Under the pieces are notes generated by a model. That model saw only the letters and a list, made by a program, of their open reading frames with translations, did no database searches and had not been told where the DNA came from. Source: Methyloceanibacter sp. wino2 (GTDB lineage Bacteria > Pseudomonadota > Alphaproteobacteria > Rhizobiales > Methyloligellaceae). From it: 64,000 nucleotides of DNA. Position numbers and translations under genes: made by a program. Shown in pieces: positions 1-64,000 of the stretch. Location of the stretch: positions 2,586,501-2,650,500 of the forward strand of contig NZ_CP028960.1 of the NCBI RefSeq assembly GCF_003071365.1, read 5' to 3'. How positions within the stretch are numbered: the stretch's first letter is position 1; each line of letters begins with the position of its first letter.

Positions 1-1017
1 GCGCGGGAGAACGAGGCCGTCGGCGGCACCAAGACCAAGCTTGATCCCATGCCACGCGTCATCCTCGTGCCGGGGGTCGGTCTGTTCGGGCTCGGCCGCT
101 CGGCGAAAGACGCGGCTATCGCCGGGGATCTCGCCGAGAACACGGTTCGCGTCATCACCGACGCCGAGGCCATCGGCCGTTACGAGCCGCTGCCCGAGAG
201 CGATCTGTTCGCCCTCGAATATTGGAGCCTGGAGCAGGCCAAGCTTGCCAAACAAGTGGTCAAGCCCCTCACGGGCCAGGTGGCCGTGGTGACGGGCGCC
301 GGTGCCATCGGCACGGCGACGGCCAAGGCGCTTGCCGGCGATGGGGCCGCGGTTGCCGTCCTCGATGTGGATGGCGACGCTGCCGCCGAGGCCGCGCGGG
401 CGGTCAAGGGCATCGGCATCGCTTGCGACGTGACAAAGCCGGACGATGTGGCCCGCGCCTTCGAGGCTGTCTGCGCGCGCTTTGGCGGGGTCGATATCCT
501 CGTGTCGAATGCGGGTGCAGCCTGGCAGGGACGCATCGGCGATGTTCCCGACGAGGTCCTGCGCAAGAGCTTCGAGTTGAACTTCTTCGCGCACCAGACC
601 GTGGCGCGCGAGGCGGTGGCCATCATGCAGAAGCAGGGCACGGGCGGTGCGCTTCTGTTCAACATCTCCAAGCAGGCCGTCAATCCGGGACAGAATTTCG
701 GTCCCTACGGCCTCCCCAAGGCGGCCACCATGCTGCTGATGCGCCAGTATGCGCTGGACTATGGCGCGGAAGGTATTCGCTCGAACGGCGTCAACGCGGA
801 CCGGATCAGAAGCGGGCTTCTGACGGACGAGATGATTGCCACGCGGTCGAAGGCGAGAGGCGTCACGGAGACGGACTATATGGCCGGCAATCTGCTCCAC
901 GCCGAGGTGACGGCCGACGATGTCGCCCAGGCGTTCCTGGCCCTTGCCAAAGCGCGCAAGACGACCGGCCATGTGGAGACCGTGGATGGCGGCAACATCG
1001 CGGCGGCGCTGCGTTAG
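1..1017 (+). CDS. Bifunctional aldolase/short-chain dehydrogenase, 3' part
   Basis: The reading frame is open from base 1, so the gene starts before the window and about 338 C-terminal residues are visible. The first ~85 residues match the tail of the class II aldolase domain, with the PRVILVPGVGLFGLGR and EYWSLEQAK stretches typical of these fusions. A short-chain dehydrogenase domain follows, with the nucleotide-binding TGAGAIG motif (codons near 294), an NAG motif and the YGLPK active-site Tyr-Lys pair. Family members act on sugar or sugar-phosphate substrates such as rhamnulose 1-phosphate and lactaldehyde; the substrate here is unknown. An internal ATG at 49 lies within the conserved aldolase tail and is not the real start. 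Confidence 0.85.
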   Translation, partial: ARENEAVGGTKTKLDPMPRVILVPGVGLFGLGRSAKDAAIAGDLAENTVRVITDAEAIGRYEPLPESDLFALEYWSLEQAKLAKQVVKPLTGQVAVVTGAGAIGTATAKALAGDGAAVAVLDVDGDAAAEAARAVKGIGIACDVTKPDDVARAFEAVCARFGGVDILVSNAGAAWQGRIGDVPDEVLRKSFELNFFAHQTVAREAVAIMQKQGTGGALLFNISKQAVNPGQNFGPYGLPKAATMLLMRQYALDYGAEGIRSNGVNADRIRSGLLTDEMIATRSKARGVTETDYMAGNLLHAEVTADDVAQAFLALAKARKTTGHVETVDGGNIAAALR

Positions 1018-1164
1018 CCAAAAATCTCTGTACCCCCTAAAGGGACTATTAACCACAACAGTCGAAGCTGCGATCACCACGGGGTGTGTCGGGGCAATCC
1101 TGCGCGGGTGGGTCCCGGTCGCACGCGATCGGCTTATTTGGCGGTAGTGGATTTGAGCTTTCAA

Positions 1165-2406
1165 ATGGATCTCAGCAAGAAATTTTCTCTTTACTTCGGC
1201 GCCACGGCCTTGGTCGCTGTTATCGTGACGATCACCTTGCAGATGGTCGTCCCCGGTGTCGGCGGAGCCATACTGCTCGCGCTGTGTGTTGCCACGCTAC
1301 TGGGCGCCGGCGCCGGTTATTTGTGCGGGCGATCGCTTTCCCGTGCGCTTCGGGATCTCCATACCGTGATCGAGCGTCTGACCAAGTGGGACACGGCCGG
1401 AGATGTGCCCCATACGGCGCGCCGCGACGAGATCGGCGTCATGGCCAATGCGCTCAAGACATTTCAGGCCGATGCCACGAGTTGGAGCGAATCCCACCAG
1501 AGCGAGCAGGACAGCCAGATCGAGGGGCGGCTTGCCTCGCAGCGGCGGACCGAAGAACTCATCCACCAGTTTCGCGGCTCCATCGCCGGCTTGCTCGGCG
1601 CGTTCGCCGACAGCGCACGGCAGATGGACGATACCGCACGGCTCCTGTCGAGCGTTGCCATCGACACGAACGACCGCGTCACCGTCGTGGCTTCGGCGTC
1701 CGACGAGGCCTCGGCGAATGTCCAGTCCGTGGCGGCGACGGCCGAGGAACTGGCCGTCTCCTTCAGCGATATCGGCACACGTGTTTCCACCGCCAGCAAG
1801 ATCGTCGACCAGGTGACCGAAAACGCGCGCATGGCCAACCACAAGGTTCAAAGCCTCACCGAAGCGGCGGAGCGGATCGGTGACGTGGTCGATCTCATCC
1901 AGGATGTTGCCGCTCAGTCCAATCTCCTGGCGCTGAACGCCACGATCGAGGCCGCGCGTGCCGGTGAGGCCGGACGCGGGTTTGCCGTCGTCGCGGGCGA
2001 GGTCAAGACGCTGGCCGATCAGACGGCCAAGGCGACCGACGACATCAAGAAACAGATCGATGCGATCCGCTCTTCAACGCACAGCGCGGTCGAGGCCATG
2101 CAATCCATCGTGACCACGATGGGCGACGTGAACCAGAACACGCAAGAGATCGCCGGGGCCGTTCAGCAGCAATCGGCGGCGACCTCCGAGATTTCCCACA
2201 GCGTCCGTCAGGCGGCGCGCGGCACCGAGGACGTGGCCTCGCATATGCCGGACGTCACCAAGGCCGTGGATGAGACGAACCAGTCCGCGGCGCAGATGCT
2301 GCAGGTCAGTAAGGATCTCTCGCGCCATGGCGAGCAGCTCCGTCACACGGTCGAAAACTTCCTGCGCCGCGTTGCGGCCGCCGATGCGCTGAAAAACGCC
2401 AGCTGA
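1165..2406 (+). CDS. Methyl-accepting chemotaxis protein without periplasmic sensor
   Basis: About 413 residues from the chosen ATG. Two hydrophobic segments lie close together near the N-terminus (about residues 9-29 and 33-55), with almost no periplasmic loop. A HAMP-like linker follows, then a long coiled-coil signalling domain. The MCP hairpin tip is clear in the stretch containing [20 protein letters not shown]. The protein would form trimers of dimers with CheW/CheA at the membrane. Lack of a ligand domain suggests sensing of a membrane or internal cue. GTG codons at 1084 and 1147 are alternative starts; none has a convincing ribosome site. It stands alone, with a terminator just downstream. 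Confidence 0.8.
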
Positions 2407-2447
2407 CGCCCGCGCGGCGCAGCACACAGTTTCCAGTACCGCGTAGA

Positions 2448-2478
2448 GCCGCCGGGGCTTTTTGTCCCGGCGGCTTTT
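2448..2478 (+). terminator. Rho-independent terminator after the chemoreceptor gene
   Basis: A perfect 9-bp stem (GCCGCCGGG at 2448-2456 with CCCGGCGGC at 2466-2474) encloses a 9-nt loop and is followed by TTTT. It lies 42 bp past the chemoreceptor stop codon. Confidence 0.85.
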
Positions 2479-2537
2479 GCGTTTGGCCCTGATGTCCTGG
2501 ATGGGCTAGCGTCCGGTTTCAAAGTGGAGGTTTCCCC

Positions 2538-3278
2538 GTGGGCCGCATCTTCCGAGTTTTCCTGTCCGGCGCCCTCGCGCTGCTGCCGATCATGGTCACG
2601 ATCCTGGTCACCGCGTGGCTGGGGTCGCTGGTGGCCACCTATGCGGGGCCTGGAAGTTTCCTCGGCAATCTCATCACCCATCTCGGGCTGAACCTGTCGG
2701 GCTCGTCGCACGTGGCCTATTTCATAGGGCTCGGCATCATTCTGGGGCTGATCTTCCTGCTGGGCCTTGCGGTGGAATCGGGCCTGCGAAACTGGATCTC
2801 CAACAGTTTCGACTGGTTCATGATGCGCATTCCGCTGGTGTCGAATGTCTACGACATCTCGAAGCGCTTCGTTGCGATGATGGATCGCGGCGACGACGAG
2901 GACAGCCTGAAAGGCATGAGCCCCGTCTGGTGCTTCTATGGCGGCGAGGGGAGCGCGGCGACCCTGGCGCTCATGCCCTCGCACGAACCGGTGGTCATCG
3001 GGGAGCGGACCTATGTGCCCGTGCTGGTGCCGTTTGCGCCGGTGCCCTTCGGCGGGGCGCTCGTCTATGTGCCCGAAGAGTGGGTCAAGCCGGCCGATGG
3101 CGGCGTCGAGAGGCTTGTGAATGTCTACCTGTCCATGGGCGTGACCCCGCCCAAGGGCATCCCGCCGGAAGGTGTGATCTTGGACGGCGAGACTGCGGAA
3201 GCGGCTGCCGGGGCCGCAAAGGCCGCTCAGCCCAAGCGCCCCGCGAAGACCAAGGCGCAGGACGAGAGCAAGGCCTAG
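2538..3278 (+). CDS. DUF502 family membrane protein
   Basis: 246 residues from a GTG start preceded by a good ribosome site (GGAGG near 2526). Two transmembrane segments occupy about residues 8-30 and 60-85. A conserved soluble part follows, with the IPLVSNVYDISKRF stretch and a PVPFGGALVYVP segment that are hallmarks of DUF502. The C-terminus is an Ala/Lys-rich tail. The molecular role of this family is not established. The 3' end overlaps the end of the convergent ychF gene by four bases. Confidence 0.8.
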   Translation: MGRIFRVFLSGALALLPIMVTILVTAWLGSLVATYAGPGSFLGNLITHLGLNLSGSSHVAYFIGLGIILGLIFLLGLAVESGLRNWISNSFDWFMMRIPLVSNVYDISKRFVAMMDRGDDEDSLKGMSPVWCFYGGEGSAATLALMPSHEPVVIGERTYVPVLVPFAPVPFGGALVYVPEEWVKPADGGVERLVNVYLSMGVTPPKGIPPEGVILDGETAEAAAGAAKAAQPKRPAKTKAQDESKA

Positions 3279-4372
3279 TTCGCGAAGCGGAAGTGCAGGA
3301 CGTCGCCGTCCTTAACCACATACTCCTTGCCTTCGAGGCGTAGCTTGCCCGCATCGCGCGCGCCGGCCTCGCCACCTAGATCGACATAGTCGTTGAAGGC
3401 GATCGTCTCGGCCCGGATGAAGCCTTTCTCGAAATCGGTGTGGATCACGCCGGCCGCTTGCGGTGCGCGGGTGCCGCGCTCGATGGTCCAGGCGCGCGCT
3501 TCCTTAGGCCCCACCGTGAAATAGGTGAGGAGGTCGAGCAACTTGTAGCCTTCCTGGATCAGCCGGTTGAGGCCCGGCTCCTCGAGGCCCAGATCGGCGA
3601 GATAGGACCGTCGCTCTTCGGTGTCGAGCTCCACCAGCTCGGATTCGATCTTGGCCGAGATCACGACGCAGCCGACATCTTCCTTGGTGGCGCGCGCCAG
3701 AACCGCTTCCGAGAGCGCATTGCCAGTTCCGGCCGAGGCCTCGTCCACGTTGCAGACATAAAGAACGGGCTTCGAGGTCAAGAGGCCGAGTGAATGGAAT
3801 GCTTTGCGGTCTTCGTGATCCACGGCGGCGTAGCGCGCGGGCCTGCCTTCGCGCAGCACGACCAGCGCCCGTTCCAACAGCGCCAAGGTCTCCTTGGCTT
3901 CCTTGTCCTGGCCGCGAATCTTCTTTTCGAGCGCGGGCACGCGCCGCTCGAGGCTCTCGAGATCGGCCAGCATCAATTCCGTTTCGATGGTCTCCGCATC
4001 GGCGAGGGGGTCGACCTTGCCGTCGACGTGGACCACATCGGAATCCTCGAAGCAGCGCAGCACGTAAGCGATGGCGTCGACCTCGCGAATATGGGCGAGG
4101 AACTGGTTCCCCAAGCCTTCGCCTTGGGAGGCACCGCGGACGAGACCGGCGATGTCGACGAAGGTCAGGCGGGTCGGGATGGTCTGCGCGGAACCTGCGA
4201 TCTCCGAAAGCTTGGCGAGGCGCGGGTCGGGGACCGGCACGTCCCCCACGTTCGGCTCGATCGTACAGAAGGGGTAGTTCGCGGCCTGCGCCGCGGCGCT
4301 CTCGGTAAGAGCGTTGAAGAGGGTGGACTTGCCGACATTCGGCAGTCCCACGATGCCGCATTTGAATCCCAT
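3275..4372 (-). CDS. ychF: Redox-responsive P-loop ATPase YchF (Obg-related)
   Basis: 365 residues, the normal length of YchF/OLA1. The P-loop is GLPNVGKST near residue 8, the switch II region is [17 protein letters not shown], and an NVDE motif replaces the NKxD of true GTPases, which fits ATP preference. The central part is coiled-coil-like and the C-terminal TGS domain includes EARAWTI and FEKGFIRAE. YchF binds ribosomes and has been linked to oxidative-stress responses. It lies downstream of pth on the same strand with a 45-bp gap, a common bacterial arrangement. Confidence 0.95.
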
Positions 4373-4417
4373 ATCCTGCTTTGGCTCCTGTCGCGCCGCC
4401 CCGTCGTCTTGTCCGGG

Positions 4418-5032
4418 CTAGTCCGTTTCGCCTTGCGTTTCGTTTCCGGTGTCGGCCCGCATGAGGTCCCGCGTCTCATGGGCGACCTGGGTCTGAAACT
4501 TGTCCTTCTCGCCTTTGGCAAGGATGGGGGCCGCGTCCGACATCGCCGCAAGCACCGGCTCGAGCCACTCCATGTCCGCCTTGGCGAAGTCGCGCATGAC
4601 GTGACCGATGACACGTTCGCGGTGGCCGGGGTGACCGATACCGATCCGCACGCGCATATACTCGTTGCCCAGATGTGCCGTGAGCGACTTGAGCCCGTTG
4701 TGACCGGCGACGCCGCCGCCGATCTTCACGCGCACCTTGCCGGGCGCAAGATCCAACTCGTCGTGGAAGGCGACCACATCGCTGACGGGAATCTTGTAGA
4801 AGCGCGCGGCTTCTCCCACCGAGCGCCCCGACTCGTTCATGAAGGTCTGTGGCTTGAGGAGAAGCACCTGTTCGCCGCCCAGCCGCCCTTCGCAGGTCAA
4901 CCCCTGGAAGCGCTTGCGCCAAGCGGCGAATCCATGTGCGGCGGCCATGACGTCCACAGCCATGAAGCCGACATTGTGACGGTTGAAGGCGTATTGCGCC
5001 CCCGGATTGCCGAGGCCGACAAAGAGCTTCAT
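4418..5032 (-). CDS. pth: Peptidyl-tRNA hydrolase
   Basis: 204 residues. It begins [14 protein letters not shown] and has the substrate-binding Asn9 (GLGNPG) and catalytic His19 (NRHNVG). The FHDELDL and [11 protein letters not shown] motifs of the family are also present. The enzyme releases peptides from peptidyl-tRNA that drops off ribosomes. It sits between rplY upstream and ychF downstream on the minus strand, a widely conserved order, and is probably cotranscribed with both. The C-terminal tail beyond residue 190 is polar and variable. Confidence 0.95.
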
Positions 5033-5082
5033 CGCGTCGTCCCGTCTCGCGGCCCGAACGGCCCGTCAGACGAAGGAGAAGA

Positions 5083-5721
5083 CTACTCCTTCGTCTCCTC
5101 GGCTTCTTCGGTCGCTTCCTCTTCGGCGCCTTCTTCCTCCTCGCCCGCATCGTCGCCACCACGGCCGGCGATGGTCGCGACGGTGAAGTCGCGGTCGGTG
5201 ATCGTGGGGACAGCGCCCTCAGGCAGCGTCACGGCCGAGATGTGGATGGAGTCGCCGATCTCCATTCCCGCCAGATCGATCTCGATCGCTTCGGGAATTT
5301 TGTCGGCCGGGCAGCGCAGGGAAATCTCGTGGCGGACCACGTTGAGTACGCCGCCACGCTTCAGGCCCGGGGAGGCGCCTTCGTTGAGGAAGTGCACCGG
5401 CACGTCCACGTCGATCTCGGCGTTCTTCGCGAGCCGCAGGAAATCCACATGGATCGGGAAGTCGCGCACCGGGTCGACCTGCACGTCGCGCGGGATGGCC
5501 CGGATCTTCGTGCCGTCCATGTCGAGCATGTAAACCGTGCTCTGGAAGTGACCGGTTTGAATCTGCTTGGAAACTTCCTTCGTCTCCAGAGCGATGTTGA
5601 GCGGCTCGTCGCTGCCGCCGTAAACGATGCCGGGAATGCGCCCTTCACGGCGAATTGCGCGCGCGCCACCGGTTCCGGTGCGCCCTCGCGACCACGCCTT
5701 GAGCTCGATCGCCTCAGCCAT
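5083..5721 (-). CDS. rplY: 50S ribosomal protein bL25, Ctc-type
   Basis: 212 residues from the ATG at 5721, which has a GGAGG ribosome site; the longer open frame to 5838 lacks one. The N-terminal L25 domain (MAEAIELKAWSR, then RREGRIPGIVYG) binds 5S rRNA. It is followed by a TL5/CTC beta domain and a very acidic Glu-rich tail. This is the usual long alphaproteobacterial form. It is the first gene of an rplY-pth-ychF minus-strand operon. Confidence 0.93.
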   Translation of the reverse strand: MAEAIELKAWSRGRTGTGGARAIRREGRIPGIVYGGSDEPLNIALETKEVSKQIQTGHFQSTVYMLDMDGTKIRAIPRDVQVDPVRDFPIHVDFLRLAKNAEIDVDVPVHFLNEGASPGLKRGGVLNVVRHEISLRCPADKIPEAIEIDLAGMEIGDSIHISAVTLPEGAVPTITDRDFTVATIAGRGGDDAGEEEEGAEEEATEEAEETKE

Positions 5722-5876
5722 TTGATCCTCCGAACGTCTGAAATAGTGAGGGGCCGGAAACCGGCCCCCAGAATCGGGCGCGGCGCTCTGATCGTGGTCG
5801 CCGCGACGGAATTTGAGAGGCTTATAGCCTAAGGACACCTAAGAAGACAATCGCCTATCGGCGCTGTTTTTCGGCC

Positions 5877-6905
5877 CTAAAGCGCGCCCGAGACCGCCTC
5901 CGGTGAGAGGCCCGGCGACCCCTTCTTGGCCGTTTCGGCCTCTTTGACGAGCGCCAGGACCCGCCGGTTCAGCGGGGTGGGATGCCCGACCTGATCCGCC
6001 AGCCGGATGATTTCCCCTTGGAGATAGTCGATTTCGGTGTGCCGGCCGGCCTGCAGGTCCTCCCACATGGACGAGCGGGCGTTCTTGTCCATGGAGAGCA
6101 TCCGCTTGGCGGCGACCCGGAACAGGGCGTCAGGGAGTCGCAGGGCCAGCGCCAAGACCCGCTGCGGCACGCCTTCATAGGGTGCGTACCGGATCCCGGC
6201 GGCATTCAGGACCGCCAAACCCTCGCCGAGCTGCCGGGCCACGAGCGCCCGCCAGCGCCGGTCGCCGAACTGCTCGACGATCGGCAGGCCGGACAGGGCA
6301 TTGAGCCCATTGTTCAGATTGACCAGCAGTTTGCCCCACAACACCGCTTCGATGTCGTCTCGCTCGGCGACCGGCATGTGTTGAACGTCGAGCACGGACC
6401 GCAGCCCGGTCGTCGTCGTCTCGACCTGGATCACACCGCCGCTCGCGCGGTGAAAGCGCGGCGGGGCATCGGCCGGGCGGTTCTGAACCACATTGAACGG
6501 GACCATCGCGTCGACCACGCGCTCGGGTCCGAGGTGCTCCCGCAGAATGCCCGCGTTGGAGACGCCGTTCTGCAGGCTCACGGCGACGGCATCGTGGCCG
6601 GCGTGCTCCGCGATCAGGGCGGCCATTGCGTCGGTATCGTGGGACTTGACGGCGACGAGGATGAGCTTTGCACCGGCGAGGGCCTCGGACGGGGCCGAGC
6701 TGAGCTTCAACCGATCCGGGCCGAGGTCGATGTCGTGCCCCTCCAAGTCGGAGCAATGGAGACCGTGCCGGGAAATCTCGGCGGCGAGCGCGGGCCGGGT
6801 CAGCAACGTGACGCTGCGCCCGGCTGCGGCGAGACGCGCGCCGACATAGCAGCCCACGCTGCCGGCACCGGCAACCGTGATGGGAAGGTCGTTCGTTTCG
6901 GTCAT
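5877..6905 (-). CDS. 2-dehydropantoate 2-reductase family protein
   Basis: 342 residues. The N-terminus ITVAGAGSVGCYVGARLA is the NADPH-binding GxGxxG fold of the ketopantoate reductase (PanE/ApbA) family. The LVAVKSHDT, LQNGVSN and LLVNLNNGLNAL stretches match the family's active-site regions, including the catalytic Lys of the helical domain. It would reduce ketopantoate to pantoate for coenzyme A synthesis. Several paralogues act on other 2-keto acids, so the substrate is not certain. It is a single gene, divergent from the hydroxy-acid oxidase at 7184. Confidence 0.85.
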   Translation of the reverse strand: MTETNDLPITVAGAGSVGCYVGARLAAAGRSVTLLTRPALAAEISRHGLHCSDLEGHDIDLGPDRLKLSSAPSEALAGAKLILVAVKSHDTDAMAALIAEHAGHDAVAVSLQNGVSNAGILREHLGPERVVDAMVPFNVVQNRPADAPPRFHRASGGVIQVETTTTGLRSVLDVQHMPVAERDDIEAVLWGKLLVNLNNGLNALSGLPIVEQFGDRRWRALVARQLGEGLAVLNAAGIRYAPYEGVPQRVLALALRLPDALFRVAAKRMLSMDKNARSSMWEDLQAGRHTEIDYLQGEIIRLADQVGHPTPLNRRVLALVKEAETAKKGSPGLSPEAVSGAL

Positions 6906-7183
6906 GAAAGCCGGCCCGGCCCGATGGAAGGAAATGAGCCCATATCGTGGTGTGATGGCCGCTTTATGGATGGGCCCAGAATTCGACGGTACGGCCTCGG
7001 GCAGGCTATAGTAATCTATCTGGCTTGGGATGGGTGTTGCACGAATGGGCGCAGCCGAAGGCTGCCGATCTGCGCAAAACGGGGACTGCGCACGTCATGT
7101 ATGAAGAGTTCGACGGCCTTATATCCGGCGTGCCCGCGAAAGGGGTGACCGGTGCCGACAGGGAGAACCCGCGCGGCGGCGCA

Positions 7184-8332
7184 ATGATCCGGCCATCGAC
7201 CTTGGCCAATCATCCGCACGACCTTCGCGACAAGGCCAAGCGGCATCTCCCCGCAATCGTCTTCGATTTTCTCGAAGGCGGTTCCCACGACGAAATCACC
7301 ATGCGGCGGAACCGGGCGGACTTCGATGCCGTGCGCCTTCGCCAGCGCGTGTTCGACCATCCCGTCATCCGGACCACGCGCACCACGCTTTTCGGGCAGG
7401 TCGCGTCGATGCCCGTCGCTTTGGCCCCCATCGGCATGGGGGGCGCATTTCATCCGCACGGGGAAATTCATGCCGCGCGCGCGGCCTCGGCCTTCGGCGT
7501 GCCCTATTGCCTGAGTTCGTTGGCCTCGTGCTCGATCGAGGAGGTCGCCGCCGCCGTCGAGACGCCATTCGTGTTCCAGCTCTATTTGATGAAAGATCGC
7601 GACATCAATGCATCGCTCCTGCAGCGGGCGGAGCAAGCCAAGTGCCCCGCGCTGATGGTCAATGTCGACACGGCCGTGCAGGGACGCCGCAACCGCGATC
7701 TCGACAACGGTGTGAGCATTCCGTTGAATTTGCGGATCTGGCAGTTGTTGGACATCGTGCGCCGGCCGAGATGGGTCTGGCGCTATCTGCGCAACAAGCC
7801 TTCGCTCGGCAACCTCGCAGCCTATTGCCCGGATGGGCGGGACCTTCCTTCGGTCTCCGCCTGGGCCGAGCCGCGGTTCAAAGGCGCGGTCACCCGGGAC
7901 GATCTCGAATGGCTCCGGAACAACTGGTCCGGCAAGCTGATCGTGAAAGGGGTTCTCGACCCCGAGGATGCGAAGATTGCCGCCGATCTCGGCGCGGACA
8001 GCGTCGTGGTGTCGAACCACGGCGGGCGGCAGCTCGACAGTGCCGCGAGCTCGATAGAGATGCTGCCGCGCATACGCGATGCTGTCGGAGATTCGGTGGA
8101 GCTGGTCCTCGACAGTGGCGTCCGTTCCGGCTTCGACGTGTTGAAGTCGCTCGGGCGCGGCGCGGATGGCTGCCTCTTGGGACGGGCCTACATCTACGGT
8201 CTCGCGCCCTATGGCGAGCGCGGCGTGGCGGCCGCGCTGTACCTGGTTGCGCAGGAACTCGACGAGGCGATGACGCTGACCGGAACGGCCGACGTCAACG
8301 CCTTGCCCGAGAATCTGGTTTTCGGCCCTTGA
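7184..8332 (+). CDS. FMN-dependent alpha-hydroxy acid oxidase/dehydrogenase
   Basis: About 382 residues from the ATG at 7184; the longer frame from 7025 would add an unconserved leader. The FMN-dependent hydroxy-acid oxidase fold is recognised from IVFDFLEGG near the N-terminus, APIGMGG, and the active-site SNHGGRQLDS near the C-terminal third, which carries the catalytic His and Arg. Relatives are L-lactate dehydrogenase LldD, glycolate oxidase and mandelate dehydrogenase. The substrate cannot be told from sequence. The downstream convergent GlcG-like gene, a companion of glycolate oxidation elsewhere, weakly favours glycolate or lactate. Confidence 0.85.
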   Translation: MIRPSTLANHPHDLRDKAKRHLPAIVFDFLEGGSHDEITMRRNRADFDAVRLRQRVFDHPVIRTTRTTLFGQVASMPVALAPIGMGGAFHPHGEIHAARAASAFGVPYCLSSLASCSIEEVAAAVETPFVFQLYLMKDRDINASLLQRAEQAKCPALMVNVDTAVQGRRNRDLDNGVSIPLNLRIWQLLDIVRRPRWVWRYLRNKPSLGNLAAYCPDGRDLPSVSAWAEPRFKGAVTRDDLEWLRNNWSGKLIVKGVLDPEDAKIAADLGADSVVVSNHGGRQLDSAASSIEMLPRIRDAVGDSVELVLDSGVRSGFDVLKSLGRGADGCLLGRAYIYGLAPYGERGVAAALYLVAQELDEAMTLTGTADVNALPENLVFGP

Positions 8333-8336
8333 GGGG

Positions 8337-8771
8337 TTAGGTGCGCCAGGGATGCGCCGGCATCTCGGACACGCCGAGAACGGCGACACCGGCGGCCGCG
8401 ACTTCATGATCGTTGTCGACCGTGCTGCCGCTCACGCCGATTGCGCCGACCAGGACGCCGTCCTCGTCGACGATCGGCAGGCCGCCCGGAAACGTAATCA
8501 GGCCGTCGTTGGAGTGCTCGATCCCGTAGAGCGGTTTGCCGGGTTGTGAGAGCTGGCCGAGCGCGCCGGTCGCCATGCCGAAGAAGCAGGCGGTCGTCGC
8601 TTTCTTGATGGCGATGTCGATGGAGCCGACCCAAGCGTCGTCCATGCGCATGAAGGCCTTCAGATTGGCACCGGAGTCGACCACGGCGATGCACATCTGC
8701 GTGTCCAGTTCGACGGCCTTCTTGCGGGCTGCTTCGATGACTTGTTCGGCATTCTCGAGATTGACGTGCAT
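8337..8771 (-). CDS. GlcG/HbpS-family heme-binding-like protein
   Basis: 144 residues of the DUF336 family. It has the typical [21 protein letters not shown] stretch and a glycine-rich [25 protein letters not shown] core. GlcG is encoded in glycolate-oxidation operons, and HbpS is an extracellular heme-responsive relative, but the biochemical role of most members is unknown. There is no signal peptide. The ATG has a purine-rich upstream region (GAGGAGATGAGGA). Its stop lies four bases from that of the convergent hydroxy-acid oxidase. Confidence 0.8.
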
Positions 8772-8921
8772 TCCTCATCTCCTCCTCGGTGGGTCAGGCC
8801 GCGTCCATCGGCAAGCCTGGGGATTTTGTGTCAGCCGTTCTTGTGAAGTGTTTGGCACCTGACGGTAGGCGGTTAGCATGTCACGCGATTGACCAGGGTA
8901 CCAGATGCTCAAGACGCAGCA

Positions 8922-8946
8922 CGCTACGTCCTTGCGGCACGTAGCG
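8922..8946 (+). repeat. Inverted repeat in the leader of the CPHC membrane protein gene
   Basis: A perfect 8-bp inverted repeat (CGCTACGT at 8922-8929, ACGTAGCG at 8939-8946) with a 9-nt loop is followed by TTT. It lies 39 bp before the next start codon. It may be a weak terminator or a leader hairpin. Confidence 0.45.
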
Positions 8947-8984
8947 TTTCTACTTCTGGCCTTTATTGAAGTTCAAACTCCCGT

Positions 8985-10169
8985 ATGACGAACGACTCGC
9001 CTCAACCCTTTCCCTCAAAGATCAGCCAAAGCGCGACGCCCGCACGGGTACGCATCGCGCTCGCGATTTTGCTGCTCGGCGTCTTCGTGCTGATGCAGCT
9101 GCGGCTGGGGGAGGAGCCCGCATCCGGTGACGTCCTGGCTTGGCGGGACGATGGGCGGCTCCACGTCTTCGTGCATCCGGACTGCCCGCATTGCCATGAC
9201 GCGCGCGCGTTCCTCCGGGATCATCCTGAGATCGACTTCGACATTCATGACGTTTCAACACCGGCGAACGAACGGTTGTTCCGTGCGGTGGCACGAGACT
9301 ATGGCCTTTCCGAACGGGACCTCGGCGTCCCGCTTTTCATTTTCGGCGACCAGCACATGCTCGGCTTCGACCGTCCTGAAACGACGGGCGTGGAGCTGTT
9401 GGCGATGGTGCGCGGCGACGTGCAGGAGAACACGCAGTCAGCAGGCCATATCGATTTGCCGATCATCGGCACGATCGATCCAGACCGGTATTCATTGGCC
9501 GGCTTGGCGGTGATCATGGGGCTGGCCGACGGCTTCAACCCGTGCGCCATGTGGGTGTTGATCTATTTGATCTCGCTGATCGCGGGACTGAAGGACCGCG
9601 CGAAGATCTGGTGGCTGGTAGGGACCTTCGTGCTCACCTCGGGCATTCTTTATTTCCTGCTGATGACCGCCTGGCTCAACGTGTTCCTCGTGGTCGGATA
9701 TGTGCGGCCGCTCACCGAGTTCGTCGCGCTCCTCGCCATCGGGTTCGGCATCAGCCATCTCTATGAGCTGGCATGGACGCGCGGCGTGATCGAATGCGAG
9801 GTCGGTGACGTCGCGCAGCGGCAGCGGACCATGTCGCGCATCCGCGATGTGGTGGCGGCCCCTGTCGGTATCGTCAGTCTGGTGCTGATCGTCGGGCTGG
9901 CTTTCGCGGTGAACGCCATCGAGTTCGTCTGCTCGGCCGCGCTGCCGGCCATCTTCACGCACGTGCTGGCGCTAAGCGACGTCTCCACGTTCGGCTACTA
10001 CGCCTATATCGCGCTCTACGTCGTCTTCTTCATGCTGGATGATTTGATCATCTTCGGCTTGGCGGCCTTCGCCGTACAGAGCTTCGTCGACACGCGCTAT
10101 GCGGTGTTCAGCCGGTTCGCCGGCGGCCTGGTTCTGATCGGCCTCGGTTTCTGGATGCTGATGCGCTAG
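8985..10169 (+). CDS. Membrane protein with N-terminal CPHC glutaredoxin/thioredoxin-like domain
   Basis: 394 residues. A first transmembrane helix (about 24-42) is followed by a thioredoxin/glutaredoxin-like domain with the redox motif CPHC (HPDCPHCHDAR, near residues 67-70) and a cis-Pro region (GVPLFIF). The C-terminal half is a polytopic CcdA/DsbD-like domain starting DGFNPCAMW and containing a second conserved Cys region (IEFVCSAALP). By analogy with DsbD/CcdA it would move reducing equivalents across the cytoplasmic membrane to envelope thiols. The fusion order, soluble domain first and membrane domain second, is notable. The partner is unknown. Confidence 0.75.
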   Translation: MTNDSPQPFPSKISQSATPARVRIALAILLLGVFVLMQLRLGEEPASGDVLAWRDDGRLHVFVHPDCPHCHDARAFLRDHPEIDFDIHDVSTPANERLFRAVARDYGLSERDLGVPLFIFGDQHMLGFDRPETTGVELLAMVRGDVQENTQSAGHIDLPIIGTIDPDRYSLAGLAVIMGLADGFNPCAMWVLIYLISLIAGLKDRAKIWWLVGTFVLTSGILYFLLMTAWLNVFLVVGYVRPLTEFVALLAIGFGISHLYELAWTRGVIECEVGDVAQRQRTMSRIRDVVAAPVGIVSLVLIVGLAFAVNAIEFVCSAALPAIFTHVLALSDVSTFGYYAYIALYVVFFMLDDLIIFGLAAFAVQSFVDTRYAVFSRFAGGLVLIGLGFWMLMR

Positions 10170-10187
10170 GGCGCCTGTCAGAGACGC

Positions 10188-11120
10188 CTAGTAGAAGAGG
10201 CTGGAGACCGACTTCTCTTCCGCCGTGCGCGCAATGGCTTCGCCGAGCAGCGGGGCGATCGACAGGACGCGGATGTTGTGCGCGTTGATCACCGAGTCGC
10301 TGGGCATGATCGAATCGGTGATCACCAGCTCCTTCAACTGCGAGGCCATGACGCGGGCGATGGCGCCGCCGGACAGGACGCCGTGGGTGATGTAGCCGGT
10401 GACCTGCTTGGCGCCCTGTTTCAGAAGCGCTTCGGCCGCGTTCACCAGCGTGCCACCCGAATCGACGATGTCGTCCATCAGGATGCAGCTGCGTCCGGAT
10501 ACGTCGCCGATGACATTCATCACCTCGGACTCGCCAGGCCGCTCGCGGCGCTTGTCGACAATGGCGAGCGGCGCATCGATGCGCTTCGCAAGGCCGCGGG
10601 CGCGAACCACGCCGCCGACATCCGGCGAGACCACCATGAGGTCATCGTTCCCCATGACCTCCTTGATGTCACCGACCAGCACGGGCGCGGCGAACAAATT
10701 GTCGGTCGGAATGTCGAAGAAGCCCTGGATCTGGCCCGCGTGAAGGTCGAGCGTCAGAACGCGATCGGCGCCGGCGCGAACGATCATGTTCGCGACGAGC
10801 TTCGCGGAGATGGGCGTCCGGGGCCCCGGTTTCCGGTCCTGCCGCGCGTAGCCGAAATAGGGGATGACCGCCGTGATGCGCCGCGCGGACGCCCGCTTCA
10901 GCGCATCGCACAGGATCAGGAGTTCCATGAGGTGATCGTTGGCCGGCGCCGAGGTCGACTGGATGATGAAGACATCCTCGCCCCGGACGTTCTCCTGGAC
11001 TTCGACGAATATCTCCTTGTCCGCAAACCGTCGGACAACGCAGCGCGCAAGTGGCGTATCGAGATAGTTGGAGATTGCCTCAGCGAGAGGGCGGTTGCTG
11101 TTGCCTGCAACCAGTTTCAT
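10188..11120 (-). CDS. prs: Ribose-phosphate pyrophosphokinase
   Basis: 310 residues. It has the N-terminal MKLVAGNSN, the catalytic/ATP loop around GYARQDRK, the pyrophosphate-binding [11 protein letters not shown], and the PRPP motif [13 protein letters not shown]. It makes PRPP from ribose 5-phosphate and ATP for nucleotide, His and Trp synthesis. The conserved catalytic His-Asp elements and the length match class I bacterial enzymes. It lies as a single unit 19 bp from the convergent membrane gene, downstream of the lgt-to-lipoprotein group on the same strand. Confidence 0.97.
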
Positions 11121-11286
11121 GCTCTTGTTCCCCGAAACCCAGCCAATGTGACGTCAGCCGAGGGCCTCCGACACACCCGGGCCGCTTTTAACAAGCGTGT
11201 GGCACCTCTGTAAACGTTCGAAGTTATCCATGCCCAGTTGTTATGGTCGCGGGCCGGGCGGCAGGGGCGCCGGAGACCCTTGGGCG

Positions 11287-12288
11287 TCATTGAACCAGCT
11301 TCTTGATGCCGGGCACGGCGGCGCCGGCCGCGGCGTCGGCAATCGAGCCCCACGGACCGTTCAGCGAGCCTTTCGGGATGACGTTCTCCTGGGTCACGGT
11401 GCCTTTGACCTTGCCGCTCGGCTCCAGAACGCGCCAATCGATGCGGATTTTTTCCTTCGAAAGCCCAGCGGTGGTCAGCTTCACCGTGCCGTTGACCGTG
11501 TAGACGTTCGAGCCCCGGGTCACGACTTTGACCCCGGAGCTGCGGAGCTTCTTCTGAAGGGCCGAGGCCAGACTGCGGCTGCCATCGCCCGGGGCGCCCG
11601 AGACGGACCCGATTTTGACGCCCGAGGGTTTCGGGCCGGAAGCCGTGCGGGAGTTCGACGCGGCCGCTGCCCCCGTGGCGGCTGCGGCTCCGGTCGCCGC
11701 CGCGGTGCGGCCCGTAAAGGAGGAGGAAGACGGCGAAGAGGAGGAGCTGGCGGTGGGCTTCGCAGCACCGCCCCCACGTCCGCCCGGCAGGTTCGCAGCC
11801 AATTGCGAGGCCGTGCTGTTGGCGATGTTGGCCATGGCCGTGGAGTTCAACCCGCGCCAGGGATTGGCGCTGGATCCCCCGGACACGACCTCCTCGCCTG
11901 AGACCCGGGTGACGCGCTTGCCCGCCGCGTCGTCCACGTCCCACACATAAGAGATCCTGGAGCGGCTGCCTTCGGCGGCCGTCAGGAGGTAGCCCCGAAG
12001 CGTGTATTCCGCCTCGGCGGAACCGCTGGGGAGGATGGTGAGATTGCGATCGGCCCCGGCAGTTTGAAGCGCCTGGGTCAGCTGGCTTGTCACGTTCTTG
12101 GGCGGACCGACAACGGGGCCCATGGCGATCTTCGGGGAACTGGCGAACAAGCCGCCGGCGCCCTGCATGATGTTGCCCATGCCCGAACCGCCGCCGCAGC
12201 CTGTCAGAGACAGCGCGGCCGCGAGTAGCGCGGCTGCCGTCAGGACGAAGCCCAGGGCGTGTGTCGTTCTGTATCGCTTAGCGGCCAA
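11287..12288 (-). CDS. Putative lipoprotein with Ser/Ala-rich linker
   Basis: Function not recognised. The preferred start is TTG at 12288, preceded by GAGGGAGCG. It gives a classic lipoprotein signal peptide: basic AAKRYR, a hydrophobic Ala/Leu core and the lipobox LTGC. The frame itself runs to 12417, and a GTG slightly upstream is possible. The mature protein has an N-terminal domain (about 60-150), a low-complexity Ser/Ala/Thr/Gly linker (near 160-220) and a C-terminal domain (about 235-330) containing VYTVNGTVKL and RIDWRVLEPSGKVKGT. The two domains look distantly similar to each other. It follows pgeF on the same strand. Confidence 0.7.
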   Translation of the reverse strand: MAAKRYRTTHALGFVLTAAALLAAALSLTGCGGGSGMGNIMQGAGGLFASSPKIAMGPVVGPPKNVTSQLTQALQTAGADRNLTILPSGSAEAEYTLRGYLLTAAEGSRSRISYVWDVDDAAGKRVTRVSGEEVVSGGSSANPWRGLNSTAMANIANSTASQLAANLPGGRGGGAAKPTASSSSSPSSSSFTGRTAAATGAAAATGAAAASNSRTASGPKPSGVKIGSVSGAPGDGSRSLASALQKKLRSSGVKVVTRGSNVYTVNGTVKLTTAGLSKEKIRIDWRVLEPSGKVKGTVTQENVIPKGSLNGPWGSIADAAAGAAVPGIKKLVQ

Positions 12289-12496
12289 CCGCTCGCTCCC
12301 TCGTTGGCTGCACACGGTTTTGCGCGCTGCGCGCGTGCGCTCCCAACGTCGTTTCCAACCAGTGTTCTTTTGGCGGGGCCAACGTCTCAAGCCGGCCAGA
12401 TTGATAATTCCGGCCAACCATACTTGGCAGGCCCCGAGGGCGTCCAGACGCCCCGCCCGTCCCGGAGCCGACGGATCAGTCTATGGTGAATCCTAA

Positions 12497-13282
12497 TCAG
12501 GTAAGCACGATGGCGGAAATTTGGCGGCCATAATCTGCCTCGCCGTGATGTTGCGACCGGCGATAGCTGTAAAGGCGGGTTTCGTCGTAATAGGTGCAAA
12601 TCCCGAGATCGTAGATATTGCTTACGCCGGCCCGGTCCAGCCGGTCGGCGACATAGGCGGGCAGGTCGAAATGCGGTTCCCCGGTGCCTTCGTCATTGGC
12701 GAAGAAGGCCTCGGCATCGGGCTCGGTTTCGAGGAAGCGGGCCTTGTAGTCCTCGCCCACCTCATAGGCTCCCTGGCTGATGGCGGGGCCAATCGCGGCG
12801 ACGATCCGGTCCGGTGCGGCGCCGAGCCCCGTCATGGCCTGGACCGTGGCCTCGACGATCCCGGTGAAGGCGCCGCGCCAGCCCGCATGGGCCGCGCCGA
12901 CAACACGCGCTTCTGGGTCGCATAGAAGCACCGGGGCGCAGTCCGCCGTGACGATCCCGACGACGATGCCCGGTGTGGCGGTGACCACCGCGTCGGCTTC
13001 GGGGCGCGTGTCGGTCGCCCAGGTCTCGTCGGCCACGGCGGCGATGTTGGTATGCTTTTGATACACGGTCGCGAGCTTGTCTGGCGTCGCGCCCAGCAGC
13101 CTTGCGACGCGTGTCCGGTTCTCCGTGACGGCGTCGGGTGCGTCTTTCGAGCCCACGCCGCAGTTCAGAGATTCATAGAGACCTTCCGAGACCCCTCCGA
13201 GCCGCGTGAAGAACCCGTGGTCGATGCCGTCGATCTCGGCGAGAGTGCGGGCCTGAATTCTGAGTTTGTCGTCGGTGATCAT
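12497..13282 (-). CDS. pgeF: Peptidoglycan editing factor/purine nucleoside phosphorylase (YfiH/DUF152)
   Basis: 261 residues. The copper-oxidase-like family is recognised by DHGFFTRLGGVSEGLY at the start, LNCGVGSKD, the metal-site TADCAPVLL and HAGWRGAFTG, and the C-terminal YSYRR. Members have been assigned both peptidoglycan editing (PgeF) and purine nucleoside phosphorylase activity. The gene ends an lgt-midA-pgeF row, a common alphaproteobacterial order, with an 18-bp gap to midA. Confidence 0.9.
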   Translation of the reverse strand: MITDDKLRIQARTLAEIDGIDHGFFTRLGGVSEGLYESLNCGVGSKDAPDAVTENRTRVARLLGATPDKLATVYQKHTNIAAVADETWATDTRPEADAVVTATPGIVVGIVTADCAPVLLCDPEARVVGAAHAGWRGAFTGIVEATVQAMTGLGAAPDRIVAAIGPAISQGAYEVGEDYKARFLETEPDAEAFFANDEGTGEPHFDLPAYVADRLDRAGVSNIYDLGICTYYDETRLYSYRRSQHHGEADYGRQISAIVLT

Positions 13283-13300
13283 TGGAATGTGCTCAACGTC

Positions 13301-14428
13301 TCATGCACTGTTTTCGAAAGCAGGGGGCGCCGGGAGGTCATTACTCGTGATCGCGAGCGCTTTGAAAAGCACGCCCATAGCCGCAGGGTCGACCAGACGC
13401 TCCGCCCCCGCCAGGAGCGCTTCACGCTGCTCCGGGGTTGCATCCCGGCACAGGCGTTCGAGCCGAGCCTCCAGGCCAAGCTCCAACAGGAGTGCGCGTT
13501 GCAGTTTGGGACCATAGGCGGCGAGCCCTGCGCCGCGCACCGCATCCTTCAATGCGCCGAAATCCACATGGGCCGTGAGGTCCACAGCGCCCGGCGCTTC
13601 GAGGGGATCGACGAATTTGTGCCGGGAGATGGCCTGGAGCGTATCGCCGCATTCGGTCGCCTCGTGGCCGTAGTCGACGATCAGCGCCGCGAGCGGGGCA
13701 ACCTCGGCCTTGGCCGCAAGGGCGGCGACCACTGCGTTGGCCGCGGGCCTCACTTCGAGGATCGACCCATCCGGTAGCTGCTGCAGCTCGGCGTTGCGGC
13801 GCAGGCTCTCGACGGGGAGGGTGGGGCCGTCGCAAAACTCGAACCCGCCATTGGCGGCGATGCGTATACAGCGTTCGCGCCACTCGCCATCCCGCCAGAT
13901 GAGCTGCCGGATGGGCAGGGCATCGATGAACTCGTTGGCGAGCGCGATGAGCGGGCCCGCCGGTACGGTCTCGATGGTGTCGTGCCACGAGATCTCGACG
14001 CCGGAGCCGGCGAGGGCTTCTTCCTGCGCGCGGCGGAGCGGTTGGCTGGTCTCGACGAGGGCGACATGCACGGTGTCCATGAAGCCGGGCAGGCGCCGCA
14101 GGGCGCGTAACGCGTCGGCCATCAGCGTGCCGCGTCCCGGTCCGAGTTCGGCGAGGACTACGGGGTGAGGCGAGCCCATCGATTGCCAGACGGCGTAGGC
14201 CCACAGTCCGAGCAGTTCGCCGAACAGCTGGCTGACTTCGGGGGCGGTGATGAAGTCGCCGGCAGCCCCGATCGGTTGCTTCGAGGGATAGTAGCCGGCC
14301 GTCGCGTCGGCGAGGCACACATCCATGTAGCGCTCCACGCTGATCGGACCGATCCGCGCGATCTGCGCTTTCAGGCGCACGCTGAGCAGCGTGCTCTCCA
14401 TGCTGGTCGGTGTCCGCATCGGCGCCAT
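13301..14428 (-). CDS. MidA/NDUFAF7-family SAM-dependent methyltransferase
   Basis: 375 residues. SAM-binding motif I is LAELGPGRGTLMADAL, and the family-specific N-terminal ADATAGYYPSKQPIGAAGDFITAPEVSQLFGELLG is complete. Mitochondrial NDUFAF7 methylates an arginine of a complex I subunit during assembly, and bacterial members are thought to act similarly. It lies 11 bp after lgt and 18 bp before pgeF on the minus strand, so the three are likely one transcript. Confidence 0.9.
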   Translation of the reverse strand: MAPMRTPTSMESTLLSVRLKAQIARIGPISVERYMDVCLADATAGYYPSKQPIGAAGDFITAPEVSQLFGELLGLWAYAVWQSMGSPHPVVLAELGPGRGTLMADALRALRRLPGFMDTVHVALVETSQPLRRAQEEALAGSGVEISWHDTIETVPAGPLIALANEFIDALPIRQLIWRDGEWRERCIRIAANGGFEFCDGPTLPVESLRRNAELQQLPDGSILEVRPAANAVVAALAAKAEVAPLAALIVDYGHEATECGDTLQAISRHKFVDPLEAPGAVDLTAHVDFGALKDAVRGAGLAAYGPKLQRALLLELGLEARLERLCRDATPEQREALLAGAERLVDPAAMGVLFKALAITSNDLPAPPAFENSA

Positions 14429-14439
14429 GGTGCCGTCCG

Positions 14440-15267
14440 TCAGGCCGCGAGGGCCGCCTTCCGCCGGGCGCGCCAGATGAGCCAGACCCCGATGAGAAAC
14501 ATCGGAATCGAATAGGCCATGCCCGGTGTGAGAATTCCGATGTCGAGAGGATGTCCGGGATGCGGTTCGCGCGCGACCTCCTCGATGACGGAGCGGAATA
14601 TCCCATAGAAGATGAGAAAAAGGCCGAACACGGTGCCGGGCCGGTTCAGTTCCTTATAATAGTGTGTGGCGATCCGCAGGATGATGAACAGGACGACGCC
14701 CTCGAGTGCGGCCTCGTAGAGCTGGCTCGGGTGCCGGGGCAGATCGTCCACACCGGGAAAGACCATGGCCCAGGGCACGTCGGTGGGACGGCCATAGACT
14801 TCCGAATTGATGAAGTTCGCGATGCGCCCGAAGAACAGGCCGAAGGGCGTGGCCGCCGAGGCAATGTCGCCGAGCGAGAGCGGGTTGATCCCTTGGGCCC
14901 TGGCGAAGAGATAGACGGCGGTCACGACGCCGAGCAGCCCACCATGGAAGGACATACCGCCGTTCCAGATGGCCGGAATTTGCGCCGGGTTCTGCCAAAA
15001 GAAGCTGGGCTCGTAGAACAACACAAAGCCGAGGCGTCCGCCCACCACGATGCCGAGCGTGATCCAGAGCAGGAAGTCGTCCGCCTGGCGCACCGTCATG
15101 GGTGGGTTGCCGTTCCACAGATCGGCGCGGGAGACGATCCGGCGCCCGTAGAGCCAGCCCGCGAGGATGCCCGCGAGATAGGCCAAGCCGTACCATCGGA
15201 CCGAGACGGGTCCGACCGAGAAGGCCACGGGATCGACGACGGGGAAGGGGATGACGAAAAGCTGCAT
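14440..15267 (-). CDS. lgt: Prolipoprotein diacylglyceryl transferase
   Basis: 275 residues with about seven hydrophobic segments. The Lgt signature GRIANFINSEVYGR contains the invariant Arg, Asn and Gly residues, and an early YGLAYLAG with His/Arg-bearing loops is also present. Lgt attaches diacylglycerol to the lipobox Cys of prolipoproteins in the inner membrane. It is the first gene of the lgt-midA-pgeF unit, and the next gene on the strand encodes a predicted lipoprotein substrate. Confidence 0.96.
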   Translation of the reverse strand: MQLFVIPFPVVDPVAFSVGPVSVRWYGLAYLAGILAGWLYGRRIVSRADLWNGNPPMTVRQADDFLLWITLGIVVGGRLGFVLFYEPSFFWQNPAQIPAIWNGGMSFHGGLLGVVTAVYLFARAQGINPLSLGDIASAATPFGLFFGRIANFINSEVYGRPTDVPWAMVFPGVDDLPRHPSQLYEAALEGVVLFIILRIATHYYKELNRPGTVFGLFLIFYGIFRSVIEEVAREPHPGHPLDIGILTPGMAYSIPMFLIGVWLIWRARRKAALAA

Positions 15268-15496
15268 GGTGCCTCAGGTAGATTAGTCGTGGCGACCCTC
15301 GGCTGCAGGTCCACCCCTGTCAAGCGCGCCCTTTGCCCTCAACGATGTGCCCCCGACGATATGCCGCCGACGGAGCGCTCTCGTCCGCTTGCCTCTGTTG
15401 GCGCGCTACGCAATAGTCCGCGCAAATGACAGTTTCGCTAAGCGGGGATCCGGCTTAAGTGCGGGTCTCGCATCACATTTTCGGAGGTTGCGTGCC

Positions 15497-15760
15497 ATGA
15501 CGCAGACCAGCGGGCGCTTGTTTGACGAGTTGGGTAAGCTTCTGACCGACGCGGTCGGCGCGGCCGACGGCGTGCGGCAGGAGGTTGAGGGTGTGATGCG
15601 CGGTCAGGCCGAGCGAATCTTGAATGAACTCGATGTGGTGCAGCGTGAGGAGTTCGAGGCCGTCAAAGCCATGGCGCAGAAGGCCCGCGAAGAAAACGAG
15701 ACCCTGAAAGCCCGTATCGCCGTGCTTGAGTCCAAGCTAGCTGTGGATAACCCGGGATAA
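15497..15760 (+). CDS. ubiK: Ubiquinone biosynthesis accessory factor UbiK (BMFP domain)
   Basis: 87 residues from the ATG at 15497, which has a GGAGG site; the frame upstream to 15347 is not conserved. The protein is a small amphipathic helix followed by a coiled coil (EFEAVKAMAQKAREENETLKARIAVLESKL), the BMFP/YqiC pattern. UbiK supports aerobic ubiquinone synthesis in the UbiJ-UbiK lipid-binding complex. It is divergent from lgt. Confidence 0.85.
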   Translation: MTQTSGRLFDELGKLLTDAVGAADGVRQEVEGVMRGQAERILNELDVVQREEFEAVKAMAQKAREENETLKARIAVLESKLAVDNPG

Positions 15761-15952
15761 CGCTTGGCGGAGAGTCGAGTCGAGTCTCCGATTAATCCAC
15801 AGATTTCTCGGCTCATCCACAGCAATTCGACGCTCGGCGACTCAGGTGCCGTTTTGTGCGCGGACTCGCCGGGATATAACTGATTCATCTACTGATTCGC
15901 GGTTGCTGTTTCTTGTGCGCGGACCCCCTCAACGCGGGCCGAGAGGATACGC

Positions 15953-16450
15953 ATGGCTTCGATCGAAGCGACTTACGACCACTTCACAAATCCCGTGGAC
16001 ATGGTGGAGCAGATTGCCACCATCCGCGACTGGAGTTTCGAACGCAGCACCCCCGACGAGCTGTCCCTGACAGTCGCCGGGTCCTGGTGCGACTACCATG
16101 TCTCGTTGAATTGGCGAGAAGATCTGGAAGCGCTGCATCTTGCATGCGCCTTCGACTTCCGGGCGACGCACGCGAGGATCCCGGAGGTCTACCGGCTCAT
16201 GGCCAATATCAATGAGCAGCTTTGGCTGGGGCACTTCGATCTGTGGCGGCAGGACGGCATGCTGCTGTACCGCAACGGATTGTTGCTGGCGGGGGCCAAG
16301 ACCCATGTCGGGCAATGCGAGGGTCTGCTGACCGCGGCGCTCGAAGCCTGCGAGCGCTACTACCAGAGTTTCCAGTTCGTGCTGTGGGCTGGGAAGAGCG
16401 CCGAAGAGGCGCTCGCGGCCACGATGCTCGAGACGCAAGGCACCGCTTAG
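15953..16450 (+). CDS. YbjN-domain protein
   Basis: 165 residues with a good ribosome site (GAGAGGA). The YbjN fold is recognised from DYHVSLNWREDLEALHLACAFD, the VYRLMANINEQLWLGHFDLW helix and LLYRNGLLL. The family is structurally related to type III secretion chaperones, but its role is unresolved. The YbjN-then-proC order is common in alphaproteobacteria; proC starts about 100 bp downstream. Confidence 0.85.
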   Translation: MASIEATYDHFTNPVDMVEQIATIRDWSFERSTPDELSLTVAGSWCDYHVSLNWREDLEALHLACAFDFRATHARIPEVYRLMANINEQLWLGHFDLWRQDGMLLYRNGLLLAGAKTHVGQCEGLLTAALEACERYYQSFQFVLWAGKSAEEALAATMLETQGTA

Positions 16451-16551
16451 CAGGAAACAGTCAGCCACTATCGGCTTTGGGCGTGACCGGACACCGGGCG
16501 GCTGCTTAGATGGCCGGGAACGACAGGTGTTCCGATGAGGCAGGACCAAGC

Positions 16552-17373
16552 ATGACGATTGCCTTGAACGGCCCTTTGCTCCTGGTGGGCGCGGGCAAGA
16601 TGGGCGGGGCGTTGCTCGAGGGCTGGCTGGCCCGCGGCCTCGACCCCAAGACCGTCTTTATCCAGGACCCGGCGCTGCCGGAGAGCATCGGCGAATTGGT
16701 GGCCGGCCATGGGATCGTCGCAGGCGCGGCGCCGCGTCTGCCGCAACCGCCCGCCGTCATCGTCCTCGCCGTGAAGCCTGCCCTTGCCGGTGAGGTTTTG
16801 AGCGTCATCGCGCCGTCGGTCGGTGCCGAGACGGTTGTCCTGTCTATTGCGGCGGGGCGGACGCTCGAAAGTCTTGCCGATCCCCTGCCGGAGACCTGCG
16901 CCGTGGTGCGCGCCATGCCCAATACGCCGGCGGCCGTCGGCGAGGGGATCACGGTGTGCGTCGCCAATGCCCATGTGAGCGAACCCCAGAGACAGATGTG
17001 CGAGACGCTGCTCGCAGCCGTCGGCGATGTGGTGTGGGTCGACGAGGAAGCGCTGATGGATGCCGTGACGGCCGTCTCGGGCAGCGGTCCGGCCTATGTC
17101 TTCCACCTCGTCGAGTCCATGGAGCAGGCAGGGCTGGAAGCGGGGCTGCCGCCGGAGCTCGCCGCGCGGTTGGCGCGCGCGACTGTGGCGGGCGCCGGTG
17201 CGCTGCTGAAGCAGTCCGAACACGACGCCACGACGCTGCGGACCAACGTGACCTCGCCCAATGGCACGACGGCGGCGGCGCTCGAAGTGCTCATGGAAGA
17301 GGACGCGCTGAAGAAGCTTTTGGCGCGCGCGGTGGCGCAGGCTGCGAAACGGTCGCGGGAGTTGTCGTCCTGA
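16552..17373 (+). CDS. proC: Pyrroline-5-carboxylate reductase
   Basis: 273 residues from the ATG at 16552; the frame extends 42 bp upstream but homologues start here. The NAD(P)-binding motif is LLVGAGKMGGALLEGW. AVKPALA and RAMPNTPAAVGEG follow, and the C-terminal family signature covers VTAVSGSGPAYVF and LRTNVTSPNGTTAAAL. The enzyme catalyses the last step of proline synthesis. Confidence 0.95.
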   Translation: MTIALNGPLLLVGAGKMGGALLEGWLARGLDPKTVFIQDPALPESIGELVAGHGIVAGAAPRLPQPPAVIVLAVKPALAGEVLSVIAPSVGAETVVLSIAAGRTLESLADPLPETCAVVRAMPNTPAAVGEGITVCVANAHVSEPQRQMCETLLAAVGDVVWVDEEALMDAVTAVSGSGPAYVFHLVESMEQAGLEAGLPPELAARLARATVAGAGALLKQSEHDATTLRTNVTSPNGTTAAALEVLMEEDALKKLLARAVAQAAKRSRELSS

Positions 17374-17489
17374 GGCGTCTCCCGCGCGTGGTGAAACGTC
17401 GGGCCTCCCGTCTTTCGATGGCCACGAAATCGGCCTATCGTCTCTTTCAACAAGACGCCGAAACGAGTGTCCCATAGAGGAGTACGGCC

Positions 17490-18173
17490 ATGTTCGAGGA
17501 ATTCTCCAGACGGAACCGGGCGGTGATGGCGGCCATGTCGCTCGCGGCCAAGCGCGATTGGGGTGACGTCGGCCTCAACGATATCGCCAAGGAAGCAAAT
17601 CTGACCATCGCGGACCTGCGCCGGGAGTTCGTCTGCAAGAACGAGATCCTGCGCGCGTTCCAAACCGAGGTCGATGCTCAGGTTCTGGCTCGGACCAAAC
17701 CCGCCGGACCCGACGACACCGTTCGCGATCAGGTGTTCGAGGCTTTGATGACGCGCTTCGAGGTGATGGCGCCGCACAAAGAGGCGCTGAAGCGCATTGC
17801 GGCCTATCTGCGCTGCCGGCCGGGCGAGGCCTCGATGTTCGCGTGCTCGCGGATGGTGACGCAGTATTGGACGCTTGCGAATGCTGGCGCGAAGCTCGAT
17901 GGTCCGACGGCCTTGGTGCGCATCGCCGGCCTGTCCGCCGTCTACGGCAAGGCGTTCAGCACTTGGCTCGACGACGACTCGCCGTCGCTGGACAAGACCA
18001 TGGCGACGCTCGATCGCGGTCTGACGAACGGGGAGCGCGGCATGCAAAGCCTCGAGAAGGCCTGCGAGACCGTGTGCGGGCTCGTGCGCGGCTTGAAGCG
18101 GAACTTCGGAGGTAAGGGCACGCCCGACGGCAAGCCATCACCCGATTCCGGACCGGTTCCGTCCTCTGCTTAA
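17490..18173 (+). CDS. TetR-like regulator
   Basis: 227 residues. The first 50 residues form a TetR-type helix-turn-helix (VGLNDIAKEANLTIADLRREF), in the pattern shared by TetR and by COQ9-like proteins. The rest is a helical ligand-binding-like domain with a disordered Gly/Pro/Ser-rich C-terminus. The start has an AGAGGAG site. The ligand is unknown. It lies 116 bp after proC. Its position near ubiK makes a COQ9-type role in ubiquinone synthesis conceivable, but this is only a suggestion. Confidence 0.65.
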   Translation: MFEEFSRRNRAVMAAMSLAAKRDWGDVGLNDIAKEANLTIADLRREFVCKNEILRAFQTEVDAQVLARTKPAGPDDTVRDQVFEALMTRFEVMAPHKEALKRIAAYLRCRPGEASMFACSRMVTQYWTLANAGAKLDGPTALVRIAGLSAVYGKAFSTWLDDDSPSLDKTMATLDRGLTNGERGMQSLEKACETVCGLVRGLKRNFGGKGTPDGKPSPDSGPVPSSA

Positions 18174-18185
18174 AGGCTCCATGCG

Positions 18186-18668
18186 CTAGGCGGCGATCAG
18201 CTTCCTGCAGGCTTTGATGCACGCATTGCAGGCGTCACCGCAGGCCTTGCACTCTTCGTGCTTGGCCGCGTGCTTGTCGCATTCCTTCGCGCAGTCGTCG
18301 CACACATCGATGCAGACGCGGGCAAGCTCCTTGAGGCGCTTGGCGTCGGTTACAGCGTAGCGGGCGAGCGTTGCACACATCGGCAGCATCGCATTGACGC
18401 TGACGAGGCAGTCCGTGAGCGAGGTGTCGCCCGTGCCCAGCACCTTGATGCAGTGCGCAACACAGGCTTCGCCATACCCTACGCAGTCCAGAGCTAGCTT
18501 TGTCAGATCCTTGTGGTGGCTGCCGTGATGTTCATGACCGGATTCCGCCAGGGCGCTTCCGGCAAGCGGCATGGCAAGACCCGCAAGAGCGGCTCCGGCG
18601 AGAAGTTCGCGGCGGTTTGCGATGGGTGCATCGACGTCGTTGTCGTTTTCAGCTCTCGACTTTTTCAT
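18186..18668 (-). CDS. Exported four-helix copper storage protein (Csp-like)
   Basis: 160 residues from the ATG at 18668 (GAGG eight bases upstream). The leader has twin arginines (NRRELLAGAALAGLA) and an Ala-x-Ala site (SALAES), which suggests Tat export. The mature region is His-rich at its start (GHEHHGSHH) and then carries 14 cysteines, mostly spaced CxxxC or CxxC along helices (EACVAHC, ARVCIDVCDDCAKEC, EECKACGDACNACIKAC). This is the four-helix-bundle pattern of copper storage proteins such as methanotroph Csp1, which fill the bundle with Cu(I). It fits an organism with copper-demanding enzymes. Confidence 0.82.
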   Translation of the reverse strand: MKKSRAENDNDVDAPIANRRELLAGAALAGLAMPLAGSALAESGHEHHGSHHKDLTKLALDCVGYGEACVAHCIKVLGTGDTSLTDCLVSVNAMLPMCATLARYAVTDAKRLKELARVCIDVCDDCAKECDKHAAKHEECKACGDACNACIKACRKLIAA

Positions 18669-18735
18669 CACAGGCCTCACTCATGTCGTCGGTCCCTTGA
18701 ACCGTGGCGGTGTTTGCGGTTCCTACGATACGTGG

Positions 18736-19122
18736 CTAGTACGGGAGTGGATCGTCGTCATCCGGACCGGAGAGGCTCTCAGGACCTTCGCCAGGGAGTT
18801 CTTCATCGATCGCATTCGGGCCTAAGGGCTCTTCCCGGTCGTCGCCCAGCGCCTCTCCTTCCTGGAATTCTTTCTCCAGTTCTGCGTCGTCTTGTGCGTT
18901 TGTGGCCGCTTTGGCCTCGGCGGCCGCTTCGTTAGCGGGGAAGATCTTGTTGCCGTCTTGGCGGTGGACGTCCGCACCACCTTCGCCGATATCGATCTGA
19001 ATCTCCGAGCCCGGCATCTCGTCTTGCTGGAAGCCGTCCGGCTCCGCCTCGTTCTGGGCAAAGGCCGGGCCGGTCAACGCCAGGGCCGCGATGGCGGCAA
19101 GCCCGATAGACGCACGTTTCAT
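18736..19122 (-). CDS. Small acidic secreted protein
   Basis: 128 residues with a clear Sec signal peptide (KRASIGLAAIAALALTGPAFAQ, cleavage after AFA) and a GGAGG ribosome site. The mature part is very rich in Asp, Glu and Gly and predicted disordered. No family is recognised. It lies 22 bp downstream of the histidine kinase gene on the same strand, so it may be the last gene of the petP-petR-kinase operon. Acidic runs could bind cations, which remains untested. Confidence 0.65.
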   Translation of the reverse strand: MKRASIGLAAIAALALTGPAFAQNEAEPDGFQQDEMPGSEIQIDIGEGGADVHRQDGNKIFPANEAAAEAKAATNAQDDAELEKEFQEGEALGDDREEPLGPNAIDEELPGEGPESLSGPDDDDPLPY

Positions 19123-19144
19123 GGAAGCACCTCCAAGTGAGAAA

Positions 19145-20560
19145 TTAGACCGGGACTTTTAGCACGGCTTTCAGTCCGCCGAGAGAAGATTGATCGAGGG
19201 TGATGTCGCCACCGTGTATGCGGGTGATGTCGCGGGCGATGGCGAGCCCCAGGCCCGTCGATCCCGAATCCTGGTTGCGCGCGTGGTCGATCCGGTAGAA
19301 CGGCCGGAACACGAGCTCGCGTTCGTCTTCAGGGATGCCGGGGCCGTCGTCCTCGACCTCGATGGTCAAGACACCATCCGCCTTCGCGGCCGTGATGCGC
19401 ACGGTGTCCGCAAAGCGCGCGGCGTTGTTGACGAGATTCGAGACCGCGCGCTTGAAAGCGTGGCGGCGGGCGCGCACGATGAGTGGCTCGCTCTTCATGC
19501 GGACTTCCACGGTCTTACCTTCGAGATCGGCCTTGCCGCCATGAGCTTGCGAGCTGACCTCGTTCAAAACCTCGCCGATGTCCACGTAACTGATGGCTTC
19601 GCCAGAGTCGCCCTTCGCAAAGGCCATGTAGTCCTCGAGCATGGCCTGCATCTCGTCGATGTCGGCGCGCATGGCGTCGAGTTCTGATCCTTCTTCCATC
19701 ACGGCGAGCTGCAGCCGGAAGCGCGTCAGGATGGTGCGTAGGTCGTGGCTGACACCGGCGAGCATGAGCGTGCGTTGCTCCACGTGACGTTCGATGCGGT
19801 CGCGCATTTCGACAAAGGCGTGGGCGGCCTGTCGGACCTCACGCGCGCCGCGCGGTTTGAAGTCCTGCGGCATGGGACGTCCCTTGCCGAAACTTTCGGC
19901 CGCATAGGCCAAGCGTAGGATCGGCCGGATCTGATTGCGCAAGAACAGAATGGCCACGGTGAGCAGGACGACGGACGTTCCCAGCATCCAGACGATGAAG
20001 ATGTGGGAGTTGGACGCGTAGGTCTGGCTGCGCCGCGCCAGCACATGCATGACGGCGTCATCGAGCTTGATGCGGATGTCGACGAAGTCCGACCGGCCAA
20101 CGGTGTCGATCCAGAAGGGGCGGCCGATCCGCCGCTCCAACTCATCGGACAGGGTCGTGTCCAGCAGGTCGAAGAACGGCTTCGAGCGGACTTGCGGCAG
20201 ATCCTCGCCGGGGGCGAACCGCACGCGCAAGCCCAGGTTCTTCGCTGCCAGGCCCGTCAGCGTCGCCACGTTGTGCTTCTTTGGAAGCTCCTCGTACATG
20301 TCGATCAGCATGGCGATGTTCTGCACCGTGCCCGTCGACAGGCGATGGGTGACGGTTTGCCAGTGACGTTCCAGGAACACGAAGGTCAGGACCGACTGAA
20401 GCAGCACCATCGGGGCGATGATGATGATGAGGGCGCGCGCATAGAGGCCCTTCGGCATTTGCTCGCCGAAACGCGCCAGCAGCCATTTGAGCGGGCCTTG
20501 CCGTTCGGCTTTGGCGTGCTCCTCGGGGAGCGGGCGGGCGGTATCGGAGACGGCGCTCAT
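19145..20560 (-). CDS. EnvZ-like sensor histidine kinase
   Basis: 471 residues from the ATG at 20560, which overlaps the response-regulator stop by one base (TGATG). Two transmembrane helices (about 43-65 and 187-208) flank a periplasmic domain of ~120 residues. Then come HAMP, a HisKA domain with the phospho-acceptor His in LAGVSHDLRTILTR, and an HATPase domain with NLVNNAARF, EDDGPGIP and GSTGLGLAIARDI. It is EnvZ/OmpR class and should pair with the PetR-like regulator encoded immediately upstream. The signal is unknown. Confidence 0.9.
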   Translation of the reverse strand: MSAVSDTARPLPEEHAKAERQGPLKWLLARFGEQMPKGLYARALIIIIAPMVLLQSVLTFVFLERHWQTVTHRLSTGTVQNIAMLIDMYEELPKKHNVATLTGLAAKNLGLRVRFAPGEDLPQVRSKPFFDLLDTTLSDELERRIGRPFWIDTVGRSDFVDIRIKLDDAVMHVLARRSQTYASNSHIFIVWMLGTSVVLLTVAILFLRNQIRPILRLAYAAESFGKGRPMPQDFKPRGAREVRQAAHAFVEMRDRIERHVEQRTLMLAGVSHDLRTILTRFRLQLAVMEEGSELDAMRADIDEMQAMLEDYMAFAKGDSGEAISYVDIGEVLNEVSSQAHGGKADLEGKTVEVRMKSEPLIVRARRHAFKRAVSNLVNNAARFADTVRITAAKADGVLTIEVEDDGPGIPEDERELVFRPFYRIDHARNQDSGSTGLGLAIARDITRIHGGDITLDQSSLGGLKAVLKVPV

Positions 20561-21291
20561 CACTCGGAATAGAGTATGTAGCCCTTGCCGCGCACGGTCT
20601 GAAGATAGACCGGATTGGCAGGGTCGTTTTCGATCTTGCGTCTTAGTCGGTTGATCTGCACGTCCACTGCGCGTTCGCCGCCGATGTCGGCGTCCTTGTC
20701 GGACCCCTTGGCGAGTTCGTGGCGGGACACCGGCGTTCCCGGCCGCTGCGCGAAGTAGCGCAGGAGTTCGCGCTCGCGTTCGGTCAGGCGCACGGTCTCG
20801 CCGTCGCGCTGCAGCTCGCCGCGGCTGATATGGAAAATAAAGTTGCCCATGCGGATCTCACCCGACGGGGCGGCCTGGGCGCCACGCTTCAGGATGTTGC
20901 CGATGCGCAGGAGCAGTTCACGCGGGTCGAAGGGTTTTGCGAGATAGTCGTCGACGCCCGTCTCCAGACCTTGGATGCGATCCTCGGGCTCGGCGCGCGC
21001 CGTCAGCATCAGGATGGGCACCTGGTTGTCGGTCCTCAGCGACTTGGCGAAGTCGATGCCCGATTCCTTCGGCATCATGACATCGAGCACGATCAGATCG
21101 AAGGCGAGACTGCGCATCTGGGCACGGGCGCTCTCCGCATCGACGGCCATGGTCACCCGGAAGCCGCGGTCTTGGAGGTAGCGCCCCAGCAGATCCCGAA
21201 TCCGGCTGTCGTCATCCACGATGAGGATGTGCTGTGCGTTGTCTTCCGGACCGGCCCCCTGTTGAGGTTTGGTGTGGATCGCTTGGGTCAA
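20560..21291 (-). CDS. petR: OmpR-type response regulator (PetR-like)
   Basis: 243 residues starting at a TTG that overlaps the stop of the MarR-type gene. The receiver domain has the acidic pair VDDDSR, the phospho-accepting Asp in LIVLDVMMP and the Lys in LAKPFDPREL. The C-terminal winged helix is the OmpR type (ERELLRYFAQRPGTPVSRHEL; VDVQINRLRRKIE). PetP-PetR pairs were described in Rhodobacter capsulatus next to the cytochrome bc1 genes. The same MarR plus OmpR pairing and order here is the reason for the name. Confidence 0.85.
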   Translation of the reverse strand: MTQAIHTKPQQGAGPEDNAQHILIVDDDSRIRDLLGRYLQDRGFRVTMAVDAESARAQMRSLAFDLIVLDVMMPKESGIDFAKSLRTDNQVPILMLTARAEPEDRIQGLETGVDDYLAKPFDPRELLLRIGNILKRGAQAAPSGEIRMGNFIFHISRGELQRDGETVRLTERERELLRYFAQRPGTPVSRHELAKGSDKDADIGGERAVDVQINRLRRKIENDPANPVYLQTVRGKGYILYSE

Positions 21292-22019
21292 CTCGGTTTG
21301 CCTTCGTCCTTGCGGTCCGCCGTGGGCGGATTGGAATGCGTCCGACTGGGATTCGTTATGGCCGACACTTTGGGCCGATCTTCGGCATTGATCATTGTTT
21401 CCAGAAAACGGCGAATTGCTGGCTCCCCCTCGGGGCCCGCAGCCTCCAGCGCCGCGCGAAGCCGCACCATCTGCGGCGCGGCCAAGCGCGCCGCGAGGGC
21501 TTTGCCGCTTTCGGTCGGGTAGAGCAGCCGCTCCCGGCGGTCCGAGGCGCCCGCCTTCTGGGTGATGTAGCCCTGATCGATCAGCTGTTTCAGCACGCGC
21601 GACAGGCTCTGCTTGGTGATGTTCAGGATATCCAGGAGGTCAGCGACGCGCAGGCCCGAGTGGCGTTTGACGAAGTGCAAGACCCGGTGATGGGCGCGGC
21701 CAAAGCCGAAATCCTTGAGAATCGCATCCGGATCGCCCGTGAAGTCGCGATAGGCGAAGAACAGGAGTTCCGCGAAGGAGTGGAGATTGTCCTCGGTCGG
21801 CCCCTCGGCCGGACGTTCCGCCGGTGCCGCCGCCACATCCTCCATCGGGGCCTTGGTCAGGGCCTCTGGTGTTTCGCTCATGGTCTCGCTGCTGGCCACA
21901 ACCGCTCCGTCCGCGCGGGTGCCCGCGCGCTTGTTTCCCGCAGTTTTGCGGCCACGGGAGAGAGGTGTATTTAGGTCAGTCATGTTGACATATATTTTGG
22001 CTTGGATTATGTCAGCCAT
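21288..22019 (-). CDS. petP: MarR-family regulator (PetP-like)
   Basis: 231 or 243 residues, depending on whether translation starts at the ATG at 21983 or at 22019. The winged-helix domain is at about 95-190, with LRVADLLDILNITKQSLSRVLKQLIDQGYI as the DNA-reading part and SDRRERLLYPTESGKAL as the wing. The N- and C-termini are low-complexity and probably disordered. It is translationally coupled to petR. Both possible start codons lie inside two copies of a 15-bp repeat that also faces the divergent ilvE, so autoregulation is likely. Confidence 0.82.
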   Translation of the reverse strand: MADIIQAKIYVNMTDLNTPLSRGRKTAGNKRAGTRADGAVVASSETMSETPEALTKAPMEDVAAAPAERPAEGPTEDNLHSFAELLFFAYRDFTGDPDAILKDFGFGRAHHRVLHFVKRHSGLRVADLLDILNITKQSLSRVLKQLIDQGYITQKAGASDRRERLLYPTESGKALAARLAAPQMVRLRAALEAAGPEGEPAIRRFLETMINAEDRPKVSAITNPSRTHSNPPTADRKDEGKPS

Positions 22020-22025
22020 GTTGAC
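21975..22025. promoter_or_regulatory. Duplicated 15-bp element between petP and ilvE
   Basis: Two near-identical direct repeats, GTCAGTCATGTTGAC (21975-21989) and GTCAGCCATGTTGAC (22011-22025), are spaced 36 bp apart. Each contains one of the two candidate start codons of the MarR-type gene. The first contains TTGACA, which could be a -35 element for ilvE. They are candidate operators for the MarR-type regulator. Confidence 0.5.
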
Positions 22026-22166
22026 TTAATACCCCTTGATACGCCCCGCCGCACGTGTGCGCAATTGCTCTGACACGGTATCGTATGGCTGGACTTGGGG
22101 TGGAAATTGCCCAGGGGTTAGACGCATCCGGAAAAACCGGCGCGCCCCTATTCTTGGAGGAGACCG

Positions 22167-23057
22167 ATGCCGGGCTTTGATCAGCGTGACGGCTTGATTT
22201 GGTTCAATGGCGAGATGATCCCGTGGGATGATGCGCGGGTGCATCTGCTGACCCATGCCCTGCATTACGGCAGCGCCGTGTTCGAAGGCATGCGCGCCTA
22301 TGACGGTGAGATCTTCGACCTGACCGGGCACAATCAGCGCCTACGCGAATCCGCCGAGATGCTTGATTTCGAAGTGCCGTATTCCGTCGCAGAGCTCGAC
22401 AAGGCCGCGCGCGAGGTCATCGCCGCCAACAAACTCTCCAACGCCTATGTGCGCCCGCTGGCTTGGCGCGGCAGCGAGCAGATGGGCATCTCGGCCCAGA
22501 AGACGAAGATCAACGTGGCCATCGCCGCGTGGGAATGGGGCTCCTATTTCGATCCCGCCGCGATCGAGAAGGGCATGAAGCTCAAATTCGCCAAATACCG
22601 CCGGCCGGATCCGGCGACGGCGCCGGTCCACAGCAAGGCGGCGGGTCTGTACATGATCTGCACCATTGAGAAGCACCGCGCCGAGCGCGAAGGCTTCGCC
22701 GACGCGGTCATGCTCGACTGGCGTGGTTACGTGGCCGAGTGCACGGGCGCCAACATCTTCTTCGTGAAGGACGGCGTGATCTACACGCCCACCGCCGATT
22801 GCTTCCTCAACGGCATCACGCGGCGCACCGTCATGGGCCTCGCCAAGCAGCGCGGCTGGGACGTGGTCGAGAAGCACATCCTTCCCGAAGAGCTTGCGGA
22901 TTTCACCGAATGCTTCGTGACGGGCACGGCCGCCGAGGTCATGCCGGTCGGTTCCATCGGCGAGTACAACTTCGTGCCCGGCGAGATCACGCGCACGCTG
23001 ATGGCCGATTACGCCGCGCTCGTGCACCCCGCGAAGAGCATTGCCGCGGCAGGCTAA
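22167..23057 (+). CDS. ilvE: Branched-chain amino acid aminotransferase
   Basis: 296 residues of fold-type IV PLP aminotransferase. The N-terminus is WFNGEMIPWDDARVHLLTHALHYGSAVFEGMRAY. The PLP lysine lies in VHSKAAGLYM and the substrate loop in AECTGANIFFV, with GTAAEVMPV near the end. It transfers amino groups between glutamate and Leu, Ile or Val. The start has a GGAGG site. It is divergent from the petP-petR operon with a shared 150-bp control region, a neighbourhood seen in many alphaproteobacteria. Confidence 0.95.
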   Translation: MPGFDQRDGLIWFNGEMIPWDDARVHLLTHALHYGSAVFEGMRAYDGEIFDLTGHNQRLRESAEMLDFEVPYSVAELDKAAREVIAANKLSNAYVRPLAWRGSEQMGISAQKTKINVAIAAWEWGSYFDPAAIEKGMKLKFAKYRRPDPATAPVHSKAAGLYMICTIEKHRAEREGFADAVMLDWRGYVAECTGANIFFVKDGVIYTPTADCFLNGITRRTVMGLAKQRGWDVVEKHILPEELADFTECFVTGTAAEVMPVGSIGEYNFVPGEITRTLMADYAALVHPAKSIAAAG

Positions 23058-23443
23058 CGGCCGCCCGCAAAGGCTCCCCAAATAGCGATCACGCTTGCTT
23101 TGTCGGTGAACCCTGCTTCGCCGGCCGGCTTCGCGCGCCGGCCGCATATCAGCAGCCCATAAAAAGAATGCGGCGATCTCCGGCCGAAACCGAGAGACCG
23201 CCGCAAGGCTGAGATGAGGAAGCGCCCAGGCTCGGGCAGGGACGCTTCTGACATTCGGGCTGGGCGGCCGAACGTCATGAGTAGGTTCTAGCGGTTTCCT
23301 ATCCTTGCATGAAGTGAGTTGTTTTCAGGGAAATAGATGCATTTTGCTCAAGGACCGAAAAGCTCGATCGTACCGACCGTACCGTCAGCGCTGCCCGAAA
23401 GAACGAGCAAGCCTCGCGCGCGAGCATGGTAGGATTTGCGGCG
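23058..23443. other. 386-bp non-coding stretch with several hairpins
   Basis: No convincing gene was seen. Inverted repeats are at 23123-23143 (GGCCGGC/GCCGGCC), 23170-23204 (GCGGCG/CGCCGC, with GA-rich inner arms) and 23249-23277 (TGACaTTCGG/CCGAAcGTCA). None has a good U-run, so they are not typical terminators. A structured RNA is possible. No B12-box of a cobalamin riboswitch was found before the bluB-like gene. Confidence 0.4.
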
Positions 23444-24154
23444 ATGAAAGCGTTTGGCGATCAATTTCAGCAGCGCAGCTCGCGTGAGCCCGAAAAGGGC
23501 GACGCCGACACGCGTGAGCCCGTGCCCCAGTTCGACGGCTCGTTCCGCGCGAAGCTCTACGATCTGTTGCGCTGGCGGCGGGACGTGCGGCACTTCAAGC
23601 GCGATCCGCTGCCCGAAGGCATGATCGACCGGCTGCTGGGGCTGGCCTGCCTCGCACCGTCCGTGGGCTTGAGCGAACCCTGGCGCTTCGTGCTGGTGGA
23701 GGATCCTGCACGCCGCGCCGCGATCCGCGCGAATTTCGAGGCCTGCAACGCCGAAGCGCTCTCCATGCAATCGCCGGACAGGGCGGCGCTCTATGCGCGG
23801 CTGAAGCTGCAAGGCATGGACGAGGCGCCGGTGCACATCGCGGTCTATGCGGATCGCGAGACGGTGCAGGGCTATGGGCTCGGCCGCATGACCATGCCCG
23901 AGACCATCGACTATTCGGTGGTGACGGCGGTGCACACGCTGTGGCTCGCCGCGCGCGCCGAAGGCATTGCCGTCGGCTGGGTGTCGATCATCGATCCGGC
24001 CGGCGTCACGGCGGCGCTCGACGTGCCGGAGGAGTGGATCTTCATCGGCTATCTCTGCGTGGGCTATCCGGAGGCGGAAGACGACACGCCGACGCTGCAG
24101 CGCTCGGGCTGGGAGCATCGCCACGGGACCGACGACGTGATCGTGCGCCGTTAG
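23444..24154 (+). CDS. bluB: BluB-like 5,6-dimethylbenzimidazole synthase
   Basis: About 236 residues from the ATG at 23444 (AGGA nine bases upstream); an ATG at 23426 is an alternative. The nitroreductase fold of BluB is visible in LLRWRRDVRHFKRDPLPEGMIDRLLGLACLAPSVGLSEPWRFVLVED, the flavin-binding N-terminus. GRMTMPETIDYSVVTAVHTLWLAARAEGIAVGWVSI and the closing GYP/E stretch follow. BluB breaks down FMNH2 with oxygen to make the lower ligand of cobalamin. The nearest family alternative is a generic nitroreductase, but the sequence pattern fits BluB well. Confidence 0.85.
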   Translation: MKAFGDQFQQRSSREPEKGDADTREPVPQFDGSFRAKLYDLLRWRRDVRHFKRDPLPEGMIDRLLGLACLAPSVGLSEPWRFVLVEDPARRAAIRANFEACNAEALSMQSPDRAALYARLKLQGMDEAPVHIAVYADRETVQGYGLGRMTMPETIDYSVVTAVHTLWLAARAEGIAVGWVSIIDPAGVTAALDVPEEWIFIGYLCVGYPEAEDDTPTLQRSGWEHRHGTDDVIVRR

Positions 24155-24161
24155 TCCGCCC

Positions 24162-24899
24162 TCACGCGGCGGAGTGTTCTTGGGCCTGCGCATAGGCCAC
24201 GATCCGCGCCAGCCATTTCTCGTAGACCCGGTCCGTGAAGGCCGCATGCATCGCCACGCAGCGTTCGGCCAGGTCCTCGCGGATTTTCTCGATCGGCTGG
24301 ATGCTCGGCGCCGTGGGCTCGATGTCGTAGCCGTAAACGTCCAGCCAGCATTCGAGCAGTTCCTCCGTCACCTCCGGATGGGCGACCGTCGCCACCGTAT
24401 TGCCGAACGCATAGGCCTGCTCGGCACAGAACGGGCTCGAATAGAGCGGCGCCGCACCGGCCGGCAGGGTGAAGGCCTCGTGGTGCCAGATGAGAATCTC
24501 GACCGGATCGGGCGTCTCGGCGAGCCACTCCCGCGCCACGGGGTTGTCGCACTTCGTCACCTGCCACCAGCCGATCTCCTTGTCCGGCATGGGCGCCACG
24601 GCGCCGCCCAGCGCCTTGGCGATGAGCTGGCTGCCCATGCAATGGCCCAGCATGGGCACGTCCTGGGCCGCGGCCTTGCGGATCAGCGCCATCTCGTCGA
24701 GCTGCCAGGGGAATTCGTCGTTGACGCTCATGGTGCCGCCGAGAAAAGCGAGTCCCGCCACGTCGTCGACCGTTTGTGGCACGGGATCGCCCTGGTCGAT
24801 CCGCACCAATTCCCAGGGAATCGTCTGGGCCTCGAGAAACTGCGTGAGACGGCCGGGATTGATCCAGTCCTCGTGGCGGAAAATGCGGATGGGCTTCAT
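24162..24899 (-). CDS. Class I glutamine amidotransferase-like protein
   Basis: 245 residues of the GATase1 fold, GMP-synthase-like subfamily. The nucleophile elbow is MLGHCMGSQLIAKALGG. The later HHEAFTLPAGAAPLYSSPFCAEQAYAFG stretch matches the substrate loop, and a His-x-Glu pair occurs in VAHPEVTEE. No synthetase domain is fused. Such stand-alone proteins may hydrolyse gamma-glutamyl compounds or serve an unknown partner. It is divergent from a LysR-type regulator, which may control it. Confidence 0.78.
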   Translation of the reverse strand: MKPIRIFRHEDWINPGRLTQFLEAQTIPWELVRIDQGDPVPQTVDDVAGLAFLGGTMSVNDEFPWQLDEMALIRKAAAQDVPMLGHCMGSQLIAKALGGAVAPMPDKEIGWWQVTKCDNPVAREWLAETPDPVEILIWHHEAFTLPAGAAPLYSSPFCAEQAYAFGNTVATVAHPEVTEELLECWLDVYGYDIEPTAPSIQPIEKIREDLAERCVAMHAAFTDRVYEKWLARIVAYAQAQEHSAA

Positions 24900-24925
24900 G
24901 GGGCGCGCCTTGGCGGTTGGTGAAA

Positions 24926-24993
24926 TCTTCTCATGAACTTACAATCGGAAAAGCGGCTGAAAAGCGATATGTTTTCATCAGGTGTTGAGAAGA
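24926..24993. promoter_or_regulatory. Inverted repeat between GATase and lysR-type genes
   Basis: TCTTCTCA (24926-24933) and its complement TGAGAAGA (24986-24993) face each other across the ~100-bp divergent region. The arrangement could be the paired recognition and activation sites of the LysR-type regulator, but the 52-bp spacing is wide. Confidence 0.3.
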
Positions 24994-25000
24994 ATTCATC

Positions 25001-25897
25001 ATGACCGCGCACGTTCCGATCCCGACCATGGCGGGCCTTCGAGCCTTCGAAGCCGTGGCGCGCCTCAGGAGCTTCCGCAAGGCGGCGGCGGAGCTGTCGG
25101 TGACCACGTCGGCGGTGAGCCATCAGGTCCGCGGCCTGGAAGAGGCGTTGCGCATTCGGCTGTTCGAGCGCGGGTCCCATGGCGTGACGGTCACCGGCGC
25201 CGGGCAGCGATTTCTGCCGGAGGTTCAGGCGGCGATGGACCGGCTCTCGCTCGCCATTGCCGATCTGCATGAGCGCAAGCCCAACGCGCCGCTGACGATC
25301 AGTATGCTGCCGACATTCGCGGTGCGATGGATGATCCCGCGCGTCGCCGATCTCAAACGCAAGCATCCCGAGATCGAGGTGCGGCTCGACGCGAGCATGG
25401 AGGCGGCGAGCTTCACGGGATCGGACGTGGATTTGGCCATTCGTTACGGGCAGGGGAATTGGCCGGGGCTTCATTGCGAACCGCTGATCGCCGAGCGCTT
25501 GATTCCGGTTTGCAGCCCCGCGCTGTTGGAGGGGCCACGCCCGCTGAAAGAGCCGGCCGATCTCGCCCATCATGTTCTGTTGCGCAACGACGCCCATCCG
25601 GAAGACTGGCCGCTTTGGCTGAAGGCCGCGCGGCTCAAGGGGATCGATATCGATCGCGGTCCGAGCTTCGGCTATTCGGAGCTTCTGCTGCGCGCCGCTT
25701 CGGAAGGCCTCGGCGTCGCCGTCGCGCGGCAGCACCTGGTGAAGGCGGAGCTCGAGGCCGGCAGCCTCGTCGCGCCGTTCGACATCACGCATGAGGTGGG
25801 CATCCGCTACTGGCTGGTCTGTCCGCCGCGCGCGCTGGACGATCCGCGCGTCGCGACCTTTCGCAAATGGCTACTGGCCGAGGCGGGGCTGAACTAA
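25001..25897 (+). CDS. LysR-type regulator, GcvA-like
   Basis: 298 residues. The N-terminal winged helix-turn-helix (MAGLRAFEAVARLRSFRKAAAELSVTTSAVSHQVRGLEEAL) is followed by RLFERGSHGVTVTGAG. A periplasmic-binding-like effector domain with TISMLPTFAVRWMIPRVADLKRKHPEIEVRL identifies the GcvA subgroup. It is divergent from the GATase gene. The effector is unknown. The protein is full length. Confidence 0.9.
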   Translation: MTAHVPIPTMAGLRAFEAVARLRSFRKAAAELSVTTSAVSHQVRGLEEALRIRLFERGSHGVTVTGAGQRFLPEVQAAMDRLSLAIADLHERKPNAPLTISMLPTFAVRWMIPRVADLKRKHPEIEVRLDASMEAASFTGSDVDLAIRYGQGNWPGLHCEPLIAERLIPVCSPALLEGPRPLKEPADLAHHVLLRNDAHPEDWPLWLKAARLKGIDIDRGPSFGYSELLLRAASEGLGVAVARQHLVKAELEAGSLVAPFDITHEVGIRYWLVCPPRALDDPRVATFRKWLLAEAGLN

Positions 25898-25945
25898 AGA
25901 GACCGATCGGGTAGCATCGTCGCCGATACTGCGAGAGGAGCGATC

Positions 25946-26263
25946 ATGGCTTATGCGCGCATCGCACTCGGAATTGTAGGGCTTCTGCTTTCGGTGGGGA
26001 CCCTCGCGCCGGCAAGCACGGCGGACGTCTCCAAGTTCACGCCGATGCCGACGTCGATGGTCGTCCCCGTCAAAGCCGCGAAGGCTGCGCCGGTCTGCCA
26101 GAGGATCGTGCGTTGCGCCGGCTGCCGCCCGGTCTATCGCTGCCAGGTCTGCCGCAAGCGGCCCATCTGCACCCACGGCGTCTGCATCTACCGCACCGTC
26201 TGCGGCTGGGGCCCCGCGCTCCCGTCGCTGCCCAAAGGCGCGCGGGTCGTTAGGGTACGGTGA
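25946..26263 (+). CDS. Small secreted Cys-rich protein
   Basis: 105 residues. A signal peptide (about 1-26, ending PASTAD) precedes a basic domain with eight cysteines arranged mostly as CxxC and similar pairs (VRCAGCRP, RCQVCRKRPICTHGVC). The family is not recognised. The pattern suggests disulfides or metal binding in the envelope. The GAGAGGAG ribosome site and normal base composition support a real gene. The following genes have clearly different composition. Confidence 0.6.
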   Translation: MAYARIALGIVGLLLSVGTLAPASTADVSKFTPMPTSMVVPVKAAKAAPVCQRIVRCAGCRPVYRCQVCRKRPICTHGVCIYRTVCGWGPALPSLPKGARVVRVR

Positions 26264-26349
26264 CGAAGGCCTGTGGGCCTTGTTCTGGGCACTTAAGCCG
26301 TATATCATCCCGCATCATTCTTTCATTCCATTGATTTTAAAGCGAAAAA

Positions 26350-26760
26350 TTGGCTTTAGCCTTGACAAAACTATCAGCTGTTGATAAGTCTAAGTCCGCA
26401 GACAAGGACCATACCCTTGATCGTCTCCTTGATTTGGATGGAGAGATCATGGAAATGGGGCGCGGTTATTGGGTGGAGATTCACGCAAAGATTGTGGGGC
26501 CGACCGAGGCTAAGCCACATGGCATCGACTACGGCCTTTGTCTGTTGGATCCCAAGGGAAATCGCTTAGTGTGCTTTGACAACGCGCATCCAGTCAAAAC
26601 CGGGCGATCTCCCTCTAAGAAGAAAAGCCCTACGAACGATCACAGGCACGACGAAAGGGGAAACGTAAAGCCATACGCATACACTGACGCAGGAACGCTC
26701 GTGGAGGACTTTTGGGCAGAGGTAGACAGGGTTTTGAAAGACGAAGGTATTTCACCATGA
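26350..26760 (+). CDS. TumE-type toxin (DUF6516)
   Basis: Up to 136 residues. The start is uncertain: TTG at 26350 or 26362, since the conserved LDRLLDLDGEIMEMGRGYWVEI segment lies upstream of the first in-frame ATG (26449). Family features are the GIDYGLCLLDPKGNRLVCFDNAH strand pair, NDHRHDERG and the C-terminal LVEDFWAEVDRVLKD. TumE-type proteins are toxin components paired with TumA-type HTH antitoxins. The stop overlaps the antitoxin ATG, a typical coupled arrangement. Base composition is richer in A and T than the flanks, which points to transfer. Confidence 0.7.
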   Translation: MALALTKLSAVDKSKSADKDHTLDRLLDLDGEIMEMGRGYWVEIHAKIVGPTEAKPHGIDYGLCLLDPKGNRLVCFDNAHPVKTGRSPSKKKSPTNDHRHDERGNVKPYAYTDAGTLVEDFWAEVDRVLKDEGISP

Positions 26761-27212
26761 GCAAACGCGCAAAGATTCTACGGATTGGGATTGCATCACG
26801 CGAGCAGATGAAGGCGCGAACGATTGCCATTGCACGCGGCGAACATAAACCAGGGCCGAACGAGCCTAAGGTATGGTTTACATCCATGGAGTCCTTGGCT
26901 CAGGTTCTCTCTTCTAAGAATACACTTCTTTTAGAATTAATCCGTCGCGCTAGTCCCGCCTCTATTAGAGAGTTGGCGCAGCTGTCCGGTCGCAAAGAAA
27001 GCAATCTATCCAGAACGCTTAAGACAATGCAGCGATACAAATTAGTCCAGCTTGAAACGCTAGCGCGGGCTGTTGTGCCGAAAGTGCCATATGACAGGCT
27101 AGTTCTGGAGCAGGAACTAGGGGCCAGCAATTCGGCTATTCCTATATCCTTTCAAGCAGCGCAAAACGCGCGACGTAGACAGGAAAAACTCACCGAAAAC
27201 CCGGCGTTTTAG
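26757..27212 (+). CDS. TumA-type HTH antitoxin
   Basis: 151 residues from the ATG that overlaps the toxin stop (ATGA). A MarR-like helix-turn-helix lies at about 75-110 (ASIRELAQLSGRKESNLSRTLKTMQRYKLVQLE), after the TSMESLAQVLSSKNTLLLELIRR segment common to TumA/HVO_A0114-like antitoxins. The C-terminus is basic. It probably binds the toxin and represses the pair's promoter. The stop codon lies within the following terminator. Confidence 0.7.
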   Translation: MSKRAKILRIGIASREQMKARTIAIARGEHKPGPNEPKVWFTSMESLAQVLSSKNTLLLELIRRASPASIRELAQLSGRKESNLSRTLKTMQRYKLVQLETLARAVVPKVPYDRLVLEQELGASNSAIPISFQAAQNARRRQEKLTENPAF

Positions 27213-27221
27213 CCGGGTTTT
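27196..27221 (+). terminator. Terminator of the toxin-antitoxin pair
   Basis: A perfect 10-bp inverted repeat (AAAACCCGGC / GCCGGGTTTT) with a 6-nt loop ends in TTTT. The antitoxin TAG codon lies in the loop and the first base of the right arm. Confidence 0.8.
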
Positions 27222-27396
27222 CAAGTTACTGTCGACGACGCATCTTCTCGTCTCTGTTTGGTTGGTAGTTCGGCAACGCCTCCTCCACGCGGCCAGGTCG
27301 GTGTAGTATGGCCCCGGCGCTGAGGGTGCGTTTAGAGCTTGGTTTCGCGTCTTCCAAGCCTTCGTTTCCGACCTCGTATTAATCCTTGCATTGCCT

Positions 27397-27894
27397 ATGA
27401 AGTCTTCAGCAGAACCGGCAAAGATTTTCGTTCAAGCGAATGCATTCTACTTCGCCAACGTTCGCTTGCGCGGCAACGATATGCCACCTGCACACATCAA
27501 GGTGTTCGCAGGGCCATCGCTTGTGCTCTCAGCATTCGCGTCGGAACTCTATTTCAAGTGTCTTCAGTGCATTGAACGTGGCAGGTACGACAAGGGCCAC
27601 AACCTCAAAAATCTGTTCCGCAGTCTTTCGCCAGCAACACGAAAACGGATCAAGGAAAAATGGGACGCGGACATAGACCGGAATGCCGGAGCCCGCGAAT
27701 TGATTGAGAAACAATTTGGTGAGCGCATACCAGCGGATCTGGATTGGGCGCTCACTGCAGGCGCTCGCGGATTTGAGGAATTGCGCTATTCGTTTGATCC
27801 TGAGAATGCCAACAGCAAATTCTTTCTCACTGAGCTACCTCGTATGTTGCGAGAGGTAATCATTGAGATGAAGCCTGAATGGAGTCCGCAGTAG
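27397..27894 (+). CDS. HEPN-like domain protein
   Basis: 165 residues from the ATG at 27397. It is a helical protein with GPSLVLSAFASELYFKCLQ followed by RGRYDKGHNLKNLFRSLS. The RYDKGH element fits the Rx4H signature of HEPN domains, many of which are RNases in toxin or defence modules, although some lack activity. It lies just beyond the TumE/TumA pair in the same composition-shifted segment. No antitoxin partner is adjacent. Housekeeping gene order resumes at moaE. Confidence 0.55.
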   Translation: MKSSAEPAKIFVQANAFYFANVRLRGNDMPPAHIKVFAGPSLVLSAFASELYFKCLQCIERGRYDKGHNLKNLFRSLSPATRKRIKEKWDADIDRNAGARELIEKQFGERIPADLDWALTAGARGFEELRYSFDPENANSKFFLTELPRMLREVIIEMKPEWSPQ

Positions 27895-27960
27895 TCTTAT
27901 TCAGCCCAACTGAACTAGGAATACCGCTCCCGGGAAGGCGGGGTGACATGCGAGGGCGCT

Positions 27961-28431
27961 CTACTCCTCGCGCCACTTCGCGGCGGCTTGGTCGTCCGTC
28001 GCTTTCGCCTCCACCCAGCGCTCGCCTTCCGGGCCCGTCTCGCGTTTCCAGAACGGGGCGGAGGTCTTGAGATAGTCCATGAGGAAGCGCGCCGCTTCGA
28101 AGGCGGCTTCGCGATGGGCCGAGGCGGTGATGACGAGCACGATATTGTCGCCGGGGAGGAGCGTGCCGACGCGGTGTACGATCAGCGATGCCTGCAGCGG
28201 CCAGCGCGATCTCGTTTCTTCCTCGATGCGCGCGAGTTCCTTCTCGGTCATGCCCGGATAGTGTTCCAGCGTCATGGACGTGACTTCGCTGGCGTTGTCG
28301 CCATCAGACTCGCGAAGCGCGTCGCGCACGGTGCCGGTGAAGGTGACGATGGCGCCGATGTCGGTGCGACCGGCACGTAAAGCGTCGATCTCTTCACCGA
28401 TATTGAAGTCGCCCTCTTGGACGCGGATCAC
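27961..28431 (-). CDS. moaE: Molybdopterin synthase catalytic subunit
   Basis: 156 residues from a GTG. Family motifs are FTGTVRD, MTLEHYPGMTEKEL, HRVGTLLPGD, and the active-site region YLKTSAPFWKRET with its catalytic Lys residues. MoaE with MoaD converts cPMP to molybdopterin. It is the last gene of an uvrC-pgsA-moaD-moaE operon, 18 bp after moaD. It supplies cofactor for molybdo-enzymes such as the one at 34.5-36.6 kb. Confidence 0.95.
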   Translation of the reverse strand: MIRVQEGDFNIGEEIDALRAGRTDIGAIVTFTGTVRDALRESDGDNASEVTSMTLEHYPGMTEKELARIEEETRSRWPLQASLIVHRVGTLLPGDNIVLVITASAHREAAFEAARFLMDYLKTSAPFWKRETGPEGERWVEAKATDDQAAAKWREE

Positions 28432-28449
28432 GGCACGCCTCCTTGCCGC

Positions 28450-28704
28450 CTAGCCACCCGTGACGGGCGGGAAGAAGGCGATCTCGCGTGCCCCGGCGAT
28501 GGAGGCATCGGCGCGCGCATGGGTCTGGTCGACGGCGGCGCGGATCGTCTCTTCTTGTGCGAAGGCGTTCTCGAATTCGGGACCGCGCGTCTTCAGCCAG
28601 GCGATGACGTCGGCGACCGTGCCGATGCCGCCCGGCAACTCCACGTCTTCGGACGCGATGCCGGTCTTTTCCTTCACCCAGGCAAAGTAGAGGAGGCGTG
28701 TCAT
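28450..28704 (-). CDS. moaD: Molybdopterin synthase sulfur carrier subunit
   Basis: 84 residues with a ubiquitin-like fold and the C-terminal Gly-Gly (FFPPVTGG) that is adenylated and thiocarboxylated by MoeB. The LLYFAWVKEKTG start is typical. It sits 13 bp after pgsA and before moaE on the minus strand. Confidence 0.93.
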   Translation of the reverse strand: MTRLLYFAWVKEKTGIASEDVELPGGIGTVADVIAWLKTRGPEFENAFAQEETIRAAVDQTHARADASIAGAREIAFFPPVTGG

Positions 28705-28717
28705 TGTTCAGTTGTGC

Positions 28718-29362
28718 CTATTTCTCGTCGGGCATGAGATGGCGCAGCGTGGCGCGCAAATAGTCGTAGCCCGTGTAAAGCGTGAGGATCGCGGCGATCC
28801 AAAGAAGCGTCAGGCCGAAATTGGTCGTGTAGGACCAGACCTTGTCGCCGGCGGGGCCGGCCAGCAGGAAGCCGATCGCGACCATCTGCACCACGGTTTT
28901 CCACTTGGCGAGATTGGTGACGGGGACGCTGACGCTGAGGCCCCCGAGGAATTCGCGCAGGCCCGAGACCAGGATCTCGCGGGAGAGGATGATGACGCCG
29001 GCCCAGAGCGACCAGCCGGCGATCGTCCCGTTCGCGGCCAGCATCAGGAGGGCTGCGGCGACGATCAGCTTGTCGGCGATGGGGTCCAGCATCTGGCCGA
29101 GCTTGCTTTGCTGCTGCCAGGCGCGGGCGAGATAGCCGTCGAGGAAATCGCTGACGCCCGCGGCGATGAAGATCCACATGGCGAGCCAGCGGCCCCAATC
29201 GGCCTCGATGAAGAAGCAGGCGACCATGGCCGGAACGGCGACGATGCGCCCATAGGTCAGGATATTCGGCAGGCTGCTGTAATGCCGCCGATCCGCGTTG
29301 TGCCCGCGGTCCGCATCGTGCCTGCCTGGCACGCCCCGTCCCGCCAATCCTTGTTCCGACAT
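28718..29362 (-). CDS. pgsA: CDP-diacylglycerol-glycerol-3-phosphate phosphatidyltransferase
   Basis: 214 residues from the ATG at 29362; the frame continues to 29407. The CDP-alcohol phosphotransferase signature is intact as DFLDGYLARAWQQQSKLGQMLDPIADK, with all metal and substrate Asp residues. Four or more transmembrane helices are visible. It makes phosphatidylglycerol phosphate. It lies 57 bp downstream of uvrC in the same operon. Confidence 0.93.
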   Translation of the reverse strand: MSEQGLAGRGVPGRHDADRGHNADRRHYSSLPNILTYGRIVAVPAMVACFFIEADWGRWLAMWIFIAAGVSDFLDGYLARAWQQQSKLGQMLDPIADKLIVAAALLMLAANGTIAGWSLWAGVIILSREILVSGLREFLGGLSVSVPVTNLAKWKTVVQMVAIGFLLAGPAGDKVWSYTTNFGLTLLWIAAILTLYTGYDYLRATLRHLMPDEK

Positions 29363-29419
29363 GTCGTAATCGCTCAACTGAAGTTCGTGCCTCCCAACAT
29401 AACGCAATGGGCGGCGCTG

Positions 29420-31336
29420 CTAACCGCGTTCATGGAAAAAATCGTAGATCGTTTTCGCCATGTGGGCGCTGATGCCGCCAACGCTCTCCAAATCGGCGAT
29501 TCCGGCCCGGCTGACGGCCTTGGCCGAGCCGAAATGCTGGAGCAGGGCCCGCTTGCGGGTGGGGCCGATGCCGGGCACCTCGTCGAGGGGCGAGGCGGTG
29601 ATGCCTTTTTTCCGCCTCGTACGATGCGCGCCGATGGCGAAGCGGTGGGCCTCGTCGCGCAGGGTCTGGATGCAATAGAGCACCGGATCGCGCGGCTCGA
29701 GCATCAAAGTCTCCTTGCCTTTGCGGTAGATGCGCTCGCGCCCGGCGTTCCTGTCCGGGCCTTTGGCGACCGCAGCGAGGTTGATGTCGGTCAGGCCGAG
29801 CTCCTCCAGGACCTCGTGGGCCGCGGAGAGCTGGCCGGGCCCGCCGTCGATCAGCACGAGGTCGGGCATGGACCATTTGTCCTCCTCGTCGTTCTCGCGC
29901 TCTTTCAGAAGACGGCTGAAGCGGCGGGTCAGCATTTGCCGCATCATGGCGTAGTCGTCGCCGGGGGTGAGGTCGTCGCCCTTCATGTTGAACTTGCGGT
30001 ATTGGGCCTTTTGGAAGCCTTCAGGCCCCGCCACGATCATGGCGCCGACGGGGTTCGTCCCTGAAATATGGCTGTTGTCGTAGACCTCGACGCGCTCCGG
30101 CGGCTCCTCCAGATCGAGTGCCTCGGCCAGTCTTCTATATATGTCGCGCTGTGAGGCGTGTTCGGCGAGGCGTCTTCCTAGGGCTTCCTGCGCGTTCGTC
30201 CGCACGTGCTCGACAAGATCGCGCTTCTCGCCGCGTTGGGGCGTCAGCACCTCGACCTTGTGTCCGGCCTTCAGTTCCAGGGCGGCCGACAGCAGGCTTT
30301 GGCCCGCGATTTCGTGGCTCAAAAGGATGTGCCGGGGCGGGGGCTTGTCGTCGTAAAACTGGGCGATAAAGGCTTCGAGGACCTCCTCCGCGGGGAGGGC
30401 CTTGTCCGCGCGCGGGAAATAGGCCCGGTTGCCCCAATTGTTGCCCGCCCTAAAGAAGAAGACCTGGATGCAGGTCTGCCCCGCCTCCTGGTGGGCGGCG
30501 AACACGTCGGCGTCCTTCACCGTGTGCGGGTTGATCCCCTGATGCGACTGGATATGGCTCAGCGCCGTCAGCCGGTCGCGGAAGCCTGCCGCGCGCTCGT
30601 AGTCCTGGGCCTCGCTCGCCTCTTCCATGAGCGCGCGCAGGCGGTGCTTCACCTCATCGCTCTCGCCGCGCAGGAAACCGAGGGCTTCGTCGAGAAGCTC
30701 GCCATAGGCTTCCTCGGAGATCTCGCCGGTGCAGGGTGCGCTGCATCTCTTGATTTGATAGAGCAGGCAGGGGCGGGTACGGGCCTCGTAGTAACCGTCG
30801 GAGCACGAGCGCAATAGAAAGGCGCGCTGCAAAGTATTGATGGTCCGGCCTACCGCACCGGCCGATGCGAAGGGGCCGAAATAGTCGCCTTTGCGGTTGC
30901 GTGCCCCGCGGTGCTTCAGGATCTGCGGCACCGGGTGGTCGCGCGCAATCAGAATGAAGGGAAACGATTTGTCGTCGCGCAGCACCACGTTGTAGCGGGG
31001 CTTCAGCCGCTTGATGAGGTTCGCCTCGAGGAGAAGCGCCTCCATCTCGGTGTTGGTGGTCACGAACTCCATGGCCGCCGTGTCGGCGATCATGCGGGCG
31101 ATACGATTGTTGTGGCCGGTGCCGCGCGCGTAGCTCTGGACGCGCTTCTTCAGGTGCCGGGCCTTGCCGACATAGAGAACCTGGCCTTCGGAATCGAACA
31201 TGCGATAGACGCCGGGGCCGGGCGGGGCGAGCTTCGCGTGGCGCGCGATGACAGCGGCGCCCGTCTCGGGAATCGCGTCCTGTTCCCGCTGCAGCGGCGG
31301 GTTTGCGCTTTCGCTATCAGAGCTTTCCGGTGTCAT
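29420..31336 (-). CDS. uvrC: Excinuclease ABC subunit C
   Basis: 638 residues from the ATG at 31336. The N-terminal GIY-YIG nuclease domain ([26 protein letters not shown]) is followed by the Cys-rich [15 protein letters not shown], the UvrB-interacting UVR motif, the RNase H-like C-terminal nuclease ([32 protein letters not shown]) and tandem helix-hairpin-helix motifs ([17 protein letters not shown]). It makes both incisions in nucleotide excision repair. It heads the uvrC-pgsA-moaD-moaE run. Confidence 0.97.
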
Positions 31337-31456
31337 GGAATCGTATTGTGTTGGCGCCCACGTCTCCGCGGGGCGCACCTGTCATTCAAACTAGGGGGTG
31401 GCTCCGGCCACCTTCAAGGGCGCCCCTCGACGGGGCTTATAGTACAAGTATTCGCC

Positions 31457-32212
31457 TTAGCCGGCGTCGGCGCGCCAATTGAGGTGCCGCCCGCCGTCCA
31501 GCGCGATCATCTGGCCCGTGATCGACCCTGTCTCTAGCAGAAAGCGCACCGTCGCCGTGATGTCACTCATGGGGACCGGGCGTTTCAGCAAAGTGTCACG
31601 GCACTCGCGTGCGAAGTCCTCGTCCGACTGGCCCGCGAAGGGCAGCACCGGACCGGGTGCGATGGCGTTGACCCGGATTTGGGGCGCCAGGGCCTGGGCG
31701 AGGGTGCGAGTCGCGGTCCAAAGGCCTGATTTGGCGACTGTGTAAGTAAAGTGATGGGGGTTCAGCGCATGAACCTTCTGATCGATCAGATTGATGACAT
31801 TGCCCTCGACCCCGTCCGGCAGGGCCTTGGCAAAGGCTTTGGTCAGGAAAACCGGCGCACGGAGGTTCACCTCGTGATGCTGCGTCCAGCCGGTCTCGTC
31901 GAAGTCGTCCGGCCAGTCCCAGGAGAAACAGGCCGCGTTGTTGACGAGGCAGGTCACGGGGCCGAGGGCCTTGGCGCTGTCCTCGATCAGGCCCGGCAAG
32001 GCCTGGATCTCCGACAGGTCGGCCTGGATGGCCGCCGCGCGGCCGCCGAAAGCCTCGATTTCCGCCACGAGGCTGCGCGCGTCCGCCTCGGAGGTCTGAA
32101 AGTGGACCGCGACTCGCCACCCGTCGCGCGCCAGGTCTTCCGCGATGGCCCGGCCCAAGCGGCGGGCGGCGCCTGTCACCAATGCACAGGCTTCCAAGGG
32201 GTTGGCGGCCAT
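31457..32212 (-). CDS. Short-chain dehydrogenase, FolM/pteridine reductase-like
   Basis: 251 residues from the ATG at 32212. The cofactor motif TGAARRLGRAIAEDLA has the basic residues of NADPH-dependent pteridine reductases. NNAACF, the catalytic YTVAKSGLW (Tyr-x3-Lys) and the C-terminal GRHLNW follow. The closest characterised type is dihydromonapterin/dihydrofolate reductase FolM, so it may support folate chemistry. It lies upstream of uvrC on the same strand. Confidence 0.82.
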   Translation of the reverse strand: MAANPLEACALVTGAARRLGRAIAEDLARDGWRVAVHFQTSEADARSLVAEIEAFGGRAAAIQADLSEIQALPGLIEDSAKALGPVTCLVNNAACFSWDWPDDFDETGWTQHHEVNLRAPVFLTKAFAKALPDGVEGNVINLIDQKVHALNPHHFTYTVAKSGLWTATRTLAQALAPQIRVNAIAPGPVLPFAGQSDEDFARECRDTLLKRPVPMSDITATVRFLLETGSITGQMIALDGGRHLNWRADAG

Positions 32213-32675
32213 AGTGTCCTTCGAGTCGTAGGCTGCTGCCGGAAATATCGGAAAAAACCCGCCAAGCGGGCCCCAACCAAGTGGGATCGGCACTCTATGG
32301 GAGCGAAATCTACCGAACAAGACGTGGTGCGGGGTCGCGATTCCGCACTGAGTCGTCCGGGTTGACCTGCGTCATTCTGGCAAGGTCCCCTGGCTCCGCG
32401 CCCAAAACGCCTATCATCTGTGCATTTGGCCGAATAGGTAGGCTGACCAAAGCTACCCCCAAGCCCAATGCGGTATCAAAAACTGCAAATCATTGCAGAT
32501 AAGACACACTGGGTTCTTAGATTTCGAACCAAGCTTGCTTTTTCGTTGCTTCCCCAAAAGCCCTGACTATTGTCAAAGCCACGGGGGACGTTGCACCGCG
32601 AACACAGCGTGTCAGCAGCATCCTAAACAACGAAATCAAGTCGTCAGGGACAGGCGAAAAGCAGGAGACTGGATA
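32213..32675. other. 463-bp intergenic region upstream of the porin gene
   Basis: No gene was seen. It separates the divergent SDR and porin genes. One perfect inverted repeat, CTGCAA-ATCA-TTGCAG, occupies 32483-32498 and may be a regulator site. The composition is lower in GC than the neighbouring genes, as expected for a control region. Confidence 0.4.
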
Positions 32676-33439
32676 ATGGCTCGGCGTGATATTGCGGGGA
32701 TCTTCAAATCTACAGTTTTGGGAGCGGCGCTCGTTGCGGGTTCCGCCCTTGCAGCACAGGCGCAAGATCCTGGGGACCAGGCATTTGGCCCCTTCGGCGG
32801 TGGCTCTGGTAACCAGCTTGAGCTCAGCGCTACGACAGCTTTCACCACGGACTACGTGTTCCGTGGTATTTCTCAGACCAACCAGAACCCGGCCGTTCAG
32901 GGTTCGCTCGATGCTTCCTACGGCATGTTCTATGTGGGCATGTGGGGCTCGAACGTCGACTTCGCTGACAGCCTCGAGATCGACTACTACGGTGGTATCG
33001 CTCCGACGATTGGCGGTTTCGACCTCGATATCGGCGTCCTGTGGTACACCTACCCGGGTGCCAACGGCATCGACATCGTCGAAATCAAGACGGGCGGTTC
33101 GTACACCTTCGGTGATGCCTTCACTCTCGGCGTGACCAACTACTGGGGTACCGACTCCGACTACGACGTTCTTGAAGTCGGCGGCGAGTACGCCTTCGCC
33201 AATGAGTGGTTCAACTTCTTCACCCCAGCGTCAGCGGTGTGGTCGGCTTCCAGTGGGCCGATGCCGGTACGGACTACACGTACTGGAACGCGGGTCTGAC
33301 CCTCGGCTTCCTGGACAACTGGGCCGCCGATATCCGCTACTGGGATACCGATCTGAGCGATATTGGTTGCGGTGGCGCCCCTGGTGCCGGCGACAACTGC
33401 GACGGCCGCGTTGTCGGTACGATCAGCGCATCGTTCTAA
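32676..33439 (+). pseudogene. TorF-like putative porin (Gcw_chp family) with one frameshift
   Basis: The gene starts at ATG 32676 (GCAGGAG site) with a signal peptide ending AAQAQD. An outer-membrane beta-barrel of the Gcw_chp/TorF family follows (TTAFTTDYVFRGISQTNQNPAVQG; YGMFYVGMWGSNVDF). At about 33223-33227, in ACCCCAGCG, the frame is lost. Adding one base there restores NFFTPSVSGVVGFQWADAGTDYTYWNAGLTLGF and the barrel continues to the stop at 33439 with a C-terminal Phe. Without that base the protein would run on in the wrong frame and end at 33299. A sequencing error is possible. The strong terminator downstream favours a recently active gene. Confidence 0.8.
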
Positions 33440-33465
33440 AACTTACCCAAACACTACCTTCCAAA

Positions 33466-33491
33466 GGGGCGCCGTTTCGGCGCCCCTTTTT
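33466..33491 (+). terminator. Terminator of the porin gene
   Basis: A perfect 8-bp stem (GGGGCGCC / GGCGCCCC) with loop GTTTC is followed by TTTTT. It lies 27 bp after the porin stop. Confidence 0.9.
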
Positions 33492-33533
33492 CTTTGTTGG
33501 TGCGCGTTTTCAGCCACCCCTTATGTTCAAGCG

Positions 33534-34262
33534 ATGACGAAATCGGAAGAGGGGGCTCCGACGCCCTGTCCAAAATCAGCGCGGGGCGGTGTCGCGCGCG
33601 CCGGGGCAGATTCCGTCGCCACGATGGACGCTGTCGCAAAGGCTCACGCCATCTATACGCCCGCCTCGTTGTCGTTCTACGACCTGGCGGTTCACGGTCT
33701 CTCCAATCGGTTCGCGTGGCGCTGTCCGACCTCGACGATCACGGATCTCTATCAGCGTCATCTGTCGGCGAACCACCTGGAAGCCGCGGTCGGCACGGGT
33801 CTATTCCTCGACCGTGCCGGCACGGCGTTTGACCGCCTGGTCTTGCTCGACATCAACACGCATTGCCTGAGAGTGTCGGCGCGGCGGCTGGCGCGGTTCG
33901 AGCCGGAGTGCCGGGAGGCCAATCTCTTGGAGCCGCTGAAATTGGATCTCGCGCCGTTCTCGTCGGTGTCGCTGACCTACGTGCTTCACTGTCTGCCGGG
34001 CTCCATGGCGGAGAAGCTCGTGGTGCTCGATCACCTCAAGCCTCTCATGGCACAAGACGCGTGCCTGTTCGGTGCCACGATTCTCGGCGACGGCGTGCGG
34101 CCCAACGGGCCCGCCCGAGCATTGTTCAAAGTCTACAACGAGCGGGGCGTCTTCAATAATACCGAGGACAGCCTAGCCGCGTTGACGGATGGTCTGAATC
34201 GCCATTTTGCCCGTGTGAAGGTCGAACAGCGCGGCCTTGTCGCGTTGTTCGCTGCGCGCTAG
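33534..34262 (+). CDS. Class I SAM-dependent methyltransferase-like protein
   Basis: 242 residues from the ATG at 33534. The SAM-binding core is atypical but visible: LEAAVGTGLFLDRAG (motif I) then VLLDINTHCLRVSARRL (acidic loop). A Tyr-containing N-terminal YTPASLSFYDLAVHGLSNRFAWRCP is typical of a small-molecule or lipid/quinone methyltransferase group. The substrate is unknown. It stands between the porin terminator and the convergent tatA-like gene. Confidence 0.72.
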   Translation: MTKSEEGAPTPCPKSARGGVARAGADSVATMDAVAKAHAIYTPASLSFYDLAVHGLSNRFAWRCPTSTITDLYQRHLSANHLEAAVGTGLFLDRAGTAFDRLVLLDINTHCLRVSARRLARFEPECREANLLEPLKLDLAPFSSVSLTYVLHCLPGSMAEKLVVLDHLKPLMAQDACLFGATILGDGVRPNGPARALFKVYNERGVFNNTEDSLAALTDGLNRHFARVKVEQRGLVALFAAR

Positions 34263-34347
34263 GGGCGGGGCCCCCGGCCCTGGAGCGAGCACAGGTCTAT
34301 GCGGACGCCGGCCGGCGTCGCCCACTGCATTCCAGTGGTTCGGAGAC

Positions 34348-34515
34348 CTAACCGGTGTGGCGATCGACCTTGTCGACGTCCTCGTCGGCAATTCCTTCCT
34401 TGAAGCTCTTTATGCCTTTGGCCACGTCTCCCATGACGTCGGATATCTTGCCGCGGCCGAAGAGAAGCACGAACAAGGCAATAACGACTGCGATTTGCCA
34501 CCAACTCGGTCCCAT
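34348..34515 (-). CDS. tatA: TatA-type twin-arginine translocase subunit, short
   Basis: 55 residues. It begins [24 protein letters not shown], a single transmembrane helix with the hinge FGRGKI, followed by an amphipathic helix ([16 protein letters not shown]) and an acidic tail. This is the TatA pattern; the usual FG-x-x-K/R-LP hinge has Ile-Ser instead of Leu-Pro. AGAGGA precedes the ATG. It lies 35 bp after the molybdo-enzyme gene on the same strand. tatB and tatC are not in the window, so it may be an accessory copy. Confidence 0.8.
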
Positions 34516-34550
34516 GGATTGTCCTCTTTCTCGTCTTTGAACATGTGGGG

Positions 34551-36580
34551 TCAGACCCTCTCGAGCCGAACCTCGGTGCTATGAACGGTCGTGTTTTCCG
34601 CAAGGTCGCTTTTGCGGCCAGAGACCAGTGCGTTGATATTGGCATCGGCATCCGTCGTCCCCGGCCAGCGGCCTTTGTAGACAATGCCCATGCCAGGCTG
34701 TGCGATCTCGGAGACCGTCACGGTTAGCGTCAACCGTCCGATGTCGTTCACCAGAACGATCGGATCTCCGTCCGATATGCCGTACTCGGCCGCATCTTCG
34801 GGGTGAAGAATGATCGATGGCGCGCCGAGCTTCTTCTGGATAACGGAATCGTTGCCGTAGCTCGAGTTCATGAGCCAGGCCGATGCGGGCGAAACGATCC
34901 GCAGAAAACCGGGTTGAGCCCGCTCGTCCGCATGGGCCGAGGGCGCGCGCGGAAGTCCGAGTTCGACCGCAGCGTCGTTCGCGAGCTGTATGCGTTTCGA
35001 CTCTGTCGGAAACGAAAGGTCCGGGAACTGTATTTGGGGCTCGTCGTAGAGCGTGACTGTCCCGGCCGCCGCCAAGTCCGAGAAGCTGCCGGCGTAAGGC
35101 GTTTGCTCGAGCAGTCGCTCGATGAGATCGGCTTCGCTCTCGAACAGAGCAGGCTCCTCATAGCGCATCGCGCCTGCCAATCGCCGGAATATCTCATGGT
35201 TTGGCAGCGCGTCGCCGGGAGGATCGACAGCCTTCGCCTGGGCCGACAGCGTCAGGTCGAAATAGGACAGGACCAGATCGTTGCACTCGAGAAAACTCGC
35301 TGCAGGCAGAACGATATCCGCATAGGAGGTCGTGTCCGTATGAAAGAGCTCTACCGCAACATGGAAAAGGTCGTCGCGCGTCAAGGCTTTGCGCAGACGC
35401 CTTTGCTCCGGCGAGGACGCTGCCGGATTGCTGTTCCAGGTGACGAGTGCCTTCGCCAGCTCAGGCTGTTCGAGTGTCGCCGCCAGGTCCATGTGACTAA
35501 TGGACGGTGTCTCGCCGTGCGCGAGTTCGGGCATCGCGACCGTGTCCATGTCGATGCCGCGCCGGTCGGGACCGTTCAAGTAGAGGAAGCCCGCGCCGGG
35601 CTTCCCGACATTTCCGCTGAAGGCGACCAGCGCCGAGAGAACCCGAAAGACGTTGCCGCCATAGGTTTGGCGCTGCACACCCTGTCCAAGCCAGAGCAAC
35701 GAGGGCCTTCCGCGTAGGCGCGGGCCGCTTTCTCGATCAATTCGGCCGGCACACCGCATAGCTTTTCCGCCACGGCCGGGGTCGTGCGGTCGATCGTCTC
35801 CATGAGCGACTTGGCACCGAGAACATGCGCATCGACGAACTCCCAATCGATCAAGCCGTTCGACTGCATCACGTTGAGAAATGCAAATCCCAGGGCGGCG
35901 TCGGTCCCCGGGCGCAGCTTGAGGAACATGTCCGATGCGGAAGCCGTAGTATGCTCGATCGGATCCACGACGATGATCGTTGTGCCAGCCGCAGCGGCGT
36001 CAGCTATGAAGCGCTGGTCCTGGTGGGGGGCCGAGTGAGATGGATTGGCGCCCCAGACGAGAATGCAATTTGAATCCCGCGCCGTGCGCGGATCGAAGCC
36101 GACAACCGATGTGCCGAACGTGAGGTCCAAAGCGGCATGGCCGGCCTTGTTGCAAACCGTGTCGGGGTCGACCTCGGTCGCGCCCAGACGGTGGAAGAAG
36201 CGCAATGGGAAGGCGATGTTTAGGAGTCCGACCGTGCCCGTATAGTGCGTATGCAGAATAGTGTGTGCGTTGTCTTGCGCGACAAGTTGCCGGAAGCGTT
36301 CGGAGATTTCCGCGAGCGCTTCGTCCCAGGAGATCGCAACGAACTTGCCTTCGCCTTTCGGTCCCGCACGCCGCAAGGGAGAGGAAAGCCGAAGTGCCGG
36401 GTCGCGCCATGCACCGTTGTAGGCAATCGCGCATTTACCGCAGAGTTTTCCGCGCGAAACAGGGTGGTCCGGATCGCCAATGACCTTGGTGATCGACCCG
36501 TCCCGCGTATGCACGGCTATTCCGCACGCGTCGTAACAGTCGCGCGCGCATGTCGTTTTGATGATGGTCTCACTTGGCAC
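34551..36580 (-). pseudogene. Molybdopterin oxidoreductase, DMSO-reductase superfamily, with one frameshift
   Basis: About 676 residues after correcting one frameshift near 35703-35705. The minus strand reads GAAGGCCCTCG there; one more C gives EGPSLLWLGQGVQRQTYGG and joins the two frames. The N-terminal [4Fe-4S] site is complete: Cys11, Cys15, Cys19 and Cys47. Cys143 (DPDTVCNKAGH) is the probable metal ligand. The C-terminal MopB domain is intact. There is no Tat signal, so it is likely cytoplasmic or carried by a partner. The substrate is unknown. It is followed by tatA-like. Either it is a recent pseudogene or the homopolymer was misread. Confidence 0.8.
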
Positions 36581-36930
36581 GATGAATCCTCGAAGGACTT
36601 GCTCAAGGTTTCATCGCTCAATCCTGCCAAGTGATCTTTTGGAAGTCTAATGTATTCCCGTACCCCCTAGGAGTTACTCACTCAAGAGGATTGCCCCGCC
36701 GTCGTTTCAACACCGAAACTACCGAGCATCAGAACGATATCGGCCCGATTTCGAGGCCGGAAAACTGGTGGCGCAACTCGCGGTTGGAAGCTTGGGCATC
36801 ATGAATAACCGAACTGAGCTTCATACAGTCCACTGCGCCGCGCCACCCATTCATCACCCATCAGAAATGCGTGTAACAGGCAGGCCGTTCGCACTCGCGG
36901 TCGTGCCGTCTTTTGACGTGGAGGGACTAA
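36581..36930. other. 350-bp divergent control region, molybdo-enzyme/livK
   Basis: No gene was seen. It holds the 16-bp inverted repeat at 36661-36676 and the leader of the ABC substrate-binding protein gene. Confidence 0.5.
36661..36676. promoter_or_regulatory. NarL-type 7-2-7 inverted repeat, site A
   Basis: TACCCCCTAGGAGTTA. Its right edge lies 81 bp upstream of the molybdo-enzyme start (36580). It matches the element found before livG, gcvT-like/tmd and the FAD-oxidoreductase operon, and resembles NarL heptamers (TACYYMT) arranged tail to tail. Confidence 0.5.
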
Positions 36931-38223
36931 ATGACAAGCAAATTCACGATTAGTCGCCGCGACTTTCTCGCAACCACGGCGGCGGTAACGGCCATGGCCG
37001 GCGTGTCGATGCCGAAATTCGCCTTCGGCAAGGACAACGTGGTCAAGATCGGCTTCCTCGCCCCCTTGACCGGCGAAGTCTCCGCCTGGGGCAAGCCAGG
37101 TCTGGACGGCTGCAAGATCTGGGCGGACTGGGTCAACGCGGATGGCGGCGTCAAGATCGGCGATGAGGCGTACAAGGTCGAGTTTGTCGCCTATGACGAC
37201 GAGTACGATCCGAGCAAGGCACGGACCGGCGCGGTGAAGCTTGTCAAGGAAGACGACGTCAAGTTCGTCATGATGCTGGGCGGCGATCCGTGGCCGGGTG
37301 CGGCTCCGATCGCAGAGAAAGAGAACATGTTGTTCTCGACCCTCCTGCCGAGCGACCTGAGCCCCGAGACGGAGCTCCTGGTTGCGCCGTGTGAGGTGCA
37401 TCCGATTTACAATGTGACGGGCGTCGAGTGGCTTGCCGAGAACAAGCCGGAACTCAAGACGGCCGTCGTCTGCGCGCAGGATGACTCCCTTGGCAAGCCG
37501 TCTGTGGCGACCTACCTCGCCGCCTTCGAGGCCGCGGGCATCGAGGTCCTTGACGAACCCATCTTCTTCGATCCGGCGACGACCGACTTCGCGCCCCTCA
37601 TGTCCAAGATGCTGGCGCTGAAGCCAGACATCATTTGCCTGGACACGTGCTACGCGGATTATGTGCATCCGTTGGTGGAGCAGGCGTTCCAGCAGGGCTT
37701 CAAGGGCCAGATGATCTCTTGCACGGCCGACTTCTACGAGAAGCTGGTCGAGAAGACGTCCAAGGAGTTCATGGAAGGCTTCATCTTCCAGTTCCCCGAC
37801 TTCGACGACCCGGCGATGAATGCCGAGCACGTGAACTTCAACAAGCCGAACGATTTCTACGCCGAGTACGTGAAGCGGTACGGCAAGGGCGAATGGAGCG
37901 CCGTGTCCTGGGAGTACGCCTCGATCATGGATCTGTGGGCTGACGCCGCGGGACGCGCCGGAACGACCGAACCGGTCAAGGTGCTCGAGGCCATGAAGGT
38001 CGGCGGTACCGGGCGCCAGGCGTTTGGCGAAGCCAAGTGGTGGGGCAAGGAGCTCTTTGGCATCGACAACGCGCTCGTCGGCGAGTGGCCCGTCGTGGCT
38101 ATCAAGGATGGCAAGGCGAAGATCCAGGACTTCAAGTCCATCCCTGCCTGGTGGGAAAAGCATAGCGACCTGATGATCAAGCACATGAAGGCGCTCAATC
38201 AGATGTACTATCAGCGCGGCTAA
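36931..38223 (+). CDS. livK: ABC transporter substrate-binding protein, branched-chain amino acid/amide type
   Basis: 430 residues with a twin-arginine leader (SRRDFLATTAAVTAMAG) and cleavage near FAFGK. The mature protein is a type I periplasmic binding protein (KIGFLAPLTGEVSAWGKPGLDG start; DDEYDPSKA; FVMMLGGDPWPGAAPIAE). This family serves branched-chain amino acids, urea, amides and other small organics. Its place in an amine-catabolism island suggests an amine or amide ligand, which is inference. GGAGG precedes the ATG. livHM follow. Confidence 0.85.
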   Translation: MTSKFTISRRDFLATTAAVTAMAGVSMPKFAFGKDNVVKIGFLAPLTGEVSAWGKPGLDGCKIWADWVNADGGVKIGDEAYKVEFVAYDDEYDPSKARTGAVKLVKEDDVKFVMMLGGDPWPGAAPIAEKENMLFSTLLPSDLSPETELLVAPCEVHPIYNVTGVEWLAENKPELKTAVVCAQDDSLGKPSVATYLAAFEAAGIEVLDEPIFFDPATTDFAPLMSKMLALKPDIICLDTCYADYVHPLVEQAFQQGFKGQMISCTADFYEKLVEKTSKEFMEGFIFQFPDFDDPAMNAEHVNFNKPNDFYAEYVKRYGKGEWSAVSWEYASIMDLWADAAGRAGTTEPVKVLEAMKVGGTGRQAFGEAKWWGKELFGIDNALVGEWPVVAIKDGKAKIQDFKSIPAWWEKHSDLMIKHMKALNQMYYQRG

Positions 38224-38339
38224 ACAGACTGGGCGCAGGCTGGTTCGCAAACGCGGAGCGAACATTGACATCGGCAACGCGTGCCGTGAACGGCGCGGAC
38301 CCGCCAGAGCCATTCTTTCTGTGCAAACGACTGCTGGCA

Positions 38340-38361
38340 CCCGGCCCCATACTGGGCCGGG
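38340..38361 (+). repeat. Intercistronic hairpin between livK and livH
   Basis: A perfect 8-bp stem (CCCGGCCC / GGGCCGGG) has a 6-nt loop and no U-run, and lies 21 bp before livH. Such hairpins often protect the upstream mRNA, giving an excess of binding protein over permease. Confidence 0.55.
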
Positions 38362-38382
38362 CGCGCGGCGGAGCGATATGGA

Positions 38383-39255
38383 ATGACAGCAGAACTTTTC
38401 TTTCAGACAGTCGTCAACGCGACCTACGCCGCGAGCTACATGGCGCTCATCGCGGTTGGATTCGTCCTCATCTTCGGCGTGATGGGCGTGGTCAATTTTG
38501 CCCACGGTGAGCTCTATATGGCAGGGGCTTATACAGTCGTCGCCCTATATGCCGACCAAGGATTGCCATTCTTTCTTTCAGTCGCGGCTGGTCTCGCCTT
38601 TGTCGGGGTGCTCGGACTTCTGATGGAGTTGGCTCTATTCCGGCCCTTACGCGATAATCCATTGGGCGGCCTGATCGCCTCGATCGGTTTTCTCCTCATT
38701 CTGCAGACCATTGCGGTTCTCGGATTCGGCGTGCGGATGAAGAACGTGCCGCCCTCGACGCAGGACAAAATTGTCTTCATGGACGGGGTCGTTCTGACCT
38801 ACCAGAGACTCTACGTCATCGTGGCTGCCGTCGCCCTGCTGGGCGCGCTTTGGGTATTCTTGCGCAAGAGCAAGTTTGGCTGGGCGTTGCGGGCCTGTGC
38901 CCAAGATCGGGAAGCGGCCGTGCTTCAAGGCATGTCGATCAACAACACGGCACGTTTGGCGATGTTCATTGGCGCGGCGCTTGCCGGTGTCGCTGGCGCC
39001 CTGACGGCGCCGTTGGTTTCGCCGACACCCTATATGGGGCACCCGGTCGTCGTTTCCGCCTTCATCATCATTATCGTTGGCGGCCTCGGTTCTTTGGAAG
39101 GGGCTGTTCTGGTCTCGATCCTCTACGCGTTCGTCCACACCTTCGTGACGACGCTCTACGACGGCACCCTGGCGAATATTGTTGGTCTCCTCCTGATGCT
39201 CGGCGTCCTCATCGTGCGGCCAACAGGACTATTTGGAGCGAAAGAACGTGCATAA
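38383..39255 (+). CDS. livH: ABC transporter permease, LivH type
   Basis: 290 residues with about eight transmembrane segments. LivH features are YAASYMALIAVGFVLIFGVMGVVNFAHGELYMAGAY near the start and AFIIIIVGGLGSLEGAVLVSILYAFV near the end, the coupling region for the ATPases. It overlaps livM by eight bases and forms the membrane pore with it. Confidence 0.9.
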   Translation: MTAELFFQTVVNATYAASYMALIAVGFVLIFGVMGVVNFAHGELYMAGAYTVVALYADQGLPFFLSVAAGLAFVGVLGLLMELALFRPLRDNPLGGLIASIGFLLILQTIAVLGFGVRMKNVPPSTQDKIVFMDGVVLTYQRLYVIVAAVALLGALWVFLRKSKFGWALRACAQDREAAVLQGMSINNTARLAMFIGAALAGVAGALTAPLVSPTPYMGHPVVVSAFIIIIVGGLGSLEGAVLVSILYAFVHTFVTTLYDGTLANIVGLLLMLGVLIVRPTGLFGAKERA

Positions 39256-40270
39256 GCCTGACAGTCATTCCGTGAACCTCGCTGCGGCGTTTGGGTTCGT
39301 ACTTCTGGCAGGCGTGCTCGTCGTGCTCCCTCATCTCCTGTCGTTCTCGCAGCAGGAGGTCTTGGTTCTGCTCGTGATCAACGTACTGCTTGTTTGCAGC
39401 TATCGGCTGCTGACGCTGACAGGCGAGTGGTCTCTGGCCCATGCGGTCATTATGGGCGTGGGGGCCTATACATCGGCCCTGGTGGCAAAGAAGCTATCGG
39501 TCCCGGTCCCGCTTGCCATGCTGGCCGGCGCCTCGATGGCGGGCTTTATCGCGTTTCTTCTCAGCTTTCCGTTGTTCCGGATGAAGGGGTTCTACTTTCT
39601 CATTGCGTCCTTCGCGGCCGGCGAGGTCATTCGTCTTTCGTGGAAGTGGAGCGACCTGACGTTTCTGTTCGGCGGCCCGAAGGGCATCAAGCGTATTCCC
39701 GCCTTCCCGGACTTCCTGACGATCGATTTCTATGAGCCGGTGAACTACTACTATCTCTGCCTCGTCGTCGTCGCGATATCCCTTCTCATTCTGTATCGCA
39801 TTGAGAAGTCGCGCATCGGACTGACGTTCCATGCGATTCACTGGCAGGACAAGCTGGCCGAATCCGTCGGCGTCAACACGTTCCGCTACCGGACGCTCGC
39901 CTTCGTGTTCTCCGCGTTCTTTGCCGGTCTCGCCGGTGCGCTCTACGCCCACTATGTGGGGGCGATCGCGCCCAACAGGTTCAGTGTGGAGGAGATGGTC
40001 TACATTCTGATTTGGGCGATCGTCGGCGGGACAGCGACCTTCTACGGACCCATCATCGGCGTCGTGGTGCTGACCATCGTGAACGAAATCGTGCTGCGGT
40101 CGCTCGGTGTTGAGGAGATGCGGCCGATGTTCTACGGCGCGCTCCTGATCATCGCGATCCTGTTCCTGCCCAACGGGCTGGAGAGCCTGGTTCCGAAGAT
40201 CAAGCGACTGTTCCGGGGACGGGACAAAGAGGGGAACGGATCTCTCGCGTCACCTCAAGTCGCAGAGTGA
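39248..40270 (+). CDS. livM: ABC transporter permease, LivM type
   Basis: 340 residues from the GTG at 39248, chosen because GGAG lies nine bases upstream; a TTG at 39233 is less likely. About nine transmembrane segments are visible. GEWSLAHAVIMGVGAYTSALVAKK and LIWAIVGGTATFYGPIIGVVVLTIVNE are characteristic of LivM. It is the last gene of livK-livH-livM. The partner ATPases are encoded on the opposite strand downstream. Confidence 0.9.
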   Translation: MHKPDSHSVNLAAAFGFVLLAGVLVVLPHLLSFSQQEVLVLLVINVLLVCSYRLLTLTGEWSLAHAVIMGVGAYTSALVAKKLSVPVPLAMLAGASMAGFIAFLLSFPLFRMKGFYFLIASFAAGEVIRLSWKWSDLTFLFGGPKGIKRIPAFPDFLTIDFYEPVNYYYLCLVVVAISLLILYRIEKSRIGLTFHAIHWQDKLAESVGVNTFRYRTLAFVFSAFFAGLAGALYAHYVGAIAPNRFSVEEMVYILIWAIVGGTATFYGPIIGVVVLTIVNEIVLRSLGVEEMRPMFYGALLIIAILFLPNGLESLVPKIKRLFRGRDKEGNGSLASPQVAE

Positions 40271-40375
40271 GGATCGGCGGATCGGCGGGGCCGGCGCTTA
40301 GCCGGGCCCGCGCGGCAGCCGCACGCAGCGCGCAATAACGGCCACTAAGTTCTCAAGCAGAATGGAAGAGCGACT

Positions 40376-40996
40376 CTAGGCGCTAGGATTTGCAGCCGGC
40401 GCAAGTAAGAGCTGACCGGCCGCCAGCAGCTTGCGGGTGTCATTCAACATGGCCGGCCGTTCGCGCCGCCAAGCCGTGAAAACGGCCGCATCGGGCGCGC
40501 TAAGCGTGCCCGGATCGTCCCGCAAAGCCTCAAGGCGCGTTGCCGCGTCCTGGGCGATTTCGTTCCACCGCTTCTGCCACAGGGCGCGGTAGGTATCGCG
40601 GTGAAGAGCCTCCATGCGGAGGTGGAACATCGAACTGCGCGCCACTCTGGGCGCCTGCATGCGTGCGATCCAGGGATGGGCACTGCGCCAGGTCTCAAGG
40701 GCCTTTGTGGTCAGAGCGGGGAGGTCGTTCTTGTCGCCGGTCAGCGCAAGGCATATTCCGAAATTGGCGAGGCTTGTGCCCAGCCGCGGGTCAATTGGTT
40801 CGAAGGTCTCACGCGCGAGCCGCAAGGCGCTGCCCGCCTCGTCCTTTGCCCGCTCGAAGTCTCCTGCACATGCGGCCGAGACCGTTTCCTCGCTGGTGGC
40901 TTCCCACGCCAGATCGTCCTCGCTCCAGCCGGCGTTGACGAGTTCCTGCAGACTCCAGATCTCAGGCGCCGAGGTAGGCTTTTCGAACATGGTCAT
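40376..40996 (-). CDS. Unknown helical protein cotranscribed with livGF
   Basis: About 206 residues from the ATG at 40996 (GGGAG nine bases upstream), so its start lies inside the 3' end of livF and translation is probably coupled. It is almost wholly alpha-helical, with alternating Ala/Leu and Arg/Glu residues. The central part (AACAGDFERAKDEAGSALRLARETFEPIDPRLGTSLANFGICLALTG) resembles a tetratricopeptide pair. No enzyme motif, signal or membrane segment is present. It may be a regulatory or scaffolding partner of the transporter. Confidence 0.65.
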   Translation of the reverse strand: MTMFEKPTSAPEIWSLQELVNAGWSEDDLAWEATSEETVSAACAGDFERAKDEAGSALRLARETFEPIDPRLGTSLANFGICLALTGDKNDLPALTTKALETWRSAHPWIARMQAPRVARSSMFHLRMEALHRDTYRALWQKRWNEIAQDAATRLEALRDDPGTLSAPDAAVFTAWRRERPAMLNDTRKLLAAGQLLLAPAANPSA

Positions 40997-41669
40997 TGTC
41001 GTGCAGCTCCCGTGCTGGTCCTTCCAGCGCGATTGTTCCGGTCTCGAGGACATAGGCGAAATTCGCAAGCTTCAGGGCGAGCTCGGCGTTCTGTTCGACG
41101 AGAACGACGGGAACGCCGCGATCCACGATGTCGCGAATGGCACGCGCCATCTCCTGAACCATGACCGGCGACAAGCCCATGGAGGGCTCGTCGAGGATCA
41201 GCATGCGCGGCCTGGACATCAGGGCGCGGCCGATTGCCAGCATTTGCTGTTCGCCGCCCGAGAGAGACCGGGCCCACTGACCCCGGCGCTCTTCCATGCG
41301 CGGGAAGCGTTTGAAGACGTCGCGTAGGTCCGCTTCGATCCCATCCTTGTCGGATCGCAGGAACGCACCGGTTCTGAGATTCTCTTCGACCGTGAGGTCC
41401 GGGAAAACACGCCGGCCTTCGGGCACATGCGCGATCCCGAGTGCGACAATCTTTTCAGGCGCCAGCCGATCGATGCGCTGGCCGTCGAAAATGATCTCGC
41501 CGTCACTGATCCGGACAAGGCCTGAGATTGCGCGCAAGGTCGTGCTCTTGCCGGCGCCGTTTGCGCCGACGATGGTGACGATGCCCTTGTCGGGAACAGC
41601 CATGCTGACGCCCTTCAGGGCGGCGACCTTGTTGTAGTGAACTTTGACGTTCTTGATCTCAAGCAGCAT
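40962..41669 (-). CDS. livF: ABC transporter ATP-binding protein, LivF type
   Basis: 235 residues. Walker A is GANGAGKST, the signature LSGGEQQMLAIGRALM, and Walker B MLILDEPSMGLSP, with the LivF-type C-terminus GTIALEGPARELHDNDHVRKAYLG. It overlaps livG by 11 bases upstream and the unknown helical gene downstream. Confidence 0.94.
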   Translation of the reverse strand: MLLEIKNVKVHYNKVAALKGVSMAVPDKGIVTIVGANGAGKSTTLRAISGLVRISDGEIIFDGQRIDRLAPEKIVALGIAHVPEGRRVFPDLTVEENLRTGAFLRSDKDGIEADLRDVFKRFPRMEERRGQWARSLSGGEQQMLAIGRALMSRPRMLILDEPSMGLSPVMVQEMARAIRDIVDRGVPVVLVEQNAELALKLANFAYVLETGTIALEGPARELHDNDHVRKAYLGA

Positions 41670-42441
41670 CGATTGCGGTTCCCAGATAGGCTTCGATAAC
41701 GGCGGGGTTGGTGCGAACTTCTTCCGGCGTGCCTTCGGTCAAGAGCGTTCCGAAGTTCAGTACCGTGATGATATCGCAGAGGCCCATGACCGCCTGCATG
41801 TCGTGTTCGATCAGCATGATGGTCACACTCTGCTCCTCGCGGATGCGCCGGACGAGTTTGATCATCTGCCGTGTTTCTTCGGGGTTCATCCCGGTAAAGG
41901 GCTCATCGAGAAGCAGCAGCCGCGGTTCGGCGGCAAGTGAGACCGCCAGTCCAAGGGCGCGCTGGTGGCCGTGCGACAGGTTCGCCGTCAACTCGTCCGC
42001 CAGATGCGCAAGATTGAGGAACTCGAGGATCTCGTAAGCCTTGACCCTTGCGGCCGCCTCGATGTTGCGGTCCGTTCCGAGGATTCGGCTGAGCACGCCT
42101 GCCTTCGCACTGCGATGGCATCCCAGCAGAACGTTCTCGATCACGGTGAATTCGTGGAACAGCGTGGTGCCTTGAAACGTGCGGATCAGGCCGCGCTCGG
42201 CAAGCGCGCTGGTCGGCCGGCCCGAAACGTCCTCACCGCAATACAAAATCTTGCCCCGTGACGGCGGATAGAAGCCGCTGATGACGTTGAAGGTCGTTGT
42301 CTTGCCGGCGCCGTTGGGACCGATCAGGCCGTGGATTGTGCCCTCACGAACAGTCAGGCTGAGATCGTTGATGGCGACGATGCCGCCAAAGATGCGGCCA
42401 AGATCGCGAACCTCAAGAATGGGCGTTTGTGTCTGCATCAT
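41659..42441 (-). CDS. livG: ABC transporter ATP-binding protein, LivG type
   Basis: 260 residues. Walker A is GPNGAGKTT. LivG has a variant signature, here ANLSHGHQRALGLAVSLA, followed by Walker B LLLLDEPFTGMNP and IMLIEHDMQAVMGLCD. It is the first gene of the minus-strand livG-livF-unknown unit, with a 16-bp inverted repeat 83 bp before its start. Confidence 0.93.
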   Translation of the reverse strand: MMQTQTPILEVRDLGRIFGGIVAINDLSLTVREGTIHGLIGPNGAGKTTTFNVISGFYPPSRGKILYCGEDVSGRPTSALAERGLIRTFQGTTLFHEFTVIENVLLGCHRSAKAGVLSRILGTDRNIEAAARVKAYEILEFLNLAHLADELTANLSHGHQRALGLAVSLAAEPRLLLLDEPFTGMNPEETRQMIKLVRRIREEQSVTIMLIEHDMQAVMGLCDIITVLNFGTLLTEGTPEEVRTNPAVIEAYLGTAIDAA

Positions 42442-42523
42442 CGGCGTGTGCGTGGTCCCCGGAAAATCAATTCTTGTCGAGATTTAGCACAGCTTCACAG
42501 AGCACTGCATTCTTACAAGATCG

Positions 42524-42539
42524 TACCTCTTAGGAGTTA
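42524..42539. promoter_or_regulatory. NarL-type 7-2-7 inverted repeat, site B
   Basis: TACCTCTTAGGAGTTA. Its left edge is 83 bp upstream of the livG ATG and its right edge 111 bp before the divergent permease start. The left heptamer TACCTCT is a perfect match to the NarL half-site TACYYMT. Confidence 0.5.
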
Positions 42540-42649
42540 CTTCGATCAGAGCATTGCTGGCTCGTAGCGGATGCGGGACCTTCGTGCGGACAACAAAACA
42601 ACAGGACGGGGCCTAGGAACCGTCCCAGTCGGGGAACGATCGAAAGCCG

Positions 42650-44266
42650 GTGGCCGTAGAAGACGTGGGACAAGACGCCGGCGAAAGCCCGCGGTCGCTG
42701 CAGAGGCAGATTGGTTGGCGGGATGCATTCTGGGTCGCCAGTGGCGTCCCGGCCCTGGTTCTTTTTACCATGGGCGGTGTCGCCGCCACCTCAGGCAAGG
42801 CCTCCTGGCTCGTCTGGGTCGCGGCCATCACGGTGGCCTTTATCCAGGCCTTCACCTACGCGGAAATCGCGGGACTCTTTCCGGGCAAGTCCGGTGGTGC
42901 GGCCATCCACAGCGCGATCGCCTGGTCACGATACGGCAAGCTGTTCGCCCCGATCGCGGTGTGGTGCAATTGGTCGGCGTGGTCGGTGGTGCTGTCGATC
43001 GGTGCCGGGCTCGGCGCCGGTTACGTTCTCAACCTGTTTTTCGCCCCGGACGCCGCCATCACGAGTTGGCAAATCGTGCTGGCCGATCTCGGATGGCTGA
43101 AGGAGGGGCTCACCTTACGCATCAACGCGACGTTCATCGTCGCGGCCACGCTGCTCCTTGGCTGCTTCGCGATCCAGCGGGGCGGCATCCTTCAGTCTGC
43201 GCGCGTGACCATGCTGCTTGGGATTGCGGCGCTCGTGCCGCTCATTCTAATCGGCATCGTTCCGCTGTTCACCGGCGACATGCCGCGCGAGAATTTCTTG
43301 CCGCTGGTCCCGCTGGCCTACAACGCGGCCGGTCAAGCGGTCGACGGCACCTGGGACAAGGCGGGTTGGATCGCTGTCAGCGGCGCCTTGTTCGTTGCCT
43401 TGTGGTCCGCCAACGGGTTCGAGACGGCCGCCTGCTATACGCGCGAATTCAAGGACCCGGCCCGGGATACGTTTCTGGCGCTGATGTCGTCGGGGCTGTT
43501 GTGCGTCGGGGTCTTCACGCTCGTGCCGCTAGCCTTTCAAGGCTCGCTCGGGATCGAAGGCATGATCGCGCCGGGTATCCGCAGCGGCATGGATGTGGGT
43601 CATGTTCTGGCCGACATTCTCGGCGGCGGCTTGGTGCTGGAAACCATCGTCGCGGTGCTGCTGATCCTCGCGATCCTGCTCTGCATCATGACGGCGATGT
43701 CCGGCGCCGCGCGGACGTCCTATCAGGGTTCGGTCGAGGGATGGCTGCCGCGCTACCTCTCCCACGTGAACAAGTCAGGCGCCCCCACACACGCCATGTG
43801 GACGGACCTGGTTCTCAATCTCGGCCTTCTGCTGATGTCCGACTACATCTTCGTCCTGGCCGCGACCAATGTCTCCTACATGGTCTTCACGTTTCTCTAC
43901 GTGAACGCGGGCTGGATACACCGGCTCGATCGCCCCGACTGGGTCCGGCCTTATCGGGTCCCGCGGGTCCTTCTGATCGCCGGCGTCCTGATGTCGTTCG
44001 TCAACATGGCCGTGGCCGGGATCGGTGCGAACATATGGGGGCAGGGCACCTTGCTGACCGGCTTCGTCATCGTGTTCCTGGCCGTGCCGTTCTTCATCTA
44101 CCGGCACTATGTGCAGGACAAAGGCGTCTATCCGGAGAACATGGCCGAGGACATGCATCTCGGCCCGGAGGCTGGCGTGGCGACGCGTGGGGGGGTGCTG
44201 CCTTATCTGGCACTCGCCGCCGCGGTGGCCGTCACGCTAGCCTGCCATCTCTGGGCATCGGCTTGA
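42650..44266 (+). CDS. APC-superfamily amino acid/amine permease
   Basis: 538 residues from the GTG at 42650, about twelve transmembrane segments. The APC start is recognisable (GWRDAFWVASGVPALVLFTMGGVAATSG), as is the conserved GLFPGKSGGAA loop and the substrate-binding helix ALWSANGFETAACYTREFKDP. Family members carry amino acids, polyamines or small amines as exchangers or symporters. It is divergent from livG and convergent to the GcvT-like gene. An amine or amino-acid substrate linked to methylamine use is likely but unproven. Confidence 0.82.
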   Translation: MAVEDVGQDAGESPRSLQRQIGWRDAFWVASGVPALVLFTMGGVAATSGKASWLVWVAAITVAFIQAFTYAEIAGLFPGKSGGAAIHSAIAWSRYGKLFAPIAVWCNWSAWSVVLSIGAGLGAGYVLNLFFAPDAAITSWQIVLADLGWLKEGLTLRINATFIVAATLLLGCFAIQRGGILQSARVTMLLGIAALVPLILIGIVPLFTGDMPRENFLPLVPLAYNAAGQAVDGTWDKAGWIAVSGALFVALWSANGFETAACYTREFKDPARDTFLALMSSGLLCVGVFTLVPLAFQGSLGIEGMIAPGIRSGMDVGHVLADILGGGLVLETIVAVLLILAILLCIMTAMSGAARTSYQGSVEGWLPRYLSHVNKSGAPTHAMWTDLVLNLGLLLMSDYIFVLAATNVSYMVFTFLYVNAGWIHRLDRPDWVRPYRVPRVLLIAGVLMSFVNMAVAGIGANIWGQGTLLTGFVIVFLAVPFFIYRHYVQDKGVYPENMAEDMHLGPEAGVATRGGVLPYLALAAAVAVTLACHLWASA

Positions 44267-44305
44267 TCGCTTCTGCGTACGGTTTCCGCCGAATGTGCAA
44301 AGGGA

Positions 44306-44342
44306 AAGAGCCGGCCGCGTGACGTGCACACAACCGGCTCTT
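44306..44342 (-). terminator. Hairpin between convergent permease and gcvT-like genes
   Basis: A perfect 9-bp stem (AAGAGCCGG / CCGGCTCTT) has a 19-nt loop. On the minus strand it is followed by TTTCCCTTT, so it can act as terminator for the GcvT-like gene. It may also serve the permease. Confidence 0.6.
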
Positions 44343-44382
44343 GGTACCACCCGCGGCCAGTAGCAGGCGGCACTCGGGGCTA

Positions 44383-45492
44383 CTATTCCTCAACACGCAG
44401 GCGCATTGGGTCGTAGAACGGGGTCCGCACCACCGTACCGGTGCAAATGCCCGGTTCGCCGCCCAACGTCACCTGCGTGCCAAGTCCGGTATAGTCCGGG
44501 AGGAGATGAACCATAGCCAAGGACTTCATGAGGTACCGGCTGAAACTCGAACTGGTGACGACACCGATATCTTTGCCGTCCTTGAAGATGCGCGTGCCGG
44601 GTTCGACCGCGTCGTCGGTGTCACACACGATGCCGGCTTGTTTGACTCGCTCCCGACCGCGAAGGGAAAGGACCGCCTGCTTGCCGATGTAGTCCGCTTG
44701 CTTGTCCTCATCGATGCCCCAGCCCATGTTGACTTCCCACGGAGTCGTGTCGCCTTCGGGCATGTCGTAGGGGAAGAACAGAAGCGTGGACTCGACCCGG
44801 ATGAGATCGAGCGATGTCCAAGAGGCCGGGACCACGCCGAACTCTTTGCCGGCGGCCAGAATGTTATCCCACATCTCACCGGCATCGGCTGACGAGCAAT
44901 AGACCTCGTATCCACGCTCTCCCGAATATCCGCAGCGGCCGATAATGACGTCCTTGCCGAACAGGGTCGTCTTGGCGTGATTGAAGAAGGGGAGCGTCTC
45001 CAGCGCCATGGGCGTATGGGGGTTCAGCGTTTTCAGAGAAGCCGGACCCTGCAGCGACAGAACGTGGGTATCCCGGTCCCACTCGACGGAAACGTTCTTG
45101 CCCGCGGAGACCTTCTTGAGATGTTCCGGCGTGGCGCCGCTGCCGTGGGTTACGCGGTATTCGTCCGGTCCATCGCAAATAATCATGATGTCGTCGACGA
45201 GGGCGCCGTTCTCGTTGACTTCCGCGCCCAGCCGTGCCGTGCCCGGAGCGATCGTGGATACGTCGATGGCCACGAGGCCATTGAGCGTGGCAACGGCGTC
45301 GGGGCCCGTCACGCGCACGATATTCAGCGCCGAAACGTCGTAGAGCCCGGCGCAGGTCCGTACCGAGACGACTTCGTCGTTCGGATCGGTGGCATAGCTC
45401 CATGGCACGCGCATATCGCACCATGTCTCGCCGTCGAGTTTCGATCCCAGAGCTTCGTGTCGACTGTTCAATGCGGAGTTTCGCGTGCTCAT
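44383..45492 (-). CDS. GcvT-like tetrahydrofolate-dependent aminomethyltransferase-family protein
   Basis: 369 residues covering the whole GcvT fold: AGLYDVSALNIVRVTGPDAVATLNGL near residue 48, the folate-site Asp pair in NENGALVDDIMI, RCGYSGERGYEVY, and a C-terminal barrel (EPGTRIFKDGKDIGVVTSSSFSRYL). It is not accompanied by gcvH or gcvP, so it is not the glycine cleavage enzyme. Relatives include DMSP demethylase and the folate domain of TMAO demethylase and dimethylglycine dehydrogenase. Divergent placement from trimethylamine dehydrogenase suggests it captures released formaldehyde as methylene-tetrahydrofolate. Confidence 0.8.
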   Translation of the reverse strand: MSTRNSALNSRHEALGSKLDGETWCDMRVPWSYATDPNDEVVSVRTCAGLYDVSALNIVRVTGPDAVATLNGLVAIDVSTIAPGTARLGAEVNENGALVDDIMIICDGPDEYRVTHGSGATPEHLKKVSAGKNVSVEWDRDTHVLSLQGPASLKTLNPHTPMALETLPFFNHAKTTLFGKDVIIGRCGYSGERGYEVYCSSADAGEMWDNILAAGKEFGVVPASWTSLDLIRVESTLLFFPYDMPEGDTTPWEVNMGWGIDEDKQADYIGKQAVLSLRGRERVKQAGIVCDTDDAVEPGTRIFKDGKDIGVVTSSSFSRYLMKSLAMVHLLPDYTGLGTQVTLGGEPGICTGTVVRTPFYDPMRLRVEE

Positions 45493-45577
45493 GTCGCCCC
45501 AACGTGTGCGTGATTTCGATCAAAACCGCATCGTGGCGGCTCTCCGTAGTGTCGAAGTGAATACGCCGAATGACAAT

Positions 45578-45593
45578 TACTCTCGTGGAGGTA
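45578..45593. promoter_or_regulatory. NarL-type 7-2-7 inverted repeat, site C
   Basis: TACTCTCGTGGAGGTA. Its left edge is 86 bp upstream of the GcvT-like gene start, nearly the same distance as sites A and B from theirs. Confidence 0.48.
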
Positions 45594-45641
45594 GCCCATT
45601 CTGAATAAGCGCCTGGTTCCTGCCGCGCACCGGGCGGCGGC

Positions 45642-45657
45642 TAACCCCAAGTGGGTA
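45642..45657. promoter_or_regulatory. NarL-type 7-2-7 inverted repeat, site D
   Basis: TAACCCCAAGTGGGTA, in the same divergent region as site C and 188 bp before the trimethylamine dehydrogenase start. It is followed by three AATTGG repeats at 45670-45691, and a similar GGAATTG follows site E. Confidence 0.42.
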
Positions 45658-45793
45658 TCCATCCAAGGGAATTGGAATTGGGCTGAATTGGCCGAGACTT
45701 GCATGGCCAAGATGTCTCGGGTTGGGCGGCCGGTTCGGCACATAACAATAAGCCGGACGAAACTTTTTCCGAGCTCTGGCTGGTCGAGAATAG

Positions 45794-48040
<2,247 letters not shown>

Positions 48041-48049
48041 AACGACTTT

Positions 48050-48080
48050 GTCCCGGGCGGTGCTCTCCCCCGCCCGGGAC
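48050..48080 (+). repeat. Hairpin after tmd
   Basis: A perfect 10-bp stem (GTCCCGGGCG / CGCCCGGGAC) encloses an 11-nt loop and lacks a U-run. It lies 9 bp after tmd and before the Fe-S protein gene. It could partially terminate or stabilise the tmd message, leaving more dehydrogenase than electron-transfer proteins. Confidence 0.55.
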
Positions 48081-48206
48081 GATCCTTCAACAGCGAACTT
48101 TGGGGCTTTGGCACAAGGGAATCCGAACGGTCCGACCTGAGCGACACGATTCGCGATCAGGGAGCGCGGGTTCCAAGAAACGCCCTCAACCCGTCAGGAG
48201 ACGACG

Positions 48207-50381
48207 TTGATCGAAGCGGGACAGAACCCGGAGCAGGTCACCCGAATTCTGTTCCAAGATTTCCCGACGTGGATGCTGGTGTCATTCTACGTCGTCGCGA
48301 TCCTTGCGATCGCCGTCTTTGTCTACGGCTGCTACGCACAGGTCCGGAAATACGCCCGCGGCCGCGCGCAGACCGGAGAAGGCCTGTGGTCCGGCGTCAA
48401 AGGCATGATCGAGGCGATGCTGACGCATCGCACGATCCGCCGCCGCGATGCCGCTGCCGGCCGCAATCATGCGCTGATCTTCTTCGGCTTCGCCTTGCTC
48501 TTCATCGGCACGGCGACCATTACGCTCGAGTACGACATTCTCGAGCCGATCGCCGGCATCAAGTTCTGGTACGGCTCTTTCTATCTTTGGTTCTCGCTGG
48601 TACTCGACATTGCGGGCGCGGGCTTCGTCGTCGGCCTCCTGTACATGATGTACCGGCGGAAGTGGCTGGCGCTTCCGAAGCTGAATTACCGGCGTCCTGA
48701 TCGTGTTCCCTCCGATCCTGACTACGGCCGCGACTGGTACCGGATCGAGGACTGGCTGTTTCTGTGGGCCCTGGTGCTGCTCGGCATCACCGGCTTCATG
48801 CTCGAGGCCGCGCGCTTGGTTTGGCTACAGGCCGACCCCACCGTCTGGGACTACCGCTGGTGGTCGCCGGTAGGGGCGATTGTCGCTTACGGCTACAAGG
48901 CGCTCGGCCTGACGCCGGCCGGGGCAGGGGACCTGCGCATCGGGCTATGGTGGTTCCACGGCCTTCTGGCGCTCACCTTCATCGCGGCCATTCCTTACAC
49001 GAAGGCGAAGCACATCTTCACGGCGATGGCCTCGCTCGCGGTGCGCGATGCGAAGCCTGCCGCGCATCTTCCGGAAGCCGACCTCACCGCGAAGAAGGTC
49101 GGCGCGGATTCCATCACTGACTTCACATGGGAGCAGCTTCTCAATCTTGACGCCTGTACGAAATGTGGCCGTTGCCACGAGGCGTGTCCCGCCAACGCGA
49201 CGGGCTTTCCGCTGTCGCCGCGTGATCTTGTCCTGACACTGCGCGAATTGTCGAACGCGACCCTCGAAGGGTTCAGCCTTCCACCGCAGGATCGTCTGGC
49301 AGCGATCGGCGATGGCGTCAATCAGGTGCGGCCGGAGACGTTGTGGTCGTGCCGGACTTGCGCGGCCTGTGTCGAGATTTGCCCGGTGGGCGTCCAGCAT
49401 GTGCCGATCATCGTCGAGATGCGCCGTGCGCTGGTGGATGCCAGCGAGATGGAGCCCACGCTCCAGAAAGCGCTGCAGAACATCCACAACAAGGGCAACT
49501 CGCTTGGCGAGAACAAGCGCAAGCGGCCCGGCTGGACCAAGAAGCTCGACTTCGAGATCAAGGATGCGCGGAAGGAGCCGGTCGACGTTCTTTGGTTCGT
49601 CGGCGATTTCGCATCGTTCGATCCGCGCTATCAGCGGGTCTCGCAGGCCTTCGCGCGCCTGCTGCATCATGCGGGCGTCGATTTCGGCATTCTGTACGAA
49701 GCGGAGATGAACGCGGGCAACGACGTTCGCCGCGTCGGTGAGGAGGGACTCTTCCAGCATGTCGCGGAATCGAACATCGAGACGCTGGAGGGGTGCGACT
49801 TCAACCGCATCGTGACGACCGATCCGCATTCCTACAACACGATCCGCAACGAGTACCCGGACTTCGAAGGCGTGTACGAGATCGAGCATGCCAGCGCCAT
49901 GATTCAGCAGATGCTGGCATCGGGGCAGCTCAAGCCGTCGAAGACCTTCGATGCGCGCGTGACCTATCACGACCCCTGTCATCTCGGGCGTCTGAACAAG
50001 GGGTTCGAGCCGCCGCGGGAGTCCATCCGGATGCTCGGCGCGGAGCTGGTCGAGATGGAGCGGTCGCGGGACAACTCCTTCTGTTGCGGTGCTGGCGGGG
50101 GACGCATCTGGATTGCCGATCCAACCGACAAGGAGAAGCCGTCGGAGAATCGCGTCCGCGAAGCGGCCAAGATCGACGGTCTCGATGTGCTCGTCGTAAA
50201 CTGCCCCAAATGCATGAACATGTTCGAAGACGCGCGCAAATCTACCGGCAACGAAGATAATTTCCGTGTCATGGAGCTCATAGAGCTCGTCGAGGAATGC
50301 ATGGATTTCGGTGAGGACGCAGGCGTCGTTGCGGCTGAGGAACAGCGCGCGGCCGATGCAGCGGTCCAAGGTGTCCAGTAG
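48207..50381 (+). CDS. DgcB-like membrane Fe-S oxidoreductase (ETF-to-quinone candidate)
   Basis: 724 residues from a TTG with an AGGAG site. About five transmembrane helices in the first 270 residues form a NarI-like heme/quinone domain with conserved His residues. Two ferredoxin motifs follow (CTKCGRCHEACP and CRTCAACVEICP). The C-terminus has heterodisulfide-reductase CCG elements (FCCGAGGG, NCPKCMNMF). In Pseudomonas, DgcB-type proteins are encoded with dimethylglycine dehydrogenase and ETF. Here, between tmd and etfBA, it is the best candidate for passing ETF electrons to ubiquinone. No EtfQO gene is present in the window. Confidence 0.85.
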   Translation: MIEAGQNPEQVTRILFQDFPTWMLVSFYVVAILAIAVFVYGCYAQVRKYARGRAQTGEGLWSGVKGMIEAMLTHRTIRRRDAAAGRNHALIFFGFALLFIGTATITLEYDILEPIAGIKFWYGSFYLWFSLVLDIAGAGFVVGLLYMMYRRKWLALPKLNYRRPDRVPSDPDYGRDWYRIEDWLFLWALVLLGITGFMLEAARLVWLQADPTVWDYRWWSPVGAIVAYGYKALGLTPAGAGDLRIGLWWFHGLLALTFIAAIPYTKAKHIFTAMASLAVRDAKPAAHLPEADLTAKKVGADSITDFTWEQLLNLDACTKCGRCHEACPANATGFPLSPRDLVLTLRELSNATLEGFSLPPQDRLAAIGDGVNQVRPETLWSCRTCAACVEICPVGVQHVPIIVEMRRALVDASEMEPTLQKALQNIHNKGNSLGENKRKRPGWTKKLDFEIKDARKEPVDVLWFVGDFASFDPRYQRVSQAFARLLHHAGVDFGILYEAEMNAGNDVRRVGEEGLFQHVAESNIETLEGCDFNRIVTTDPHSYNTIRNEYPDFEGVYEIEHASAMIQQMLASGQLKPSKTFDARVTYHDPCHLGRLNKGFEPPRESIRMLGAELVEMERSRDNSFCCGAGGGRIWIADPTDKEKPSENRVREAAKIDGLDVLVVNCPKCMNMFEDARKSTGNEDNFRVMELIELVEECMDFGEDAGVVAAEEQRAADAAVQGVQ

Positions 50382-50388
50382 GACCATC

Positions 50389-51732
50389 ATGAGCCTCGTG
50401 GATCGCGCACTAGTCTCCGGAGACGTGTACCTGGCAGCTGCCGTCCACGGTGCCGCGCCGCGCCCGCAGCGGCAGAAGCTCGAAGCGCTGCTGTTCCGGA
50501 CGGCGAAGACAAGGCGTCAGTTCGGCGCTGCGCCATACGTTCCGCGTTCGCTGTTGGACAGTCTGGCAACAGACGATGACGGCAAGGTGCGCTTGCGGGT
50601 GGCGCGAAATCCCGCTGCTTCGCCACAAGCCTTGGCCAAACTTGTCGAGGGCAGCCCCGTCGAAGAGATGGCCGTCGCCGTCGCCGCGCACGCGAATGTG
50701 TCCCCTGACACGCTGGCAGGGCTTGTGCAGTCCGCATCGCCTGCGGTTCGTCATGCACTTTGCGGCAATCCGAACACGCCGGCGGCGACGCTGCGCGCGC
50801 TCTATCCTGTGGCAGGGCCCGCGGACAAGAAGGCTTTGGCCGGAAACCCGAACGCGCCGGCGGAGATTCTCGGCCTCCTGTGGAAAGGAGGCGATGCCTA
50901 CACGCGCGCCGAGGTCGCGGCGCATCCCTCTGCACCGCAGGACGTCGTGGATGCGGCCCTGACGGATTCAGAGGTTCTCGTCCGGCGCAAGCTTGCGTCC
51001 AATCCGTCGGCCGGAATCGCATCGCTCGAAAGATTGTTGGGAGACTCGGACGGAACGGTTCGCGCAGCGGCCATTCGTGGGTTCGCCCCGGACGAGGCGC
51101 TACCCGATGCCGTCGCCGGGGATCCGTGTCTACGGGTTCGGCGTGCGGAAGCCCGTCGAGACGGGCTGGCCGCAGATGTCGCGCGGCAGCTTGCAGACGA
51201 TCCCGACGCGTGGGTTCGGCGCTGGCTGGCGCGAAATCCGACGGTGCCCGAAGATGTCCTCGTTCGCCTTGCCGCCGATGAGGAGGCCGATGTACGGCGC
51301 AGCGTGAGCCGCAATCGGTCGACCCCACTCGGCCTGCTGCGACAGTTGTCGCGGGATAGCGTGGCTTGGGTGCGGGCAGGGGTCGCGCTTCGCGCCGATG
51401 TTCCGGACGACGTGATCGGCGTGCTCGGACTGGATGACGATGCCGATGTCCTGTCGGCCTTGGGGCGGAACCCGCGCGCGCAGCTCGATCTTCTCGTCCG
51501 TATCGTTGGGAGCGCCGACGCCGATGTCCGCCGGTCGGTCATCCTCAATTCAGGCGCGCCCCGCGAGGCTCTGGTGCTGCTGCTTGAAGATCCGTACCCG
51601 CTCAATCGCGCATTTCTGGCCCGGCATCGGAACCTGTCGGAGGCCGACCTCGTCGCGATGCTGAGCGATCCCGAACCACAAGTGCGCTTCTCGGCTGCAA
51701 GCGCGTTGATCAACAGAGCGAATTCGACCTGA
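50389..51732 (+). CDS. Leucine-rich-repeat-variant (LRV) protein
   Basis: 447 residues from the ATG at 50389, seven bases after the Fe-S gene. Nearly the whole protein consists of ~24-residue repeats of the form NPxxPxxxLxxLaxDxdxxVRxxvA. About fifteen copies are visible (for example ARNPTVPEDVLVRLAADEEADVRR). This is the LRV solenoid first seen in an Azotobacter protein that carries an extra N-terminal [4Fe-4S] cluster; here the N-terminal part has no cysteines. It may scaffold or assemble the tmd-ETF electron chain. A close fit within the operon suggests a dedicated role. Confidence 0.82.
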   Translation: MSLVDRALVSGDVYLAAAVHGAAPRPQRQKLEALLFRTAKTRRQFGAAPYVPRSLLDSLATDDDGKVRLRVARNPAASPQALAKLVEGSPVEEMAVAVAAHANVSPDTLAGLVQSASPAVRHALCGNPNTPAATLRALYPVAGPADKKALAGNPNAPAEILGLLWKGGDAYTRAEVAAHPSAPQDVVDAALTDSEVLVRRKLASNPSAGIASLERLLGDSDGTVRAAAIRGFAPDEALPDAVAGDPCLRVRRAEARRDGLAADVARQLADDPDAWVRRWLARNPTVPEDVLVRLAADEEADVRRSVSRNRSTPLGLLRQLSRDSVAWVRAGVALRADVPDDVIGVLGLDDDADVLSALGRNPRAQLDLLVRIVGSADADVRRSVILNSGAPREALVLLLEDPYPLNRAFLARHRNLSEADLVAMLSDPEPQVRFSAASALINRANST

Positions 51733-51772
51733 GGACAACATCGGAAAGGAATATTGGTGTGAGGGTAAGACC

Positions 51773-52564
51773 ATGAAAATCCTAGTTCCCGTCAAGCAGA
51801 TCGCCGTCGTGGACGAGGACTTCGAGCTTCGTGATGACGGCAAGGACGTCGATCCCGACTATCTGAACTTCGAAGCGAATGAGTGGGACGACTATTCCTA
51901 CGAAGCCGCGCTGAACATTATGGAAGCGTCGGACGGTGTCGAAGTCGTTCCTGTGACCGTCGGTCCGGACGATGCCGAGGATGTTCTGCGCCGTTGCCTC
52001 GCCAAGGGGGGCGATAGAGGCATTCGGGTGTGGGACGACGCGCTGGAAGACGCAAACCCCGCGGTCGTTGCGCAAGTCCTCGCCGGAGTCGCAGCGCGCG
52101 AAAAGCCGGACATGATCCTGACCGGGACACTGTCTTCCGACCGGTCTTATGCCCAAACCGGCGTCGCCCTTGCGGCCGCTCTCGGCTGGCCGCATGTGGC
52201 GGTCGTCACAGGGATTGAGTGGACGCCGGGCGACCCGAAGGCCACGCTCCTTCGCGAGCTCGAGGGCGGACTTGTGGAGAAGCTCTCGGTGGAGTGTCCC
52301 GCTGTCCTGACGATCCAGCTTGGCATCAACACGCCGCGCTACGCATCGCTGCGCGGCCTGAAACAGGCGAAAGAGAAGCCCGTCGAGGAACTGTCTCTGG
52401 ACCATCTCGGTCTATCCGGCGACAGCCTCGCCGAACTAGCTTCGTTTCGCGTTCGGCGTATGTACAAGCCGGAGACGGGTCAGGCCGAACTCATTGAAGG
52501 TACGCCGGCCGAGCAGGCCGCGCGCCTTGCGGAAATCATTAAAGAACTCAAGGGAGCGGCATAA
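51773..52564 (+). CDS. etfB: Electron transfer flavoprotein, beta subunit
   Basis: 263 residues. It starts MKILVPVKQIAVVDEDF, and has the AMP-binding region LTGTLSSDRSYAQTGVALAAALGWPHV and the family signature around INTPRYASLRGLKQAKEKP. It forms the ETF heterodimer with the next gene, overlapping it by one base (TAATG). Its place in the tmd cluster marks it as the dedicated acceptor of trimethylamine dehydrogenase and not the fatty-acid ETF. Confidence 0.93.
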   Translation: MKILVPVKQIAVVDEDFELRDDGKDVDPDYLNFEANEWDDYSYEAALNIMEASDGVEVVPVTVGPDDAEDVLRRCLAKGGDRGIRVWDDALEDANPAVVAQVLAGVAAREKPDMILTGTLSSDRSYAQTGVALAAALGWPHVAVVTGIEWTPGDPKATLLRELEGGLVEKLSVECPAVLTIQLGINTPRYASLRGLKQAKEKPVEELSLDHLGLSGDSLAELASFRVRRMYKPETGQAELIEGTPAEQAARLAEIIKELKGAA

Positions 52565-53526
52565 TGGGAGAGATCCTTGTGATCGCGGAGCATCGCCAGG
52601 GGCAACTCAACCCGGCCTCGCTGGAAGTCATCGCCGCGGCTGTCGCGTTGAAGGAAGAGTCCGGCCACAAGGTGACCGTCGCGGTCATCGCGGAATCGCC
52701 GGATGACTTCGCGGGCCTCGTAGCGAAGGCCGGTGTCGACGAAGTCGTGAAGGTGCCCGTCCCGGTGGCCTCGTTTCAGAGCGATACCTATGAGGCTGCT
52801 GTCTTGGCGCTCGCCGAGGCGCGGAAACCGGCCGTCATCATGTGCGCGCACACCGTGGATGCCTGGGGCTATGCACCGGCAGTCGCGGCACGCGGTCAGT
52901 TCGGCTGTGCGACGGATGTCTTCGAGATGCGCTTCGAGGCCGAAGGCCTTGTTGCCGTCCGTGCCGCCTACGCGGAAAAACTGCATATGGAAGTCGACTT
53001 CCCGGGCAAGGAAACCGTACTGCTGACTGTCCGGACGAATGTCTTCAAACCCTTGGAAGACGACGGAAGCCCAGCCGTGACCTCGTTCGAGGCGCCCTCG
53101 GCGGAAGCACACACGGAACACCTGACCTTTGTCGAACCGGAGCAAACCGGCGACGTCGATATCACGCAAGCAGAGTACATGCTGTCGATCGGGCGTGGTG
53201 TCGGCGAGGAAGACAATGTCGAGGAGTTCAAGGAACTCGCCGATGCGTTCGGGTTCACCTTGGGCTGTTCCCGACCGATCGCCGACAATGGCTGGCTGCC
53301 GAAGTCGCGCCAAGTCGGTCAGTCGGGGAAGACCGTCGCCAAGTGCAAGATCTATCTGGCGCTGGGTATCTCCGGTTCCGTCCAGCACATGGCCGGCATG
53401 AAACACGTGCCGAACATCATCGCGGTCAACAAGGACGCTGAAGCATCCATCTTCACGATCGCGAAGTACGGCATCGTTGGAGACATGTTCGAAATCGCCG
53501 AGGAATTGCGCGACCAGGACTCCTAA
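52564..53526 (+). CDS. etfA: Electron transfer flavoprotein, alpha subunit
   Basis: 320 residues. The C-terminal FAD domain is well conserved: LSIGRGVGEEDNVEEFKELAD, GCSRPIADNGWLPKSRQVGQSGKTV, LALGISGSVQHMAGM and IAVNKDAEASIFTIAKYGIVGD. The His of the SVQHMAGM motif contacts flavin in homologues. It ends the tmd to etfA run. Confidence 0.94.
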   Translation: MGEILVIAEHRQGQLNPASLEVIAAAVALKEESGHKVTVAVIAESPDDFAGLVAKAGVDEVVKVPVPVASFQSDTYEAAVLALAEARKPAVIMCAHTVDAWGYAPAVAARGQFGCATDVFEMRFEAEGLVAVRAAYAEKLHMEVDFPGKETVLLTVRTNVFKPLEDDGSPAVTSFEAPSAEAHTEHLTFVEPEQTGDVDITQAEYMLSIGRGVGEEDNVEEFKELADAFGFTLGCSRPIADNGWLPKSRQVGQSGKTVAKCKIYLALGISGSVQHMAGMKHVPNIIAVNKDAEASIFTIAKYGIVGDMFEIAEELRDQDS

Positions 53527-53565
53527 CGAACTGGGGCGACGCGTCTGTCTCGCTATGAATGTGCG

Positions 53566-54948
53566 CTAGGCCGCAGGCGCATCGTCCAGATTTGCAATCT
53601 CGATACGGCCAAGTCCGAGATTGCTCGCACGTGCCGCTGCGCCGGAGGCGATCCCAAGGACGTCTTCGGCGCTGTCCGTCGTGGCGGCCTCGAAGCCGGT
53701 TGCAAGGCCGATGCTCGTCGTGAGGAAGAAGGCATCATCGCCGTCGCCGATAGGCGCGCGCAGAGCCTTTTGGACCTTTTCGGCGAGCTTGATGGCGTCG
53801 TCGACCGACTGCGTCCTCGTGCGCAGGATGGCAAATTCATTGCGCGTCCAGCGGCACAACGAGTCCGACCGGTCCAGGGCACCTTCGATGCGGCGCCCGA
53901 TGTTGAGCAGGGCCCGCTCTCTGTCTTCGGGTGCGAGCGACTCATGCCAGTTCTGTAGCTGGTTCAAATGGACGACCAGAATGGCTGGGTGCTCGCCGGG
54001 CGTGGCGTTCAGCAATGCCATTTTGATGCGATCGAGGAAGAGTGCCGGCGTCGGAAGTTCGCTGGCAGAATCGTAGAGGCTGTCGCCCCTCAGTCTCAGC
54101 TGTTCGTGCCGCTCCCGCGTGATGTCGGTGATGAAGCCCTCGACGCCGAGAAGTTCGCCGCTGGTATAGAAGTTGCCGTGTCCCCGCTCGAGGACCCACT
54201 TCACATCGCCGCTCGCGGTCTGAATACGATACATCAGCTCGAACGGACGGTTCTCGCGTACGGCGGCCTGAACGTGTTCCCAGACTTGTTCGCGGTCTTG
54301 AGGCAGGATGAGGTCGGCATAAGTAAGTTGCTTGTTGTTGACCAGGGCCTCCGCCGGGTAGCCGGTCAACGCCTCACAGCCCTTACTCATATATTCCATC
54401 GTCCACTGACGATTGTTGCGGCAACGGTAGACGAGGCCGGGCAGGTTGTTGATCAGGATATCGAGGGTCCGGTGGGTGGCTTCCCTGATATTCTCCTGCT
54501 GCACGCGGTTGCCGACTTCCGACAGCGTGCCCACGAAGCCGCGGCAGACATTGTCTTTGGAAATCAACCCTTGCGCACTGGCTTCCAGGTAAACGGTTTC
54601 GCCCGAACGCGTCAGGAAGCGAAGAACGAGAACAGGATGTCCTTCAGGGTCGCGCTTGGATGCATCCAAGAAGCGCACCCAGCGGTCCTGATCCCGCGGG
54701 TGGAGGTAGTAGGCGTTCGGAAGCCCGCGCGTGTCTGCCGGGCTAAATCCTGTGAGGCGCTCCCAAGCTGCATTCGCATAGCGGAGCCGACCGTCCGTGT
54801 CGGCCACGAACACGATCGTCTCAACGGCATCCAGAAGCAGTTCGAAGAGGTGCGGTTGGGTCGGCACGAGCCCGGAGGGCCCGGTCTCAAACAAGGAGCC
54901 TGCGCGCGCAAGGATCTCCGACAGTTGTTTGATTGTGGTATTTCCCAT
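53566..54948 (-). CDS. Double-PAS protein with degenerate GGDEF domain
   Basis: 460 residues, soluble. PAS-1 occupies about 35-150 (ETIVFVADTDGRLRYANAAWERLTGF) and PAS-2 about 165-290 (NLPGLVYRCRNNRQWTMEYMSKGCEALTGY). A GGDEF fold of ~160 residues follows, but the active-site motif reads RWTRNEF in place of GGDEF, so it should not make cyclic di-GMP. It may bind GTP or cyclic di-GMP or act through protein contacts. It is convergent with etfA, next to the NarL/NarX-type genes. Confidence 0.82.
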   Translation of the reverse strand: MGNTTIKQLSEILARAGSLFETGPSGLVPTQPHLFELLLDAVETIVFVADTDGRLRYANAAWERLTGFSPADTRGLPNAYYLHPRDQDRWVRFLDASKRDPEGHPVLVLRFLTRSGETVYLEASAQGLISKDNVCRGFVGTLSEVGNRVQQENIREATHRTLDILINNLPGLVYRCRNNRQWTMEYMSKGCEALTGYPAEALVNNKQLTYADLILPQDREQVWEHVQAAVRENRPFELMYRIQTASGDVKWVLERGHGNFYTSGELLGVEGFITDITRERHEQLRLRGDSLYDSASELPTPALFLDRIKMALLNATPGEHPAILVVHLNQLQNWHESLAPEDRERALLNIGRRIEGALDRSDSLCRWTRNEFAILRTRTQSVDDAIKLAEKVQKALRAPIGDGDDAFFLTTSIGLATGFEAATTDSAEDVLGIASGAAARASNLGLGRIEIANLDDAPAA

Positions 54949-55354
54949 TTCGCGAAAGCTCTTCTGGACTGTGCGGCGCGTCCGATCCTCAGGTCTTCGC
55001 CCTTGGCGTACTGAAGATAGTCTCGCTCGGCAGATCGGTTAGTCAACAAGCAAAAGTGTTGATGATCTTAATGGGTACTACATTGGTGGTATCGAACAGA
55101 GCGTGGATCAACTCGCCAAGTGTCTATGTGTAGCGCGAGGTGTAGCGCGAGAGTTTCTGATGGGACAAACGCAACTGTCTCGTTGGAGGAATAGGCGGAC
55201 CATTCAGCGCGGGGATGCTTTGTGGTGTCTAAGTCCAAAGGTACGGTCGGGTCGGGTCGGGTTGATACTCGGACATCTGCCTATGGAAGGCTGCCGGACC
55301 AACAAGAGTAGCCTCTGCGTGGTGCGGATCGGCGCCAGGGGGCACGACGTTGTA
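54949..55354. other. 406-bp region with tandem repeats
   Basis: No convincing gene was seen. It contains a perfect tandem repeat of GTGTAGCGCGAG (55128-55151), a run of GGGTC pentamers (55245-55263) and a half-site ATGGGTA (55071-55077). The half-site is the complement of TACCCAT and lies 123 bp upstream of the PAS/GGDEF gene. Confidence 0.4.
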
Positions 55355-55990
55355 TCAGGGCGTTAATGCCCAGACAGCCGCCTCAAGCCGCGACTGCAGA
55401 TTCAGCTTTCGCAGAAGGTTCTTCACGTGAACCTTGACGGTTCCGTCGCTGATGTTGAGGTCCCGCGCGATGTGCTTGTTGCTCTTGCCGGCAGCGATCA
55501 GTTGCAGGATCTGCTTCTCTCGGGTTGTGAGGCATTCGGCGTCGGGCGCGGGCTTCGGTGCTCCATCGCGCATGGCGCCCAGCAGAAGATTCATCAGTGG
55601 CTCGGTAAAGACCGACTCGCCGCGCGCGGCAAGCCGCAGCTTGTTCAGGATCTCTTCCGGCTCGGATCCCTTCAGCAGATAGCCCTTGGCCCCGGCCCGT
55701 ACGGCGCGAAGAAAATCCGTCTCGGCGTCCGACACCGTCAGCATGATGACTTCGGTGCTGAGTTCGGCCTCCTTGATGCGCCGGAGCGCTTCGAGTCCGC
55801 TCCCTTCGCCCATGTGCATATCCATGATGACGAGATCTGGACCGAGCGATTCAGCAAGGGCCACGCCGTCGTCGCAGGTGGCGGCTTCGCCGACGACCTC
55901 GAAGTCCGGTTGAGACGAGATCAACTGTGCGACGCCCGAGCGGAATAGGGGATGATCATCTACCAACAAGACTTTGCAGCACTCAGCCAT
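55355..55990 (-). CDS. NarL/FixJ-type response regulator
   Basis: 211 residues. Receiver domain: acidic pair Asp11-Asp12, phospho-acceptor Asp57 (VIMDMHMGEG), and Lys in AKGYLLKGSEPEEI. The C-terminal LuxR-type helix-turn-helix is LTTREKQILQLIAAGKSNKHIARDLNISDGTVKVHVKNLLRKL. The kinase gene lies 12 bp upstream on the same strand. Proteins of this class bind paired heptamers in 7-2-7 order, which is the form of the repeats found before the amine genes. Confidence 0.9.
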   Translation of the reverse strand: MAECCKVLLVDDHPLFRSGVAQLISSQPDFEVVGEAATCDDGVALAESLGPDLVIMDMHMGEGSGLEALRRIKEAELSTEVIMLTVSDAETDFLRAVRAGAKGYLLKGSEPEEILNKLRLAARGESVFTEPLMNLLLGAMRDGAPKPAPDAECLTTREKQILQLIAAGKSNKHIARDLNISDGTVKVHVKNLLRKLNLQSRLEAAVWALTP

Positions 55991-56002
55991 ACCAACACCT
56001 TC

Positions 56003-57196
56003 TCAGTCGACAATCGCATTGACGCCCAGATCGTCCGTGCCGGGGCAATACACGTTGAGACGCGTGCCACCACCCGTACGGTCCTCGATGCGGAACGTTC
56101 CGCCGAGCGCGCGGGCGCGCTCCTGCATGATGATGAGGCCGTGATGGTGCTCGCCGTCTTGCAGGGCGAGTTGCATGCCGACCCCGTTGTCCTCGACCCG
56201 CATTAGAATGGCGCCATCGTCGCGGACGCGGACGCTGACCCAGCAAAGACTCGCGTGCGAGTGGCGTACGACGTTGCAAAGCGCTTCGCGAAGAATAAGC
56301 AGTAGCTGCATCTCGTCGGAGACCGTCAGCCGTCCCGCCTTCAAGCGGTTGTCCAAGTCGAAGGCGATGGAGCTACGGCGCTCGAACTCTTCGATCGAAT
56401 CTTCCAGTGCTTGCGAAAACGTCCTGCCGCGCATCGTCAAACGGAAGGTCGTGATCAACTCGCGCAGTTGCAGGTCCGCGGTGCTGAGCGTGCTTCGCAC
56501 TTCCTGAAGCGTCTTTTCGATATCGGGAACACTGTCGGTACGCTTGCGCAGCGTGTCCTGCAGCAGGCTTACCTTCACTTTCAGATACGATATGGACTGC
56601 GCGAGCGAGTCGTGCAGTTCGCGCGCAATCGCGGCACGTTCCTCGCTCTGCGCGCTGCGCAGCTTCATGCGAGCGCATCGTGCACTCTCGATGACGCCTG
56701 AGAGATACTCGGTGAACGATTCCAGCGTTGTCCTGGACACAGGGATTTCGCTGCTCTCGACGCGTAAGAGGAGAAGGCCGATGCCCGAAATGCCTTGGGA
56801 GAAACTCTGCACGACGACGGAGGAATGCGGGTCTGTCACATCGCCGACGATCTTGGGGCCCTCGGGCGTGTCCAAGGAGGAAAACAGACGGCTCTGCCGG
56901 ATAATGTGGAGCCAGCGGGACCGATCGTCATCTCCGACAACCGCGAGCTGAACCAACTGCCGGCCGCTTTCGGTGCTGACGAAGATCGCACCGGACCGGG
57001 CATCGGTCATATCCATGATGTGAGAAAGAACGAGCTCGAAGGGCTCTACGGAGTCCGGGTCGGAGAGGAGGCGCGTCAGAATCTTGTTGAGCAGGTTTAT
57101 TGTCGTGCTCGGGCTTTGCTCTCGCTCGCTGCCGACCAGGCAGGGGGCGAACCATGCGGAACGCGGGGCCAGCTTTGTCCCTCGCGCTTCCGTCAT
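56003..57196 (-). CDS. Soluble NarX-type sensor histidine kinase with GAF domain
   Basis: 397 residues with no transmembrane helix. A GAF-like sensor domain spans about 35-170, followed by HisKA_3 with phospho-acceptor His195 (IARELHDSLAQSISYLK) and an HATPase domain (LREALCNVVRHSHA; VEDNGVGM; GLIIMQERARALGG). It should phosphorylate the adjacent NarL-type regulator. The sensor lies in the cytosol, so it may read redox, oxygen or a metabolite. A FixK/FNR-type box is located 117 bp upstream of its start. Confidence 0.88.
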   Translation of the reverse strand: MTEARGTKLAPRSAWFAPCLVGSEREQSPSTTINLLNKILTRLLSDPDSVEPFELVLSHIMDMTDARSGAIFVSTESGRQLVQLAVVGDDDRSRWLHIIRQSRLFSSLDTPEGPKIVGDVTDPHSSVVVQSFSQGISGIGLLLLRVESSEIPVSRTTLESFTEYLSGVIESARCARMKLRSAQSEERAAIARELHDSLAQSISYLKVKVSLLQDTLRKRTDSVPDIEKTLQEVRSTLSTADLQLRELITTFRLTMRGRTFSQALEDSIEEFERRSSIAFDLDNRLKAGRLTVSDEMQLLLILREALCNVVRHSHASLCWVSVRVRDDGAILMRVEDNGVGMQLALQDGEHHHGLIIMQERARALGGTFRIEDRTGGGTRLNVYCPGTDDLGVNAIVD

Positions 57197-57312
57197 GCCG
57201 CATTCCTCTCGGCATTTTTCGTGTCTGGTGTCACCTTGCCCATCGCGACATCTCAGCGCGGAGATCCCTAGGAAAAAAGCCGCCCTCTCTTCGGTGCGGC
57301 GGACCTCCTCAT

Positions 57313-57326
57313 TTGACCTTGATCAA
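57313..57326. promoter_or_regulatory. FNR/FixK-type box
   Basis: TTGACCTTGATCAA matches the FNR/FixK consensus TTGAY-N4-RTCAA exactly. It lies in the divergent region between the kinase gene (start 57196) and the XRE-cupin gene (start 57451), so it may tie either gene to oxygen supply. Confidence 0.55.
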
Positions 57327-57340
57327 GCACAGCAGCATTG

Positions 57341-57355
57341 TTCAATATCATTGAA
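57341..57355. promoter_or_regulatory. Palindrome upstream of the XRE-cupin gene
   Basis: TTCAATATCATTGAA is a perfect 6-3-6 inverted repeat 96 bp before the XRE-cupin start. It may be its operator. An AGGGGTA half-site follows at 57370-57376. Confidence 0.4.
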
Positions 57356-57450
57356 TAATATTCATGGCCAGGGGTAATAGTAATCGGCTATGCTGGTATT
57401 CGCATAGCGTGTTGCGCTGCAGCACAGCGGCGACCAACGGACACTAAGCA

Positions 57451-58101
57451 ATGGCCCTCGATAAGACTGACGCCCCCGGCCAGACGGCCGATACTGAAGA
57501 AACCTACGATGAAGGCCTGGGCCGGGAAGTGGCTCTATCGATTGGGGTTCAGGTCCGGGCTGCGCGCAACCGGCACGGCATGACCGTGGCCAGAGTGGCC
57601 CAACTGACTGGATTATCTTCAGGAATGCTGTCGAAGGTCGAGAACGGCAATGCGTTCCCCTCGCTCACGACGCTTCACGCCTTGTCCCGAGTTTTCCAGG
57701 TACCGATGACCTTCTTCTTCGAGACGCACCAGGAGACGCAGGGCTGCTGCTACGTCAAGAAGGACGGCGGTCTCTTCATCGAGAGCCGGGGGTCGAAGGT
57801 AGGCCACCAATATCAGCTGTTGGGACATGGCGTCGGCAAGGAGCTGTCCGTGTCGCCGTACATGATCGAACTCAACGATACGTCGGAAGTGTTTCCCCTG
57901 TTTCAACACCCGGGTGTAGAGTTCATCCATATGCTCGGCGGGGAAATGGTCTACGAGCATGGAGGCAAGCCCTACCGGCTGTCTCCAGGAGACTCTCTCT
58001 TCTTCGAAGGGACGACGGCGCACGGGCCTGTGGAGCTGATACAGCTGCCGATCCGGTTTCTCTCGATCATCGTCGAGCCCGGTCCCAAGGACGGATCTTA
58101 G
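57451..58101 (+). CDS. XRE-family regulator with C-terminal cupin domain
   Basis: 216 residues. The helix-turn-helix lies at about 30-85 (VRAARNRHGMTVARVAQLTGLSSGMLSKVENGNAFPSLTTLHALSRVFQVPMTFFF). A cupin barrel covers about 140-205 (GVEFIHMLGGEMVYEHGGKPYRLSPGDSLFFEGTTAHGPVEL) with metal-binding-type His residues. Such regulators often control amine, amino-acid or puuR-like catabolic genes by sensing a small ligand in the cupin. It is divergent from the NarX-like kinase and near the methylamine operon. Confidence 0.88.
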   Translation: MALDKTDAPGQTADTEETYDEGLGREVALSIGVQVRAARNRHGMTVARVAQLTGLSSGMLSKVENGNAFPSLTTLHALSRVFQVPMTFFFETHQETQGCCYVKKDGGLFIESRGSKVGHQYQLLGHGVGKELSVSPYMIELNDTSEVFPLFQHPGVEFIHMLGGEMVYEHGGKPYRLSPGDSLFFEGTTAHGPVELIQLPIRFLSIIVEPGPKDGS

Positions 58102-58167
58102 GCCGGCCCCTGGGGCCGACCCCTCGCGTCGTCTGCCGCGGCGCCGATACCGCGCCCGGCAATCCGA

Positions 58168-58959
58168 TCAATGAGACATGAGGACCGGGACCGTCATGGT
58201 CTTGATGACGGTGCGGGTGACGCCGCCGAGAAGAAGCTCGCGCATGCGGCTGTGGTGGTAGCCGCCCATGACCATGAGGTCCGCGCCGAGGACCGCACTC
58301 TGCGACAAGAGGAGATCCGCGGTCGGCGTCTCGGAATCAAGTGGAATGCGCCGGACTTCGACGTTGAGGTCGTGCCGGGCCAGGTGGTGCGCGATGTCGA
58401 TTCCCGGATCCGTGCCGAGGTCTGACTGTTTGTCGTCCGTGGCGACGAGGACAATCACCTTTTCGGCGAGGCTCAGAAGGGGCACGGCATCGGCCAACGC
58501 GCGTGCGGCCGTGCTGCTCGCATCCCAAGCGACGATGGCTGTGCGTGGCGTGGGCTTGGGATGTCCCGCCCACGGCACAACAAGGACAGGGCGGCCGCTG
58601 TGGAACAGCAGTTCCTCGTAGAGCGCCGTCTGATGTTTGCCATTGGCGCCCTCGGGGTACGGTTGGCCAATGATGCTTAAGTCCACGTGGCGGGCCTGAA
58701 CGGACAGCTGTTCTGCGAATTTGCCCGTGGCGCATGTCGCAAGACGGGTCTCCCAGCTGATGCCGCGCTGGTCGCCGGCGCTCGCGAAACGATCCATCGC
58801 CCGTTGAGTTTCCGCGCGCGGCGCCGTCTCGCCCGCCGGCACATGGGCGACGCCGATCGCGTGCGCACCCAGCGCCTCGGTCACCTCAATAGCGTAGGGC
58901 AGTTGAGCGTCAGGGGCCGTGAGGGAGTCAAAACTGATGATCAGGTCCTTGATGGCCAT
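58168..58959 (-). CDS. Universal stress protein, UspA family
   Basis: 263 residues. The C-terminal half is a full UspA domain with AIVAWDASSTAARALADAVPLL and the ATP-type glycine loop LMVMGGYHHSRMRELLLGGVTRTVI. The N-terminal half looks like a degenerate second UspA domain (DLIISFDSLTAPDA; IGVAHVPAGE). It may help survival in energy stress. It is convergent with the XRE-cupin gene and lies 89 bp downstream of ribBA on the same strand. Confidence 0.85.
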   Translation of the reverse strand: MAIKDLIISFDSLTAPDAQLPYAIEVTEALGAHAIGVAHVPAGETAPRAETQRAMDRFASAGDQRGISWETRLATCATGKFAEQLSVQARHVDLSIIGQPYPEGANGKHQTALYEELLFHSGRPVLVVPWAGHPKPTPRTAIVAWDASSTAARALADAVPLLSLAEKVIVLVATDDKQSDLGTDPGIDIAHHLARHDLNVEVRRIPLDSETPTADLLLSQSAVLGADLMVMGGYHHSRMRELLLGGVTRTVIKTMTVPVLMSH

Positions 58960-59048
58960 GGGGTCCTCAAGTCAGAGAGTTGGAGGGGATTTCGCGCTTC
59001 ATCTCCGGCAGCCGTAATGGCCGGATCACGCGCGCCGGTGAGGCGCTA

Positions 59049-60326
59049 TCAGGTCGATTGTGTTCCATCCATTTCACCGCTCATCGCGTTCAGATGAGGC
59101 AATTGATGGCCCAGCTTGTCGCGCTTCGTTTCCAGATAGCGCTGGTTGGCGGCATTGGGTTCGATGCGGAGCGGCACCTTTTCGACGACCTGCAGCCCAT
59201 CTGCCTTGAGCGCGTGGACCTTGCGAGGATTGTTCGTCAGGAGACGGATGCGCTGGAGGCCGAGAAACTTCAGAATTTGTGCGCTGATCGTGTAGTCGCG
59301 CTTATCGGCCGGGAAGCCGAGATGAAGATTCGCCTCGACCGTATCGAGCCCTTCGTCCTGCAGCCTGTAGGCGGCCAACTTGTTGGCGAGCCCGATCCCG
59401 CGTCCTTCCTGGCGCATATAGAGCAGGACGCCGCAATCCGCCGCCGCGATGCGCTCAAGGGCGGCATCGCGTTGTTCGCCACAGTCGCAGCGCAGCGAGT
59501 GGAAGACGTCGCCCGTCATGCACTCCGAGTGCAGGCGCACCAAGACGGGTTTCTGAACCGGTGGGGTGCCCATCACGGTTGGCCCGGTGATCCCGCGGGT
59601 CAGGGCAAGATGCTCGGAGCCATCCAGGATGCTGCGGAAGAGATGCAGCATGAAGGTCCCATACCGCGTCGGCATCGGGAGGTTGAGTTCGACGGGTTCG
59701 AACAGCCGCTCGGTCTGCTGACGGTAGGCCACGAGGCTCTCGATCGTGCAGACCTTGAGGTCGAACCTCCGCGCAAATCTGTGCAGGTCGGGTGTCCGCG
59801 CCATGGTGCCATTGTCGTTCATGATCTCGCAGATCACGCCCGCAGGCCGCGCACCGGCGAGTTTGGCGAAATCGACGATGGCTTCCGTATGACCCGGGCG
59901 CACCAAGACCCCGCCGCTCTTCGCCCGTAAGGGAAAGATGTGGCCGGGCCGGTTGAAATCCACCGAGGATGCCTCGGGATCCGCGGCACGCCTGACCGTG
60001 TGGGCCCGGGCCTGGGCACTGATGCCGGGCCCCGGGGCGTCGGCAGCATCGATGGGAATCGTGAAGCCGGTGCCGAAGGCGTTGCTGTGGCGTTTCGGCT
60101 GCAGCTCTAGCCCGAGCCGATCGCAATCGTCCTCCCGGAGCGGAAGACAAATGAGTCCGCGTGCTTGCGTGGCCATGAAACTGATGGCTTCGGGCGTCGC
60201 GTGCTCGGCGAGCATCACGAGGTCGCCCTCGTTCTCCCGGTCCGGGTCGTCGATCAGGACGACCATACGGCCCTGTTGCAAATCGTCGACGGCGTCGGCT
60301 ACCGAGCAAAAGTGATCCTTCATCAT
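59049..60326 (-). CDS. ribBA: RibBA: DHBP synthase/GTP cyclohydrolase II
   Basis: About 425 residues from the ATG at 60326 (60323 is equally possible; the frame runs to 60410). The N-terminal DHBP synthase domain contains DDPDRENEGDLVMLAEHATPE and RPGHTEAIVDFAKLAGARPAGVICEI. The C-terminal GTP cyclohydrolase II domain has the zinc cysteines CMTGDVFHSLRCDCGEQ and the catalytic RQEGRGIGLANKL. Both riboflavin branches start here. Placement inside the amine island may provide flavin for trimethylamine dehydrogenase, ETF and the FAD oxidoreductase. No FMN riboswitch was seen upstream. Confidence 0.93.
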   Translation of the reverse strand: MMKDHFCSVADAVDDLQQGRMVVLIDDPDRENEGDLVMLAEHATPEAISFMATQARGLICLPLREDDCDRLGLELQPKRHSNAFGTGFTIPIDAADAPGPGISAQARAHTVRRAADPEASSVDFNRPGHIFPLRAKSGGVLVRPGHTEAIVDFAKLAGARPAGVICEIMNDNGTMARTPDLHRFARRFDLKVCTIESLVAYRQQTERLFEPVELNLPMPTRYGTFMLHLFRSILDGSEHLALTRGITGPTVMGTPPVQKPVLVRLHSECMTGDVFHSLRCDCGEQRDAALERIAAADCGVLLYMRQEGRGIGLANKLAAYRLQDEGLDTVEANLHLGFPADKRDYTISAQILKFLGLQRIRLLTNNPRKVHALKADGLQVVEKVPLRIEPNAANQRYLETKRDKLGHQLPHLNAMSGEMDGTQST

Positions 60327-60561
60327 GTGAATTACGATAGCTGAGCTTTCAACTGATGAAACTACACCCGAAGAGATAGTCCCCAGGAGGAAGGCCGTTC
60401 CGGCCGCCATCTGGCATTCGGCGTATGTCCTCAGAGTGAGGCCGCGCGATCGCCGGCTCGAGCCGGCCCCGCAAACGTTGAGTTTGGGGGCATTTTTGGC
60501 GTATGATCAGGATTTATGGGTGCGACAATTCTCGCCGGCGCTCGGACACAATTCCGACACC

Positions 60562-60577
60562 TACCCTCCAATGGGTA
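60562..60577. promoter_or_regulatory. NarL-type 7-2-7 inverted repeat, site E
   Basis: TACCCTCCAATGGGTA, with its right edge 115 bp before the FAD-oxidoreductase start. The right heptamer reads TACCCAT on the minus strand, a perfect TACYYMT half-site. A second ATGGGTA lies at 60597-60603. Confidence 0.48.
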
Positions 60578-60604
60578 TGGAATTGCACGGAAGTGAATGG
60601 GTAA

Positions 60605-60621
60605 GTTGAACCAGGTTCAAC
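60605..60621. promoter_or_regulatory. 17-bp perfect palindrome before the methylamine operon
   Basis: GTTGAACCAGGTTCAAC is an 8-1-8 inverted repeat 71 bp upstream of the FAD-oxidoreductase start. Its position fits an operator overlapping or adjoining the promoter. The XRE-cupin regulator is one candidate ligand-sensing partner. Confidence 0.55.
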
Positions 60622-60691
60622 ATACGAAGACTGACACGAAACAACAGGATTTGTTGTTCGATATCAGCAGTTTAGGCGAGAAGACGGACTC

Positions 60692-62038
60692 ATGGAACAG
60701 TCAGCCAGCTCGAAATACGTGATTATCGGGGCCGGAATCCACGGCCTGAGTACAGCGTATCACCTTGCCCTTCAGCTCAAGGCGACGGGCAAGGGGTCCG
60801 GCGAGGATATTCTCGTCATTGACAAGGCGTCAATCGGCGGCGGTGCATCGGGAATTGCCTGCGGCGTGGTGCGCAACAACTACTTCCAGCCGGCCATGCG
60901 CGAGTTGATGGCGCACTCGGTCGGGGTGTGGGAGAGCGATCCCAAGGCCTACAGCTATCACCCTGTCGGGTACATGCAGATCAGCGCCGAATGCATGCAT
61001 TCGGATGTGGCGACGATCTACGAACAGCAGCAGGCCATCGATTACGAGTCCACCTTCATCGAGGGGACCGACGACTGCCGCAAATACATGCTGGGCATCT
61101 TCGACGATTGGCAGGCCCAAGGCATCACCTCGGTCCTGCACGAGAAACGCGGCGGCTACGCCAACAATACGGCCTCGCTCTATGGTCTGGCCGGCAAGGC
61201 CGAGGCAGAGGGCGTGCGGATTGCGACCGGTGTCGAGGTTCTCGGCTTCGAATACGGCAACAACTCCGGTGCCGTCACGGGCGTCGTGACGAACCGCGGC
61301 ACGATCGCTTGTGATGCGGTGGTCGTTGGCGCAGGTCCTTGGGTGCTGAAGTTCTGGGACATGCTGGAGCTGCCGAAAGCCATCTCCATCAAAGGGCCCG
61401 ACGGCGCGATGCACGACGACGTGCCGATGTGGAAATTCTGGTGCCTGGAGGAGGGGACGCTCGGCGTCGATCCCGACATGCACAAGACCAATAACGGCAG
61501 CATGCCGCCGGTCATTCACGTGGATACCGACGCGCCGCTCTATTCGGACGTCGACGGGTCGTTGATCACCGACAAGCTGTGGGGCCTCTATTACAAGCCC
61601 GACTTCAACTTCGGTGGCATTCAGGGCGGCGCTTCTCCGTACAAGGTGGACGAAGACCCCGACAAGGTCGCCCTCGATCCTTACGGGCCGGACTCGCCGG
61701 ACTTCATCGTCGGCGACGACTTCATCCACATGTGGTGTTCGATGCTGGCCCATTGCCAGAAGCGTTTCGAAGGCAAAATCTCCGCCTACAAACACAAAGA
61801 GAAGTCCGGCGGCCTTGGCTGCTTCACGCCGGACAACTTCCCGGTGTTCGATACCTTCCGGGAAAATGTCTACGTCATTGCCGACTCCAACCATGGTTAC
61901 AAAATGATCGGGGTTGGTAAGCTCGTCGCGCAAGAGCTGGTTGGGGAGAAGAGCAAGCTACTGGAGCCGTTCCGCTTCGGGCGCTTTGCGAAGGGTGAGC
62001 TGCATCCGGTCTCCCACAGCCCATTTCCGTGGAGTTGA
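60692..62038 (+). CDS. FAD-dependent amine oxidoreductase (DAO/sarcosine oxidase-beta-like)
   Basis: 448 residues. The FAD-binding GxGxxG is YVIIGAGIHGLSTAYHLA, with the ADP-ribose acidic residue in ILVIDKASIGGGASGIACG. The C-terminal flavin-contact part includes GGLGCFTPDNFPVFDTF and SNHGYKMIGVGKLVAQEL. It belongs to the D-amino-acid oxidase/sarcosine oxidase beta-subunit family. Being 16 bp upstream of gamma-glutamylmethylamide synthetase, it is a candidate for oxidation of N-methylglutamate or a related N-methyl compound. It lacks the other subunits of the four-part N-methylglutamate dehydrogenase within the window. Confidence 0.8.
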   Translation: MEQSASSKYVIIGAGIHGLSTAYHLALQLKATGKGSGEDILVIDKASIGGGASGIACGVVRNNYFQPAMRELMAHSVGVWESDPKAYSYHPVGYMQISAECMHSDVATIYEQQQAIDYESTFIEGTDDCRKYMLGIFDDWQAQGITSVLHEKRGGYANNTASLYGLAGKAEAEGVRIATGVEVLGFEYGNNSGAVTGVVTNRGTIACDAVVVGAGPWVLKFWDMLELPKAISIKGPDGAMHDDVPMWKFWCLEEGTLGVDPDMHKTNNGSMPPVIHVDTDAPLYSDVDGSLITDKLWGLYYKPDFNFGGIQGGASPYKVDEDPDKVALDPYGPDSPDFIVGDDFIHMWCSMLAHCQKRFEGKISAYKHKEKSGGLGCFTPDNFPVFDTFRENVYVIADSNHGYKMIGVGKLVAQELVGEKSKLLEPFRFGRFAKGELHPVSHSPFPWS

Positions 62039-62054
62039 TGTTAGGGAGACGTCA

Positions 62055-63527
62055 ATGGATATCGAAACCTATGTAGATGACCCGCAACGCCAGGAGCTGG
62101 TCAAAGAAGTTCGGAAGAAGATCGACGAACTTGGAATTGAGTATCTGTACCTGCAGTTCGTGTCGATCACGGGCCGCATCATGGGCAAGGGCATCCCGGC
62201 CGATCACTGGGAGAGCGTTGCGAAGAAGGGCTTCCAGCTCGTTTACGGCGCGACGGTCAATCTGTTCCTCAACAGGCATGGCGAATATTTCGGCTACGGT
62301 CCCGAGGCCGCCGAGCTCGTCGGCATCCCCGACCCGGAAACCTTCATGCAGCTGCCGTGGGACAAACGCGTTGCGCGCATGTACTGCACGCTGTTCCGGA
62401 ACCGCGAGGAAAAAGAGAATCCGGGCGGCTTCCTGACCGCAGATTGCCGCGGCAACCTTCGCCGTCTCCATCAGGACTTCCAGAAGAAGCACAACGGCCT
62501 GCAGCTCCGCGTCGGTACCGAGCCGGAGATGATGTGGCTGAAGAAGGACGAGGACGGCAAGCCGAACGGCGGCTACTCCGAGCCCTACTGCTATCACATT
62601 GATCAGTTCGAGAGCCTCCGTCCCGTCTACATGAAGGTGATGGAGTATTCCCGCAGGATGGGTCTCGACATGATCCAGGGCGACCACGAAGACGCGCCAG
62701 GTCAGCTCGAGCTGAACTGGATGTACGACGATGTGCTGCGGAACGCAGACCGACTGACCACCTACCGTCAGATCTGTGCGCAGGTCGCGCGCGAGTTCAA
62801 CATCATCGCCTGCTTCATGACCAAGCCCTTCATGGGCGTGTCGGCGAGCGGCTGTCACCACAACATGTCGCTGTGGCGCGGCGGTGAGGATGTGTTCCGT
62901 CGGACCGGAAACGACCCCGACGACCTGCCGGGCATGCGTGAGAACTACATGTACGTCTCGGGCGGCGACAACACGTTCATGCCCGACGGCGACGACCCGC
63001 AAATGCCTGGCAAGGCGGGGCTCGCGGCTATCGGCGGCATCGTGCATCACCTGCGCGCGTTGACCGCGGTCGGCTCCTCGACGGTGAACTCTTATCGCCG
63101 TCTCTGGGACACCGGCTTCTGGGCGCCGATCTTCGCCGACTGGGGCTTCCAGAACCGCACCACGGGCCTGCGCGTTTCGGCGCCTGGCCGGTTCGAATAC
63201 CGCTCCGTGGACTCGATGGTGAACCCTTATCTGATGGGGTCCACGATCCTGGCGGCCGCCGACGACGGCATCGACAACAATCTCGATCCGGGTCAGCCCG
63301 AGGAGCGGAACATCTACGAAGCCATCGCGGCCGGCAAGGACGTGAAGCGGCTGCCGATGAATCTCGGCGAGGCGCTCCAGGCTTTGGAGGACGACGAGGT
63401 CGTGCAGCGTGGCATGCCCGGCGAAATGTACCGTCTCTACAGCGAATACAAACGGGACGAGTGGGAGCGTTTCAACCACACCGTCACCGAATGGGATGTG
63501 GAGACCTACCTCAACTGCCTGCCATAG
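62055..63527 (+). CDS. gmaS: Gamma-glutamylmethylamide synthetase (glutamine synthetase type III-like/GlnT)
   Basis: 490 residues with a TAGGGAGACG site. Glutamine-synthetase features are present: GTEPEMMW metal-binding Glu, SASGCHHNMSLW, the NSYRRLW nucleotide/glutamate loop, and APGRFEYRS. The GlnT-like sequence and neighbours (an FAD amine dehydrogenase-like gene before, a GlxB/MgsA-like amidotransferase after) match the N-methylglutamate pathway, where the enzyme joins methylamine and glutamate with ATP. A role in ordinary ammonia assimilation cannot be excluded by sequence alone. Some GMAS enzymes are shorter. Confidence 0.87.
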   Translation: MDIETYVDDPQRQELVKEVRKKIDELGIEYLYLQFVSITGRIMGKGIPADHWESVAKKGFQLVYGATVNLFLNRHGEYFGYGPEAAELVGIPDPETFMQLPWDKRVARMYCTLFRNREEKENPGGFLTADCRGNLRRLHQDFQKKHNGLQLRVGTEPEMMWLKKDEDGKPNGGYSEPYCYHIDQFESLRPVYMKVMEYSRRMGLDMIQGDHEDAPGQLELNWMYDDVLRNADRLTTYRQICAQVAREFNIIACFMTKPFMGVSASGCHHNMSLWRGGEDVFRRTGNDPDDLPGMRENYMYVSGGDNTFMPDGDDPQMPGKAGLAAIGGIVHHLRALTAVGSSTVNSYRRLWDTGFWAPIFADWGFQNRTTGLRVSAPGRFEYRSVDSMVNPYLMGSTILAAADDGIDNNLDPGQPEERNIYEAIAAGKDVKRLPMNLGEALQALEDDEVVQRGMPGEMYRLYSEYKRDEWERFNHTVTEWDVETYLNCLP

Positions 63528-63598
63528 CAGCTGAACAACGAGTTGAACGCGTCGCGCACTTTGCGCGGCGCGCTTGGTGAAACGGAGGAACAAAAACA

Positions 63599-64000
63599 AT
63601 GTGCGGGATTGCTGGTGTCATTCATCGCGGTAAAGCGGTGGGCGTCGGTCAAGAGATGACCGCGATGCTCCAAAGTCTGAAGCATCGTGGGCCCGACTCG
63701 ACTGGGTTTGCCGTTTACGGCGTGACGAAGCCTGACGAGTACGTCATGCGCTTAAAGCTCGCCGAAGCTGAGGACTTCGAGACGGATTACAACATCCGTG
63801 ACAAGATCCGCGACCGTCAGGCCCTTGTCGACAATCGGCTGGCCGAACTCGGTGCGCAGACGATCGAAGTCGAGCAGCCGACGCCTTATGCGTTTCGTTA
63901 TCGCCTGCGCTTTTCGGGCGACACGAAGCAGCTGGCCTCGGACCTGGAGCATATCGACGGCGGCGAAGTCCTGTCTTTCGGTAACTCCCTTGAGCTGATC
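63599..64000 (+). CDS. mgsA: N-methylglutamate synthase subunit A/GlxB-like class II amidotransferase, 5' part
   Basis: 134 codons are visible before the window ends. It starts MCGIAGVIHRGKAVG; Cys2 is the catalytic nucleophile of Ntn-type glutamine amidotransferases. The LKHRGPDSTGFAVYG motif confirms the class II fold. A GGAGG site precedes the ATG. It follows gmaS by 71 bp. In MgsABC this subunit works with GltB-like pieces to make N-methylglutamate from gamma-glutamylmethylamide; those genes would lie just beyond the window. Confidence 0.85.
   Translation, partial: MCGIAGVIHRGKAVGVGQEMTAMLQSLKHRGPDSTGFAVYGVTKPDEYVMRLKLAEAEDFETDYNIRDKIRDRQALVDNRLAELGAQTIEVEQPTPYAFRYRLRFSGDTKQLASDLEHIDGGEVLSFGNSLELI

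Follow-up and report, generated by a model that had tools for sequence, protein, structure and literature searches.

In Escherichia coli, NarL recognises heptamers of the form TACYYMT (PMC4886647), which are arranged in pairs as 7-2-7 sites, and it activates from single sites of this kind centred at -44.5, -67.5 and -77.5 (PMC7419079; this and the other sources are cited here for their accessible parts). A NarXL system is treated in Methylophaga in connection with nitrate genes (PMC4689864). How trimethylamine and TMAO genes are switched on is, in the literature that we found, known from a Roseobacter that uses an AraC-type regulator: TmaR, together with TmoR, controls the trimethylamine genes of Ruegeria pomeroyi, and the terms NarL, two-component and histidine kinase do not occur in the accessible text of that paper (PMC13390433). 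TorS, of the TorS/TorR TMAO system, is mentioned in PMC3925955, and the accessible parts of that paper and of PMC4543880 and PMC6548844 contain nothing on a NarL-type amine regulator. The regulon considered here had been called undescribed in an earlier, sequence-only reading, and our literature search likewise found no NarL-type amine regulator, with most subscription journals and all bioRxiv preprints lying outside its coverage.

The window that we analysed is a stretch of 64,000 nucleotides from Methyloceanibacter sp. wino2, in which five 16-bp inverted repeats had been proposed to mark an amine regulon. We consider it probable that these repeats are the operators of an amine-dedicated NarL-type two-component system that was recruited to methylated-amine catabolism. 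This reading is built on computed features: the sites, their conservation, a fixed spacing, the association with amine genes and with a single branch of regulators, and the absence of a P-box-like motif from the kinases. The elements of the island, with proposed targets, are as follows.

36661..36693, plus strand: 7-2-7 site (36661-36676) and composite to 36693, with ATTG at 36690-36693; faces the binding-protein/livHM operon; conserved
36931..40270, plus strand: binding protein and two liv-type permease genes, target operon
40962..42441, minus strand: livF- and livG-type ATPase genes, probable target
42524..42556, plus strand: 7-2-7 site (42524-42539) and composite; faces the TMAO permease, with an AATG variant on the livG side; conserved
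42650..44266, plus strand: TMAO permease (808.4 bits, cut-off 690), target
44383..45492, minus strand: GcvT-like gene, possible target
45578..45593, no strand assigned: 7-2-7 site between the gcvT-like gene and tmd; composite on neither side; conserved
45642..45674, plus strand: 7-2-7 site (45642-45657) and composite; faces tmd; conserved
45845..48040, plus strand: tmd, OYE-type flavoprotein (name from the sequence-only reading), start set at the conserved ATG
48207..53526, plus strand: Fe-S protein, LRV protein, etfB and etfA, downstream of tmd
53566..54948, minus strand: PAS-PAS-GGDEF protein adjoining the pair
55076..55091, minus strand: weak 7-2-7-like site (score 8.7) before the PAS-GGDEF gene
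55355..55990, minus strand: NarL-type response regulator, candidate binder of the sites
56003..57196, minus strand: histidine kinase with a NarQ/NarX-like core, a tentative N-terminal PAS/GAF-like fold and no predicted membrane segments
60562..60577, no strand assigned: 7-2-7 site before the soxB-like/glutamine-synthetase-like (methylamine) operon; without composite
60692..63527, plus strand: soxB-like oxidase and glutamine-synthetase-like genes (the methylamine operon of the earlier reading)

The regulator has the Pfam domains Response_reg and GerE, with no AraC domain found by Pfam, and it scores 261.1 bits against the NCBI NarL model, over the cut-off of 250. Among PDB entries it matches E. 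coli NarL (1a04) best, the recognition helix TVKVHVK being identical in the alignment and invariant in six relatives, and the phosphoacceptor aspartate is present. The regulator of G010 has glutamate in place of this aspartate and its genome keeps the site of the soxB-like operon; no kinase match was found at 1e-40 in this 90%-complete draft, and the sequence suggests a kinase-free version of the system. Scanning genome contigs with the regulator alignment gave at least 80 loci, taken from 529 confirmed relatives, and a marker rule divides the 80 loci listed into 52 that are amine-linked and 28 that are not. On a tree of 60 rows from the loci listed (22 Pseudomonas rows were left out before building), the amine label changes five times, compared with 20.1 times when labels are shuffled, and 31 of the 32 amine-linked rows fall on one branch of 34 rows, with L104 outside. 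Support for this branch is 93/90, just under the star of the tool, and two of the three unlinked rows on it, both Methyloversatilis, carry composites (described below) at tmm elsewhere in the genome. Sites of the 7-2-7 form are linked to this regulator, which may bind heptamer pairs in the manner of NarL.

Of the NarL/NarX-like pair described earlier, the regulator half stands; its partner seems unlike a nitrate sensor. The kinase has a HisKA_3 domain and lies far under the model cut-offs for NarQ (206.3 vs 553) and NarX (168.3 vs 578). In kinases of the NarXL/NarQP type the P-box has a nitrate-sensing role. A P-box-like motif is present in 0 of 54 amine-clade kinases as against 14 of 20 others among the loci listed, where Pseudomonas rows absent from the tree were placed in the clade by linkage and the three contrast loci checked hold NapA or NarG. 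The window kinase looks soluble in sequence; by a simple hydropathy rule, no membrane segment was found in kinases of the Methyloceanibacter, Methyloligella, Bin_9R and Pseudomonas loci, and such segments are present in those of the Methylophaga and betaproteobacterial amine loci. A structure model of modest quality (pLDDT 71.9, pTM 0.43) tentatively gives the N-terminal region a PAS/GAF-like fold, and the top Foldseek matches are to LOV kinases, DesK and VraS, TM-scores being low for those that are full-length.

These properties bear on a reading in which the pair senses nitrate or redox state and adjusts amine use to denitrification, an ordinary NarXL function with extra targets. The genome encodes NarG above the family cut-off (no NapA above its cut-off was found), which makes nitrate respiration plausible, and a regulator that passes the NarL model fits such a role. 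Nevertheless we regard it as unlikely, given the low kinase scores and the lack of a P-box-like motif, the absence of any place scoring above 6 upstream of narG (the two such places in the 20-kb narG stretch both lie elsewhere) and the fact that the module also adjoins tmm and dmm monooxygenase genes. Alternatively, some other protein might bind the repeats, such as the cupin-HTH protein encoded at 57451, within the island, or another LuxR-type regulator, the genome holding 28 matches to the regulator at E <=0.001. The cupin-HTH gene recurs in the Hyphomicrobiaceae loci, L065 and L112 (42%), but none is found in the Methylophaga, Methyloversatilis and Pseudomonas loci with sites, where the NarL-type gene is present by virtue of locus selection; since the sites also have the form known for NarL, a different binder seems very unlikely.

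Turning to the sites themselves, the five 16-mers lie at 36661, 42524, 45578, 45642 and 60562, exactly as had been reported, and overall the original observation is partly confirmed. The form given for them, TAMCYMY-N2-RKRGKTA, fits three (36661, 42524 and 45642) with deviations at 45578 and 60562, and the upstream distances of 81, 83 and 86 bp are start-to-start differences, the bases between site and gene numbering 80, 82 and 85. Within the genome, a single contig of 3,209,973 bases (3.21 Mb), the exact form occurs at three places, all of them inside the island. A relaxed form is found at four places without mismatches, three in the island, and at 25 with at most one mismatch (five in the island, 20 outside), the reversed control being matched at 55. 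Genome counts of this kind are circular, since the sites themselves supplied the form, and non-circular support comes from conservation in relatives and from matrix matches in taxa outside the matrix set.

The island is syntenic in G003, G004, G005 and G013, and the expectation of conservation before orthologous genes was borne out, the sites being kept amid diverged intergenic DNA. Compared with G013, four sites retain 13-14 of 16 bases in surroundings that are 50-54% identical, and equally conserved comparison windows number 6/304, 4/162, 6/275 and 0/275. The corresponding figures for G003 are 23/304, 13/162, 28/275 and 14/275, with 7/235 for the site at 60562, and are less telling because G003 is less diverged. 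G008 retains the 45578 site; there tmd is replaced by a trimethylamine monooxygenase gene (NF058570, 828.5 bits, cut-off 675), which occupies the permease/gcvT-like/tmd position and has two sites before it, livG having one. The site of the soxB-like operon is present in G000, G003, G004, G005, G007 and G010 and was not found in G008, G009, G013, G015 or G035. G008 and G013 carry the regulator though their soxB-like operon lacks the site, and in G007, an 81%-complete draft, the site is present but no close regulator was found. We therefore reject universal control of the soxB-like operon, as site and regulator do not occur together in every relative.

For other taxa, loci and upstream regions were scored with a matrix based on 13 sites taken from the window, G003 and G013, and whole genomes were searched by pattern. 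A first-order Markov simulation of 20 Mb puts the chance rate of the matrix at about 0.4 places/Mb for the score that the weakest window site attains. Amine genes preceded by matching sites occur in Methyloligella (gcvT-like, livG and binding-protein genes), Methylophaga, Methyloversatilis, Derxia and Pseudomonas, in the last of these between the dimethylamine-monooxygenase operon and the kinase. Enrichment before amine genes was apparent outside the Methyloceanibacter group: among the loci listed, 18 of 76 upstream regions score at least 14, compared with a mean of 0.60 and a maximum of 13 for symmetric column permutations, none of 300 reaching 18. Three Methyloceanibacter-group loci, genes without a covered start and regions shorter than 150 bases had been dropped beforehand, and Pseudomonas accounts for 46 of the 58 misses. 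In several genera, trimethylamine genes are accompanied by the pair and the sites, in support of the proposed amine regulon, in which an adjacent pair would act through 7-2-7 sites of NarL type. Around trimethylamine-dehydrogenase homologues from genomes without a close regulator (L031-L039), no place scored 12 or more, a weak test given that these homologues are 40-48% identical. Five non-island places of the genome were examined in context: L057, L058 and L061 fall within ORFs of a mechanical caller, and L059 and L060, which lie between ORFs and score 13.9-15.4, have no recognisable amine gene nearby. One further non-island place scores 16.3.

A site before the neighbouring PAS-GGDEF gene had been missed in the earlier reading. 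Weak in the window, it is stronger at the equivalent place in G013, G008, Methyloligella and L065, with matrix matches in the first three of these. PAS-only relatives of the encoded protein adjoin the pair in L078 (Methylophaga) and L093 (Pseudomonas).

Many sites belong to a rigid composite in which exactly 13 bp separate the 16-bp repeat from an ATTG beyond it. The 80 loci listed, which were not hand-picked, contain 29 composites, distributed over 24 of the 52 amine-linked loci and none of the 28 others, and spacers of 8-12 and 14-19 bases give 0-3 matches in either set. The strict composite is absent from 28 of the 52 amine loci, and fourteen further Pseudomonas loci among those listed have a degenerate site with the ATTG still in its usual position. 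For 62 hand-picked sites, each read both ways, offset 14 is occupied by ATTG in 37 of 124 cases and any other offset up to 60 in four at most; for five sites from loci that are not amine-linked, offset 14 is so occupied in 0 of 10 directions. Across 385 class genomes the strict form has 10 matches in 8 genomes, three being the window promoters and the remainder single matches in seven other genomes, with 5 matches for the reversed control. A looser form was searched in the 40 genomes reached through the loci (30 amine-type and 10 not) and gave 45 matches in amine-type genomes, where the reversed control gave 15, so that it also meets chance matches; in the other genomes there were 11 and 4, respectively. 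Taking one locus per matching genome, an amine-cluster gene lies within 1.5 kb in 20 of 25 amine-type loci (including L165, where the composite points away from the amine gene, toward the contig edge) versus 0 of 5 others. In Methyloversatilis thermotolerans, composites stand at tmm about 1.1 Mb away from the regulator, so the link exceeds mere neighbourhood. That the repeats are chance matches chosen by eye, a suspicion invited by a form fitted to the sites and by its 20 relaxed matches outside the island, is hardly credible beside their conservation, the out-of-sample sites, the fixed 13-bp spacing and a recurrence before amine genes in other genera that already disfavoured it.

Within the window the composite is found at 36661, 42524 and 45642 and is lacking at 45578 and 60562, and its direction alters which genes the sites are likely to serve. 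The site at 36661 had been assigned to a molybdo-enzyme gene, which is split across two overlapping ORFs in different frames. Its promoter-side element faces the plus-strand binding-protein operon instead, and G008 and Methyloligella keep the site before that operon, although the stretches examined there contain no match to the molybdo-enzyme; on both grounds we reject the molybdo-enzyme as the main target. Assignment of 42524 to livG was incomplete, in that the composite faces the TMAO permease and the variant faces livG. The composite at 45642 faces tmd, and 60562 lies before the soxB-like operon.

Returning to the amine-dedicated system, we infer DNA binding, activation, the signal and the -35 reading as follows. 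The kinase, lacking the nitrate P-box, would respond to a methylated amine or a metabolite of one and phosphorylate the NarL-type regulator, a dimer of which would bind the 7-2-7 repeats. The core promoters would be those of the binding-protein/liv operon, the TMAO permease and tmd here, and of tmm, dmm and gcvT-like genes in other genera. If the TTG of ATTG is read as the start of the -35 element, the bound regulator would sit just upstream of RNA polymerase and activate it.

Beyond the sequence-only reading, the analysis adds the composite promoter and, among the loci listed, the finding that amine-linked NarL-like proteins almost all belong to one branch and their kinases lack a P-box-like motif. 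We lean somewhat towards a history in which a single recruitment brought one NarL lineage into methylated-amine catabolism, after which it spread over Alpha-, Beta- and Gammaproteobacteria. The regulator and the rigid composite would have been kept while the kinase sensor was repeatedly exchanged (among soluble PAS/GAF-like forms and membrane forms with a short or a long loop) and the enzyme for the oxidation varied among Tmd, Tmm and Dmm. Through a PAS or PAS-GGDEF partner, a second signal would be coupled to amine supply, and in Hyphomicrobiaceae this signal may be cyclic di-GMP; in one relative the kinase would have been lost and the regulator may carry a phosphomimic. Such a system would be a clean case of a sensor swapped while regulator and operator stay fixed. 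A regulator, kinase and promoter layout is now offered for many other Proteobacteria and, as some of these are cultured Pseudomonas and Methyloversatilis, control of amine use becomes directly testable.

Among described systems, NarX/NarQ-NarL/NarP of E. coli shares with this one an identical recognition helix, a HisKA_3 kinase and 7-2-7 inverted repeats of TACYYMT-like heptamers. It differs in that the targets here are amine genes, the kinase has no P-box-like motif, the genome's narG has no site, and the ATTG composite with its 13-bp spacing is found in no nitrate-type locus examined. TorS/TorR is comparable as two-component control linked to TMAO, but it controls TMAO reductase for respiration and TorR belongs to another regulator family. 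TmaR/TmoR provides, as is proposed here, coordinated control of trimethylamine catabolic genes in Proteobacteria, through an AraC-type protein in the case of TmaR (PMC13390433), whereas the regulator described here combines a receiver domain with a LuxR-type HTH.

Between the NarL-type 7-2-7 site at 60562-60577 and the soxB-like gene of the methylamine operon lies a second inverted repeat, TTGAACCAGGTTCAA (60606-60620). When the relatives' soxB-like upstream regions were compared, this repeat was found to be mostly kept among those having a 60562-type site; it is a possible operator of some other regulator. Relatives that lack a NarL-type site at the soxB-like gene (loci L147, L148, L149 and L151) have in its upstream region a different kind of promoter in common, in which ACCAATT-like words recur.

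The NarL-type regulator at locus L023 of genome G010 is an orphan in which the phosphoacceptor aspartate is replaced by glutamate, and no kinase match was found in the 90%-complete G010 draft genome at a threshold of 1e-40. Several cysteines are common to the N-terminal part of the Pseudomonas kinases (loci L093, L092, L103 and L127) and are absent from the window's histidine kinase (56003-57196, minus strand); they perhaps form a metal or redox site.

Three further genes were considered:

32493-33299, Gcw_chp-family gene (PF09694)
34551-36580, minus strand, formate-dehydrogenase-like molybdo-enzyme gene, split into two overlapping ORFs in different frames
50311-51732, leucine-rich-repeat-variant protein, between the Fe-S protein and etfB

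The split of the molybdo-enzyme gene may be a real frameshift or a sequencing error. Relatives of the Gcw_chp-family gene (31-36%) lie between the TMAO permease and tmm genes in Methyloversatilis (L171, L173, L174 and L175), and relatives of the leucine-rich-repeat-variant protein precede etfB at two Methylophaga loci.
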